From: Neoarius graeffei
Taxonomy: Eukaryota > Chordata > Actinopteri > Siluriformes > Ariidae
Reading direction: 5' to 3'
Length of the DNA: 64,000 bases
Assembly: GCF_027579695.1 (NCBI RefSeq)
Contig: NC_083586.1
Location: 5,700,001 to 5,764,000, forward strand
Part shown: positions 1 to 64,000 of the stretch, piece after piece
Numbering within the stretch: the first letter of the stretch is position 1
Layout of the letters: each line of letters starts with the position of its first letter
Notes under the pieces: generated by a model
Told to the model about the DNA's origin: nothing
Database searches by the model: none
The model's input: only the letters and a program-made list of their open reading frames with translations
Program-made: the position numbers and the translations under genes

Positions 1-375
1 CTGTAGCTTCATACAGGCCCCCACCTCCAGACTCATGAAGAGTTTTTATCCAAGTGCCATAAAACAACTCAACTCTTCATTGAAGTATGTGCAATATTCT
101 GTGCAATGTTTTCTGGACTGTCCAATACAAGTGTAATTACTCATCTATATATTAACTTGTTTTATGTCAATGTCTGCTGTATGTGATGTGTGCTGTTTTA
201 TGTTACTTATTTTATATTAGCCTTTTTAAAATTTAAAATGTGTTTTAATCTATTTTTTATATTACACTTATTTAATATTAGACTTTTATTTTTATACTGG
301 ATATACCACTTGAGGAGTTGCACTGAAATTTCGTTGTATATCTGTGCAATGACAATAAAGGCATTCAATTCAATT
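1..375 (+). mobile_element. LINE 3' end (C-terminal remnant plus 3' UTR)
   Basis: The first 90 bases can be read as the extreme C-terminus of a fish LINE ORF2 (residues like SFYPSAIKQLN). They are followed by an AT-rich 3' UTR that ends near 'caatgacaataaaggcattc', the polyadenylation-like tail that many fish LINE copies carry. Only the 3' end is in the window. The exact clade (L1/Tx1-like or other) cannot be told from this piece. Confidence 0.5.
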
Positions 376-389
376 TTGCATTACCTCTT

Positions 390-2560
390 GAGTCGGGATT
401 CCAAAAGACATTCTGACTGATCAAGGCACTAAATTTGTCACATACACTGCACAAATTACACAAATTATTGGGGATTAAATTGATTTGTATTAGTGTTCAT
501 CATCCGCAAATGGACAGGCTGGTCGAATGATTTAACCAAACACTTAAGAACATGATTCGTAAGTTCATTCATAGGGATGCTGAAAATTCAGACAGGTGGC
601 TTGACCCTCTGTTGTTTGCAGTGCACGAGGTCCCAAAGCCTCCACCAGGTTTTCCCTATTTGAATTGCTGTATGGGCACAAGCCCCATGGTGTCTTAGAC
701 ATTATTAAAGAAAATTGGGAGGAGGAGCCTTCTCAAAGTAAAAATGAAAAATTCAATAAATGTTCTTGACCTGAGAGCAAAACTCCATGCACTGAGTCAC
801 ATACCCTAGGAGAATTTGCTACAGGCCCAAGAATGTCAAGCTCACCTGTACAACAGAGGGGCACGGCAAAGGGAATTTGCACCGGGAGATAAAGTCTCCC
901 GTTTTACTGCCCATGGTCACATGGCAAATTAGGGAGTTTGACTACGAGGTCAAATGGCCAGATAGGGGCGACGCGTCAAATTTACCACCTCAATCTCCTG
1001 AAACCTTAGAGAGAGGAGGTTCCTGTTACTCTGGCAACAGGAGTTATGGAGAGGGTGGAGCTGGGACTGGAGGGAAGTCCAAAAAGTGCAGCCCAATTCA
1101 TCCCAGTCTCCTGTGGAGACCACCTCTCACCGTCCCAGAGAGCACAGGTAATTAGGTTGCAGGAGGAATTCTCTGATGTGTTCTCACCCCTCCTTGGTTG
1201 CACCAACCTCATAGAACACCACACTGAGACTCCCCCAAGGGTGGTCGTGTGCAACCACCCATATCAGCTCCCTGAACACAAGAAAAATGTGGTGCGGGAT
1301 GAACTTCAGGCTATGCTTAAGATGGGAGTAATTGAGGAGTCGCACAGCGACTGGAGCAGCCCGGTGGTCTTGGTACCCAAGACCGATGGGCTGGTCCAGT
1401 TTTGTTTAGACGATAGAAAAATCAACTCGGTGTGTAAACTTGGCACATATCCGATGCCCCGCATTGATGAACTGCTCGATCAGTTAGGCGCAGCTTGCTT
1501 TTACGCAACACTGGATTTGACAAAGGAATACTGGCAGATCCCCTTGACTCCATTATCTTGTGAGAAAACAGCCTTTTACACACTATTTGGCTTACACCAA
1601 TTTGTCACCCTTCCTTTCGGGTCGTTTGGGGCTCCGGGGATGTTTCAGCGTCTCATGGACCAAATTCTCCTTCCCCACAATGCGTATGCGGCGGCCTACT
1701 TAGATGATATAATCATTACTATAAATGATTGGGAGTGGCACCTACATCATCTGAGGGTAGTTCTGAGGTTGCTGAGCTCACAGCAACCCCCCCCCCCCCC
1801 CCCAAAAAAAAAAAAAGTGTGCAGTTGGATGGGTGGAAGTACAGTATCTGGGCTTCCACTTGGGTCATGGGCAGGTCCATCCCCAAATTGATAAGACTGC
1901 AGTGATTGTGGCCTGCCTGCAACCCAAGACCAAAAAGGGGGTCAGGCAGTTCCTGGGGCTGGCTGGCTATTATAGGTGGGTCGTGTCTAACTTTTCATAC
2001 ATCACCAGCCCGCTGACTGACCTCACTAAAAAGGGGGCGCCAGATCCGGTCCAGTGGATGGAGCCATGCAAACGGGCTTTTGCTCAGGTAAAAGCGCTTA
2101 TGTGTGGGGGCCCGCTGCTGCATTCTCCTGACTTTTTGCTCCCTTTTGTTTTACAGACTGATGCATCGGACAGAGAGCTGGGGGCCGTTTTGTCCCAGGT
2201 GGTGGAGGGGGAGGAGCGTCCAGTGCTGTCCATCAGCCGCAAGCTCTCCATGTGAGTCGAAGTACAGCACCATAGAAAAGGAGTGTTTGGCCATCAAGTG
2301 GGCAGTACTCACTCTCCGCTACTACCTACTAGGACGCCCATTCACCCTCTGTTCTGACCATGCCCAGCTCCAGTGACTCCACCGCATGAAGGATGCCAAC
2401 GCGCAGATCACTCGGTCTCTAGCCCTTCAGCCATTTAAGTTCGAGATAGTCCACAGGACAGGGGCACAGATGGTTGTGGTGGATTACCTAACCCGCCTGG
2501 GGGGGTGGGGGTGTCAGCTGAAGGCCGGACGGCTCCCCGGCCTGAGTCAGGCAGTGGGGG
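390..2560 (+). mobile_element. Fossil Ty3/gypsy-type LTR retrotransposon, Gmr1-like domain order
   Basis: This is a degraded, incomplete retrotransposon copy on the + strand. An integrase-core remnant lies at about 390-720. It is followed by a reverse transcriptase (about 1,290-1,760, continuing after a homopolymer tract to about 2,060) and an RNase H domain (about 2,100-2,500). Integrase lying upstream of reverse transcriptase is the Ty1/copia-like order reported for the Gmr1 group of deuterostome gypsy-like elements. Normal gypsy elements have integrase last. A G-rich tract at about 2,500-2,515 could be the polypurine tract before a 3' LTR. The 5' part (gag, protease, 5' LTR) is missing. 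The copy is clearly broken, with roughly ten or more disruptions, and is probably old. An alternative is two unrelated gypsy fragments lying side by side. Confidence 0.75.
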
Positions 2561-3954
2561 CAGGCCTAGACATTAGCACTTGCCCGATGGCCCGGCGGTG
2601 TTTATGTCTTTCGGGCCAGTTTGGGCCACTAAATTTGGCCAAACAGTGGTCCGGGCGGGCCAGTACGTTTTCGATACAAATTAACAATTTTATTACTCAT
2701 ATTTTACCCAGAATTGTGAAGAAATTGTTAGTAAAATGCACCTTTTCGATACGAGGTCCGCCATCTTTGTTTTCGTCACCCTCCGCTCCGCAGCAGGAGT
2801 GTGTCGTCTTCGTGCACCTTCAGAGATGTTCGGCGCCGTTCGGAAGCGTCATTTTGGCAGGAAAATAGCATCTTGTAGACGAAGACGGTTGCGGCAAGGA
2901 GACCATCAGAACGGTGAAATTCAAATAGAAATATGTTCAAACTCCATGCTCCCCAACCAGGCCAAAGGCCAGGTAAACAGTTTGAGCTAAAAACAAACAA
3001 ACTTCTCATTGTCCGATCGTCGCCATCTTTATACCACTTTCTGCCTCTTCCGCTAGAGAGTTCAGTGGTGTCATCCATTCATAAATACGATCGTGCATAA
3101 TTTAACTGTCGGGTGTTAACAAACGGTTTCATTTTGAACTCGGCAGCCAATCAGAGTGCGCGACGTCACGCTTGGTTTACAACTCACCAAATATGGCGCC
3201 AAATCGTAAAACAGCATTTCAACACACGCGCTTTAGCTTCAGATGGTGTAAAATCGTTCAGACTTTGTATATTAATATCAAAATATCACTGTGCCAGAGA
3301 AGCTGATGTTTGAAAAAGTGCTATTTTTTCAATTAATTCCATAGAAAATGAATGGGGAAATTTTGGGTGAATTTTTTTTTTTTGTGACTATGTCGTGAAA
3401 AAAAATCGCATTTTGATGAACAAAGTAATAGCATAGGAAATTTTTGATTTTTTAATTCATATTCGTGCATTCTGGTGCAATTTAAGGTGAAATTAACAAA
3501 ATATGAATAATCTTATTTTCATTAACATTATCTATTTGTTTCCATTTCTTGTTCTATCAATTTCTTAGTTACATTTAAAAATTTCCTTTGTTCTTGTTCT
3601 CTGTTCGTTTAACACATGCTGTTGATTACTGTTTTACATTAATAATTGTTTGTATAAGTTTTAGAATAAGCTAAGTTTTGCCTCACCATGCAACTAACTT
3701 GTTTATAGAATAAGCTTTGCCTGTAACCCACCCTGTGTGATGTAGACATATATTTTCCTTTTTTGTCATGGTTTCAACTTTGGCTCATATATTCTCAACA
3801 TTGTAGATATTGAATTCTCACTACTGTAGATATTCTTATAGAAATAGAAGTACAATGAACTTTTTAAATTCACCTTTATATAATAGCCACAAGACACACA
3901 CACAGGCCAGTGCCAAGTCTGGATGAAAGGTGAGGGTGTCATACTAACCCTTAT
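2561..3954. other. Unassigned intergenic or transposon-derived sequence
   Basis: No gene is recognised here. The part from 2,575 to 3,200 is relatively GC-rich, with 'gccatcttt' and 'atggcgcc' words resembling promoter and first-exon regions of fish DNA transposons. From 3,300 it becomes AT-rich without recognisable structure. Short open frames here have no familiar motifs. Confidence 0.3.
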
Positions 3955-4599
3955 CAGGGTTTTTTTCTAGAAAAATTTAGTATGAGGGCACTCACCATGG
4001 CGAGGGAGCGAAGCGGGGGGGGGGGGGGGGGGGGGATGGTGCCGGTTGTCCCCCCCCCCCCGCCATGCAAAGCCTTTGAAAAATGCTCCAATGGGACATT
4101 CTGAGGCTATCCGGGAGGGAAATTGTAACAAATTGTCTGTCAACATTGAAAAAGAAAGAAGTAATAATCTTCTGCCCTGGACAGTCTTTGGCTTTCTTCC
4201 ATTTCGTGCCACGGGATGACATCATTAAATGCCCAAGTGTCAACAAAAACAACTCGCGAACTACTTCTGTCAAAAGCTCCCGCGCTGGTGGGTGAAAGGT
4301 CATTCAGTCTCGAGAAATCTCGCTCTACAAGTCAGCTGACCTTGTATGTAACCCATGTCAAATCTCGTGAGAGCAGCACAAGTAAACAACTAAACAACAT
4401 GGCTCTCTTAGAACTACCCTCAACTGTGACTGCTACGCGCACTGCATCACTCTCACAATTTCCCACAGGGGAATTGTCGGCTCTAGTTAACAATGCACTT
4501 TTTATGGAGACGTTTTAATGTTATTCTTTATTTTTTTTATCCAGTTGAATATTTAGCGTACAAATGTATTTTCAGCTCTTAAAAATGACTGAGGTCTGG

Positions 4600-5080
4600 A
4601 CCGCGGGGGCCTCAGAGCTGGCTGCGGCCATGGAGATGAACAAGACGCTAATAGAAAGATAAGACAGTTCAATGACAAATGGAAGTTCGGGCAAGATTGG
4701 CTAGTTCATAGCAAAACCGAAAATATCCTGTACTGCGAAGACTGTAGAAAGTCTGGCAAAGACAGGCACCAGTAATTTTAAACTCGAAACTATAAAGGAC
4801 CACGAAAAGTCAAATGCACACATCGGTCCTATAACATCAAAACAGGCGAAGACAGCTGGTTCACTACAGGACCGCATTGCTTTCAGTCCCTGGCAGTCAT
4901 GAAGTCGGCTGAGCTCGAGAGGATGGCGCTGCTGTTTAGAAACGTTCACACGATTGTAAAGAAGTTGATCTCGCCCCAGCTATCAACTTATAGCCTGCTG
5001 GAAGCCTCAGGTCACGAAGACCATTTTTCATGGACCATTCAGACTCATCTGATGATGAATGTAATGAGGACATTTAATGT
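4600..5080 (+). pseudogene. hAT transposase N-terminus, TTF/BED-like zinc finger, decayed
   Basis: Conceptual translation gives FNDKWKFGQDWL followed by ILYCEDCRKSGK, a hallmark of the N-terminal zinc finger of ZNF862-like hAT transposases (F-x2-W...W-L...C-x2-C). After a frame change a stretch with LLEASGHEDHFSWTIQTHL follows. The catalytic domain and the C-terminal dimerisation region are absent. The copy has stops and frameshifts in the zinc-finger part, so it is a dead fragment of the surrounding hAT element. Confidence 0.5.
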
Positions 5081-5783
5081 CTCTCTCTACACATGTTCTC
5101 ACACACAAAATTAATAGACAATACATAATATACATAATGCTTGATAATACACAATACTTGCATATCAAAACATCAAATATTTTTCAATGATAAATGTTTT
5201 GAATTGGACTTTAATATTAAGAATCAGTTCAGTTGTACTGAATGTTATTTTTCATATTATACGATATTTCATATTGTAAGAGGCTTGAATTTGAGTTCAA
5301 TAAACAGAATACTCTGTTTATATTTTTGTCTGAATTGGTTGCATGTTTTCATATAGGGAGCTACCTTAACAGCACTGAATACTTGAGTGCTACTGTAGAG
5401 ATACATTATACGCTGCCATTCATAATTAAAGGGCTGATGACACGAACATGACTCTATGCAATTTCTTAAATAAACTATACAACATGGCAAACATGTTAGA
5501 TTTCTGTTATAATTACGTGAAAAGAAGCTGTTGTTACGCGAATATCCAACTTTTAATTGCACAGCGCAAAAAAACTGGGTCCGTGGCTCGCGGCCATGTT
5601 GTGACGCCAGCGGAAGAACACGCTGCGGTTCACTGGCTGTTCTACTCTGGTTCTACTCAATGGAAATGGTGCATGAAAACGCCGGTGAATTCTCTAGTGC
5701 TAGCTCTTCCTCTTCTGGGAGTCTAGAATTGTGTTGATCTCTTCCGAATAGAATCTATGATAGCCTACCCTCTTTACGGGTAT

Positions 5784-5927
5784 ATTTTGGGCTAGAAAAC
5801 TTCAGCAGTATCTGGCAACAGATACTGCTGACGTTTTCCAGCCCAAAATATGTTCAAAACCCACCAAAATGCACTTGAAACCGCCCAACTGGGCGGGAAA
5901 AATCCCAATCTGGCAACACTGTGTAAG
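5784..5927 (-). repeat. Small hairpin MITE inside the Kolobok-like element
   Basis: The stretch 5,784-5,852 is a hairpin with about 32-bp arms (atattttgggctagaaaac ... gttttccagcccaaaatat) around a 'ggcaac' loop. On the - strand the unit begins 'cagtgttgccagattggg', a start I associate with a widespread fish MITE. It provides the last 40 or so codons of the open frame that extends the THAP exon, so those residues are not THAP protein. Confidence 0.5.
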
Positions 5928-6188
5928 CATTGCTGATGGTAGTAACACACGTTTGTGCTGAACTGAACACCCAAGAGATTCTTTTAAGCTGGGAAGGGTG
6001 TCAAAACAATCCAAAACGAAGTGTTCAGAGCACAGGACGGATGTTGGTGAGGGCTCCCACTTGTCACGAGTGCGCCTGACTTGCTTCACCCACTTCGCAT
6101 GCAGCTCGGGATCTCTGGGAAACTTGAATAAACTTACCCCATCCTTGTGGGTTTTGGAGCAAAAGCCGGCAACACAACGCGAAGGCAT
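5924..6188 (-). pseudogene. THAP zinc-finger first exon (Kolobok-like transposase)
   Basis: Starting at 6,188 the translation begins MPSRCVAGFCSKTHKDG, continues with LFKFP and a tryptophan-containing helix (HAKWVKQVRR), and ends with the second zinc half-site VLCSEHF. This gives the C2CH arrangement (C-x4-C ... C-x2-H) of the THAP DNA-binding domain in about 85 residues. THAP domains occur in host THAP proteins and in P-element, Kolobok and ISL2EU transposases. The location inside TTAA-flanked inverted repeats assigns this one to a transposon. Nothing catalytic follows, and the frame runs into a MITE. Confidence 0.7.
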
Positions 6189-6651
6189 AATAACTATATA
6201 TATATAATAATGTATAATAATGTCTAATAAAAATACTAATATGATAAACTGAACACCTCTCGCATCAACAACAAACTGGTAAGTTAGGAGGAAGGTTCTT
6301 TCACTGACGTCATATAGCTCCTCCTCCTCTTTCGTCTCCTGGGTGCTGTAGCCCTGTCAAATTTGCCCAAATAGCCGCGTTTATCATCATAACTTGTAAA
6401 ATAGGTGCCTTCGTGAATTAATATATGGATCGGGAATTACTTTTTATGTTATAAAACATCGCCAAAGATGTCAAAAACGTGTCATCAGCACTTTAAATCT
6501 AGATCTTCCGAACTTTAACATATGATGGTGAAGAAAAAACTGCAATTTCCTGGCAACAAAATTGTGACTAGTGAAAAGGCTGAATGGCTAGTGACTCGGG
6601 AAAACCACTAGCCACAGTGGCCGGTGAGCAAAAAAGTTAATGTAAAGCCCT

Positions 6652-6655
6652 GATA

Positions 6656-6711
<56 letters not shown>

Positions 6712-6716
6712 GCGCA
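6652..6716. repeat. (TA)n(CA)n microsatellite
   Basis: A run of about 17 TA units is followed by CA units, directly abutting the left end of the Tc1-like element. The similar (TA)n(CA)n tract at 10,690-10,775 may be the other half of one microsatellite split by the insertions between them. Confidence 0.85.
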
Positions 6717-8183
6717 TACACTAGTGAATCTCAAAAAATTAGAATACCATGAAAAAGTTCCTTTTTTTCATAATTTAATTCAAAAAGGTAAACTTTCATA
6801 TATTCTATATTCATGACATGTAAAGTGAAATATTTAAAGCCTTTTTTGTTTTAATTTTGATGACTATGGCCTATAGCTCATGAAAATCAGAAATCCAGTA
6901 TCTCAAATTATTAGAATATTCCCCAAGATCAATCAAAAAAAAGGATTTACAATACAGAAATGTTCAACTTCTGAAAAGTATATTCATTTATACACTCAGT
7001 ACTTGGTTGGGGCTCCTTTACCATGAATTACTGTATCAATGCGGTGTGGCATGGAGGTGATCAGTCTGTGGCACTGCTGAGGTGTTATTGAAGCCCAGGT
7101 TGCTTTGATAGTTGCCTTCAGCATATCTGTATTTTTGGGTCGGGTGTTTCTCATCTTCCTCTTGACAATACCCCATAGATTCTCTATGGGGTTCAGGTCA
7201 GGAAAGTTGGCTGGCCAATCAAACACAGTAATATCATGGTCAGCAAACCATTTGGAAGTAGTTTTGGCACTGTGGGTAGGTGCCAAGTCCTGCTGGAAAA
7301 GGAAATCAGCATCTCCAAAAAGCTCGTCAGCAGATGGAAGCATAAAGTGCTCTAAAATCTCCTGGTAGATGGCTGTGTTGACTTTGGACTTGATAAAATA
7401 CAGTGAACCAACACCAGCAGATGACATGGCATCCCAAATCATCACAGACTGTGGAAACTTCACACTGGGCTTCAAACACCTTGGATTCTGTGCCTCTCCA
7501 CTCTTCCTCCAGACTCTAGAACCGTGATTTCCAAATCAAATGCAAAATGTACGTTCATCTCAAAAGAGGACTTTGGACCACTGAGCAACAGTCCATTTCC
7601 TTCTCTCCTTAGCCCAGATAAGACACTTCTGACATTGTCTCTGGCTCAGGAGTAGCTTGATATTAGGAATGCGAAAGTTGTATCCCCTTTCTTGAAGATG
7701 TCTGTTCGTGATGGGTCTTGATACACTGACACCAGCCTCAGTCCACTCCTTGTGAAGCTCTCCCAAGTTCTTGAATCAACTTTTCTTGACAATCCTCTCA
7801 AGACTGCAGCCATCCCTGTTGCTTGTGAACCTTTTCCAGCCACCCTTTTCAGCAATGAAATTTTGTGGCTTACCCTCCTTGTGGAGGGCATCAGTGATCA
7901 TCTTCTGGACAACAGTCAAGTCAGCAGTCTTCCCCATGATTGTGATTGTGTGTACTGAACTAGACCGAGAGATACACTGTGTTCATACTGTTTTACTAAA
8001 ACTCAAAATGAAATATTCTAATATTTTGAGATTTTTTTTATGTTTTTGTACTGTATGCCATACTGATTAAAATTGAAATAGAAAAATGCTTGAAACATTT
8101 TAGTTTGTGTAAAGAGTCTATAATATATAACATTTTCACTTCTTTTTCACAATATTCTAATTTTTTTGAGATGCACTAGTATA
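6717..8183 (-). mobile_element. Tc1-like DNA transposon, near full length
   Basis: Long inverted repeats of over 200 bp bound the element. The left end reads 'cactagtgaatctcaaaaaa', the right end '...tttttgagatgcactagt'. A second related motif ('tctcaaattattagaatatt') lies inside each arm, which is the inverted/direct-repeat style of fish Tc1 families. The element inserted in a TA-rich microsatellite, so the expected TA duplication cannot be proved. The transposase lies on the - strand. Confidence 0.85.
6996..7937 (-). pseudogene. Tc1-like transposase with three in-frame stops
   Basis: Starting at 7,937 (MGKTADLTVVQKMITDAL) one frame encodes the N-terminal helix-turn-helix DNA-binding domain and then the DDE catalytic domain to the stop just before 6,996, about 314 residues, close to a Tc1 transposase's usual 340. 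Visible catalytic landmarks are the DE after the first beta strand (VLF-stop-DERTFCI), QQDLAPTHSA for the second aspartate, and DLNPIENLWGIVKRK for the glutamate of a DD34E triad. Three in-frame TGA stops (near 7,767, 7,559 and 7,535) break it, and no frameshift is evident, suggesting a fairly young inactive copy. It would catalyse cut-and-paste transposition if intact. Confidence 0.85.
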
Positions 8184-8251
8184 TGAGTGATTCCACGCTT
8201 ATGGGTACTGAAATGGGGACATGAACTTATTTTTAAAAATTCACCTAAAAC

Positions 8252-10146
8252 TAAGCATGCACCGATACCGATACTGGCATCGGTATCGGCCCCGATACTC
8301 CACTAATATACTCATACTCGTACTTGTCAAACAGTTGCCGATACCATGAACCGATACCAGTGCCGATCCCATGCGCCAATACCAATGTTCCCCGCAGCGC
8401 TTTTTGTTCCATTCGAGAGAGAGAAAAAAAAAAAAAACTGAAGCATTGTTGAGCTCAGGCTTGAGCATAATATGATAGGCTATACCATGCGCCGATAGTG
8501 TTCCGTGAAGCGCCTTTTGCCAGCCTCCGTTCGAGGAAAAAAAGCCTCTCCCAGGAAAAAAAATTGTAAATCTCAAGCATTGAGCGTAGGCTAATTTCGT
8601 CAGAAGACAAAAAAAATTGTTCGACAACAACCCATTTTTCCATGATGAAGATGTGTTTGCATAGTCATGAAACAGTGCCGTCACAACATCTTTCCCCAAC
8701 ACTGTCATTTTAAACATCTCTCCACACTCCACTCCCTTTCGCTGCCATACGCAGATAGGCCTACGCTAAGATCCCCAACGTTGTCCTTTTTTAATGTTGG
8801 CTATTCGCCTAGGTAAGGGTTTTGTAGGACAGGCTACTCACTAACAAACAAATGAAAATCGGATTTTTGTATAGGTGAATCCAACCGGCAGAGTTTTTAA
8901 GTACGAGTCCAACCGGGAGAGTTTAAGAGTGAAGAGTGAGAGAGAGAGCTTTAAGAAATGGCTGATTGAGTTTTCCAACTTGTTTCAGTAGAGGGCAACG
9001 CTAAGACCAAGGAAATTGACGTCCCATCTACAGGTATGGAGCTCCACGAGCACGGGACGCGATGTTGCGAATGGAAAGCAACAGCGTCTGCCTAACAAGT
9101 TCTGCGACTGAACAAGAGCGTGCTCGAGGCATTCAACTCTCCTGCAGCACACAGCAGGATGTGCGCACATGCACATGAGAGGAGGGGGGGGGGCATATTT
9201 TAGTCTGCATTACTGGCGATGGAAATTAAATAATACATCGTCGCCGGCCGCCACTGTTATCTTGTGCGCTCTCTGTGATGTTGCGATGGTCACTGCTCCT
9301 CCCTTTCACGCCCTTGTCTTGTTGCTAAATGTAATTGGAGTAGTTTAAGCGCACCACCAGAACAACCCTTAAGTCAACCAAGACCGCAATGTTGCGGAAG
9401 GCCGATGATAGAGGGAGTAAGTGACCAGCGGAGTGAAATGATCACGCTGCATGTGGTAACTCCCTGCTCTCGCCTCCCTTCATCAACAATCGGTCTTACA
9501 TGTTGCAAGAGTGCAAGTCTTTCTTGACTTCGAAAGTTGGACATTGTAATCTAATCCAAATAAATAGCAGCCTTTTTCAGAAATTGCAGCAGCTAAATAT
9601 TTAATTCTTTGTGTAGGCTATTTGCAATGAGTGTAGTTTTCTGGGAGTGAATGTTGCGCGACAATCGAGAGAGGTTGCACACGGAAGCGCAGATAGCCTT
9701 GTAGTCCACGTTACACTGCCAGCAGACAGCGCCTTTTCATTTCACGGTAGCGCTTCTTTTGCAACATTGTTATGTAGGCCTAGTAGGCCTAGCGCAGCAG
9801 CGTTTAGGTTTTGCAACATTATTGTAACAATGATGCAAAAGATAAGCGCTACCGTGAAGAGGCGCTGTCTGGCTGTGTGACGTGGACTCAAGGCTACTCT
9901 GCGCTTCTGGAGCAGCGGAGATTGTCAATGTGAACCCGTGTGCATGATCACTCCAGTTAGAAAACAACATTCACGGGAAATAGATAAAGTAGGCCTATTA
10001 AATATTCAAATGCTGCAATTTTTGAAAAATTATATTTTAATAACATCAACAGTATCGGTATCAGTAGTACTCGGTATCGGCAAGTACTGAAATGATAGTA
10101 CTCATACTCGTATCGGTTTCACAAATGTGGTATCGGTGCATCTCTA
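8252..10146. mobile_element. Non-autonomous hAT transposon with 8-bp target duplication
   Basis: The termini are 'taagcatgcaccgataccg' and '...gtatcggtgcatctcta', and an exact 8-bp duplication CCTAAAAC lies on both sides (8,244-8,251 and 10,147-10,154). Multiple ACCGATAC/GTATCGGT words cluster in the subterminal 100 bp at each end, as expected of hAT transposase binding sites. No transposase frame can be recognised inside. It interrupts the left arm of the surrounding MITE and so is younger than that MITE. Confidence 0.85.
9672..9915. repeat. Internal inverted repeat in the hAT element
   Basis: About 95-bp arms (about 9,672-9,775 and 9,812-9,915) share the words 'cagacagcgcc', 'cacggtagcgctt' and 'ttttgca' in inverted order, with a few small gaps. 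The loop contains 'taggcctagtaggcctag'. Confidence 0.65.
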
Positions 10147-10689
10147 CCTAAAACCATTTCTTTTTTTTACCATCAGGTCACAAAACATGTAATCTTTAAT
10201 GAATGATATGTTAAAAGATAACTTTAATTTTCTGAGATGTAATAAAAACATATTTATATGCCAAAGTCAGAACATAACAGAAGTGTTGTGGACATATATA
10301 TTCTCAATTTTAACAATGTAGAATTACTTTTTGAAACATAGGAAGGTGATGTTTTAGCAAATATAATTAATAAACATGTGTAGTAGAATAAACATACACA
10401 TTCTTTCAATAAGATTAACATGGTATATAGCTAGATTGTAATTAATTTGTAACAGACGCGAGATGGACAATCGTAACAGAAGTAATGTAACAGACATCAT
10501 TTTGGAACTCATAGGCTTGACTTTGGCATATAAATATGTTTTTATTACATCTCAGAAAATTAAAGCTATCTTTTAACATATCATTCATTAAAGATTACAT
10601 ATTTTGTGACCTGATGGTAAAAAAAGAAATGGTTTTAGGTGAATAAGTTCATGTCCCCATTTCAGTACCCATAAGTGTGGAATCACTCG

Positions 10690-10761
<72 letters not shown>

Positions 10762-10790
10762 TATACATACACATACACACCTGCAAGTGT
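10690..10790. repeat. (TA)n(CA)n microsatellite
   Basis: About 30 TA units are followed by CA-rich sequence. It abuts the right end of the foldback MITE. Confidence 0.85.
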
Positions 10791-12200
10791 TTAGTCTACA
10801 AGGTTTCCCATACATAGACCATTGTGTGGCGCAGCGCCACACAATGGATTCCAATCGCCACACAGACTCCCGATTTTGAAAAAAAAACGTTGCGTATCGT
10901 TCTGTTCATTCATAGTGCTCTTTCTTCTCGTTCACGCATGCGCGCACACACCCACACACACACAGAGAGAGAGACAGAGAGGCGTGCACACAGGCCTGCC
11001 GTTGCACATATACCCGGACTGCAAGTAGGCCTGTTAGGCTAATTAAAAATAACGCAGCCTTCCCGATTCGCCTTCCGACCCCTTATTTTAAAAGGTAGCC
11101 TACGTCGCGCTCGTGATGAGCTTTATCATAGCCTTCTTGACTTACATCCCTGAGTCAGGCTATAAACCAATTTTGATGCATACAGTAGCAGCTTGACGTG
11201 AGGAACCGGCCTTATTGCATTATCCCGTTTATCCCGCTTCAGCATTCATGCAAGTTATTAATAATGGCTTGACATTCACAATAAATAAGGATTTCCCACT
11301 AGCCTAAATAAAATGTTGTTATACTCGCGGGATGCCTAGTTGATGCTATCTGAAGCATAAAATCTGAATATTTGAAGAAACATCTTTATTAGCGAAGTAG
11401 AATTGCAAGCGGGATTTCTCAGCTATGAATAGGGCAAGCACATAGAAATTCAGTACTCCTTTGTATATTTTTTTGATGTAATGGAAATTTTTAGTGCTTT
11501 GATGATGAAGAAAATATACTTTTTTATCCATAGATTAAAACAGACCTCAGGAATAGGCTCCAAGGGGAACACCTGGCAGCCTGCTTACGAATCTCCATAA
11601 ATGGTTCCGAACCCAATGACTTCCCTTATGATAGGGCACTTGAGTTTTTTTTCAGGAAGCCATGCAGAATTAAATGTTCTGATAGGGCATGCAGGCTTTG
11701 CACCAATTAGGGTAATGCTTTTTCATTATTTTTAGTTGCCTTGGTGTTACCTTAAGTGGTTTCTTACATCCAATTATGATATTTTAATTTTATTATTATT
11801 TTGTTGCTACATTATACTATTTATTTCATTTTAGTATTGGTTGAGGTAAGTGTTGAGTTCAATATTTAAAATAAAAACCTCCAGCTTGTTTTTTGCAATT
11901 TATTCCTTGAATGTCAACTAAAGAATGATTGAAAGATTGCCACCAAAAAGGCAAAAAACTAAGGTAAAAACTAAACTTTAACTTCAATTTTGGTGAGTAA
12001 TTTTCATAAATTTAAAAGACAGGTTTTCCACCAACATCAAGCCCAGCAAACTAATGGCCTGCCCTGTAATGTAAAGTTGGGTCGAGGAATGAAACCAGGC
12101 AGGGTTCTGGTAAAAATTGTTTTAGCCGTCTTCTCTTAAAGAACTTAAAAGAATTTAGATTGAACTGAATAATCTCAAATGCTTCTTGTAGCTTTAAAAT
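10791..12200. other. Unassigned sequence with a 29-nt perfect palindrome
   Basis: Positions 10,819-10,847 form a perfect hairpin (14-bp arms, ccattgtgtggcgc, 1-nt centre). The lead-in 'ggtttcccatacatagacc' resembles ends of fish DNA transposons, but no partner end was found. The rest to 12,200 is AT-rich and I recognise neither gene nor element. Confidence 0.35.
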
Positions 12201-12544
12201 AGTCCCAGCAGGTGACTCTGAAGAAAAATACTGTGTGTTTGAACACCGCCCACTGTAAACACTTTGCATACACCCCAATGACCGACTCCACCGACCACGA
12301 TTCCCTCATCGGCACGGCACAGTGGAGCACTACAAATTGCTACCTGGTCTGTGGGAAACACTGGTCTATGTCTATTTCTTATCTAGAGTGTTTATACTGT
12401 TTATATTGTTTATTTCAGTTATTCTATTTTTATTTATTGCATTGCCTGTTTGCACCGCGGGTCAGAGAGGACTGAAATTTCATCTGTGCTGTATGTCGAG
12501 CATGTATAGCATATATGACAAAGTTGACTTGACGACAGCAATTT
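12201..12544 (+). mobile_element. LINE 3' UTR fragment
   Basis: The stretch ends with 'gtcagagaggactgaaattt' and then '...atgacaaagttgacttgac', a polyadenylation-like tail with a short TTGAC repeat typical of fish LINE 3' ends. No coding sequence of this copy remains. It abuts the next LINE at 12,545. Confidence 0.45.
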
Positions 12545-14410
12545 AATTGATCACTGTCAGTTTGTTGATGTAAATGGCGATTTTTCTATGCATACTAAGG
12601 TAAAGTTTGGTGTTCCACAAGGTTCTATCTTAGGCCCACTGGCTTTTTTTCTTTTCACATGTTACCTCTGGGTAATGTTATCCACAAGCATGATATTAGC
12701 TTCCACTGTTATGCTGATGACACACAGTTGTATGCTTCTGCAAAGTCAGATGAGAGAAAAAAAGCTTAATAAAACTGATGAATGTGTAAAAGACATTATA
12801 CACTGGATGCTTATTAACTTCCTTTTACTTAACTCTGACAAGACAGAAGTACCTGTACTAGGACCACATGCAGCTAGAAGTAGGTTTTCTAATTACATAG
12901 TAACTCTGGATGGCCTTTCTGTTTTTTTCATGTGCAACAGTAAGACTTTGGGGTGATCTTTGACTCCAGTCTTTCATTTGAAACTCATTTTGATAACATG
13001 GCAAAGATGGCTTTATTTCATCTCAGAAATATTCCTAAGAAACAATGTCTTTACATGATGCAGAAAAACTAGTTCATAGATTTGTTCCCTCTAGGTTGGA
13101 TTATTGTAACGCCTTACTGTCTGGATGTTCCAATAAGTGCATAAACAAGTTCCAGTTAGTTCAAAATGCAGCAACAAGAGTCCTTACAAGAACTAGGAGA
13201 TATGACCATATCACCCCTATCTTATCCACATTGCACTGGCTCCCAATCAAATTTCATATTGATTATAAAATACTACGATTGACCTTTAAAGCACTGAATG
13301 GTCTCATGCCACAGTACCTGAGCGAACTTCTGGTCCTTTATGACTCACCACGCCTACTTAGATCAAAAAGTGTTTGCAGTCTGTTGGCACCTCATATAGT
13401 GAAGGCTCCATCAAGGGGCAGAGCCTTTTCTTACTAAGCCCCACAGTTATAGCACAGCCTTCCAAGTAATATTTAGGACTCAGAGAGACAGTCTTAATGT
13501 TTACGTCTTGACTGAAAACATATCTGTTTAGTCAAGCCTTTTGTTTGTTTGTATATATGTATGGATGCTGTCTCCCCCATCACCACCACTCTCACACATT
13601 CATTCGGGTTTGTTGACAGTGTAGTGGCTGCTGCTTTATGTCCCAGGGCTCCCTCATGTCTGTGTTACTTTCTGGCTCTCCCTTTTAGCTTTGCAGTTAT
13701 AGTTGGTCTTGCTGGACTTCCTGCTTGTACTCGGAACACAATATACACCGTTTTCTTAACAATTAGGTGACAATGGGCAAACCTAACAATCCGTGTTTCT
13801 CTCTCTCTGTCAAGTTACATGTCACTCCTGAGATACCAGTGATGCAGACCTCTCCTGCTCTTTGGACCTGCCTGGTCCATCCTGATGCCTTATGTCTAGC
13901 TGGAGTTCTCATCACTTTGCACCTGCAAGGATGGCCCATATGTACAGCGCCTGATCCATCCTGATGCCCTACTTCTAGCTGAGGTTCTCGTTACTTCTCT
14001 CCTGTGGAAGATGGCCTCATATGGACAATCTAAATATATAATTTAGGACTGCAGTTATCATGATCCGTTTTGCATTCAAGTCTCCATCAATGAACAGTTG
14101 ATAACATCAAAATAAACTTCATGTTAAAACTCTAATGAGTTTCCTGGTTATACAATTGCATTTTTTTGACCATATCGGACACACTTATAGAAGGGAGTTA
14201 TTTATAATCATGCAATCGGTCATCATCCAAATAAAGATGGGTTCCCTTTCGAGGTCATCTCAAGGAGTTTCTCTCTTTCCACTGTCACCTCAGACTTGCT
14301 CAACAAGGATACATTTATTAAGTAATATATTTAAAATCTGTATTTTTCTGTCAAACTTGTTTGCAACAATGGCTATTGTTAAAAGCATTCTACAAATAAA
14401 GTCAATTTAT
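12545..14410 (+). mobile_element. L2-like LINE, 5'-truncated, reverse transcriptase C-terminus plus 3' UTR
   Basis: Coding remnants (12,560-13,545) are followed by a long 3' UTR. The UTR ends with 'tctcaaggagtttctctctt' and, after a short AT stretch, '...ggctattgttaaaagcattc' and 'tacaaataaagtcaattt', the conserved 3' end of fish L2 elements. The 5' truncation within the reverse transcriptase is normal for LINE insertions. Confidence 0.8.
12560..13545 (+). pseudogene. L2-like reverse transcriptase fragment, decayed
   Basis: Visible motifs in order are [10 protein letters not shown] (RT motif B region), [15 protein letters not shown] (catalytic YADD box), KTEVPVLGPHA, then LGVIFDSSLSFETHFDNMAK, SRLDYCNALLSGC, LVQNAATRVLTRTRRYDHI, LHWLPIKFHIDYKI and PSRGRAFSY. 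This series is the C-terminal half of an L2 polymerase, close in wording to other fish copies. At least two frame changes separate the pieces (near 12,690 and between 12,950 and 13,045), and a stop falls shortly after RAFSY. It is non-functional. Confidence 0.8.
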
Positions 14411-15721
14411 TGGACAAAAAACTGCACCGAAAACACAACCTCCTTGATAGAGGCAATAACAATGCTTTCCAATCTCTCTTTCTCCACATGAACTCAGCTA
14501 AATCATGATCAGTTATGACACGATTAGGATGACCCTCAGTGAATAATCTACACTTCTTAGAGGTGTAACTTTGTGTGAACAGAAGACAGCATGGCAGATG
14601 AAGAATAGCAGCGAGCAGACCAACATCCTGATAGAAGTATCAAGGCAGTGGAGATACAAATCACTTCTGGTCACAACTTTAAGAATAAAACCAGAGCAAA
14701 AACAGGACGCAGAGCTGTGTGAGTTGGGCCTTTAGCCTTGAGTTAAAGTAACAGGTTTCATTGCTGCCAGAGCTAACTGTTAGACACAGTTCTCTCTCTC
14801 CAGGGATCAGAGGCTTCGAGCTCAACACCAAACGATTCTTCCAGTAGCGAGATCTCCAGGTTTAGGAAAACATGCCTAAAATAGTCCGCTATGATTTCAT
14901 CCATTTTCAATGTGTAAAGCTTTCGGCTTAACATCCTGCAGAGGGGATGACGCTGCCTGATTGGCTTATATATAAATTTAAAAAAAAAAAAACGAGGGAA
15001 AAAAAAGGTCTGTAAGAAATCAAGCTGAGAAATAGAAGCTGTAATTGAGAGGAAATCGCAATTTAGCAAAATTAATAATAATAATGTGATGGAAATTAAC
15101 TTTAAGTGAAGATTATTTAAGTACTTTCAATATACAACTAAGCAGGTTAGCCAAACTACAGCTCTCTCCTGAGTGGATAAGTAGTGCACTACCGAGAGTG
15201 CACACGGCATTATTTCAGACTGAACGGAGTTCACTAAAACAGTAAAGTGGAGATATATTAGGGATTCGACCACACACCTTCAGTTTAACTTACCTCAGGG
15301 TTTTAAATCCTCAGAGCCAAACACAATAACGTGCTTTTATTTTTATAAACCGAGGGGCTAAAGCTGTTCAGGCGAGCAGCGGTTTTTTCTTCTCCAGTGT
15401 TTTCTGTCGGTTGGAGAAGCAGCTACTGGACGCGTTACCGCCACCACCTGGACTGGAGTTTCAGGGTGGAGGACGCCTATCCCAACCCCCCCTTACACAC
15501 TTCGACTAACAACAATTAAAATGTCGTTTTAAAAAGTGTAATATTACATGCCTGGACCCATTTGGCTGTCTGTGCTGTTTTTTTTTTTTTTCTGCTAGAA
15601 GCTAAAATTCTCTGTGGCTGGTTTGCTTCCAGTGGAACTGGTGCAAAGCCCAAAGTGGGCAGAATAATAAAGACTCCTCTAAGGCACAGAAAGCCAGCAT
15701 CTATTTGAACTGCTGCTCATG
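14411..15721. other. Unassigned sequence
   Basis: No open frame longer than about 100 codons has a recognisable motif. The last 300 bases are GC-richer and read like a promoter or 5' UTR of unknown origin ('ccgccaccacctggactgga'). I cannot assign it to an element family. Confidence 0.3.
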
Positions 15722-15724
15722 TAA

Positions 15725-16330
15725 GGCAGCTGGGCCATAGAAGGTTCACGCTGCACACTACACACGTGTAAAGAAAAGTGGACAAACGTAGCATGACTTG
15801 CTCTGGGCCATAGAACGGCGTTCACGTTGCACGCTGCACACTTCACGCGTGAAGCGAGAAATGAACATGCACACTTTTTTCTAGGTGTGAAGATGGAAAT
15901 TCCAGTCAATGCATGCGGTCACCGCCGCGCCAGCCAATCAGAACGGGTCTAGGGAGATAACTCCATGCTTTCAGGGGAAAACTTCAGAAAAAATATAATT
16001 GAATGGTATAATTGAAAAATAGTTCTTCATCGGGATTGTCAAGCAGATTATGGAATGTTCGGTGAAATTCACCACGGGTTTCTCTCAGAAGGACGTGTTC
16101 TCGGCTCCAAATTCTGTTCCTTTTTCTCTTCCTCTGTCTCAGTAAAAGCAGAATGAGGCAATCGTCGTCATCCGAAGAGTCCATATTGTTGGTTACTCAG
16201 TCAAAGTAGAACAGACGCAACACGTGAACATCCAAGCATGAAGTTTAATGGCCCAGGGTCCGGTTCTTCACGTGAACGTGTAGCGTGTAGCATGCAGCGT
16301 GCAGCGTGAACCTTCTATGGCCCAGCTGCC
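15725..16330 (-). mobile_element. PIF-Harbinger transposon, internally deleted, TAA target duplication
   Basis: The ends are inverted repeats of about 32 bp beginning GGCAGCTGGGCCATAGAAGG, flanked by TAA at 15,722-15,724 and 16,331-16,333. A 3-bp TWA duplication is the Harbinger hallmark. Each subterminal region carries several 'cacgctgcac'-like words. A second copy of the TIR-like phrase 'gggccatagaa' lies at about 15,808, suggesting an internal duplication of the left end. The only coding remnant is a transposase N-terminus. Confidence 0.85.
15984..16184 (-). pseudogene. Harbinger transposase N-terminal remnant
   Basis: This 66-residue frame begins MDSSDDDDCLILLLL, then a basic run (RQRKRKRNR), then EFHRTFHNLLDN and ELFFNY. 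The acidic start, basic patch and 'EFH-L...D-E-FF-Y' pattern match the N-terminus of fish Harbinger transposases, which precedes the DDE domain. The catalytic part is absent because the element is internally deleted. Confidence 0.65.
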
Positions 16331-16593
16331 TAACATAACACTTCCCTACCTATGAGCTCACAGACACTTGTTGCTTGACACCCCTCCCTTCCTGACTTTT
16401 GACAATATCAATATTTGAAATCACAATTTCCAGATGACAAGGTGAATGTTTTTCTATTGCACCAATGCCCAAGCAGTTTTCTATCAAAATCTTGATGTCT
16501 ACAAACGGTGTCTGTCCAAGGTGATATTTAAACAAATATTAGGGATGCTGTATGTATATGTATAAAAGTATACTCTGGAGGTATACTTTTAGG

Positions 16594-16988
16594 GCAGCAT
16601 GTTGGTGTGGTGGTTAATGCTGTTACTGCACAGTAAGAAGGTTCTGGGTTCTACAGGGTCGCAGGCAAGCTGGAGCCTATCCCAGCTGACTACGGGCGAA
16701 AGGCAGGGTACACCCTGGACAAGTCGCCAGGTCATCACAGGGCTGACACATAGACACAGACAACCATTCACACTCACATTCACACCTACGGTCAATTTAG
16801 AGTCACCAGTTAACCTAACCTGCATGTCTTTGGACTGTGGGGGAAACCAGAGCACCCAGAGGAACCCATGCAGACACGGGGAGAACATGCAAACTCCGCA
16901 CAGAAAGGCCCTCGCTGGCCATGGGGCTCAAACCCGGACCTTCTTGCTGTGAGGCGACAGCGCTAACCACTACACCACCGTGCTGCCC
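16594..16988 (-). mobile_element. tRNA-derived SINE with two opposed heads
   Basis: From 16,988 leftwards the - strand reads the SINE head 'ggcagcacggtggtgtagtg' with box A (TGGTGTAGTGGTTAGC) and box B-like (GGTCCGGGTTTGAGCCC) promoter words, then the body down to about 16,655. At 16,594-16,654 a second, diverged head runs on the + strand ('gtggtggttaatgctgttac'). The structure is therefore a head-to-head pair rather than one simple copy. Translations of this repeat give long but meaningless open frames. Confidence 0.8.
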
Positions 16989-18769
16989 TATTTCTCTTTT
17001 TTTATTTTCTCTATTTTTTTTGTTTTGTGTATGTGTTTGTGTAGTTTGATGTTTGTTTTTGTTCGAGTGTTTTTGTCCACTGGTTGTGGTGTAGCTCCAG
17101 ACCCAGTTTTGGGCATTGGTTCCCTCCAGGCCTTGGTTCGCCATGGGTGATGCCTGTGCTCCTAGCTATGGACTGCAGTGAGCTCATTGCTCATTTTAAC
17201 ATTGTGGTTGTCCAACACTCTGTGCTTTAGTGCTTGGCGTCGTGGTCTGAGTGGTGTTGCCGGCGGCATCACGGCAGCTGTGCTGGCGGTGTGGGACTTA
17301 TTTTGTGGTCCTTTTCGTGGGCCTGTGGCTGCTACACAATTGGAATGACATCCTGGCCTCTATTTGGTGGACTTTATTATTTATTTATTTGTTCCCAATA
17401 ATTGTAAAGCCACTTGGATAAACGTTCAGTTTATTTCTCATGTTCACTGGTAATAAAGCACTTCAAATATTCAGTATGAACCTTAATACTTTCTTGAGAC
17501 CATGATTTAAGTTATGATTTACCACCACTGCTGTGTCACTGGGCTCGTGGTGGTTGTGGCCCCTAGGAGCGGGGCCCTGCTATGATAAGTGTCCTTTATT
17601 TTTGTGCATGGAATGGGGCAAACCTAGCATGCATAATCTGATCAAAATAAACTATTAACACATGAAATTGATAGATTTTGTTATCTGGCAACATTTAGTT
17701 GATAACGTCATCAGTTTGGTGTTGGAGTAACATTATTGGATAAAACTTCAATTGGAATCGTGTGTGTGCATGCGCGCACGCACGCTAACTACCTAGCTTC
17801 ATTTGGAGTTCACTTCTTTGTCTCTTGATAGTCACTGTGAGGTACTGAAGCGGGCTAAGGCAAAACAGAGTGCCACAACAGGTAAGACGTTTTCATTGGA
17901 TACGTTTTCAACATAGACTGAAATGAAATAAATTAATAAATATATTTATTGCTAGTGCTGGAGGACAACTGCGCGATAGTGACAGTAGCACCATGGAAAC
18001 TACATTGGGCATGTGTGTGTCGATGCTAGGGGGTGGAGTTTCTTTCTAACTAATGCAATGGCATTTAAGCCCAATCAACTGATTCAATGACTGAGCAAGA
18101 ATGAAATTAATAACCAGGGGTTTGGAGGCAGAAGCCCCCAATAATACTTGTGGAAAAAATATGATTCAGGACACATTACATTAACAGCATTTAAATAATC
18201 AGATGAACTGAGACAATCACATTCTGAAGCAAATTAAATAATCTTATATCGGTAACTTAAACACACAATACAAGTTACATGTATTAATCTAAATGCAGGT
18301 AAACAACGTGGTATTTTTGTTGTTTTTTTATCCAAATGAGAGTCGGAGCTTACCCATCTGTGTTCTCGCTTCTTGAAGGCCTCATCTTGCGGCCAATTAT
18401 TTTGAAACAATCTGACTTTCAGTTACTTGTTCAGTTCTCCGTTCATTCACTTCTTCCATGTAAGGGTGAGATGGCAGCAATATCCAATTTAGAAATAAGA
18501 TGGCTGCTCCACTCATTCTCTCTATACTGTGTATTCCACCATTACTGCTCGGCTCAGGCAATTAGTAAAACCTGGGATGGAGTGGGATGTCACCAGTTTT
18601 AGCAACAACCGCGGAGAGGTCACTGCCCAAGCAATATGTCCCGTCCCGTTCCATCCCGGGATTTAGCAACAAGCCTCAGCTCATGCTCCAGGAGGACTGG
18701 TGCAACTGAATTCACTTTTAAAAAATAAAATGAAATAAATTATTTTCTTGTTCTTTAATTGTTGGGACT
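16989..18769. other. Unassigned sequence, possible LINE 3' UTR at 17,040-17,460
   Basis: The 17,040-17,460 block ends 'ttgtaaagccacttggataa', resembling LINE 3' UTR endings, but has no coding part. The rest shows no gene or element that I recognise. Confidence 0.3.
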
Positions 18770-19042
18770 GCACCCTCTTTCAATACGGGCTTATAGCCAA
18801 CACTCCTCAACAGATCAGAGGTCTCGTACAAGTTTGGAGTTCACAAACAACCGAGCCCAGGACCTCAGATGGGGTAAGAGAGAGCTAAGTTGAGTAAGCC
18901 AGGAGTCCATACTGGAATCTTCTGCTCTGTCATCAGACTTCTTGTCCCATCACGACTCATGAAAGTACTGTAAGAGCCTATGGAATGAAGGTTTCACTCA
19001 AGGTCACATAACTTGCAACTAGGGTGACACAACAAAGACACA

Positions 19043-19114
19043 TTCCCATACCAGGGCTCAAACCCAGGCCACCTCAGTGAAAACCAGGAATCCTGACCAC
19101 TAGACCATATTGGA
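19043..19114 (-). pseudogene. tRNA-Glu (anticodon TTC) pseudogene
   Basis: On the - strand 72 nt align with vertebrate tRNA-Glu-UUC over the full length: 'tccaatatggtctagtggtc', anticodon loop 'gttttca', T-arm 'ctgggtttgagccctgg'. The acceptor stem has one mismatch and the anticodon stem has two, so it is probably not functional. Confidence 0.7.
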
Positions 19115-19776
19115 CAGCCTTAAAGTCTAAAGGCCACCTTTAAAATGCTTAGGCCATTGTTGAGAACCCAGGATTTTTCCAGAAAAGTAGCTGTCAATTT
19201 TCATTTTGTTTAGTTGTGTGGCTAGCAGCTTGAACTTTGTTGTGATTAGAAAGTGTATTATCCAGAACATTGCATGGGATAAAAGAGAGCCATGCCAGCC
19301 ACAAGCCAAACTTAGAATATTCTCATCCATAATAAGACACAATATCTCTTGCTCCACAAAGTTCACATCCATGCACAGGTTTGATTTTTGTTGGAGTTTA
19401 AAAGAACTTTACACAGTCCCATTTCTAAGTGGCTGCAGGAGTGATATTGTGACCAAAGCACGCAGGACTGAATGGAGATGTTATCTGTAAGAAAATTTTC
19501 CCTCTCTCAAAGGGTTGCTGGTCATAGCCCATGGTCAGACTGTGAGCAGAAGCTTCGAGCTTTGTCAGAGTTAGCTTTTAGAACACAGGTTTCAGTGGCC
19601 TTGTTGAAAGATGTCCTCACTTCAGAAAATGATATAGGTAACTCCAAGAATATTGAACCTTGGTCCAATCTACTGAGCTGTGCAGGCTCTAAGGTGAGCT
19701 GTCTTGAACCATAGGACATATATTTTCTTTTAGAACATGAAGCATTTTGACCATCAGGTCACTTGAAAAATGTCAC

Positions 19777-19826
19777 CAGCATGATTCCGGAACAGAAGGT
19801 TGCATTTTCAAGCCAACAAGGTGTCA
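19777..19826 (+). pseudogene. tRNA-Trp 3' half, decayed
   Basis: 'atgattccggaacagaaggt' followed by 'tgcattttcaagcc' resembles the anticodon arm to T-arm of tRNA-Trp. A better copy of the same unit is at 21,297. The 5' half is not recognisable. Confidence 0.45.
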
Positions 19827-20221
19827 TCTTGTCTCTGTATAACTCATACAAAACACCTTTTCCAAATGATTGCCCATCATCTGGAACAAATAATGATCAA
19901 AAATACTTGTTTAACCTACAAAATGAGATAGTTAACTCATAGAATTTGAATCTTGGTCCTATCAACTGAGCTGTGGAGGCTATAAGGTGAGCTGTACTGA
20001 ACCATAGGACATATTTTCTTTTCAAACATGAAAAAGTATGACCATCAGGTCACTTGGAAAATGTTACCAGCATGAGTCTGCTTTATGACCATCATTCTAA
20101 AGTCTTATCTTGGTTCAAGGAATCCCTTTCTTGTTATGGTATTGGACTCCTTTGACAAGCATCACAATTTTCAACCATGCCTGTCTTTTTGGAACAAGGA
20201 TATCAATTGACTAAAAAGCAA

Positions 20222-20300
20222 GCCTGTTCCTCTGACAAAGACAGAATTAAGCATTGGACCATCAGATTAAAACACTGATGCGCTCCTGAGCTTTCCAGGC
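20222..20300 (-). pseudogene. tRNA-Lys (anticodon TTT) pseudogene, copy 1
   Basis: The - strand starts GCCTGGAAAGCTCAG and continues to 'catcagtgttttaatctgat' and 'ggtcca', matching tRNA-Lys-UUU through the D-arm, anticodon arm and variable loop. The T-arm and 3' end are degraded, and the copy is some 6 nt longer than a normal tRNA. Confidence 0.65.
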
Positions 20301-20783
20301 TCCATGCTTCTATTTCTTTAAGGGTCAAAGCATGTCAGGACTTTGGACACACATTTTCAACAGGTTCCTTTGATTCAATGGAAGCCCTGCTCATACCATC
20401 TGGTGTTTGTCGTATTCAAAAATGTCATAATATACCTTTCCTTTGAACCCTCAAAACAGGGTACCCTCAAAAACCAACTTTTCCACTGATTGCCCATCAT
20501 GTGACACAAATAGTGACATAAAGGATTCATATAAAATGTAAAAGTGTGAAGTTAACTGAAAGAAAGTTGACACCTTGGTGTTGTCACATTGGATGACAAG
20601 TGCCTAAGTTGAGCATCAGTTGTCCACACTTTATATTCACACACTGAGGTGAGAATTGCCATATGATCCATTAATATATTGGGAAGGGAAATCCAGCCAG
20701 GTTATGCTTCATATTGAGCTCATTCTCTGCAAAAGCTTGAGTTCAGAGCGATACAAACTTTGTACCATGATGGTTCGGTCTAT

Positions 20784-20861
20784 AACCTTTTAGCTCAGGT
20801 GCAATGGTTGCGTATCTGACTCTAGATCAGAAGGTTGCATGCTGAAATCACATTGAGGTCA
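20784..20861 (+). pseudogene. tRNA-Trp-like pseudogene carrying a CTA anticodon
   Basis: 'ggtgcaatggttgcgtatct' then 'gactctagatcagaaggttg' and 'catgctgaaatcacattgag' follow tRNA-Trp (normally GACTCCAGATCAGAAGGTTG). The C-to-T change turns the CCA anticodon into CTA, which would pair with UAG. The acceptor 5' side has drifted ('aacctttt'), so it is unlikely to be expressed as a tRNA. Confidence 0.6.
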
Positions 20862-21296
20862 TGCACCAACAGAATGCTGTTGGCTTTTTGCAGAGACTTT
20901 CAGATGGACTCCAATCTCTAGGATGACCATTCAGGATTTTGCCAAGCTCATGCAAAAAGGTAATATTGCTCTGCTAACAACTCTTTCACCAAAGTGCCTT
21001 TCATAACTTCGCAACCTAATGTAATATGTTTACAAAATTTGTCCACTGGGCTTGCTTGAAAAAATGCCGCAAAATACTGCTTGAGAAGCTTTCAGAACTC
21101 AGGTTTCAGTGGCCTTGTTGAAGGATGTCTGAGCTTCAGAAAATGGTATCGGTAACTCAAAGAATGTTGAACCTTGGTCCTATCTACTGAGCTGTGCAGG
21201 CTTGAAGGTGAGCTGTATTGAACCATAGGATATGTATTTTCTTTTAGAACATGAAGAATTTTGGCCATCAGGTCACTTGAAAAATGTTACCAGCAT

Positions 21297-21342
21297 GACT
21301 CCAGATCAGAAGGTTGCATGTTCAAGCCAACAAGGTGTCATC
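21297..21342 (+). pseudogene. tRNA-Trp 3' half (CCA anticodon retained)
   Basis: 'tgactccagatcagaaggtt' then 'gcatgttcaagccaacaagg' matches the anticodon arm, variable loop and T-arm of tRNA-Trp. The sequence upstream does not fold as a D-arm, so only the 3' half survives. Confidence 0.6.
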
Positions 21343-21580
21343 TTGTCTCTGTATACCTCATACAAAGCAGCGCTCTGCCACCTTTTCCAAGAAGTTTGAT
21401 CATCAAGTCACTTCGAAAATGTTACCAGCATGAGTCTGCTTTATAACAGTCAAGCTAAAATCTTATCTTGGTTCAAGGAAAACCTTTCTTGTCAATGTAT
21501 TGGACTCCTTCGACAAGCATCACCATTTTCAACCATACTTGTCTTCTTGGAACAAGGAGACCAATTGACTAATAAACAAG

Positions 21581-21662
21581 TCTGTTCCTCTGACAAAGAT
21601 GGAATTCATCATTGGACCATCAGATTAAAACACTGATGTGCTCCCGTCTGAGCTTTCCAGGC
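21581..21662 (-). pseudogene. tRNA-Lys (anticodon TTT) pseudogene, copy 2
   Basis: The - strand reads GCCTGGAAAGCTCAGACGGG then 'agcacatcagtgttttaatc' and 'tgatggtcca', better preserved in the D-loop than copy 1. The T-arm is again altered. It is the paralogue of 20,222-20,300 within the duplicated unit. Confidence 0.65.
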
Positions 21663-21904
21663 TCCACTCTTCTGTTTCTTTAAGAGTCAAAGCATGTCAG
21701 GACTTTGGACACACATTTTCAACAGGTTCCTTTGATTCAATTGAAGCCATGCTCATACCGTCTGGTGTTTGTCACATTCAAAAATGTCTTAATATACCTT
21801 TCCTTTGAACCCTCAAAACAGGGTACCCTCAAAAACCAACTTTTCCACTGATTGCCCATCATGTGACACAAATAGTGACATAAAGGATTTATCTAAAATG
21901 TAGG

Positions 21905-22375
21905 CTGCAGGGCACGGATGTAGATTGCCTTCTAAACACCATGCTCAAACCACCTGGGGTCCCTGTCTAGCACTTTAACGTCCTCAATATTGACACTGTG
22001 GTCAGTACAGGCCTTGTGTATGTAGTATGACACCTCAAACAGGGGTTCAGGGAGCAGGTGTCCTAGCTCAGTCAACTCCTCTTTGGTGTCATACCACATA
22101 CACAAGGCTTGTCCTGACCACAGCGTCAACATTGAGGACATTAAAGTGCTAGACAGGGACCCCAGGTGGTTTGAGAGTAATGTTAAGAAGGCACTCTACA
22201 TCCATGCCCTGCAGCTGACCCTAAGTAGAGAGGGGGAGGAGATACCAACTTCCGGAGATCTACACTAAGCTTGTCAGAGCGCATGTGTGCACTGACATCA
22301 CTTCTTAGCCCAGTTCATCACAGCTGAAGAAGGATCCAGCTGGATCCGAAAATTCCCAAGTGAGTTTTCATTTCT
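21905..22375. mobile_element. Inverted pair of Penelope-like element 3' ends
   Basis: A - strand copy (about 22,080 to 21,930) and a + strand copy (about 22,083 to 22,340) both encode the C-terminal tail of a PLE protein: HSVNIED, then KVLDRDPRWFE, then (+ copy only) KKALYIHALQLTLSRE. This pattern follows the GIY-YIG domain in fish PLEs. The + copy continues into a 3' tail ('gaagaaggatccagctggat'). They lie head to head with almost no spacer, as in the larger PLE dimer at 26,966-31,444. The insertion point is within a tRNA-cluster-like unit. Confidence 0.65.
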
Positions 22376-22632
22376 TTGTGTTGAGATCAAAATTGAAATA
22401 ATAATAATAATTTAAATTCTAAACTGTACCGTATATGAGGTTCAGTGTGGTGAAGAGGCAGTTGTACACATATAGGCCAGCAATGTCAAACTGTTAAATG
22501 TTAAATGTTAAATGTTAAAACTACTGCAATAATTCAATTTACTATATTCTTCTGGAAACAACAGCCAAAAAGGGTTCATGGTGACTGATTTATCTTCAAT
22601 GGTGTGGTTTTTTTTTTTAAAGTAAAGTTTGG

Positions 22633-22680
22633 AGTCTGAATAGTTCAGTCAGGAAAGCATTAGACTTCTCATCCATTGCC
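22633..22680 (+). pseudogene. tRNA-Lys-like 5' part
   Basis: 'gtctgaatagttcagtcagg' then 'aaagcattagacttctcatc' follows a tRNA-Lys acceptor 5' strand, D-arm and start of the anticodon arm. The 3' part is not recognisable. Confidence 0.4.
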
Positions 22681-23009
22681 TTCTTGGATGGAAAAGTAAA
22701 AACTTAGCTGAAAACCCGATTAGAAGGCATTCACCTTCTCTGATCCAGCCGCTGCTTCAAATCATTCTTTCGCTGTGACATGCTCAAGTACAGAGAGTCT
22801 GTTTTGAGGAAAGGTTAGAAAATTGGTTCGATTTTGATGGCATGGTCAAAAGTGTTCTTCTTTGAAAAGAATGCAAGTACAATACTTCAACAAAATAGTC
22901 TATGGTTCAAACATTCCCAGTCTAGCCCACTGAAGTCAGCCAGCCCACTGAAACCTGTGTTCTGAAAACTTTTCCAGCAGTATTTTGAGGCATTTTATTT
23001 TCAACAATC

Positions 23010-23212
23010 CCAATGGACAAATTTTGAAAAGATATTACATGAAAGAGCCACTTTTATCCAGGGTGACATATAACAGATCCAGGAAAGCAGCTGGGGGTTT
23101 GGTGCCTTGCTTAAGAGTACTTCAGCCATTCCTGCTGATACAGAGACCCAAACGAGCAACCTTTTCATTCCAAAGGTGCCTCTCTAACCATTGGGCCATG
23201 ACGTCCCCTATT
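23010..23212 (-). mobile_element. tRNA-headed SINE fragment
   Basis: On the - strand 'catggcccaatggttagaga' (box A-like) and 'aaaaggttgctcgtttgggt' (box B-like) are followed by a body with '...taagcaaggcaccaaaccc'. Fish genomes carry SINEs with this wording. The copy is old and only about 200 bp long. Confidence 0.5.
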
Positions 23213-23834
23213 ATGCTAGCTTGTTAAGTTATAAAGGGGAATTCAGTGAAAGAATTGTTAGCAGAGCAATCTTATGTTTTGCAGGAGCTTGTCAAAATTC
23301 TGGATAGTCATCATCCATCTGAAAGTCCCTGCATTTGACTATGCAAAAAGCCCAACACCATTCTGTTAACACATCTACATGTAAATATCAGGAAATAAAA
23401 GCTGAAATTTTGACCTATCATATCTTCATCTTTTGACCTCAAACATAAATGTCTTCAGTGTGTGGCAAAAAAGCAACAGAATTGGCCTTGCTATTCCAGT
23501 ACTTTTGGCTTTGCAGCTGGAAATACTGTCAGAGCTGTTAATATCAAAAATGAAGTACTACATTCTGAGCAGCACCATGATATAAGCAGCTTTGAGAGGT
23601 GTGGTGGTGTAGTAGTTAGCACTGTTGCCACACAGCAAAATGGTTCCAGGTTCGAACTTCATGGCTAGCGGGGGACTTTCTGTGTGAACTTTGCATGTTG
23701 TCTGTGTGAAATTCCTCTGGGTGCTCCAGTTTCCTTCCACAGTTCAAAGACATGCAGATGAGGTAAAAAATAATAATCAGCCGCTGGGGTTGCACAAGCT
23801 AGTGCATATTTAGTGCTAGTCCCAACCCTGGGTA

Positions 23835-25059
23835 TGGACCCTTTTCACGTGACGTCACAACAAATGCGGCCACCAATTTGGACATGAACTACCAGTAGTC
23901 TACCACAGCCAACAACGAGGAACGACGGCGAAGCATCGAAAGGAATATAGCCATCAAAGAAAGTTTTTACTTTCAGCAAGACTTCCATCATGCCATTATA
24001 TTGTTGTGCACCTGGATGTAGTAACCATCAACACACAAGGCAAGATTTATCATTTTATTGGATCCCGACAGATGCTGACGGACGGAGAAGATGGATGGTC
24101 TCTAAAATATTGGCAAAATAAAGTTTATTGACATAGCAATCGTGTGTAATGGGAAGCATTTGCATATCTGAAGTGTTGTGTTTACATCAAAGATAAAATA
24201 AACCAATATGACAACGACTGCTGCTGCTAGGTTGGGGACACAAACTAGTAGAAAGGAAGTGTGCCAACAGTGCCAACACACTTCCTTTGTGGTCGATTCT
24301 GCTTTAAGGTAAGATGCATTTAATTATTCGTCTGCTGTGGGTTTGGAATCGGTAGCCTGACCGATTCGTTCATGTTTGTGGTGCCATTTGTTTGTTGACG
24401 CGTGTTGAAATGGAAGATTAGTTGTTGACATGATTTCCAGTGATGCTTTGGTGTTGCTGTGGATCAGATGTGTTGAGTAGCCTGACCATTTTTTTTTCTT
24501 GTGTGTGGTATCATTGTTGACGCGAGGTTGTTTTTTGAATATGCCAATGCGGACATGATTTCCCCTGATGAGTTATGACTTCAGACGTGATGCGTGTGTG
24601 GAGGTGTGGAGTCTGTGTGATATGTGCGTAAGATAGGCTTCTCATGTGTTTGGAGATCCGCGCTCTGAGACAAGCGCAAGCGCAAGCACCCCCCCAAGGG
24701 AAAAAAAGGGACCCCCCTGAAAATATCGGCATAGTTTGAACACTGGGTTGGAGAAAGTAATGGCAAATAGTGAGTGCACAAACCATAGAAGGTAAACTTT
24801 ACACAGCACCAGGGCAGTGTGATGGTATGTCTACTTTTAGATTGTGTTAGCTTATCAATGAACACACTTGTCACTCGACGAGTTTCACATCTTTACGACG
24901 GATACTTTAATGTGTGTTAGGTATTATTGTTGCAGTCTAAGCAGTCATTGTAGCAGCTAGATGAGCAAGAACCGAAAGGGTCTGTGCCATAAACCGTTAT
25001 TTCTTCATGTCCAAAATGGCAGTCGTGCTTACGAAGGTCACGTGAGTGAAAAGGGTCCA
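23835..25059. mobile_element. THAP/YqaJ-type (ISL2EU/PHIS-like) element B, non-autonomous
   Basis: The inverted ends are TGGACCCTTTTCACGTGACG on the left and '...cacgtgagtgaaaagggtcca' on the right, each flanked by TA. The left end keeps a THAP first exon (from 23,990). Near the right end, on the - strand, 'gccattttggacatg' matches the 5' region of the sister elements, but the second-protein exon itself is gone. The middle has no coding sequence that I can identify. Its ends are closest to those of element F (51,989-53,538). Confidence 0.7.
23990..24105 (+). pseudogene. THAP first-exon remnant of element B
   Basis: Translation from 23,990 starts MPLYCCAPGCSNHQHTRQD and continues LSFYWIPTDADGRRRW. 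This holds the first zinc pair (C-x4-C) and the FY-IP core of a THAP domain. The second half-site (C-x2-H) is missing. It is nearly the same sequence as the exon in element F. Confidence 0.65.
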
Positions 25060-25165
25060 TAGTGAGGAGGGTTACATCTGGTGTTGGGGGTGAAGCTATG
25101 CTGAATGAAATATGAGGCTCCTAAACTGATCTGCTGGGGTGACCCCTAATGGGAGCAGCTGAAAG

Positions 25166-25681
25166 AAGCAGACTCTACTTAATTTTATTGATCTGTTTAA
25201 AGGAAATGATTAAAGGGCTAGCTCGCTCTTCCCAAAATCCAATTTGTTGTTGTTGTTGTATTGTTTTGTTTTGAAAGCAGATGATCACTACATGTTAGCT
25301 CTCTTTGCAGCAAAATGTCCGCAAATTCACTGTTAGTCATCCTTTCAATACCAATCTCAAACTTTTCTATGTCTATGTGTCATACGTGGAATCTTTGAAC
25401 AAATTATACCTTTATCATTTCTTTCTTTCATGGGCACCCACATGATGGCCAAGACCAGTTTGGGTCTATTACTGCGAAATGCAAACACCATTTATTTATA
25501 ATTATTTTAAATTGAGCAATACATCGTGACATTTAAAAATATAAATAAAGCTTAGATTTGTGAGGAACAAAGGAGAATTATGGATCAGAAAGACCGACAG
25601 TAAAACACATGACAGTCTGACCTGTCATAATATCCAGTTTCATTGAGTTGGACAAACATGGATTTCTTTCATGTTGTCTCT

Positions 25682-25755
<74 letters not shown>

Positions 25756-26132
25756 TGTATATGCTCATTGACACTCCCGTTTGACATGTTGAGTGTGATC
25801 ACAAACTCTCTTTGTCATATATTTTTCATTACTGCTAAGCATTATTTCAGTGTTAAAACACCTACTTTCATTTCATTCCTATTTTCATTGATGTAGTCGA
25901 GAACACAATGTAAGTAGCAGCTAAACAGTAAATAGCTTGTGGCTTATCTAGTTATTATGGGATATCTGTGACTATACCTGAAAAACTAAAGCTAATTAAA
26001 AACTAAACCTAAATTCCATAAAATGAAGCTAAACCTACTGATACACTTGTAAAATGAATGAGAAACTCAACTGAAATTAAAAAAATAACCTTAACAATTA
26101 AAAAACAAAAAAGAATGAAAATTTAAAAACTA
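25166..26132. other. Unassigned AT-rich sequence with a (TA)n microsatellite
   Basis: A (TA)n tract of about 30 units lies at 25,696-25,755. Nothing coding or element-like is recognised in the rest. Confidence 0.5.
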
Positions 26133-26351
26133 TAATAATTCTGGTGAGGATGCTGTGTAAAATATAAATAAAAATAAAATGTGTTGGTTTGTAAATCATG
26201 GAAACCCTCTCTTTCATTGAAAACAGTCCAAAGACAACATATCAAATGTTGAAACTGAGAAATTTTATTGTTGTTTGAAAAATATATGCTAATTTGAAAT
26301 TCAATGAAAGGAACACATTTCAAAAAGTTGGGACAGGGGCACTCTGTAAAT

Positions 26352-26450
26352 GTTCTCAAACATTTACAGAGTGTTTTTCAAAGTAGAGGTGATGCAGCAC
26401 TGTGCTGCATCACCTCTACTTTGAAAAACACTCTGTAAATGTTTGAGAAC
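26352..26450. repeat. Perfect 99-bp palindrome
   Basis: Two 49-nt arms (26,352-26,400 and 26,402-26,450) are exact reverse complements around a single T at 26,401. The outer ends read 'gttctcaaacatttacagag' and '...tgtaaatgtttgagaac'. It lies inside the old Tc1-like element, downstream of its transposase remnant. Perfect identity of the arms in an otherwise decayed element implies a recent origin or ongoing arm-to-arm correction. Confidence 0.95.
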
Positions 26451-26454
26451 TGAG

Positions 26455-26953
26455 GAGACCAAGTGCTGTAGTTTTGAAAGAGAATTGTTGGCTCATTCTT
26501 GCCTGATTATAGGATTTCAGTTGCTCAAGAACTTGGAGTCTCCTTTATCGTATTTTGCATTTCATAATGCACCAACTGTTTTCATTGGGAGACAGGTCTG
26601 GACTGCAGGCAGGCCAGTTTAGCACCCCGACTCTTTTATTACGGCACCATATAGTTGTAATGTGTGCAGAATGCAGTTTGACATTGTCTTGCTAAAATAA
26701 GTAAGGCCTTCCCTGAACAGGACATTGGCAGTGTGTTGCCCTAAAACCTGTATATGTCATTCAGCGTTAATGGTGCCTTCCCAGATGTGCAAGCTACCTA
26801 TGCCATGTGCACGAATGCCCCCCCATACCATCATAGATGCTGCCTATTGAACTTTGTGCTAATAACAAACTGGATAGATGGTCCATCTCATCTTTAGCCT
26901 GGAGGATGCAGCATCTGGGATTTCCAAAAAGAATTTTGCATTTTTATTCATCA
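26455..26953 (-). pseudogene. Tc1-like transposase remnant, C-terminal catalytic part
   Basis: On the - strand the sequence reads through the region around the DDE domain, for example the equivalents of '...GMGSLHIWEGTINAE' and '...RPAFSNGFSP-SP' at reduced quality. I compare it with the Tc1 family wording from memory. Its N-terminal part resumes beyond the PLE insert at 31,445-31,900. Many small lesions make it non-functional. Confidence 0.5.
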
Positions 26954-27369
26954 GACCACAGGACATATATAGTGGAAGTTAATTATGTCTGACTATTTAA
27001 GTATTTTTAAGTTCGTTTCTTAGACAAGGATTTTAAGATCGTTACCTTGTTGACAGTTTCAGCGTGAAACTTCCGCCTTCCTCAGAATTGTCACCAGGTG
27101 TCAGGTGGTGATGTGCCTTATCAGCTGATGTTACATTACGGAGGCGTGAACGTCCTGTCCGATTTGACAGGTAGTTCACGCCTCCTGCTTTCAGGTCACT
27201 CCCCCAGGGCGGCGCTCCAGGTGTGCGACAGCGCATACGCTCCCTCATACCGGTTTATCTTCCTCTGTGCCCGCTTGCGTATCTCCACTGCCTCTTAAAT
27301 CCAACGCTGGTATCTATTTTCTTCAGCACGAATGACTCTGGCCTCTTCCCAATTCATTATGTGATTTTG

Positions 27370-29660
27370 TCATTTGCAGTGGTCTGAAATGGCTGATTTT
27401 AGGTTTTCTTGGTATGCTTTTTCTTTTTCAGATCTTGTGTGTCTTTTTGTTGTTTCTTTCTCACATTCTATTTGGTGTTCTTTCCTTCGTGTATGGAAGC
27501 ATCTGCCCATTTCACCAATATAGACTTTGTTACATGAACGGCAAGGGATTTCATAGATGACATTGCATTTGTTGTCCGGTTGTATTTTGTCTTTGGGGTG
27601 AACTAACAACTGTCGGAGGTCCTTGTATGGTTTGACCGGGGTGTTGATATGATATTTCCTCATGGATCGTTGGATGCATTCTGCGACTCCTTTTATGTAT
27701 GGTAGTGTGACAAAGCCCCGGTTTGTTTTTTCGGTGTTTTTTCTTGTTTGTTTGTTTTTTTCCTTTGTTTGTGTCTGTAGTTTCCCTTTTCGGATTGCCC
27801 ACGGTGGATATTGGCAGTTTTTTAATGCCTGTTGAATGTGTTGGTCCTCCTCCTGTCTGTCTTTCTCCTCTGTGATGTTCTGTGTTCGGTCGTATAGTGT
27901 TCTGATTACTGACATTTTGTGTGCAATGGGATGTTCAGATGTCCAGAGAAGATATTGGTTGGTGTGTGTAGGTTTTCTGTATGTTGTAATTCTAATGTTC
28001 CCTTCTTCTGTGTGGTGTATTTTTAGGTCCAAAAAAGCTATTGTCTTGTCCATTTCCTCTTCGTGTGTGAATTTTATGTTGCCTGTCTTGTCTATGGAGT
28101 TTAGGTGATCCGTGAGTTGTTGTGTGTGGCCTGTTTTGGTTATTTCGAGGATGTCATCAACGTATCGTTTCCAGAAAATGGGTTTGCCGTTGTCCGGTGC
28201 TGTTTCTATGGCTCGGGTTTCCAGATCCTCCATGAAAAAGTTGCATAGAGTGGCAGATAGTGGGTCCCCCATTGCAAATCCCTCTTTTTGTCTGTAAATT
28301 GTGCCTCTGAATTGGAAATATGTGGAAGTTGAAATGAAATACAACAGTTTTGTTATGTCCTGTGCTGTAAGTTTTGTGCGTTTTTTCAGAGTTCTGTCTG
28401 CTTTTAACCTGTTTTCTACTATGTTGAGTGTGTTTGTGACCGGTGTTTTTGTAAAGAGGGATATGACGTCATGTGATACGAAGATTTCATCCTTTTTTAT
28501 CTTGATTTCCTTTAATTCTTTCGCCAGTTGTTTTGAGTTTTTGCAGTGGTATTCCGTAAGTCCAAGGAGTGGTTTGATTAAGTCTGCAAGTGTCTTGGAA
28601 AGCTTGTAGGTAACTGATCCTATGCTGTCTACAATAGGTCTTAATGGTGCTCCGGGTTTATGAATTTTCGGTGTGCCATATATCCGGGGGGTGATGTTTG
28701 CTGTGGGGATAAAGTGGTTGTATGTTTGTTTATCGATTTTGTTGTCGTCCAGTAACGGTTTAAGTAATAGCTTCAGTCTTTTTTCTTTTCCTCCGTCGGG
28801 TCTTTTTTGAGTACTTCATATGTGTTTGGGTCCGTGAGCATTTCATTCATTTGTTTTTTGTATTGAGTAGTGTCCAGGATAACCGTAGTCCTCCCTTTGT
28901 CAGCCGGTAGTATTGTTATTTTGTTGTTCTTTGCAAGTGTCCTGATGGCTTCCATTTCCTGTTTAGTTGTATTTCTGGATGACAGTTTAGCTGAGGTGAG
29001 GATACCTGCTACTTCGTTCCTTAATGCGGCCTTCTGTCCTTGGTCCTGTATCATGTTGCATGCTAGTTCCGTAGCCAATATGAATGCTTCGTGTGGGATT
29101 CTATTTGGTGTAATGGCATAATTAAGGCCCCGTGAGAGTATAGTGCGTTCTGCTGTTGTTAGTGTGTGTTTAGACAGGTTGCAAATCCATTTTTCATTTA
29201 TTTGCTTGTCCTTGCATTTGTTTTGTGTCTTTTTCCTGATAAGCCTATTCAGTTTTTTAATGTGACGTGTTTTTGTTTTTGAGAACTCTTGTTCTTGTAT
29301 TGTATTCAGATGCTCTTCCATATTTTTTTCCATGTCACTGCTGAGTTTGAACCGGCGTTTGAAATCTTGTTTTCGTTGTGCTATTTCTGTGTTTAAATTG
29401 TTGATTTTGTTTGTCGTGCATCTGATTCTTTCTCTTACCAGAGTCATTCGCACTTTTTTGATAGTCCTTTCCGCGTTTCTTGTTGGAATTGGATTTTTGA
29501 TGTAGAGGCTTGCTGGAATGATGCCCTCGTCCCGGCAGCGGAGATTGAAGCAGAGATGGTTTCTTTGTCGCGCCAGTTTTTTCCATAGTTTTTCCAGGTA
29601 GCGTAACTCTTTGGCACAATCTTCTCCATAACTTATTCTTAATATATAGTGGAAGTTCAT
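27370..29660 (-). pseudogene. Penelope-like reverse transcriptase with GIY-YIG endonuclease
   Basis: The N-terminal piece (29,660-28,773) is a 295-residue open frame rich in K/R and E. The C-terminal piece (28,344-27,370) is 324 residues. The latter has GFAMGDPLSATLCNFFMEDLE (RT motif B region, starts 'GFAMGDPLSATLC'), FWKRYVDDILEITK (catalytic YVDD), TIAFLDLKI, then the GIY-YIG nuclease start CNVIYEIPCRSC-NKVYIGEMG and its RCFHTRRKEH segment. Order and length agree with canonical (GIY-YIG-bearing) PLEs of fish. The reading is not continuous between 28,773 and 28,344, so this copy is inactive, but the two large open pieces suggest modest age. Confidence 0.85.
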
Positions 29661-29847
29661 TATGTCTGACTATTTAAGTATTTTTAAGTTCGTTTCTTAG
29701 ACAAGGATTTTAAGATCGTTACCTTGTTGACAGTTTCAGCGTGAAACTTCTGCCTTCCTCAGAATTGTCACCAGATGTCAGGTGGTGACGTGCCTTATCA
29801 GCTGATGTTACATTACGGAGGCGTGAACGTCCTGTCCGATTTGACAA

Positions 29848-31444
29848 CCCGAGCCATAGAAACAGCACCGGACAACTGCAAACCCATTTTCTGGAAATGA
29901 TACGTTGATGACATCCTCAAAAAAACCAAAACAGGCCACACACAACAACTCACGGATCACCTAAACTCCATAGACAAGACAGGCAACATAAAATTCACAC
30001 ATGAAGAGGAAATGGACAAGACAATAGCTTTTTTGGACCTAAAAATACACCACACAGAAGAAGGGAATATTAGAATTACAACATACAGAAAACCTACACA
30101 CACTGACCAATATCTTCTCTGGACATCTGAACATCCCATTGCACACAAAATGTCAGTAATCAGAACACTATACGACCGAACACAGAACATCACAGAGGAG
30201 AAAGACAGACAGGAGGAGGACCAACACATTCAACAGGCATTAAAAAACTGCCAATATCCACCGTGGGCAATCCGAAAAGGGAAACCACAGACACAAACAA
30301 AGGAAAAAAACAAACAAACAAGAAAAAAACACCGAAAAAACAAACCGGGGCTTTGTCACACTACCATACATAAAAGGAGTCACAGAATGCATCCAACGAT
30401 CCATGAGGAAATATCATATCAACACCCCGGTCAAACCATACAAGAACCTCCGACAGTTGTTAGTTCACCCCAAAGACAAAATACAACCAGACAACAAATG
30501 CAATGTCATCTATGAAATCCCTTGCCGTTCATGTAACAAAGTCTATATTGGTGAAACGGGCAGCTGCTTCCATACATAAAGGAAAGAACACCAAATAGAA
30601 TGTGAGAAAGAAACAACAAAAAGACACACAAGATCTGAAAAAGAAAAAGCACACCAAGAAAACCTAAAATCAGCCATTTCAGACCACTGCAAATGACAAA
30701 ATATCATCTCATCTCATTATCTCTAGCCGCTTTATCCTTCTACAGGGTCGCAGGCAAGCTGGAGCCTATCCCAGCTGACTACGGGCGAAAGGCGGGGTAC
30801 ACCCTGGACAAGTCGCCAGGTCATCACAGGGCTGACATATAGACACAGACAACCATTCACACTCACACCTATGGTCAATTTAGAGTCACCAGTTAACCTA
30901 ACCTGCATGTCTTTGGACTGTGGGGGAAACCGGAGCACCCGGAGGAAACCCATGCAGACACGGGGAGAACATGCAAACTCCGCACAGAAAGGCCCTCGCC
31001 GGCCCTGGGGCTCGAACCCAGGACCTTCTTGCTGTGAGGCAACAGCTCTAACCACTACACCACCATGCCGCCCTAATGACAAAATCACATAATGAATTGG
31101 GAAGAGGCCAGAGTCATTCACGCTGAAGAAAATAGATACCAGCGTTGGATTTTAGAGGCAGTGGAGATACGCAAGCGGGCACAAAGGATGATAAACTGGG
31201 ATGAGGGAGTGTATGCGCTGTCGCACACCTGGAGCGCCATCCTGGGGAGCGACCTGACAGCAGGAGGCATGAACTACCTGTCAAATCGGACAGGACGTTC
31301 ATGCCTCTGTAACATAACATCAGCTGATAAGGCACGTCACCACCTGACATCTGGTGACAATTCTGAGGAAGGTGGAAGTTTCATGCTGAAACTGTCAAAA
31401 GGTAGCGATCTTAGAATCCTTGTCTAAGAAACGAACTTAAAAAA
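29848..31444 (+). mobile_element. Second, 5'-truncated PLE copy in inverted orientation
   Basis: The + strand repeats the end of the RT region through the GIY-YIG domain of the first copy (DKTIAFLDLKIHHTEEG at 30,015; VIYEIPCRSCNKVYIG at about 30,510). It ends with the 3' tail at 31,077-31,440, which mirrors 27,000-27,370. A SINE interrupts it at 30,703-31,074. The sequence is close to the first copy, so the two probably formed together. Confidence 0.8.
30703..31074 (-). mobile_element. tRNA-derived SINE with 11-bp target duplication
   Basis: A full-length copy of about 372 bp in - orientation, with tail 'atctcatctcattatctcta' and head 'gggcggcatggtggtgtagt'. AATGACAAAAT flanks it on both sides (30,692-30,702 and 31,075-31,085). 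Pol III box A and box B words are present in the head. It inserted into the second PLE copy. Confidence 0.9.
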
Positions 31445-31900
31445 GACCACAGGACAGTTTTCCACTTCGCCTCAATCTATTGTGAATGAGCTCGGGTACA
31501 GAGAAGGTGGTGGTGGGTCTGAATATTGTTTATATATGGTTTTAACTTCCATTCATGGATGCATTGATGAACTATGTTCACAGACAGTGGTTTTCAGACG
31601 TGTTCCTGAGCCCATGTAGTGATTTTCACTACAGAATCGTGTCTGTTTTTAATGCAGTGCCACCTGAGGGCTCAAGAATCATGGAGCATCCATGATTAGT
31701 TTTTGTCCTTGTCCCGTTCATACAGAGATTACTTTGGATTCTCTGAATCTTTTCATGACATTATGTCCAGTAAATGATGTGATCCCTAAATTCTTTGCAA
31801 TTTTATGTTGAAAGTTATTGTAGCACTATTTGTCTTTCACAGACTGGTGAACCCCTCCCCATCTTTACTTTTGAGAGACTCCGCCTTTCTGGTATGCTCT
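31445..31900 (-). pseudogene. Tc1-like transposase remnant, N-terminal part
   Basis: This is the - strand sequence between the PLE dimer and element A. It continues the Tc1-like transposase, including the region where fish Tc1 proteins have 'RWISRVTQ...DLR...CHSTRSTV'-like wording (recognised from memory at low quality), and an N-terminal start near 31,850. It carries many lesions and is non-functional. Confidence 0.45.
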
Positions 31901-32055
31901 TTTAATAGATAGTTTTCACTGACATCACGGCATTCCGGGAATGCCCCCCAGCTGCCATTTTGGGGGGCAAACAAAACGGACCATCACCATTACTGGCTAC
32001 GTTATCTCAGATGAATTTATGAAGTTATATAGTCAGTTTTCTAAAATAAAGATCA

Positions 32056-32376
32056 ATGTCGGCAAAATCAAGCAAACGGAAGTATATAGATACATTGGAC
32101 GACATCTCACGACAATGGTATGCAGCCAAACTGGCCTTGATTGGGGGAATTGACCCCTACAAAGTGGACAAAGAAGCATTTTCAAGTGACTATGCAGGGC
32201 TGCCATCCATATCGTACCCTGATATTGTGAACTATTTTGTGAATAGTAAAAGTGCCTACACACTTGACGACCTCAAAGCATACTGGAGTCATACTCAAGG
32301 ATATTTTGTCTGTGGCTGGGTCCATGAAGTCCACCATATAAAAACAAGTGACAGTCGTGTCCTAATTACAGCCAAG
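32056..32376 (+). pseudogene. First exon of the putative SWIM/YqaJ partner protein (element A)
   Basis: The 107-residue exon starts MSAKSSKRKYIDTLDD, continues QWYAAKLALIGGIDPYKVDK, YPDIVNYFVNSKSAYTLDDL, KAYWSHTQGYFVCGWV and RVLITAK, and ends at a donor AAG|gtatgt. The order 'Y-x-K-L ... P ... D-x-Y-Y-V/F ... Y-T ... L-K-A-Y-S ... G-W-V ... L-I-T-A-K' is shared with the exons in elements E, F and G. In fish proteins this N-terminal pattern precedes a SWIM zinc finger and a YqaJ-type nuclease domain, but that assignment is from memory and those domains are not in the window. The exon itself is open and undamaged. Confidence 0.6.
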
Positions 32377-32590
32377 GTATGTAAACATTGGAATTTTAGA
32401 GCTCTCAATACTGCATATAAATATGTGTGTGTATAATATCGAGTTGATTTAAGACAAATTTTACATCCATTAGTGGTATTACAGTACACTCAGCGGTTCC
32501 AGTAAGGCATTCTCCAGAGATTGTTTACACGATGTTTTGGTTTCCAAAAACAAACTTAAACACAATTGATTGTTTATTTAAACAACTTAC

Positions 32591-32804
32591 CACTTATAAA
32601 ATGATCGGAGCAGACTTTGCTGTGTTTGGAAGGCTGATAATCCTTGCGGTTGATTCTCGCAAGCCATAGATTTCTCCTTTGTATGCTGAGTTTCTTTGTT
32701 TGCTCGCCTTCATGCTCCCGTACAGTGGGAATTCCATAAAAGCTCCACTTGATGTCATCATCTGACCTATTACGACAGCCGTGAATACAACAGGTGTGCA
32801 CCAT
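32591..32804 (-). pseudogene. THAP first exon of element A
   Basis: The 71-residue exon starts MVHTCCIHGCRNRSDDD and continues with WSFYGIP, NLWLARINRKDYQPS and VCSDHFISG, ending at the donor G|gtaagt. It has both THAP zinc half-sites (C-x4-C and C-x2-H), the conserved P of FYGIP and the W of the second helix. The exon is open and intact, but no transposase catalytic exon follows. A host THAP gene is unlikely because the exon lies at the terminus of an inverted-repeat element. Confidence 0.75.
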
Positions 32805-33286
32805 TGCTAGCTTTAAATAGTAATAATGTAACTATAAATGTAAATAATATATAAATAAATGTAACTCACGCGTTACAATGTGTGCTCAGTGACCCGTACG
32901 GTAAGCTAGCCCCGCAAGATGGCCGCCACTAGGGAATCCCTGACTCTGTGACGTCATGTGAAAACTATCTATACCCACTCATGTTACTGACCTGATTCCA
33001 GTTAACCTAATTAGTTGTGAGATGTGCCAGCAGTTTTTTTCAGCATTACACAATTTTTCCATTCTTTTTTTACACAATCTCAACTTTGTTTGAATTGTGT
33101 TGTTGACTTTCCATTCAAAATTATCATGAATTAAAAAAAAAATACAATAATACAATTTCAATATTTGACATGTTGTCTTTGTACTATTTTCAATGGATTA
33201 TGTTGTTTCTGTGATTTGCAAAATTTTGCATCCTGTTTTTACGAACATTTTACACAGCGTTCCAAGTTTTTGGTACCAGGGTTGTA

Positions 33287-34582
33287 CAGAAACCTGTGAT
33301 TTGCCTTGCAGCTGTCAGAGCTGCTGTTATAGAAAATTAATCAGCACCAAGTAACCTAAGCTCTTGACTGAAGAATTCAGTAAAACAATCAAATAACATT
33401 ATTCATTCAGCTTAAAGAAATGCTGAAATGAGAAAATTTGTTCTCTGCATTGGATCAGACATCTCCTCTTGGAATTGCAGCTGTTGAAAACTTATTCATA
33501 TTTTTTGCTTACAAAATGAACAATAGGGCATTGTCCCCTACTTTTTGTTCAACAGCATGATTCAAGGATACAAACCAACAGTTGTCTCTGTATAACTCAT
33601 AAAAGGCAACTTACTACCACTTTTTCATTGTTTTCAACACTATTTATAAAATGAAGGGGCTTTTGTCATGCACAAACTGGACGAGTGCATTGTATGCATG
33701 GATTGGATTGTATGCATACAGTGTGCTGTCATCTTAATTTTAGGGTGTAGATATGGTAAGACGTCCCAAAATTCACAGGGAACAGAAAATTTCCATTCTC
33801 GAGCGAACCTAATTCAGTCCTTGGGTGGCTAGGTGCTGCTACTTGTGGAGTACCCAGATTAGCAAGGTGATTTTTTTTTGAAAAGTGAACATTTTGACTG
33901 TGTACACTAGCATTCCCAAATTCACTTAAGCAAAGTCTTTCCAATGACAATAAGATACAAACCCACATGCGCTGTGCACTGTGGATTGGAGTCCATAGCC
34001 AAAACTTCTTGTTGACCTTGGCCAGCCATTTGACCATACATCCCAGTTACAATCCCAGAAAGCACACAATATTAATGGAAAGACTCTGATTATCACTGAA
34101 GTTAATGGTGCATTGCCTGTCTTTGGATTGATAAAATATTTTAGTTGTTAATTTATCTTTACATTGCTTTGAATATCTTATTTCTGAAACCTTGGAGTTG
34201 AACAGAGATGTATTATCATATGAAATAATTGTACCTAATCTTGGCAATAGGATTCAATGACTATGAAAAATGACTTCACATCATATTATTCAGTGCAAAT
34301 GAATCCCAGTGAATATGTTCTGAGAAAATATTATTTTAATGATGTATTGTTGGATAAACACCTTGGGAAGTGGGAGTGTACAAATGCTTGCTTTATGCAA
34401 ATGTACAGTATGTGGCCAGGTCAGGAAGGATAAGGCTGGACACATCAAAAAGTATTTTTGAGGGTATTTTCCCCCCATTTTTTCTGAATGTTTTGAGCAT
34501 CTGTTTGATTTTTGTAGAATATAGTAAATGGAATTATTTCAGTAGTCGTAAATCATGGCCTGAGCATGACATTGCTGGCCTA
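33287..34582. repeat. Decayed tRNA-cluster-like sequence, continued
   Basis: It shares phrases with the 18.8-23.5 kb block ('gttgtctctgtataactcat') and contains a tRNA-Ser-like copy at 33,945-34,028. Otherwise it is AT-rich and uninformative. Confidence 0.4.
33945..34028 (-). pseudogene. tRNA-Ser-like pseudogene
   Basis: The - strand begins 'tggctggccaaggtcaacaa' and has 'ctatggactccaatccacag' followed by the extra-arm and T-arm phrase 'tgcacagcgcatgtgggttt'. This matches the long-variable-arm layout of tRNA-Ser (GGACTGCTAATCC ... TGCACGCGTGGGTT). The anticodon loop and acceptor stem are damaged. Confidence 0.5.
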
Positions 34583-34655
34583 TTGAGGTATTTCACTCAC
34601 GTGACCAAGTCATGTGACGCTGCCATTTTGGACGGCACGGCTCGAATCAGTTTGA

Positions 34656-34841
34656 ATGCGAGGAAGGCGACAAACGAAAAACATAAAAGAAAAAGGAGCG
34701 AGATGCAGAAAACACCTTCACTATCCAGCGACGTAGGGCATTTACAGGGCGAGCAGAGGGAGAGGTATTTGCAAAAATTGAGGTTAGCAGGCTTGGAGAA
34801 CGACGTTTACCTGCTTCCACCAGGATTGTTCACTGACAGCT
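34656..34841 (+). pseudogene. Partner-protein first exon of element D, truncated
   Basis: It starts MNARKATNEKHKRKRSEMQ, continues HLQGEQRERYLQKLRLAGL and ENDVYLLPPGLFTD, and then hits a stop where about 170 bp of the exon are deleted. It is nearly identical to the complete exon in element E (50,613-51,011). The basic stretch at the start could be a nuclear localisation signal. Confidence 0.65.
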
Positions 34842-34980
34842 AAGATTTGTTCACATTTTCATTTACTTTCGGTCCTCAGGATAAACAAAATATTATTAAA
34901 TGTCATTGAAATAACTTCTTAGTCTGTTGAGACATGGCCCGTTATAAGTTTTTCCTTTACTGTATTTACTAGTTTACTGA

Positions 34981-35871
34981 GCGCGCTCCGGGGCGGGCTG
35001 GCTGGCTGGCTAGTGCTCCGGGGCGGGCTGGCTAGCGCTTCGGAGCCGGCTGGCTGGCTAGCGCTCCGGGGCCAGCTGGCTGGCTAGCTAGCACTCCGGA
35101 GTCGGCTGGCTGGCTCACTAGCGCTCCGGGGCCGGCGGGCTGGCTAGCTAGCGCTCCGGGGCCGGCGGGCTGGCTAGCGCTCCGGGGCCGGCTGGCTGGC
35201 TAGCTAGCGCTCCGGGGCCGGCTGGCTAGCTAGCTAGCGCTCCGGGGCCGGCTGGCTAGCTAGCTAGCGCTCCGGGGCCGGCTGGCTAGCTAGCTAGCGC
35301 TCAGGGGCCGGCTGGCTAGCGCTCCGGGGCGGGCTGGCTGGCTGGCTAGCGCTCCGGGGCGGGCTGGCTGGCTGGCTAGCGCTCCGGGGCCGGCTGGCTG
35401 GCTAGCTAGCGCTCCGGGGCCGGCTGGCTAGCTAGCTAGCGCTCCGGGGCCGGCTGGCTAGCTAGCTAGCGCTCAGGGGCCGGCTGGCTAGCGCTCCGGG
35501 GCGGGCTGGCTGGCTGGCTAGCGCTCCGGGGCGGGCTGGCTGGCTGGCTAGCGCTCCGGGGCCGGCTGGCTGGCTAGCTAGCGCTCCGGGGCCGGCTGGC
35601 TAGCTAGCTAGCGCTCCGGGGCGGGCTGGCTAGCGCTCCGGGGTGGGCTGGCTGGCTGGCTAGTGCTCCGGGGCCGGCTGGCTAGCTAGCTAGCGCTCCG
35701 GGGCCGGCTGGCTGGCTAGCTAGCGCTCCGGGGCGGGCTGGCGGGCTAGCTAGCGCTCCGGGGCCAGCTGGCGCTCCGGGGCCGGCTGGCTAGCTAGCGC
35801 TCCGGGGCGGGCTGGCGGGCCGGCTGGCTAGCGCTCCGGGGCTGGCTGGCTAGCGCTCCAGGGCCGGCTGG
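34981..35871. repeat. GC-rich minisatellite, units about 22-36 bp
   Basis: The unit is built from GCTCCGGGGC, (C/G)GGCTGGCTGGCTA and GCTAGCTAGC modules that vary in number, giving over 25 imperfect units. Blocks of several units are themselves repeated (for example 35,330-35,480 and 35,500-35,620), pointing to unequal exchange. It is bounded by TTTACTGA on the left and CTCAGTAAA on the right. Confidence 0.9.
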
Positions 35872-36063
35872 CTCAGTAAACTAGTAAATCCAGTAAAGGA
35901 AAAACTTGAGACTGAAAGGTTTTAACAGTCATCCAAATGACTGAACGTAAACATTGCTACAGTAACATACCAGCTACTGTTGTTGACATTAGCTAGCTTG
36001 CCATCCAAAATGGCGGACACCGGGGCGTCACGTGACCCTGTGATGTCAGGTGAAATACCTCAG

Positions 36064-36191
36064 TATGTGTACAACTGCCTCTTCACCACACTGAACCTCA
36101 TAAACAGTTTAGAATTTAAATGATTTTTTTTCTTTTTTGATCTCAACACAAATAAATGAATTACTTTGTAATTCAGTGACTGGAATTTGAA
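36064..36191 (-). mobile_element. Penelope-like 3' tail fragment
   Basis: On the - strand it matches 22,390-22,475: 'gaggttcagtgtggtgaaga', 'ggcagttgtacacat'. The rest of the same tail lies left of element D ('gacattgctggccta'). Confidence 0.6.
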
Positions 36192-36395
36192 TTGTTCTTC
36201 ATGGATGACATGACTATTACAACAAAGTCTGTTACTGAAGGAAGATGGATGCTGGAGGACATTGACAGACTGATGACATGGTCGAAGATGAAGTTTAAGC
36301 CATCCAAGTCTAGCAGCCTGGCTTTAAAGAAAGACAAAGTTCAGGACCGCTTCAGATTCAGGATAGATGGTGAAGACATTTCAACGGTTGCTCCA
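36192..36395 (+). pseudogene. Non-LTR reverse transcriptase fragment with FMDD box
   Basis: The frame reads FFMDDMTITTKSVTEGRWML, EDIDRLMTWSKMKFKPSKS and LALKKDKVQDRFRFRIDGE. This has the catalytic xxDD box followed by the thumb-proximal 'W...F.P.KS..L...K' pattern of retroelement polymerases. Methionine before DD is unusual for LINEs, which mostly use YADD or FADD. Only about 68 residues remain. Clade not identified. Confidence 0.5.
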
Positions 36396-36550
36396 GTGCT
36401 TTTCAATGCTGAACCTCATCATTGTTACTCTCGACCATCTGTTTGCCGCCATACCACTGAGGCCATGCCCCTGTCCTGGTGCCAAATGTTTAAGCGCGAG
36501 CTTTGCTTTTCTCGAGGCCCAGGCAACAAGCGCTAAATACTCCCTTTGTG

Positions 36551-36623
36551 GTTTCTGTAGTGTAGTGGATATCATGTTTGGCTAACATGTGAAAGGTTCC
36601 TGGTTTGAAACGAAGCAGTGCTT
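36551..36623 (+). pseudogene. tRNA-Val (anticodon AAC) pseudogene
   Basis: It starts 'gtttctgtagtgtagtggat', then the anticodon arm '...catgtttggctaacatgtg' and 'aaaggttcctggtttgaaac'. This aligns with tRNA-Val-AAC over its whole length, but the T-arm and acceptor 3' side ('gaagcagtg') no longer pair. Downstream, 'ttggactgagacgtgaataa' is shared with the tRNA-Val copy at 42,437, so tRNA and spacer moved together. Confidence 0.7.
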
Positions 36624-36800
36624 GGCCTCTTGGACTGAGACGTGAATAAATGTTGAGCTGTCATCTCTGCTTAGCCTGTGACTTTTGGAAAAACCTTCAG
36701 GTATTTTCTGCTCTGTCGTGGTTATCCCTTTTCCCTAACAAGCGAACAGAGGCTCCTCAGAAACCTGGCAGGTCCGTGCTTTGCTTTCATAAATGTCCAG

Positions 36801-38662
36801 GGCCCTGTACTACGAAGCGGGTTTTCTGGCTTACCAGGGTAACTTCGAGAGTAACTTGATCACGTGCAGCGTAACTTCCCGATTAACCCATACTACGAAA
36901 GTTGGCTATGTTCAAACTGAGGTATGCTGCCATGGCAATTTACACTGCGTCTCAAACCTGCTCGTCTCAGGTTATGTTCTTGTTTAACCCGAGGTTTCTG
37001 ATTAACCACACCCTTTTTAAACACCACCTCTCCACCGACATTTCCTCTAGAGACAATGCCAGCGTACCTGGATGACCCGTGCGATATCGGAGCGCAGATT
37101 AGAGATGGGATTTATGGCTCTTTGATGGGATCCGCATCTTTGTGATCCGTTCTTTGAAAAGAGCCGTTCAAAAAACTGGCTCATTTGGCTCTTTTTAAAT
37201 ATTTATTCAGTTTTAAGAAACAGCGTCTAAAGAAGCCAGATCTCTCTGCTTAGACAGTGACATCAATATTTCTGGACATACCTTTTATATAAAGCAACCT
37301 AGACTTACATTATTGTAACCCCTAAACGCTCATAAATAACCATTAAAAAACAATGAGGGCTTCAATGAATGTCCATGCAGAACAGCTTTTCTGTAAAAAA
37401 AAAGAACCCACTCAAGAACATAGTTATCAAGAACACAAGAATATTTTATAGAAAAACACTTGTTTTACAAAAATATTTAAGTCTGAGATACAAAATAGAT
37501 ACAACTACAATAAATATAACACAAGAACTAGTTATCACACAAGAACATTTTAATAGAAAAAAACAAACTTTCTATATTAAAAATATTGAAATTGTAACAA
37601 AAATAGATACAACTAAACAGTCAGATAAATAGATAAAGTTATAACAAGAACACAAGATTATTTTAATAGGAAAAAACAAACTTAATGCAAAAAATATATT
37701 ATTATTAGAAAAATAGATACAACTAGACAAACAGATAAATAAATAAAATATACAAAAATAGAACAAACAATGACGATAGAATAAATTAAATGAAGTCCGT
37801 GCAAAGTAGGTTTCCCACAATATTATCATTAATATCACACAACAACATTATAAACTATATACAAAACAATTTGAACTATTAGGCAAACAGATAAAACTTG
37901 AATAAATAAAAGGCAAATGAATGCTTGCTTGCACGCGCGCACACACACACCATTATGAATGATGTTTTTATATTTCATTTTCACCTGTTGCCAGGTGTGT
38001 TTGGCACTGCTGTTGCCTCTGAAATGTTCACAGGACATACACCAACTTAGTCAAAGGGACTGAACAATCAGTCATCCTAATTCATGTGACTCTGTGCACA
38101 TATCAGCTTAAGCAGGCTACTCCATGAATTTACCATACCAAATTTTATTCAGGATTTTTTGGACATTAAACAAGCTATATATGACTGGGGCCACGTCGAA
38201 GGACCATTTTCTGTGACTTGTGATTGATCATGAAGCTTTCTCTCATCCTATACTTCTGTTCTGGAACATGTAGAAGGGAGAATGTACTTACGCATTTACC
38301 CGATCGGCAATTCGTTGCCAACATGCTTGCCGCTCCTTATTGGCAGCCGCTGTGTTAGATTTTGCTCTTAATGTTGTTTTGAACTCCTTGTAGCTTTGCA
38401 TTATGACAGCGCATTCTTCCTCCATGAAGTACGGCGACCGTGCCATTGTGAACAGTGGTGATTTGCACTGATAACCTCCCCTTTAACGTGAACGCGCATT
38501 AACCCTGATTAGGTTAACACAGGTTCAACAAATCAACTTCATAACTGGCGTCATAGTACCGTTTAACCCCAAACAAGATAACCAGGTTTTGTCAACCCCG
38601 GTTTAGTGGGGGAACCCTGGGTTACTTCTGGGTAGGTTGACCTCCGTTCGTAGTACAGGGCC
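36801..38662. mobile_element. PIF-Harbinger transposon with SANT-protein exon, CAG target duplication
   Basis: The inverted ends are GGCCCTGTACTACGAAGCGG and '...gttcgtagtacagggcc', flanked by CAG (36,798-36,800 and 38,663-38,665). Harbingers carry two genes, a DDE transposase and a SANT/Myb-like partner. Here a SANT first exon survives on the - strand at 38,446-38,292. A transposase start may survive on the + strand near 37,055 (MPAYLDDPCDIGAQIRDG). At 37,105 'agagatgggatttatggctc' resembles the end of a hAT that replaced the middle. AT-rich imperfect tandem repeats (about 37,400-37,760) with 'atagatacaact' follow. Confidence 0.8.
38292..38446 (-). pseudogene. SANT/Myb-like first exon of the Harbinger partner protein
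   Basis: The 51-residue exon starts MARSPYFMEEECAVIMQSYK and continues EFKTTLRAKSNTAAANKER, QACWQRIADRVN, ending at the donor C|gtaagt. The layout 'F-x2-EE...I...Y..FK..L..KSNT...NK.R...W..I...VN' is that of the Myb/SANT-like DNA-binding partner of fish Harbingers, which helps bring the transposase to DNA and into the nucleus. No later exon is seen. The exon is intact. Confidence 0.7.
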
Positions 38663-39046
38663 CAGGTGTCTTAAAATCGGGTACTCTCGAAACAGCCAGA
38701 AAGACCGACCCTTGTCAGGACTAGACAACTTTTGATAGATTAGCAGTTGTCATGTTCTCCTCCATGCAGATGGTCATCAAGACAAAACCTGGTTGGAACG
38801 GTTTCCCTGCCTTTCTGGTTTTCCACCAAGGGAGATAACAGCTGCTGTAAAAAACAAACAAACAAACAAACATTCTCTACATTTCCACTGGCTGTGGAAG
38901 CATGGAAATTGCAATTCATCATAAGGAGGTGGTGTTCTCAAATACAACATCCTTCCTCATTTATGGAGTGGTGTCAAGTCAACAGGGCTGCACACAGCAT
39001 CAGAACTCAGCAAAATGGCACTGACTTTCGATCATGTATCAACAAG
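38663..39046. other. Unassigned tRNA-cluster-associated spacer
   Basis: This is the continuation of the sequence left of the Harbinger (36,640-36,800). No gene seen. A short (AAAC)n run lies at about 38,850. Confidence 0.4.
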
Positions 39047-39280
39047 TAGGGGTGGGTATTGCCAACAACCTCGCGATACGATACACATCACGATACAGGG
39101 GTCATGATATGATACATATTGCGATACATGTGCATCCCAATACATGGTCTTCAAGGCGATATGTATCCCGATATTTCACATTACTTAACATACATTTTTA
39201 AGAAAACAGACATATGTATACCCAAATGTTATTTTTTATTTTGCTGTAGAGAAACAGTTACACTGTAGTGCATGTAAAAT

Positions 39281-39640
39281 ATGACCTTAACAAGGCTGTA
39301 GTGCAGAAATAAAGCTGCCTTTGAAAAAAGTAAACTTAAAACATGGCCTTAACAAGGCTGTAGTGCAAAAAAAGATGGCTTTGATAAAAGTAAACTTAAC
39401 ACATGGCCTTAACAAGGCTGTAGTGGGAAAAAAAAAGCTTTGATAAAAGTAAACTTAAAACATGGCCTTATCAAGGCTGTAGTGCAAAAAACAGATGGCT
39501 TTGATAAAAGTAAACTTAAAACATGGCCTTAATAACAAGGCTGTAGTGCGAAAATAAAGCTGCCTTTAAAAATACTTAACTTAAAACATGGCCTTAACAG
39601 GAACAAGGCTGTAGTGCAAAAAAGATTGGCTTTGACAATA
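39281..39640. repeat. About 60-bp tandem repeat, six units
   Basis: Each unit contains 'catggccttaacaaggctgt', then 'agtgc', an A-run, 'gctttgataaaagtaaactt'. Units differ by a few bases and small indels. The array lies between the hAT transposase stop and the element's 3' terminal repeats. Confidence 0.9.
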
Positions 39641-39666
39641 CCAAATGACAGACAATAAATCCTAAC

Positions 39667-40250
39667 CTACTTCTTTTGGTACATTTGCAGGTTTTTGTTC
39701 AGAAACAAAAGCTGGTCTACATGGGCTGGTTTGATAACACTTCTCTCAGCTGTAACTATGTCACCAGTGGTGGAGAATATTCTCTCTGCTGCCATGCTTG
39801 TTCCTGGCACACACAGAGTGTTTCTAGCCAGATGGGATAGCAGTGGAAACGTATCTTCATGTTTTCTCCACCAAGTTAGTGGGTCAGCTGAAAGCTCTAA
39901 TGATTCAGTGGCTCTGTATGCTTTTACCTCGCTCATTGCCTGTGCAATGGGAGTGGGTTGACTAGCCTGCTGTGACTTTGGTGAGAATGTCTTTCCAAAT
40001 AAATCAGAAAGAGCACAACTCTTTTTATAGGGTGGAGGTTGTGTTGGAACTTCAAGCTCTCCTTCAACAGCAGGCTCATGGTCATCCTCAGTAGCCTTCC
40101 TCTGAAATACAAAATAAAAACATTTGTTACTAAGAAGTGGTCATAGATTTACAAGTTGTTTAGGTCTGCATTACTTTTGTTAATATTGTATTAGATTGGA
40201 GTGTTAGTAGTAGTGGTAGTAGTACTCAATCATTTTAAAAGCAGCAGTAA

Positions 40251-40290
<40 letters not shown>

Positions 40291-41739
40291 TAAAAAAAAA
40301 AATACTAATCTCTGATAATTCAGCTGCCACTCCTCCCAATGCTGCAAAGATGTCATCTCTTTCCCCCTCTGTAAGGAAGGGCAGGGCTTTGAAACAGGGG
40401 TCCAGAGCTGAAGCCATCTGAAGAAAGGATTTGTTGGCATACCTCTTCCCCAGGTCTTGTGCCAGTGCGTTTTTGATGTCTTTTATTATCCCAGAGTCAT
40501 TAGTTTGCTCCTTGGTGCTCTGGCACAGCTGTGCCTGTAAAGGGGCAATGATGGACACTGTGGGTGTTTTTTCTTCTGACATCACAAGAGTTGCAACTTT
40601 CAGAGGCCGCAGGGTTTTAGCAACATCTTCAGCGTTGGAGAGGTCTGCTTCTGATAAAGTCCACAGCTCCTTGGCATTCTTGCGCACCTCAGAGGAGAGC
40701 AATGTGGCACAGATAGCGGGCTGCTGCTCGAGGAAGCGCTCCAGCATATCGAATGCACTGTTCCCCCTGGTAGACACGTCAGTCATGAGTTTGTGCTGGG
40801 GTAGGTTGAGGAGCTTTTGTTTTTCCTGTAGGACCTGGCTGGCCAGCGCACTCTTTCTGAAAAATGCCACAATCTGTCAAATCTTTCCCAACAGCCTCCC
40901 AACTGCAGCTGTCTTAAGGGCACGTTGGGCTGCCAAATTCAAGGTGTGCGCGAAGCATCACACATGTAGCAGTTTGGCATGCTCTGCAGCAATAGTCATA
41001 TTTGAGGCGTTGTCCGTCACCAACACTGGTTCTTTTTCTGTAATCCACCACTCCTCAAAGACCTCGAGCAGCAACTCCCCCAGATTCTGTCCGCTGTGGC
41101 TGCAGAACAACACTCTGGTTTGCAGAACATACGAAACCAGTTCCCAATTTAAAGAAATGTAGTGGCATGTCAGCGTTATATAGGACTGTGTTGCCCTCGA
41201 AGTCCACCCGTCACATGCAATGGCTACTCTGCTTGCTTCTGAAATGGAATTGATTACGTGTTGTTTTACCTCAGCATACAAGCGAGGCACAGCGGTTTCT
41301 ATTATGAAGCGACGAGTCGGTATAGTGTAGCGTGGTTCACATTTCCTCAATTAGTTCTCGGAAGCCTTAGTTTTCAACTGAGCTGTATGGACGCAAGTCT
41401 TTGCATATGTAGGATAATAGTGCCGCAGTGATTTTTTTTGAGCCTTTGGTGATGTTGGGGGAAATTTCGTCTGAAACCCCACCGTCAGATTTGCTTGTGT
41501 CGTTGTGCTACCACTAGCATTCTTTACTTGCGAAATGCTAGCGTGATGTCGGGTCATGTGGAGGTGCAGATTTGTAGTATTGCCACAGTACTTAACTTTC
41601 ATTCGGCAGTGTTTGCATACTGCGTGTGTCATGTCCAGGTCCGCCTTTACCTGTTGCTTGGTAAATCCAAAATGCTCCCAAATCCGTACCTTGAATTTGG
41701 CTGGGGCGAAAATATTTTCTCTTCACCGTCTTCGTCCAT
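39667..41739 (-). pseudogene. hAT (ZBED-like) transposase, few lesions, one putative intron
   Basis: From 41,739 (MDEDGEEKIF) the protein reads, after one frame change, a BED zinc finger (VRIWEHFGF, AVCKHCRMKVKYCGNTTNL, HLHMTRHH), the N-terminal catalytic block (VAIACDGWTSRATQSYITL with the first D; PVLVTDNASNMTIAA with the second), an insertion domain (LLSSEVRKNAKELW), TGERDDIFAALGG-like helix, and the C-terminal hAT dimerisation region (DPLTWWRKHEDTFPLLSHLA, VPGTSMAAERIFSTTGDIVT). A stop lies near 41,351. A probable intron (about 40,310-40,105, acceptor tttcag|AGG) holds an (AAT)n microsatellite. Two or three more breaks interrupt it. Related host proteins are ZBED1/ZBED4, but the target duplication shows a transposon. 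Confidence 0.85.
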
Positions 41740-42294
41740 GTTGTGTGTTGTGTGTGTGTTCACTTCTTCTACTGTTAGCAGCGCTGCCGCTTACGGCGCT
41801 ACTGCCTTGTGTAGTCAAAATGCGCATTGCATAACAAGGAGCAGTTGTCAGATGCAGTTTTCAGAAACTTGATAAACTAATTGTTTGTTGCACGTGAAAT
41901 ATCGATACTGACGCCTCCGTATCGATGCGTGTATCGTGAAGAGGCCCGCAACGATGCATCCCTGTATCGATATTTTGAACACACCCCTATCAACAAGTAT
42001 TTGCTTTAGACCAGCCAACATGTAGACACTTGCTTGTTAAATCTAAAACAGTGACTGTACAGTTTTCCATTTGTGGAAAAAGTAGCATGTCGCCAACGAA
42101 AGAAAATCACACTCGTGTACTTCACTTTTTTTCACAGGACAAGTTGGCCCAGGTGAAATCCGAAATCATTCAGCCCTGTGAACAGCTACTGGAAAGCAGA
42201 AGCCCTCAGTCACATCCAAACAAGGTCGTGACAGGCAACTGATTCCTTCCCAGTGCCTTTCATTGTAGCAATGAGATATTGGTATGAAAGGACA

Positions 42295-42366
42295 TGCCTT
42301 GGCTAGGAATCAAACCCAGGTCACCCACTTGGAAAGCAGCTATGCTAACCACAATCCAGCCAACAC
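42295..42366 (-). pseudogene. tRNA-Gly (anticodon TCC) pseudogene
   Basis: The - strand 72 nt read 'gtgttggctggattgtggtt', 'agcatagctgctttccaagt', 'gggtgacctgggtttgattc', 'ctagccaagg', matching tRNA-Gly-UCC over the full length. Box A and box B are recognisable. Mismatches in the acceptor stem, the D-loop and the anticodon stem make function doubtful. Confidence 0.7.
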
Positions 42367-42436
42367 CTACACTGGGGATAAGTGCTTAAGTGGGATTGCT
42401 TCTAGTGTTGTGGCCCAGATAACAGCAAACTGGCAT

Positions 42437-42510
42437 GTTTGCTGTAGTGTTGTGGTTATCACATTTGTCTCACATGTGAAAGGATCCAAAGACCAGGCCA
42501 AAACAGTGCT
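42437..42510 (+). pseudogene. tRNA-Val (anticodon CAC) pseudogene
   Basis: 'gtttgctgtagtgttgtggt', 'tatcacatttgtctcacatg', 'tgaaaggatcc' follow tRNA-Val-CAC. The T-arm is lost ('aaagaccaggcc'). The spacer that follows is the same as after the tRNA-Val copy at 36,551. Confidence 0.65.
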
Positions 42511-42954
42511 TGGTTTCTTGGACTGAGATGTGAATAAATGTTGAGCTGCCATTGCTGCTCTGTCTGTGACTTTTGGAACAACCGAGAACCTGAAAGACCT
42601 TCAGGTATTTTTTCCCTTGTCCCCAAAAACCAATCTTCTTACCGAACTGGGAATCATATTAAACCAATCATGTTGTTGCACTAATGCAAGCACACAGTTG
42701 TTTTGTATCCCAGTGGCCACTGAAAGTGCAGTCATGCTATGTTTCTCTCCTCATTCATTTAAAGAGGGACTTGATTTTATATTCAATCTATTTTCTCTCC
42801 CCAACTCCATCTGCTGCCATCTGTTGGTTACACAATGCTCTACAATTACCAGGAGAGATGGAAACAGTTTCAAAGAACTCCCTGTTTCTCCAGTGAACAA
42901 AAATATAAATGCAACACCGAAGATTTAGAAACATTTTATGAACCTATGGTTTAA

Positions 42955-43120
42955 TCTAGTGTTGTAGAACTCGAGACTGATCTCAAGACCACTTTTTGAA
43001 GGTTTCGGTCATGTCTTGGAATTGACCACATTTTTACTCAATCTTGTCTTGGTCTCAGACATGGAGAACTCGAGATTTTATCTCAAGACCGGTCAAGACC
43101 ACAACTCTGGGGATTTCACT
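42955..43120. repeat. Dispersed fish repeat rich in 'ctcgag/ctcaagacc'
   Basis: 'agaactcgagactgatctca' and 'agaactcgagattttatctc' are repeated, with further 'ggtctcag' words. I recognise the wording from fish repeats but cannot place ends or family. Confidence 0.4.
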
Positions 43121-45437
43121 AAAATTCTTGTGCACTGTCTGATTTATTTGTTAGCATCGTTATTGTGATTGGATGTAAAATTTCCTGCTTCAAATGCAAC
43201 CAATAACATGACTCATTGCCATGTGTTTCGACAAGGAAACACATTGCAAATGGTAATGGGGAAGAAAAAAAATAGGTACCCTATAGGTCCATGTGGCTAC
43301 TGCTTACAAATAAAATAGTTTTCTGATCTCATGCCCATACAGTAAATATAGCATATATACATGTGATGAATTCTACTCGCCTCATCTCTTGCAAGCATCA
43401 CCAAACTGTGAGCAGCATCAGGGCTTGGAGTGTTTTGCTTACCAATTTTGTTTAGTGTATTTTGTTATAAATACAGTGCTGTGAACTTGATCTATTTTCA
43501 AAATAGTATGAAAGCACTTGTTCATGAATTGTCTTCGAAGCATTATTTAGAACTAATGAGCACATTTTGTTTCACAAGTGGAGTGTAAAGACTCTGAAAT
43601 AAAAAAAATTCAATTAAAAATGTTATGCAAATAGCAGAAGTTTAATATCACCTTCTCAATCTATCTGCCAAAAAGCTCAAAAAAACCTTACAAAACCTTT
43701 CATTTAACCTTTCAGAAGGACCAAACAAAAGCCGTGTTAATCAAAAAGGTAAATTTTCTTAAAATGAACACCACTTACTCGATATCGAATCAGTAGCCTT
43801 GGTGAACCATGAGGTGAATTTTGTTTATCTTTTTATCTGCCGATTATCTTATGACACTACGAATTTATGATGAGGTTTCTCTTATTCTGTTTCTGGTTCT
43901 GAAGTTTATCAGGAAGCAGAACGGGTAATCGAACTTGATCAGGATAAGTGCTGATTGGTTACGAAGTTTCACTATTGTTACACTCATTCTTACAACACGA
44001 TTACATAGTGGCTACTGCCTCACTTCACCTTTATGAGGCAGTAGCCACAAAAAACCCCCAAAACAAACAGTGGATTAAATGCTGAGCTGCAGAGCAGGAG
44101 TGTCTATGAGCCAGATGTTGGTGTGCATTTTTTTTTGTGCATGTATGAGCATGCGGTTTTACTGAATGCTAGCAGTGGCTCCCTGGTGTAAACAATAGTC
44201 CCATGGCTATATGCCAGCTGCCCTAATGTGAGCGCGAACAGAAGTCCCCAAACAAGCAGAAAAAACACGAGTGTTCTGAACATAGTTTGTGTAGTAAAAT
44301 AAATAGCAGTTAAAAGAAACTAAGTAAACTGTGAAAAACTGTGTACCACAGTCCCACTGGGAGAGGAAGCCTTGACCAGGTCAAGTATTGGGGATAGATG
44401 GGTCCATATGGCTGCGGGGCCCTTTTCTTTTGATGAGTTGATTGTGCCAAAGCAGACATGTTCTTCCACTCCACCAACACTTGATGGGTAACACAGTTGA
44501 CATTTCTTTCATTTTAGGCCCTTGTACTAGCTGCTAGGTGCTAACATGTCACCTGATGATCTTGTTCAATGTCTGTTTAAACAATCTTTCTCTACAGTGT
44601 TGTAAATATAATATCTAAATCAAGTGCACACGAACATGTTGATAACACAGTTGACGAGCAATTAACCCGCTCTATGTGCAGACAATAATATTGATGAAAT
44701 ATTGAAGAGGAGGAGAATAGACAGACCACACTGAAGTTAAAATTTCCTCCACTGAAGGAAGTGACATCACGTGCTGTTGGACAGGTGACTTTGGAGCAAA
44801 CCATTGCTGAGATAAAGGGGGTTTGCCAATGTCTAACACAGTTGACAGAGATTTCTCGGACACATCCAAAGTGAATAATTGAATAGATAGTAGTGAGTCA
44901 AATAGATTTAAAAACACCTTTATCATGTTTTAATGGTTATTTTCAACAAAAAAAATGATGAAAATAATATACAAAAACATGCATCCTACTGTTAATTTGC
45001 AGAGCAAACCTTGACCTTTAACAAATCGGACAGCACAAAAAAAAAATCCAATGTAGTGTATGCAATTTCTGCAAAATAAATGATGGGACTTGCTGACGTT
45101 TTGTATTAAATTAAAAAAGAATGTCTACCAATGTAAAATTGATAATATTTTGAAGTGAATATTTTGTAAAATTGAAAAATACAACCTGTGGACATGACAT
45201 GTACCCCTACTTATAGAATCAACCGAATAAGTTAGGTCAATGGATTAAAAAGATCGACATGAGTATTAAAATAGAACATCTCCAAAAGACTGCCTTGTTA
45301 GGAACAGCGAGAATATTGCGGAAAGTTTTGGAAAAATGAAAATGATGCTTATGACGAAAATTCCTTTGGACCTTCGGCTACTAGTTGTAGCTCGCTCCTG
45401 AGGACAAATCCGGTTTAACATCTATATACTGAGAAAT
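43121..45437. other. Unassigned sequence with a 15-bp-arm hairpin
   Basis: A hairpin with perfect arms (gtggctactgcctca / tgaggcagtagccac) lies at 44,008-44,048. 'taacacagttgac' occurs at 44,489, 44,646 and 44,833, a small dispersed motif. No coding region is recognised. Confidence 0.4.
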
Positions 45438-45445
45438 GTAGAAAC

Positions 45446-46973
45446 CAGGGCAGGAATTTCACGAGGGCCACGGCCCTCATGCCCTCTCAATCTCGTCTTG
45501 TGCCCTTGGAAAAAAATATCTGCCGTAAGGCCACAGTGGCCTTGATGCCCTGCGGTTTTGCGGTTTTGTAGTCTGCCTCGTGACTGCCAATAGGCTTTAA
45601 CGTCACCTGCGTCCATTGAGAAAAAAATACGTCTTTTGATGACATTCTGGATTCTTATTGGGCAACTCATCAGTGGTGGATTGGACTCGAGCCTGGCATG
45701 AACCGCTCTGACATGCTATAACGACACCAATCTATCACCAGCCAACCAGGAGACTTAGTCAAACGCATCCCCCACCCACTTGTGTCCGCATCTGAGACGT
45801 TGAATTTTCACAGGAGGAGGGAAGAAGTTGACTGAGGTAAGACTGTGTGATAAATTAACGAACGAATAAGATAGGAATTTCAACATATAGGGCTTAAGTT
45901 TGTTACCATTAAATAAGCATTGCTTGTACAGTAACGTTATGTCGTTACAACGTTGACCCACTTTTAACGCGCCGAGTACCGACTGTAGACGCTAACAAAT
46001 GCTAATTAGCTTGCTGTCAAAAGTGCAAAGACCTTAAATTGCTCTGTGTAAATTAGAAAATGGTGTAACTTACTCTGTAGCCGTCAACGGACAAGCACAG
46101 ACTTGTCTTGAGTTTTGAGCCAATCACAACAGGGCAGCACTGTGGCCTGAGGTAAAACATGATAGTTTAAGTTTGTTTAAATTACAAAAATGAGTACACT
46201 CAATGACTGTCTCATATACTGTACTCTTCATATACTCATACTGTTTAAGTAATGCAATAAAACTAATCTTTAAAAGTGGTATTTACTCAAACTGTTTGCA
46301 CAGAATGAACTTTAGGGTTAACAGTGTAATAGTGTTGCAGTGTTCTGCAAATTTGCAATTTAATATTTCAGATCTTGAGACATGAAAGTGCTATTTAAAA
46401 AAAATAAAAGGTCAGAAATGTTTTCTTTGTCATCTATTTAGTTCATTTTATTTCCTCGATAATTTTCCTTGATTGAGAAATCGGTCTGGGTTCTTATGGG
46501 TTAATCAGTAGCCTGCATGCTAGTATATGTTCCATTTACAGTCAAACATTTTGATGTACTCCAGGCTCAATTTTGATTAATCAAAAATCTGCGTAGTAGT
46601 ACAGTCTGAAGATGCTGTTGCACATTCGGTGTCAATTGAACAAAAATTATGGGAGGATATAGGTTTAATAAGTTTTACAATTTTTGAAGTGAGTGATGGA
46701 TCGATAAGTTTAGATGTGTTCAATATTTCCTTATCTTCAGACATAATAGTGTAGGAGATGTTTCTTTACCTGCTTGATAGTTTCAACTGAGACTCCAATC
46801 TTCCTCAGAAGAGTCATTAGTCCTTAAATTAAATTCATTATAGACGTGAACTTAAAATCGTTGTTTTATTTTATGGCCTTGGTGCCCTGGCTTTTGGCCT
46901 TCGTGCCCTCAAAAAATTGACAGCACAAAAGGCCAAGTGGCCTTGCCCCTAAAATGATGAAATTCCAGGCCTG
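45446..46973. mobile_element. Non-autonomous hAT transposon with 8-bp target duplication
   Basis: The ends are CAGGGCAGGAATTTCACGAG and '...gatgaaattccaggcctg', with GTAGAAAC on both sides (45,438-45,445 and 46,974-46,981). Both subterminal regions repeat 'ggccttggtgccct'-like words in inverted orientation. No transposase is left. At about 46,740-46,810 'cttgatagtttcaactgaga' plus 'cttcctcagaagagtc' resembles a PLE terminal-repeat piece carried inside. Confidence 0.85.
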
Positions 46974-46981
46974 GTAGAAAC

Positions 46982-46983
46982 AC

Positions 46984-47016
<33 letters not shown>

Positions 47017-47242
47017 GAACTAAGTAGGGAAATACTAGGAGAAATGCTAAAGATTGATGAATAATGTAAATAATAATGGGTGTGTTAGACAGCGCTGTGT
47101 TCTGCGTGGCTCTTGACTCCCATCGTGTAGCCAAGTTTAGGAAGTGCACGTTCCCTTTGTTGATTAAAGTCACAGCGTTTCAGCAATAAATCTGTAGGAA
47201 ATAGCTGGGGCGGGCTTATCAGTGCTAGGCTTGTTGCCTGTG
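46982..47242. other. (AAT)n microsatellite and unassigned sequence
   Basis: An (ATA)n run of about ten units lies at 46,985-47,013. A similar run follows the SINE at 47,641-47,668. Confidence 0.6.
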
Positions 47243-47255
47243 AGAAAATGTATTT

Positions 47256-47628
47256 CTCATCTCATTATCTCTAGCCGCTTTATCCTTCTACAGGGTTGCA
47301 GGCAAGCTGGAGCCTATCCCAGCTGACTACGGGCGAAAGGCGGGGTACACCCTGGACAAGTCGCCAGGTCATCACAGGGCTGACACATAGACACAGACAA
47401 CCACTCACACTCACATTCACACCTACGGTCAATTTAGAGTCACCAGTTAACCTAACCTGCATGTCTTTGGACTGTGGGGGAAACCGGAGCACCCGGAGGA
47501 AACCCACGCGGACACGGGGAGAACATGCAAACTCCACACAGAAAGGCCCTCGCCGACCCTGGGGCTCGAACCCAGGACCTTCTTGCTGTGAGGCGACAGC
47601 GCTAACCACTACACCACCGTGCCGCCCC
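47256..47628 (-). mobile_element. tRNA-derived SINE, full length, 13-bp target duplication
   Basis: AGAAAATGTATTT flanks the 373-bp copy exactly (47,243-47,255 and 47,629-47,641). The - strand head 'ggggcggcacggtggtgtag' with box A, and box B 'ggttcgagcccc', are well kept. The tail is '...ggctagagataatgagatga'. This is the least altered copy in the window and therefore probably the youngest. Confidence 0.93.
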
Positions 47629-47817
47629 AGAAAATGTATTTAATAATAATAATAATAATAATAATAATAGATGTTGTACTGGATGGCTGTTGGTTTCCCT
47701 CATGTGGCCACATTTGGAAACTTTACTTGCTGCATTTTCAGTCTATAGACCCCTTCGCATGTTTGTAAACAAACCGACCGTTGCCAGGATGCGCGCGCAG
47801 CCTGGACTCAGAAACAA

Positions 47818-47910
47818 TGGCACTGCCCATAGACCGGCATTATGAGCTGTCAGATTATGCAAAACAATTGTCGTTACAAGATCGAGAATGCTACATAAAT
47901 AAAAGTTAAC
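47818..47910 (+). pseudogene. Partner-protein first-exon remnant of element C
   Basis: The short frame MALPIDRHYELSDYAKQLSL-QDRECYINK resembles the 'GEQRERYLQKLRLAGL' segment of the D/E/F/G exons in position and pattern (Q-x-R-E-x-Y-x-x-K-L). A stop follows at once, although the DNA beyond ('gtggacatcgcctacc') may continue the family pattern in another frame. Confidence 0.45.
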
Positions 47911-48696
47911 TCTAACAAGTGGACATCGCCTACCGGAAATGTATTTAATTAAAGATTGGACAGACGATGTTAATAAGTTTTCCTCTGATACCTGAAGGCA
48001 GTCATACTATTTACAAAAAATGTCAAACTAAAAAAAAAAAAAAAACTATTTACAAAAGTAGCCTGCCATCAACATTCTGCAGCCGGTTTCACTAAAGTAG
48101 TTTAGACTGGTCTATGGGTTAAGATTGGTCTTAAGTTTCTTTATAGATCAGTCTAATGCAAGTAAGACAGTTTCACAAAAGTTAAGACTAATTTTTTAAG
48201 TCTAATTTTAGGCTTAAAAAGTAAGACACCCTCCCCCCAGTCTAATATGGGTCTAAGGGCTATATCACCATGGTAATAACTGAAATAGTGTGTGAATCAG
48301 TGTGTGTGTGTGTGTGTGTGTGTTGTTGTTGTTGTTATTATTATTATTATAGTGTTGTTATTGTGTTCTTGTTATTATTACTATTGTTGTTATTATTATT
48401 ATTACTATTGTTGCTATTATTACTGGACATACTTTCTTAAATGAATAAAATTGAATTAAAAAAAAAACTGTCAAGCCATAAGTGCCATCAATGTCAATAA
48501 CTACAAGAAAGCTTGAAAATGTTAAGGCAGTGAAGTGCAAGTATGTAATACACAAATTTAGGCTATTATAATCTAACTATAAAGTATTCAATAAAGAACA
48601 AACAGTGTAATGCCAGCTTATTCATTTTATTACTTATAAATAATATAAATATATCAATTCATTTATGCATATAATTACATCACCACTCATCACTTA

Positions 48697-48730
<34 letters not shown>

Positions 48731-48737
48731 ACTACTA

Positions 48738-48849
48738 CTACATCACTCCTCCATCTGCGCGAGTCTCTTCAATTTAAGTTGCAGTTGCTCCAAAAGGAAA
48801 GACTGCAACTTAAATTGAAGAGACTCACGCAGATGGAGGAGTGATGTAG
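48738..48849. repeat. Hairpin with 48-bp arms inside the Myb-like gene
   Basis: Arms 48,738-48,785 and 48,802-48,849 are reverse complements with one mismatch, separated by 16 nt. The shared core is 'gagtctcttcaatttaagtt'. It lies over the end of the Myb-like coding region, which it duplicates in inverted orientation. Confidence 0.93.
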
Positions 48850-49203
48850 ATAATAATGGCGACTCGCCTCCATAGATCTCTATCACCATTTCGGTGGTGA
48901 CTTTTAGTTTCTTTGCTTTCCCTCCTCCCGTTGGGGGTCCCGTTTTCCGCTTGTATATTTCCTTTTTTGCCTCTGGCACCATATTTTTAAACCTCTTCTG
49001 CACAGCTGACACGTCTCGTACCGCAGCGGGGTTAACGCTGTTCACCGCATCGGTGATTTTTTTTTCTACACCTCATGTTTCTTTTTGTTGGTACACTCCT
49101 CATTGAATTTCCCCAACAAAACCCCTTTGTAGGAATTAAATTCTTCAAGAATGGCTAAATTCTCTGAGTGCGTGAACGGCACTGACCGGTTGCTGTCCGC
49201 CAT
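48743..49203 (-). pseudogene. Harbinger Myb/SANT-like DNA-binding protein, one frameshift
   Basis: Starting at 49,203: MADSNRSVPFTHSENLAILE, EFNSYKGVLLGKFNEECTN, KKKHEV, then a one-base frame change in an A-run near 49,070, then AVNSVNPAAVRDVSAVQKRF, KNMVPEAKKEIYKRKTGPPT, GGGKAKKLKVTTEMVIEIYG. This is the trihelix/Myb-like N-terminal domain plus linker of the Harbinger accessory protein, which binds the element's ends and partners the transposase. The C-terminal 40 residues (LRESLQFKLQS ... LQLKLKRLAQMEE) come from a 48-bp-arm DNA hairpin and form a predicted helix. Confidence 0.75.
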
Positions 49204-49945
49204 TTTTTTTTTGTTTTGAAAAGAGTCTTAAATTACCAACAATCCTTTGCGGCATAGTACAACTTAAGATAGTCAGTCTTAACTGCTTTGTGCAACAGTT
49301 TTTGTTAGACGTCTATGCTAAGTCCGACTATACCCTCTGTCTAAGTTATAGTCATAGTCTATCTTAGTGAAACCGGCTCCTGGTTACAGCAAGACTACAA
49401 CTTGATTAACAATGGGACATTCATATTAATTTTGTTTTAATCAAATTATGCCAGTGATGTGATGGCAATGTGGCTTTAGCTGCAACAGCAAATACCAACA
49501 CTAAACAGCAATTAGCAGGAGGTAATGGCATGAAAGGAATGATAGTGTAAAGAGTGCAGCTAAGAGAAATCAGAGCTGCGTAAAAAGCAAGAGGCAGAGA
49601 CCAGAAATGAAACTGAACGGGGCGGGAGCTAGGTTAGAGCAGTCAACGTAAGTTGGCATTTAGAGTGAGGGCACACAATTTTACTTTTCCATCCTTGCTT
49701 TAAAATTGTGATTTTCGGCATACACAAATAATGATGGCACAAAATCTGGACTGCTTGAGTCAAGCGAGACCTCTCCTACAAACAAAATTGCATGCAAAGC
49801 CAAGTTAACATGCTAACAATATTCATTACATTCTGTAACTATGACCCAGCTAATCAGACAAACGTTACCAAAGTATTTTGCTACATCCATAAACAAAGAC
49901 TAGAAAGAATAAAAAAGAAAGATTTAATAAATAGCCTGATCTTAC

Positions 49946-50225
49946 CTGTGATGAAGTGGGCGCTGCAAACCTGCGCATTTTTGATAGTGCTTTCATCCCA
50001 GTCTACACGTTTGATGGCTTGTAGCCATAGACGTCGGTGATTTTTTTGGAATGGGTGAGATCCTGCTGGAATTCTGTACATTTTAACCCCATCACTGCTA
50101 CGATTTTGACACCCGACAACACAACAACTAGGCATTTCTTCCAAATATTTCTTCTCGTCTCTACCGTCTGAATCTTTTTTGGGTCCAGGTTGCGCGCGCA
50201 ATTTCCTCTTACGTATGAATGACAT
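49946..50225 (-). pseudogene. THAP first exon of element C
   Basis: The frame is open from 50,225, but the THAP domain starts at the Met at 50,135: MPSCCVVGCQNRSSDGVKMY, RIPAGSHPFQKNHRRLWLQA, IKRVDWDESTIKNAQVCSAH, FITG, ending at donor ACAG|gtaaga. Both zinc half-sites (C-x4-C, C-x2-H), the RIP motif and the W pair are in place. The upstream 30 residues (MSFIRKRKLRAQPGPKKDSD) are basic and may be extra N-terminus or 5' UTR. The exon is undamaged. Confidence 0.75.
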
Positions 50226-50243
50226 TTACTGCGAAGGGGTCTA

Positions 50244-50543
50244 TAAATCAGTTAAAATAATGAAATGACCCAATAATTGTAATGGAGGATATGGATGCAT
50301 GCCGCTCCCATCCCATTCATCCATGAGAGATGTGAAGAGCGTGGGTTTATTTGTCACCATTGTGTATTAATGCCTGCCTTCAACCCACCGTACTGCATGG
50401 CAGTTTGATCAACACTGGAGTGTGAATTGAGGAATATTGTAGACATGTAATGCATTAAGTAGTTAGATCAAAAATAATCAAAATAAATAATCACAAAACT
50501 AAATAAATACATCGATCTAGTCAAAACAGAGTGCAGATGTATA
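50244..50543. other. Unassigned AT-rich sequence between elements C and E
   Basis: Nothing recognised. Confidence 0.5.
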
Positions 50544-50612
50544 TTGAGGTATTTCACTCACGTGACCAAGTCATGTGATGCTGCCATTTTGGACGGCACG
50601 GCTTGAATCAGT

Positions 50613-51011
50613 TTGAATGCGAGGAAGGCGACAAACGAAAAACATAAAAGAAAAAGGAGCGAGATGCAGAAAACACCTTCACTATCCAGCGACGTAGGGC
50701 ATTTACAGGGCGAGCAGAGGGAGAGGTATTTGCAAAAATTGAGGTTAGCAGGCTTAGAGAACGACGTTTACCTGCTTCCACCAGGATTGTTCACTGACGT
50801 ACGGAAGTACACGAAGCCCTCGTCTTTACCTGACCTCGGCCCACATGATCTGTATACCTATGTCGTTAAAAACCCATCGCCATACACAGGTATTGATCTG
50901 AAAGCGTATACGAGTTTGGATGCCTACAAATATTTTGTGTCAGGCTGGGTAACATGCCTACATCAGTGGGTCATCCCTGGAGCCGGTGGTCGCCATCTGA
51001 TTACAGCTAAG
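50613..51011 (+). pseudogene. Partner-protein first exon of element E, intact
   Basis: The 133-residue exon starts MNARKATNEKHKRKRSEMQK and continues [98 protein letters not shown], ending at donor AAG|gtttgt. The '[17 protein letters not shown]' block is what I associate with SWIM/YqaJ-type proteins of fish DNA transposons. The later SWIM and nuclease exons are not here. It has no stop or frame break and is the reference copy for D, F and G. The basic N-terminus suggests nuclear targeting. Confidence 0.65.
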
Positions 51012-51333
51012 GTTTGTTCACATTTTCATTTACTTTCGGTCCTCAGGATAAACAAAATGTTATTAAATGGCATTGAAATAACTTCTTAGTCTGTTGAGAC
51101 ATGGCCCGTTATAAATTTGCTGTTACCAGGCAATGACCAAGAACTGTATTATTAGGGTCGGTGTAGTTGTAGCAGTGTATTAGCAACTAGCTGTTAGCAC
51201 TAGCTAATGTCAACAACATCGTAGCTAGTATGTTACTGTAGCAATATTTACGTTCAGTCATTTGGATGACTGTTAAAACCTTTCAGTCTCAAGTTTTTCC
51301 TTTACTGGATTTACTAGTTTACTGAGCTAGCGC

Positions 51334-51720
51334 GCTCGGCCGAGCCGGGAGCCATCGCGCGCTCTCCGGCCGAGCCGGGAGCCATCGCGCGCTCTCCGGC
51401 CGAGCCGGGAGCCATCGCGCGCTCTCCGGCCGAGCCGGGAGCCATCGCGCGCTCGCCGGCCGAGCCGGGAGCCATCGCGCGCTCGCCGGCCGAGCCGGGA
51501 GCCATCGCGCGCTCGCCGGCCGAGCCGGGAGCCATCGCGCGCTCGCCGGCCGAGCCGGGAGCCATCGCGCGCTCGCCGGCCGAGCCGGGAGCCATCGCGC
51601 GCTCTCCGGCCGAGCCGGGAGCCATCGCGCGCTCGGCGGCCGAGCCGGGAGCCATCGCGCGCTCGGCGGCCGAGCCGGGAGCCATCGCGCGCTCGGCGGC
51701 CGAGCCGGGAGCCATCGCGC
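51334..51720. repeat. 30-bp minisatellite, 12 full units plus one partial
   Basis: The unit has CCGAGCCGGGAGCCATCGCG and GCTCNCCGG, with three variants (tctcc, tcgcc, tcggc) grouped in blocks. Because the unit is 30 bp, all frames without a stop stay open, and the - strand reads as repeats of MAPGSAGERA. It is the same unit as in element G, where it appears on the other strand because that element is inverted. Confidence 0.97.
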
Positions 51721-51917
51721 GCTCGCTCAGTAAACTAGTAAATCCAGTAAAGGAAAAACTTGAGACTGAAAGGTTTTAACAGTCATCCAAATGACTGAAC
51801 GTAAATATTGCTACAGTAACATACTAGCTACTGTTGTTGACATTAGCTAGCTTGCCGTCCAAAATGGTGGACACCGGGGCGTCACGTGACCCTGTGATGT
51901 CAGGTGAAATACCTCAA

Positions 51918-51988
51918 TACATTTACTGTAACCCAGATTGGGAAGATGATGGGCCTTAAACCCCCATTTACTGTGAGCATAGTGTTTA
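51918..51988. other. Short spacer between elements E and F
   Basis: Seventy-one bases of unremarkable sequence ('taacccagattgggaagatg'). Confidence 0.5.
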
Positions 51989-52115
51989 TAGACCCTTTTC
52001 ATGTGACGTCACGACAAACGCGGCCGCCATTTTGGACATGTACTACCAGGAGTTTACCACAGCCAGCACTGAGGAACAGCAGCAAAAAGTTTTTACTTTC
52101 AGCAAGACTTCCATC

Positions 52116-52279
52116 ATGCCACTATATTGTTGTGCACCTGGATGTAGTAACCATCAACAAACAAGGCAAGGTTTATCATTTTATCGGATCCCGACAGAGA
52201 AGACGGATAGCGGCCATTAACAGGAAAGATTGGCAGCCCTCGGCATACCAACGCTTGTGTAGTGACCACTTTGTTGTAG
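52116..52279 (+). pseudogene. THAP first exon of element F, with a frame change
   Basis: The first part reads MPLYCCAPGCSNHQQTRQGL, SFYRIPTEKT. After a small deletion near 52,200 the second part continues in another frame: RIAAINRKDWQPSAYQRLCS, DHFVVG, then donor gtag|gtaaga. Together these have THAP's C-x4-C, RIP, W and C-x2-H landmarks. Element B keeps the bases deleted here ('gatgctgacggacggagaag'). Non-functional as it stands. Confidence 0.7.
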
Positions 52280-52534
52280 GTAAGATGAATAAAATTAGCC
52301 AGAAAAGGCATTACATTGCTGTTAACATTCTGTGGTGGCGAGTGTGTAACCAAATAGGTTAAAATAACCCATTGTAACCTCTTTGTTCTTCTGTAGTAGC
52401 TATTGTTGACTAGCTAATGTCAACAACATAGTAGCTAGTATGTTACTGTAGCAATGTTTACGTTCAGTCATTTGGATGACTGTTAAAACCTTTCAGTCTC
52501 AAGTTTTTCCTTTACTGTATTTACTAGTTTACTG

Positions 52535-52744
52535 TAATTATGATCCGGCAGCTATTTACACCAGATCCAGTGTAAATAGCTGCCGGAGCCGACGTCCCAG
52601 CTTGCCCGAGCGCGCTAGCTCCCAGCCTACCCGAGCATGCTAGCTCCCAGCCTGCCCGAGTGCGCTAGCTCCGGCAAGCTCGGACGTCGGCTCCGGCAGC
52701 TATTTACACTGGATCCGGTGTAAATAGCTGCCGGATCATAATTA
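52535..52744. repeat. Palindromic core of element F with a three-unit repeat
   Basis: Two hairpins, 52,545-52,586 and 52,693-52,734, each have 17-bp arms (CCGGCAGCTATTTACAC). They are also inverted relative to each other, so the whole core folds back. Between them are about three copies of a 25-bp unit (CCCAGCCTGCCCGAG then cgcgctagct), which shares the GCTAGC and CGCG words of the long minisatellites in D, E and G. Confidence 0.9.
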
Positions 52745-53060
52745 CAGTAAACTAGTAAATACAGTAAAGGAAAAACTTGAGACTGAAAGGTTTTAACAGT
52801 CATCCAAATGACTGAACGTAAACATTGCTACAGTAACATACCAGCTACTATGTTGTTGACATTAGCTAGTGCTAACAGCTAGCTGCTAGTACACTGCTAC
52901 AACACAGACACCGACTCTAATAATACAGTTCTTGGTCACTGCCTGGTAACAGCAAATTTATAACGGGCCATGTCTCAACAGACTAAGAAGTTATTTCAAT
53001 GACATTTAATAACATTTTGTTTATCCTGAGGACCGAAAGTAAATGAAAATGTGAACAAAC

Positions 53061-53456
53061 CTTAGCTGTAATAAGATGGCGACCACCAGCTCCAGGGACG
53101 ACCCGCTGACGTAGGCATGTTACCCAGCCTGACACAAAATATTTGTAGGCATCCAAACTCTTATACGCTTTCAGATCAATACCTGTGTATGGCGATGGGT
53201 TTTTAACGAAATAGGTATACAGATCATGTGGGCCGAAGTCAGGTAAAGACAAGGGCTTAGTGTACTTCCGTATGTCAGTGAACAATCCTGGTGGAAGCAG
53301 GTAAACGTCGTTCTCTAAGCCTGCTAACCTCAATTTTTGCAAATACCTCTCCCTCTGCTCGCCCTGTAAATGCCCTACGTCACTGGATAGTGAAGGTGTT
53401 TTCTGCATCTCGCTCCTTTTTCTTTTAATGTTTTTCATTTGTCGCCTTCCTCGCAT
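53061..53456 (-). pseudogene. Partner-protein first exon of element F, intact frame
   Basis: The exon starts MRGRRQMKNIKRKRSEMQKT (a small change from the MNARKATNEKHKRKRSEMQ of E), then [78 protein letters not shown], with donor AAG|gtttgt at 53,061/53,060. It is open throughout. Its close similarity to E and G shows recent common ancestry despite different terminal repeats. Confidence 0.65.
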
Positions 53457-53538
53457 TCAAACTGATTCGAGCCGAAGTCCACTACATGTCCAAAATGGCG
53501 GTCGCGTTTACGAAGGTCACGTGACTGAAAAGGGTCTA

Positions 53539-54056
53539 TAGAGAAGAAAAGGCCTGGGAGTAGACAGTGCTGAGTGTGTTCATTAGAGCGCTGGCTTTAT
53601 TTTGACATATGGGTTTGATGTTCTGCATGTTGGTTTATTTTGCCCAAATGGTGAAATGAATAAGATTTCCCTGTAAATGAAACTTGGAGTTTAAGAATGA
53701 GGTTAGTGTTGGTGAAAATGCAGCGAATTTAGAACTTTATAGATTCTGTATTAAATGTTGCATTTGTGAGAGCTGATAAAGTAAGGGCCGATATTTGTTA
53801 TTGCATTCCTTTCTGTGCTGCTGCTGGTAACTTAGATAAATTAGTGGCATGTTCATTGATGTTTATATAATTATTTTGTCTATTTTAAAATTATTTTATC
53901 TTAACCGTCCCAGGCGGGATGACACCACTTGGAAATTGAAATTGGCATGTTATGATTGCTGTCTGACAACGTCACATGTGCAGGGTTGAATAGCCGAGTG
54001 CAATCCCTTGTATCAGGTCATCTGTGTCAGGGACACCCCCTCCCCCATCTTGGCTA
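53539..54056. other. Unassigned sequence between elements F and G
   Basis: Nothing recognised in 518 bases. Confidence 0.5.
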
Positions 54057-54260
54057 TTGAGGTATTTCACCTGACGTCACAGGGTCACGTGACGCCCCGG
54101 TGTCCACCATTTTGGACGGCAAGCTAGCTAATGTCAACAACATAGTAGCTGGTATGTTACTGTAGCAATATTTACGTTCAGTCATTTGGATGACTGTTAA
54201 AACCTTTCAGTCTCAAGTTTTTCCTTTACTGGATTTACTAGTTTACTGAGCTAGCGCGCG

Positions 54261-54710
54261 ATGGCTCCGGGCTCGGCCGGAGAGCGCGCGATGGCTCCGG
54301 GCTCGGCCGGAGAGCGCGCGATGGCTCCGGGCTCGGCCGGAGAGCGCGCGATGGCTCCGGGCTCGGCCGGAGAGCGCGCGATGGCTCCGGGCTCGGCCGG
54401 AGAGCGCGCGATGGCTCCGGGCTCGGCCGGAGAGCGCGCGATGGCTCCGGGCTCGGCCGGAGAGCGCGCGATGGCTCCCGGCTCGGCCGGAGAGCGCGCG
54501 ATGGCTCCCGGCTCGGCCGGAGAGCGCGCGATGGCTCCGGGCTCGGCCGGAGAGCGCGCGATGGCTCCGGGCTCGGCCGGAGAGCGCGCGATGGCTCCGG
54601 GCTCGGCCGGAGAGCGCGCGATGGCTCCGGGCTCGGCCGGAGAGCGCGCGATGGCTCCGGGCTCGGCCGGAGAGCGCGCGATGGCTCCGGGCTCGGCCGG
54701 AGAGCGCGCG
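54261..54710. repeat. 30-bp minisatellite, 15 units
   Basis: Fifteen units of atggctccgggctcggccgg plus agagcgcgcg, exact except for a C-for-G variant in two adjacent units (near 54,479 and 54,509). Such uniformity means recent expansion or homogenisation. On the + strand it reads as MAPGSAGERA repeats, and that frame runs into the foldback arm (…MAQ, stop). Confidence 0.97.
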
Positions 54711-55019
54711 ATGGCTCAGTAAACTAGTAAATCCAGTAAAGGAAAAACTTGAGACTGAAAGGTTTTAACAGTCATCCAAATGACTGAACGTAAACATTGC
54801 TACAGTAACATACCAGCTACTATGTTGTTGACATTAGTTAGTGCTAACAGCTAGTTGCTAATACACTGCTACAACTACACCGACCCTAATAATACAGTTC
54901 TTGGTCATTGCCTGGTAACAGCAAATTTATAACGGGCCATGTCTCAACAGACTAAGAAGTTATTTCAATAACATTTTGTTTATCCTGAGGCCCGAAAGTA
55001 AATGAAAATGTGAACAAAC

Positions 55020-55414
55020 CTTAGCTGTAATCAGATGAAGACCACCGGCTCCAGGGACGACCCGCTGATGTAGGCATGTTACCCAGCCTGACACAAAATA
55101 TTTGTAGGCATCCAAACTCTTATACGCTTTCAGATCAATACCTGTGTATGGCTATGGGTTTTTAACGACATAGGTATACAGATCATGTGGGCCGAAGTCA
55201 GGTAAAGACGAGGGCTTCGTGTACTTCCGTACGTCAGTGAACAATCCTGGTGGAAGCAGGTAAACGTCGTTCTCTAAGCCTGCTAACCTCAATTTTTGCA
55301 AATACCTCTCCCTCTGCTCGCCCTGTAAATGCCCTACGTCGCTGGATAGTGAAGGTGTTTTCTGCATCTCGCTCCTTTTTCTTTTATGTTTTTCGTTTGT
55401 CGCCTTCCTCGCAT
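55020..55414 (-). pseudogene. Partner-protein first exon of element G, one stop
   Basis: It starts MNARKATNEKHKRKRSEMQ at 55,414 and follows the E exon almost residue for residue to the donor (AAG|gtttgt at 55,020/55,019). A TCG-to-TAG change after KNP (near 55,150) truncates the frame. Otherwise it is intact. Confidence 0.65.
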
Positions 55415-55487
55415 TCAAACTGATTCGAGCCGTGCCGTCCAAAATGGCAGCGTCACATGACTTGGTCACGTGAGTGAAATACCTCAA

Positions 55488-57580
55488 TACACAGGACTCC
55501 CCCTCAGTATCATGGAGCTGAAATGGCGATACTGGATCATTTGATATCCTACAAAAACAGTGTTCAGTTTGAGAATGATGCTTAAGAAGGTGTCTTCTGG
55601 ACAACCTAATCAATGTAAAAGTTCTGGCACAGCCATTTTCACAACACTGAAAATATTCAGATGCCTAATTGGCACAGTGCACCGCACATCCGTGTTTTGC
55701 AGCGAAAACCAACATATGCTGTTTTATTCACATATTCAGTAGAGCTATTTGCTGTGGTGACATTAGTTACTGACTAATTCTCTGTAGTGTTTTAGAAATT
55801 GTGATCGGAGGCCAATTTTGGGAATGAGACTCGCAATGGGGCCCTCATCTAAAAGAAGAAAACTCTCATCTACTGCCTCACCTGAAACACAGAAAACCGT
55901 AGTTGTACGTTGTGGGTCTTATAATGGCACAAATTATACAGCTAACCCACTCCCATCCCAGCCCTTATCCACAGACACACAATACACATTTTACTGTGTA
56001 TTATATTGTATACTATTGTTGATAAATATAAGTATTGTAGTTTTCCATTGCAGAAACTTCCAGCAATTACACATTTACCTCCAAAACCATCTGTGAGCTT
56101 GTGAAGCTGCTATTTTGCAAGTTTGTTTTTGACACAGCTGTCCGTTTATATGCATACAAAGGCTGCAGGAGAAACACACATCTGTCAAAACAAAATCAAC
56201 ATGTCTGTCTCAATGAAGAAAAGTAGCAGCAATGTCGTAACATTTGATGGTATCTGTGTCAATATGAATAAGGATTGACATTCACCACCTCTATCACCAT
56301 GCAAACTGGCTAACTGTGAATACATTTTTCCATGTAATTTTGCTGCCTTTACAGGAGGGAGAGTTTGTATAAGCACATCATAATATTACAAACCTTAATC
56401 TGTGTAGCTTTAAACTGCCCCCTTGCCAGTCGCCGTCTTCCCGGGCACAAAGACTGTTCATTGGGGAAAAAACAGTGCTTTTAAATGTAGTGTGACCCAG
56501 CGGCTGGGGTGTTTCGACTCAACAGCAGCCCAACAGCTGCGCAAGGTTAGAAGTGACCGTGCCTGAGCACACTGGACAATGCCTAGCTGTTAAAAGTACA
56601 CAAAACTACACAACATGGTCGTCACAAACAAACCATTATTTGTTTATGTTAATTAATCAGATCATCCACAATCATCGCTGAAAATCAGCAGGGGAAGGAG
56701 CTTAGAAACAGCTGGTTATGGCTTGCGGCTCCTTGTCCCATTGACTGTCCATTCCCTTCCCTGTCGGTTCCCTTCTGTCTGTGGATCGCCACTCTGCTGA
56801 TCCGCTGAAACCACTTTGTTTACTGCCCTCCAAAATCAGCCCTTTTCCAGTGCATTTTGAAAGATACTGGACAGGACAGATGGAAGAATAGCTTTTTTTT
56901 TTAAATTGTAATGTAGCGCAAATACTATAATGACTGATTTAAATGGATGCAGCTGCTGGGTAGATTACATCATATTTGACTGTCCTCAACCACTAAGCCA
57001 GCAGCTGGGTTATAGAAAGCAACTCAGAATGAGTTAAAATAACCCAAGAATATGACCCCACAGCCTCGACCCAGCGTTTAGGTTGGGGGAGGAAGAAAAA
57101 CAAGGCAGCGTTTTTTCGAGGGTACTTGTGTGGTGAAGCGTCGGCTCTGTTAACAGTGTACACAGACATCGGTGTGGATCAGAGCTGAGTGCCGGGCCGA
57201 GTAATAAGGTGATGTTCTGTGTTCTGTGACCTGTAGCTGTAGTGGACCGAGGAGTTTAGAATCCGGGCCTTGAAGCCACAGACGGGCTCAAAAGGGAACG
57301 CCAATGTTGCACAAACACAGAGTGCTTTTACTAACCTCATTACAGTGATGGCTGTTTGTTTGTTGACAGGGAGTAACTGCGCATGAGCAGACCATGATCT
57401 GTCGGCAGTTGTTTGCAGTTCGCTCAGCCGATCAAAACGGCGTAAAAAATAATGTGAATGATAATGTTTCTGTGCACAGAAAGGATGAAGAATGCGCTCG
57501 CCAGTGAAAAGCTGTGGCGTTCTGTTTCTTTTTGAATGTGTTTTACTGCGGGACCGTTGTTCTTAGGCATGAGGCCCGCC
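55488..57580. other. Unassigned sequence upstream of the histone genes
   Basis: I recognise no gene. A short + frame at 55,824 (MRLAMGPSSKRRKLSSTASP) has a nuclear-localisation-like KRRK but no support as an exon. Words such as 'gacccagcggctgg' (56,507) and 'ccagcagctgggtta' (56,998) hint at an old repeat. The last 300 bases lead into the H4 promoter. Confidence 0.35.
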
Positions 57581-57587
57581 CACTCCG

Positions 57588-57623
57588 GGTCTCAACTCGG
57601 TCCTGTAGAGAGAGTGTATAAAG
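57588..57623 (+). promoter_or_regulatory. H4 promoter: subtype-specific element and TATA box
   Basis: GGGTCTCAACTCGGTCCTG (57,588-57,605 region) matches the H4 subtype-specific consensus (GGTTTTCAATCTGGTCCG), the binding site for the H4 S-phase activator. TATAAAG follows at 57,617-57,623, 59 bp before the start codon. The spacing is that of vertebrate H4 genes. Confidence 0.8.
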
Positions 57624-57663
57624 GCTGTGGGTGCTGCGCAGTGACATGAACTGAGCGGTTTGA

Positions 57664-57993
<330 letters not shown>

Positions 57994-58024
57994 ACGCTCC
58001 GACACTGAACCGCACCAACACAAC

Positions 58025-58040
58025 GGCTCTTTTAAGAGCC
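58025..58040 (+). terminator. Histone 3' stem-loop of H4
   Basis: GGCTCTTTTAAGAGCC: 6-bp stem and TTTA loop, 32 nt after the stop codon. It is the SLBP binding site that replaces a poly(A) tail in replication-dependent histone mRNA. Confidence 0.97.
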
Positions 58041-58679
58041 ACCCACTTACTCATAGAAGAGTAAACTCGTGTTTGTCTGTGTTGTTCCTTTGTCTTACAC
58101 TAAATGCAGAGTTGAATGAATACTTATTTACGGAAGATACATCGAGAAAAGTTGCTATATCAATGAGTAAGTAAAGGAGCTATTTTACTTACAAAGCGAA
58201 AATAACCGAGTAAAAATTATATGGGTGCTGCGCAATGACTTCTATTGAGTCGCTTGACTGAGTTATTTTAAATGTTTTATTTGTATCTGCGGATAAATGG
58301 AAGTCTGCCTTGTGACAATATACCTTGTTAAAAGCACAAAACGTATGTGAAGTGGTGAATGTATTGAAATACGCACAAGGCTTTGTCCTTGATACATGTA
58401 GATCAATTATTAAATACAGCATTACCTTTGCTCATTTCCAAGCAGCGGAGAAAACTTTCTGCTTCTCTCTTCTGATTACTGAAGCGGCGCTCAGACACCA
58501 CAATATCTAAAAGGACAAAAACCTGTCAGTCAAACCGCGAGGAGTTCTAGAACTCTGGCCACTGTGTCCTAACAGCTGTTCTGTTTCACTGCTCCGACTC
58601 CACTCGAACCGTGAGCTCAAACAGAACGGTGTTCCGTGCAGGGGATGGAGACGGGCTCGTTTCTGTGAGACAGTGAGGT
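58041..58679. other. Spacer between H4 and H3, with an H4 5'-region-like relic
   Basis: At 58,216-58,262 'tatatgggtgctgcgcaatg' and 'gcttgactgagtt' resemble the H4 leader 'aggctgtgggtgctgcgcag'. This may be the remains of a second H4 copy. No coding sequence follows. Confidence 0.4.
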
Positions 58680-58695
58680 GGCTCTTAAAAGAGCC
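58680..58695 (-). terminator. Histone 3' stem-loop of H3
   Basis: On the - strand it reads GGCTCTTTTAAGAGCC, 27 nt past the H3 stop. Same 16 nt as in the other three genes. Confidence 0.97.
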
Positions 58696-58722
58696 TTTGT
58701 GTGCGTTAGACGGAGTCCGCGT

Positions 58723-59151
<429 letters not shown>

Positions 59152-59223
59152 TCACAGATGAGAAACAGAATAAACGGCGCCGGCGGACGCTGGCTTTTTC
59201 AACTCTAACAGCGCCCTGCGCTC

Positions 59224-59290
59224 ATTGGGCGTCTTGAACGCGGTCGCCTGTCATTGGAGAGAACGCGCTGCGTCACCTATTCGCTATTGG
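59224..59290 (-). promoter_or_regulatory. Three CCAAT boxes upstream of H3
   Basis: ATTGG on the + strand at 59,224-59,228, 59,253-59,257 and 59,286-59,290 reads CCAAT towards H3. These are about 90-155 bp before the start codon, typical for histone promoters. The first lies in 'cgcccaatgagcgc'. No clear TATAAA is seen. The AT word 'gtttattc' about 37 bp before the ATG is too close to be convincing. Confidence 0.65.
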
Positions 59291-59631
59291 ACCGTCTTTT
59301 CCCGCCGACACAGTTTGAGAAACAGCCACACCCGTCCCTAATTTATTGCCGCTCGCGCGGCTCCGCAGAGCCAACAGCGCAGCTTAGCGCGTTTTGTAGG
59401 TTCAATCGCCGCACGGACAGCGCCGTCATAATCTATTTTCACCCATCAGCCTTCCTTTATCGCCAGCACACTACTGTTATTATTATTATACTATTACGAC
59501 TAAAATGCATCATTACTATTAACACCACTTGATTATACTGTTTATGAATTCCATTTATGCTAGAGCTATGAAACACCCCAAAACCTAGAAAAGGATTTAA
59601 AAAGAGTGCACTTTTTGAGTATAGATGGGTG
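59291..59631. other. Spacer between H3 promoter and H2A 3' end
   Basis: GC-rich near the H3 promoter and AT-rich near H2A. No H2B or other gene. Confidence 0.6.
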
Positions 59632-59647
59632 GCTCTTAAAAGAGCCT
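59632..59647 (-). terminator. Histone 3' stem-loop of H2A
   Basis: - strand GGCTCTTTTAAGAGCC, 32 nt past the stop. Confidence 0.97.
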
Positions 59648-59679
59648 TTGGGGACTGACGAATGCAGCAGTGGGGGAGT

Positions 59680-60204
<525 letters not shown>

Positions 60205-60245
60205 TCAAATTCCAGCGTCAGCCTGCGTGACAACCATCCCACGGG

Positions 60246-60249
<4 letters not shown>

Positions 60250-60276
<27 letters not shown>
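60250..60276. repeat. (GA)n microsatellite
   Basis: About 13 GA units between the H2A promoter and the H1 3' end. The surrounding 60,192-60,502 has no gene. Confidence 0.9.
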
Positions 60277-60502
60277 TGAAAAAGGAAAGAAGGGAATATA
60301 GGCATATATATTATAAAGTTTATATATCGATGTAAAGAAATGTAAATTGTTATTATTTCCATCAGCCCTGACTCAGTTCATGTTCTCCCAGCGCCCTCCT
60401 GTCACCGTTTTGTAAAGCAGGAATCAACTCCACCACAACAATCAGCAGCATCTGATATCCTGAGTGAATATGGAATACTGCTCTTTCAACGAAAACATGG
60501 GT

Positions 60503-60518
60503 GGCTCTTAAAAGAGCC
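60503..60518 (-). terminator. Histone 3' stem-loop of H1
   Basis: - strand GGCTCTTTTAAGAGCC, 32 nt past the stop. Confidence 0.97.
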
Positions 60519-60550
60519 GTTATGGGAAAGAAAACTTTAGTCAAACATGT

Positions 60551-61129
60551 TTACTTCTTTTTGGGGGCCGCCTTTTTCGCCTTGGCCGTTTTGGGCTTTA
60601 CGGCTTTGGGCTTGGCAGTTTTTGTCTTCTTCGCGCTCTTGGCAGCCTTTTTGGGGGTCGACGGTTTTTTCGCCTTCTTCGGCCTTTTAGTGGCTTTCCT
60701 GGCGGCGGGGGGCTTCTTCGCCTTCTTAGGAGACTTCCTGGCGGCGGGTTTCTTGGCTACCTTCTTAGCGGCGGTTGGCTTTTTGGCGGCCGCCTTTCTG
60801 GCTTTGGGCGCGGCTTTCTTGTCTTCGGTCTGCGTCTTGTTCAGCTTGAAAGAGCCAGACGCACCGGTCCCTTTGGTCTGCACCAGGACGCTTTTCCTCA
60901 CAAGGTTCCTGACGGCGATGTTGACGCGGGAGTTGTTCTTCTCCACATCGTATCCGGCGGCCTGTAAAGCTTTCTTCAAGGCGGAGAGGGACACGCCGCT
61001 CCTCTCCTGCGACGCAGAAACCGCTTTGATGATGAGCTCGCCGACGCTCGGGCCTGATTTCTTGCTCTTTGAAGCTGCTTTCTTCTTGGGCGCTTTGGCC
61101 GGCGCGGCGGCGGGAGCGACTTCTGCCAT
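60551..61129 (-). CDS. Linker histone H1
   Basis: 192 residues from the Met at 61,129 ([17 protein letters not shown]). An upstream in-frame Met at 61,210 would add 27 residues that lie over the TATA box, so I reject it. The winged-helix globular domain spans about residues 27-98 ([52 protein letters not shown]). The rest is a Lys/Ala/Pro-rich tail with cyclin-dependent kinase sites (KSPKK, STPKK). The segment [20 protein letters not shown] differs from the more usual RVKLALKSLVSKGTLVQTKG, a subtype trait. H1 binds linker DNA at the nucleosome dyad. Promoter signals are an AAACACA box and a TTTTAAG TATA-like word. Confidence 0.97.
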
Positions 61130-61195
61130 CTGTCTCGGAGCTCCGGAGCGGAAGCGAGTGAAACGCTGTGTGGGAAACGGAGGCCGGGGGCGGGG

Positions 61196-61281
61196 CTTAA
61201 AAGCGCTCATGAGAACGTTTGAGACTCAACCGCGCTGCCGCTGAGTGAGCGTGCTGCCGTCACACACTCGCACTTGTGTTT
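61196..61281 (-). promoter_or_regulatory. H1 promoter: AAACACA box and TATA-like word
   Basis: - strand AAACACA at 61,275-61,281 is the H1-specific box, some 75 bp upstream of TTTTAAG (about 61,196-61,203) and about 150 bp before the ATG. A GC box (ccccgcccccgg) lies between the TATA-like word and the gene. The box-to-TATA spacing agrees with vertebrate H1 genes. Confidence 0.75.
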
Positions 61282-61887
61282 TCTCACGGCGTTTCTCGGC
61301 GAAAATAAGACTCGGAAGACAAGATCCAAAGCGATCGAGCACACGTTTAGCGAGAACGGGCTTTCTCGTTCCTCCCGAGCTCCAGCAGGCCCAGGTACAG
61401 ACCGAGCGTGTCGCGCAGTGGCCATAAAACAGCACGGTGCGGCTCGAGCCGGCGGGCTGCGCGCTTTGTGCGATGCCGTGTGTAAAAACGGGCTGAGAAA
61501 CGGCGTGGCCGCTGTAAGCGCTCTGGGCTGAGTGGAAGGAAGGAGAGCCCTGTCAATGACCCTGATGGATTTCCACTGTCCGAGTGTAGTGTGCAGTTTT
61601 GGAAACGGAGCCGCTTTTGTGCTGTGGAAAGCACAGCTTTGGAGTGAGTGTTCGCGCCTGGGTCTCAGGGGTGTGTGTGTGTGTGTGTGTGTGTCAGGTG
61701 TGTGTGTGTGTGTCTATGTGGGCGAGTTGTGGTGTTGGATTTGGTGGAATTTGATGTGCCAACAGGAAGACTAGGCCAGGCGGAGACTCTGCTGCAGCCT
61801 TTTGGTTATTTTATTCCACACTCCTGGAGCTCTACTCGGACGACATCAAAGGAGATGTGAACCCTACTGTGGGATTCCTTCCTGATG
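61282..61887. other. Unassigned sequence with a (GT)n microsatellite
   Basis: (GT)n with interruptions at about 61,668-61,713. GC-rich first half, no gene recognised. A promoter on the other strand for a gene outside the window cannot be excluded. Confidence 0.45.
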
Positions 61888-62228
61888 CTATAATCCTAAC
61901 ACGAATCATGTTGTGAAGCTATAACCTGAACACAAATCACTTTACGCAGCTACAACCCTAAAAATAATCACTTTGCGCAGCTACAACCCTAAAAATTATC
62001 ACTTTGCGCAGCTACAACCCTAAAAATAATCACTTTGCGCAGCTACAACCCTAAAAATAATCACTTTGCACAGATACAACCCTAAAAATAATCACTTTGC
62101 GCAGTTACAACCCTAAAAATAATCACCTTGCGCAGCTACAACCCTAAAAATAATCACTTTGCACAGCTACAACCCTAAAAATTATCACTTTGCGCAGCTA
62201 TAACCCTAACACGAATCACTTTGGGCAG
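61888..62228. repeat. 31-bp minisatellite, exactly 11 units
   Basis: Units of 31 bp (ctacaaccctaaaaataatc then actttgcgcag) run without any indel from 61,888 to 62,228. Units 1, 2 and 11 share the variant 'cctaacacgaatca' or similar, while units 3-10 are nearly identical. This is the edge-diverged, centre-homogenised pattern of unequal crossing-over. Confidence 0.97.
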
Positions 62229-63215
62229 CTGTAAGGACATTAGACACTGGATGCTGGAAAATAAATTTACCATCGGAATTTTTCTCAACTTATCTAAAGC
62301 TTTTAATACTGTAGATCACACTATACTACTCAATAAACTAAACTCCTATGGTTTTAAAGGTTTTGCCAGTGGTTAAAAGATTATCTGTCAGATAGAAAGC
62401 AATTTGTTTTTAGTAATAGTTTTGTCTCATCCCATAAAACTGTACCATGTGGAGTCCCTCAAGGATCCATCCTTGGTCCTCTTTTGTTCTTGATTTATGT
62501 GAATGACCTCGCTTTGGTATCAGACAAACTCTTTACATTACTATTTGCAGATGATACTAATCTATTCATGTCTCATAAAAATTTTGATACACTTATAATA
62601 ATGATAAATGATGAACTAGGCAAGCTAAATCATTGGTTCAAGGCAAATAAGTTGTCCATTAATATAGATAAAACAAATTTCATAATCTTTACAGGAAGAA
62701 ATAAGAAATACAGTATAGAAATGGCTAAGATATTCATAGATGAATAACCCATTAAACAGGTAATTAATACACGTTTTCTTGGAGTCATAATAGATGAAAA
62801 ACTCACATGGAAGTTTCATATTGATCATATTTGCAAACAGATTTACAAGAATATTGGAATCATAAGAAAAGTTGCAAGTTGCCTTTCACGTAAAATATTT
62901 ATGACTTTGTATTACAGCTTGATATACCCCTATTTAACATATTGCGATATTATCTAGGCAAATACATATTATACTACTTCCATCGAACCACTGTACCAGT
63001 TACAAAAGTGCTTTGTGAGAATTGCATCAAATGTCCCTTTCTTACCAAACTCAGTGACTCTATTTTACGATCTGAAAGTCTTGACAGTATATAACATAAA
63101 CAAACTTCAAACAGCCATTTTCGTTCATAAAGTAATCCATAAAAGTTCTTATTTACCAGAACATTACAAGGATTTATTCAAATTCAATTTAGATATCCAT
63201 AGTCATAGTACCAGA
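62229..63215 (+). pseudogene. Non-LTR retrotransposon reverse transcriptase fragment
   Basis: In order: FLNLSKAFNTVDHTILLNKL (finger motif, region A 'DLSKAFD'), [20 protein letters not shown] (motif B), LLFADDTNLFMSHKNF (FADD catalytic box), LGKLNHWFKANKLSINIDKT, LGVIIDEKLTWKFHIDHICK, IYKNIGIIRKVASCLSRK, SLIYPYLTYCDI and a thumb region to PEHYKDLFKFN. The wording is that of Jockey/CR1/I-like LINE polymerases rather than L1. A few stops and frame changes interrupt it, and the endonuclease and 3' end are missing. It starts exactly at the end of the minisatellite. Confidence 0.75.
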
Positions 63216-63219
63216 CAGC

Positions 63220-63754
63220 CAGGGGCGCCGCTAGGGGGGGAAAAGTTAGGACGATTCTAAGGGCCTGGCACTGACAGGGGGGCCTGTGAGGGATATTAAT
63301 ATTATTTTAATAGTATTGCCTTGTGTAAGTTTTTGAAATAAAATATTTCATTTCATCTGTTAAAATATGCAAATTATACATGGTTATGATTTGCTATAAC
63401 ATTTTTCTTGAATTATTTATGATATTGTCATTTCACCCCTCCACCCTTTTTACTAATGGTACAGTCTGATTCTGGGAGCGGGACACGTGAAATATGTAGC
63501 TCCGTGCATGCGCAGAGCCGCTATTAGCGCAGCTTAGAGCAGCTGTCAGTTTTTCTATGTGCGCAACAGAGGTGTACATTCTAGAAGTTGCTAAGCAGGA
63601 GCAGGTGTGATAAATTATGAAGTCCGGATATCACACTGTGTGCGAAAAAAAATCACCTTTTTTCATAGGTATCTTTATTGTATAATTAAGTCTAGATGTT
63701 TTGCCATTGTTCATGTGTGGATTTGTTGATATTGGTAAGTATTTAACTTTAATA
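63220..63754. mobile_element. Possible hAT end (CAGGGGCGCCGCTAG)
   Basis: CAGGGGCGCCGCTAGGGGGG at 63,220 is the wording of a common fish hAT terminus and cuts off the preceding LINE. No transposase or right end is seen before the next element begins at 63,755. Confidence 0.5.
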
Positions 63755-64000
63755 CAGGGGTGCTTGAAAGTTTGTGAACCCTTTAGAATTTTCTATATTT
63801 CTGCATAAATATGACCTAAAACATCATCAGATTTTCACACAAGTCCTAAAAGTAGATAAAGAGAACCCAGTTAAACAAATGAGACAAGAATATTATACTT
63901 GGTCATTTATTTATTGAGGAAAATGATCCAATATTACACATCTGTGAGTGGCAAAAGTATGTGAACCTTTGCTTTCAGTATCTGGTGTGACCCCCTTGTG
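63755..64000. mobile_element. Tc1-like transposon, left end only
   Basis: Starting TACAGGGGTGCTTGAAAGTT with 'tgtgaaccctttagaatttt' and later 'aaaagtatgtgaacctttgc', this is the inverted-repeat start of a widespread fish Tc1 family. The window ends before any transposase. Confidence 0.7.

Follow-up and report, generated by a model that had tools for sequence, protein, structure and literature searches.

A dispersed minisatellite seed, probably expanding in place, on non-autonomous ISL2EU-like transposon copies of Neoarius graeffei

Short DNA transposons in the genome of Neoarius graeffei carry GC-rich tandem arrays between the arms of an internal inverted repeat. We consider it probable (roughly 0.72) that these arrays go back to a dispersed minisatellite seed which expands in place, by slippage or unequal exchange, on non-autonomous cut-and-paste copies of the ISL2EU group (PHIS/Harbinger-like). 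The foldback arms themselves are probably lineage markers, that is passengers rather than the motor of expansion.

The window, i.e. the whole stretch of DNA analysed (64,000 nt; NC_083586.1, positions 5,700,001-5,764,000, assembly GCF_027579695.1), contains elements D to G, four short copies derived from an ISL2EU-like DNA transposon and themselves non-autonomous (Table 1). In each of them an internal inverted repeat flanks a GC-rich core, and both the inverted arms and the differing cores were found where the original prediction had placed them. The eight arms match one reference arm at 97-100% identity and are 124 bp long, except for the left arm of D. Arms of up to about 125 bp had been described for all four elements; in D, the left arm is reduced to its inner 36 bp. 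Similarly, the junction TTTACTGAG...CTCAGTAAA, which was thought to be conserved throughout, is present in D, E and G, while F reads TTTACTG/TAATTATGATC instead.

Table 1. Elements D to G and their parts, in coordinates relative to the window.
Feature	Position	Strand	Remarks
Element D, class III	34584..36062	+	target AT 34582-34583, right copy GT; order: YqaJ-like second-gene-side end, exon-1 fragment, short left arm, core, right arm, other end
D left arm, inner 36 bp only	34946..34981	+	
D core, GC-rich array, 890 bp	34982..35871	+	units GCTCCGGGGC plus 4-base steps; unit spacing mostly 30, 22, 26 bp
D right arm	35872..35993	-	
Element E, class Ia	50545..51916	+	AT at 50543-50544 and 51917-51918
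E left arm	51203..51326	+	
E core, 399 bp	51327..51725	+	13 x 30 bp
E right arm	51726..51847	-	
Element F	51990..53537	+	AT at 51988-51989 and 53538-53539; other ends (AGACCCTTTTC), THAP exon-1 remnant, cassette, second-gene exon 1 (minus strand)
F left arm	52413..52534	+	
F core, 210 bp	52535..52744	+	class II palindromic shell around three class Ib 25-bp units (3.1 x 25 bp)
F right arm	52745..52866	-	
Element G, class Ia, inverted vs E	54058..55486	-	AT at 54056-54057 and 55487-55488
G left arm	54127..54250	+	
G core, 464 bp	54251..54714	+	15.5 x 30 bp; unit family common with E
G right arm	54715..54837	-	

In the copies analysed, all of them internally deleted, the two ends are 72-76% identical over about 57-67 bp in inverted orientation, and the target duplication is the dinucleotide AT. 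As inverted ends combined with an AT duplication indicate a DNA transposon, the elements do not qualify as an SVA-like retrotransposon mobilised by LINE-1. Neither are they foldback elements of the FB/Galileo/Tetris kind, in which long terminal inverted repeats contain the tandem repeats; here the long inverted repeat sits inside the element, with the array between its two arms. One paralogous empty site (L032, compared with L018/L019/L025/L027) is consistent with T/AT/A and inconsistent with TA, and our initial reading of a TA target duplication was thus ruled out. Another candidate empty site, L046 for the second element of L049, was rejected because L046 lacks the element together with its flanks. 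We also withdrew an apparent in-situ core swap: L018/L019, whose class Ia core measures 39 bp, and L027, whose core is of class II, have both flanks in common and at first suggested that a core had been replaced within one insertion. The common flank is a repeat (a 26-base stretch of it has 7,034+7,122 exact copies) and L025 occupies the same target in the opposite orientation, which is more simply explained by independent insertions into a target hotspot.

The second gene is represented by exon 1 only, which had no Pfam match up to E=1 and which we take to resemble the N-termini of fish YqaJ proteins. An exon-1 remnant of the other gene (L058:3559-3741) matches the THAP domain (PF05485, E=4.8e-13), and this exon motif is also found in element F, interrupted by stops. 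An AT target duplication and a THAP-domain protein accompanied by a second gene are likewise features of ISL2EU (PMC4482050, PMC9179366). The bases flanking the duplication are mostly T on the left and A on the right in our copies; the ISL2EU pattern given in PMC4482050 is A/AT/T.

Exact arm tips number about 9,000 in the genome and fall into three main junction types. Exact matches on the forward and reverse strands were counted over the whole genome, each with a control pattern. The 17-mer GCTAATGTCAACAACAT occurs 2,193+2,095 times in 2.34 Gb, against 0+0 for the reversed pattern, which excludes chance. The tips ACTG/TAATTATGATC (2,153+2,122), ACTG/AGCTAG (1,590+1,555) and ACTG/AGC[ACG] (809+800) all had controls of 0+0; ACTG/AG followed by a base other than C gave 46+41 (control 21+11) and ACTG/[CG] gave 23+29 (control 1+2). 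At least one transposon end or exon was present at each of the 60 fetched arm loci. The arms were thus seen only with these transposons, but the cores between them are far from constant, and it was the combination of exclusive arms with constant cores that had been named as speaking against the original prediction.

While the arms stayed alike, the 78 cores ranged from 32 to 2,692 bp in length, 45 of them being shorter than 300 bp. Their units, usually 16-44 bp long but 34/79 bp in class II, are of minisatellite size (tandem units of about 10-100 bp). Long arrays can be assembled wrongly. The shortest forms of classes I and III measure 32-54 bp, and in both classes such short seeds grade into arrays, the class III seed already containing two partial unit copies. 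Outside the core, the element bodies diverge by about 2-3% within a class while the cores differ widely; the core class is largely passed on with the body. Relatedness of the cores was assessed by shuffle tests (300 shuffles per pair, uncorrected p). The pairs Ia-Ib25, Ia-Ib29, Ib25-Ib29 and Ib25-Ic32 and the pair of class III seeds were found related (p=0.003). Likeness among classes I, II and III was mostly non-significant in these pairwise tests, with a few uncorrected p values of 0.03-0.04 (class III vs I, 0.03-0.39; class II unit vs I and III, 0.03-0.35; class II shell vs everything else, 0.06-0.73). The notion of one ancestral repeat that merely diverged therefore holds within classes (Ia/Ib, and class III with its single founder), but kinship between I, II and III was not demonstrated by shuffle tests.

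New arrays do arise repeatedly, as had been proposed. The 12 class III elements seen together with their flanks, D and 11 others, have two deletion joints in common and hence a single founder, and yet 28 class III arrays have 25 different commonest units. Among 561 units, 168 of the 208 unit types are confined to one array, and the mean within-array unit distance is 0.163, as against 0.259 (lowest 0.243) in 50 shuffles among arrays. The expectation of many different tandem arrays between the same arms was therefore borne out, in class III by arrays that are largely private to single insertions. Core length in class III ranges from 48 to 2,692 bp (33 cores), and in pairs whose bodies diverge by just 0.34-0.51% the cores measure 54, 110 and 190 bp, with four junction bases included. 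Unit length equals 2 mod 4 in 388 of the 561 units (mainly 18, 22, 26, 30, 34 and 38 bp) and 0 mod 4 in 137, only 36 being odd; this 4-base stepping fits tetranucleotide slippage within a larger repeat.

Length variation between individuals had also been anticipated. Within the one assembly covered, duplicated copies of one insertion served as a stand-in for individuals, and array length did vary between them. The cores of L090 and L091 measure 1,012 and 1,236 bp with 802/802 flanking bases identical, and these two could be haplotypes assembled side by side. L046 and L049 differ by one 34-bp unit (3 mismatches in 1,316), L051 and L053 have cores of 219 and 249 bp (99.4% identity over 2,670 bp), and L042 and L049 have cores of 42 and 99 bp and, in a second, one-armed element, differ by two 34-bp units. 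Three of the eight comparisons revealed no length change: L054/L056 (99.94% identity over 1,786 bp), L040/L048 (99.7% identity) and L084/L085 (536/536 fetched bases identical, the stretch by which this pair is judged a duplicate). As L090/L091 and L084/L085 were chosen for their look-alike cores, the eight comparisons are not a random sample.

One may suppose instead that most array change accompanies transposition: the gap left by excision would be recopied from another copy, and re-annealing of strands among repeats would add, remove or swap units. On one hand, this suits a cut-and-paste group with an AT target duplication, and the swapped ends of F and E on one interior, the chimeric nature of F and the internal deletions are the traces expected of template switching. 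On the other hand, duplicates of one insertion differ in length, although they have presumably stayed in place ever since they were duplicated. We thus regard jumps as an unlikely main route, though length change during transposition may be an extra source of array variation.

Still less probable, in our view, is the idea that the foldback itself is the cause, with long arms extruding a hairpin and a new array being founded when the hairpin tip is cut or undergoes slippage in replication. This would agree with the position of the three main core classes exactly at the arm tip, with the strongly conserved junctions and with cores that are themselves inverted arrays (e.g. L036). However, arrays also vary at 11 one-armed loci, which form two groups (8 and 3 loci) with a shared deletion joint each and carry 2 to 21 copies of the unit motif. 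Three of the eight loci in the larger group are copies of one insertion, and these differ in 34-bp units, including single 34-bp steps between duplicates. Moreover, class III, with a stem of 36 bp, has the longest median core, 466 bp as compared to 219 bp in class Ia with full arms (Mann-Whitney p=0.004, the samples being drawn by different patterns). Because one-armed copies vary and the short-stemmed class has the longest median core, the proposal that the hairpin seeds the arrays is unsupported. In class II cores, also those of one-armed copies, half or more of the palindromic inner shell is retained, so a small hairpin could still form there.

That a fixed cassette captured unrelated tandem repeats from other parts of the genome seems very improbable: it would account for the lack of significant likeness among classes I, II and III in most pairwise tests and for the transplant-like look of F, but all 13 clusters found with class III units (C1 up to 53.1 Mb) adjoin a cassette tip, and classes I and III have short seeds grading into arrays. 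Least credible of all is an assembly artefact with GC-rich repeats collapsed or scrambled, since, although arrays of up to 2.7 kb at 78% GC (L100) are hard to assemble, the cores below 300 bp lie within any long read, L046/L049 and L051/L053 differ by one whole unit (34 and 30 bp), and L084 and L085 agree at every fetched base.

According to the reading we prefer, expansion of a dispersed seed in place, the internal inverted repeat would be derived from the element's own intron sequence, and its arms enclose the GC-rich seed. Transposition, presumably driven in trans by an ISL2EU transposase, would disperse seed and arms jointly. After insertion, the seed may grow or shrink in place via slippage, microhomology template switching or unequal exchange, and many insertions would in this way end with a private minisatellite. 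The core type would move with the element lineage, with occasional exchange among elements, as exemplified by F, where class Ib units sit inside a class II shell.

The cassette is best read as a DNA-transposon counterpart of the VNTR of primate SVA and LAVA elements. To our knowledge, the latter have no foldback arms. SVA and LAVA of apes are non-autonomous and have a central GC-rich array with units of 30-50 bp; they also resemble our copies in having ordered units at either end of the array, a composition specific to the lineage and DNA-level remodelling by microhomology, but they are retrotransposons moved by LINE-1 (PMC4432496). Our element is a DNA transposon of the cut-and-paste type, has inverted arms and comes with more than one seed family. 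Tetris (PMC4079207) and Galileo (PMC3573991) of Drosophila are likewise DNA transposons whose inverted repeats hold variable-number tandem repeats, and inter-copy exchange has been proposed for Galileo (PMC3573991). Their repeats (about 220 and 210 bp), however, lie inside terminal inverted repeats and not between internal arms (PMC4079207, PMC3573991), whereas our units are mostly 16-44 bp, and most class III insertions have a commonest unit of their own. Foldback4 of Drosophila is also palindromic, with a modular, variable centre that gains repeated modules, but the work on it dealt with ten sequences with terminal palindromes (PMC2955051), as opposed to thousands of exact arm tips and an internal palindrome here. 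For ISL2EU, the excerpts of PMC4482050 and PMC9179366 describe neither an internal palindrome nor a minisatellite core, the words "minisatellite" and "tandem" do not occur in PMC9179366, and a literature search through mostly non-subscription papers, chiefly at listing level and outside Repbase, returned no ISL2EU element with a minisatellite core.

A rather doubtful, though possible, extension is that the transposon acts as a self-dispersing minisatellite nursery, retaining, always at one internal position, a GC-rich seed that is hypermutable, because the element benefits from the array, perhaps through transposase binding, spacer upkeep or open chromatin. If so, thousands of independent, fast-evolving VNTR loci would have been planted, each from one of a few short seeds and with a datable insertion. 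Owing to their high GC content and variable length, the copies would be useful as length markers, and they are likely trouble spots for assembly. How minisatellites arise is difficult to follow, since few arrays have a known initial state. In these elements, thousands of arrays apparently began from a few short seeds, their insertions are datable by the flanking element, and the one-armed, two-armed and duplicated copies amount to a natural experiment with replicates, which bears on how arrays are born, what hairpin arms contribute and by which steps, 4-base and whole-unit, the arrays mutate.

The window lies on contig C18 (C18:5,700,001-5,764,000) of a probable fish genome of 2.34 Gb in 38 contigs. 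The original prediction described four transposon copies in it, D, E, F and G, each carrying a cassette of inverted-repeat arms around a GC-rich core; this anatomy holds overall, except that the left arm of D is only 36 bp long and that the arm/core junction of F reads TTTACTG followed by TAATTATGATC. D, E and G end in T, AT and then TGAGGTATTTCAC, and F in T, AT and then AGACCCTTTTC; E and G have opposite orientations and are separate insertions. F and E share an interior but differ in their transposon ends, apparently because two lineages of one element exchanged ends.

Features of the window
Feature	Position	Strand	Description
Element E	50545-51916
Element F	51990-53537
Additional element	23836-25058		F-type ends and THAP exon motif; cassette arms not found in it
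Other tandem array	39275-39635		60 bp x 5.8
Other tandem array	61935-62230		31 bp x 9.5
Presumed H4 histone gene	57682-57993	+	named from translation
Presumed H3 histone gene	58723-59133	-	named from translation
Presumed H2A histone gene	59680-60066	-	named from translation
Presumed H1 histone gene	60551-61210	-	named from translation

An arm 17-mer has 4,288 exact copies genome-wide, the first 100 listed being all on contig C1; all listed places as far as 36.63 Mb were taken, giving 60 loci (L numbers), 18 of them without an arm pair under the pairing rule used; with the 4 in the window, paired cassettes came to 46. Class III cores, the class of D, were sampled through 32 of 33 listed tip pairs (tips being arm/core junctions; unpaired tips were left out), and 11 of these 32 loci, picked for short cores, were also taken with flanks. 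The 78 cores classified fall into class Ia (n = 19; 30-bp units with CCATCGCG; 39-794 bp), Ib (n = 12; 25/29-bp units; 46-236 bp), Ic (n = 3; 32-151 bp), II (n = 11; 34/79-bp arrays and a palindromic shell; 191-2,309 bp) and III (n = 33; GCTCCGGGGC with 4-base steps; 48-2,692 bp; unit lengths 16-50 bp among the units counted). Exact tips number 3,145 (AGCTAG), 1,609 (AGC[ACG]) and 4,275 (TAATTATGATC) genome-wide; two further patterns gave few extra tips, and some class Ia cores (e.g. L010, L011) fall under AGC[ACG].

The arrays are private and young. Body divergence within classes averages 1.9-2.7% (44 elements), and two deletion joints are common to 12/12 class III elements having flanks, so that these 12 had one founder; their cores are unlike, even at 0.34% body divergence (190 vs 110 bp). 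Among 28 class III arrays with at least four units of 14-50 bp (excluding the duplicate L085), 208 unit types occur, 168 of which are restricted to one array, and there are 25 distinct commonest units; unit distance is 0.163 within arrays versus 0.235 between them, and 0.259 after shuffling. Privacy is strongest in class III, because class Ia arrays have their commonest units more widely in common. In the shortest class III cores (48-54 bp), two partial unit copies flank GCTAGCTAGC or a near form, and such a pair is a natural slippage seed. The original prediction of many new arrays between like arms was borne out.

Duplicates of the same insertion differ in core length in five of eight comparisons: 1,012 versus 1,236 bp in L090/L091 (flanks identical at 802/802 bases), one 34-bp unit in L046/L049 (3 mismatches in 1,316), two such units in L042/L049 and, in a second element of that pair, 42 versus 99 bp, and 219 versus 249 bp in L051/L053. 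No length difference was found in L054/L056, L040/L048 and L084/L085; a further 34-bp step in L042/L046 was left uncounted, being non-independent of L046/L049 and L042/L049. Gaps of 1-5 bp also distinguish duplicated copies. The class III unit GCTAGCGCTCCGGGGC occurs 3,169+2,736 times (control 0+0), and its first 100 listed places fall into 13 clusters, which reach as far as 53.1 Mb on C1; since all 13 adjoin a cassette tip, no capture of class III arrays from other places, or escape to them, was seen there.

It had also been proposed that the hairpin causes the seeding of arrays, which is not supported, as varied arrays occur in one-armed loci and class III has long cores despite a 36-bp stem. 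The second arm was deleted by one common joint in 8 loci and by another in 3, and because these groups carry unlike arrays, the foldback is probably dispensable. Forward/reverse counts of one unit motif are 2/2 (L016), 2/2 (L024), 15/1 (L026), 2/4 (L042), 1/4 (L046), 2/0 (L047), 1/3 (L049) and 4/2 (L064) in the first group, where L042, L046 and L049 are copies of a single insertion, and 1/7 (L020), 2/19 (L025) and 1/3 (L031) in the second. The median core is 466 bp in class III (stem 36 bp) versus 219 bp in Ia (full arms; p = 0.004), a weak comparison of samples drawn by different patterns.

The cassette carriers derive by deletion from an ISL2EU-like transposon. In L032, a paralogous target repeat lacking the insertion gives the AT duplication, an exon remnant matches the THAP domain at E=4.8e-13, and exon 1 of a second gene begins from the opposite transposon end; this exon has no Pfam match, and we take it to resemble YqaJ-associated proteins. 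At least one transposon end or exon is present in 60/60 sampled loci. According to PMC4482050, the marks of ISL2EU are AT duplications, a YqaJ gene and a THAP/DDE transposase. The arm sequence runs on into the second gene's intron, and L041, L052 and L058 contain the first 68 bp of one arm only (~90% alike). As these loci hold a single piece and no palindrome, we take the arms to be probably a doubled piece of that intron. In the three elements the 68-bp piece joins both introns; this form may be ancestral or may have arisen by an independent deletion. A TATA insertion hotspot for the transposon, occupied in both orientations (L018, L019, L025, L027, L032), lies in a repeat of which one 26-base stretch has 14,156 exact copies.

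Core class is largely inherited, because a tree built from 43 element bodies requires 9 changes of class, versus 22.0 in shuffles (minimum 4); Ib and Ic form no clusters of their own on it. Class III splits into two tree groups although its deletion joints are common, suggesting exchange from one element body to another. The middle of F matches class Ib exactly over 26 bp, its match to the other class II cores reaching just 13 bp, and its outer part has 28 bp in common with class II; judged by these matches, the F core is a chimera of a class Ib middle and a class II outer part.

The closest known parallel is the VNTR of SVA/LAVA (PMC4432496), and the nearest DNA transposons found were Tetris and Galileo; within a partial coverage of the literature, no published description of a seed-planting minisatellite transposon was found. 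We regard the phenomenon as real: a transposon plants a seed, and many of its copies then grow a minisatellite of their own.
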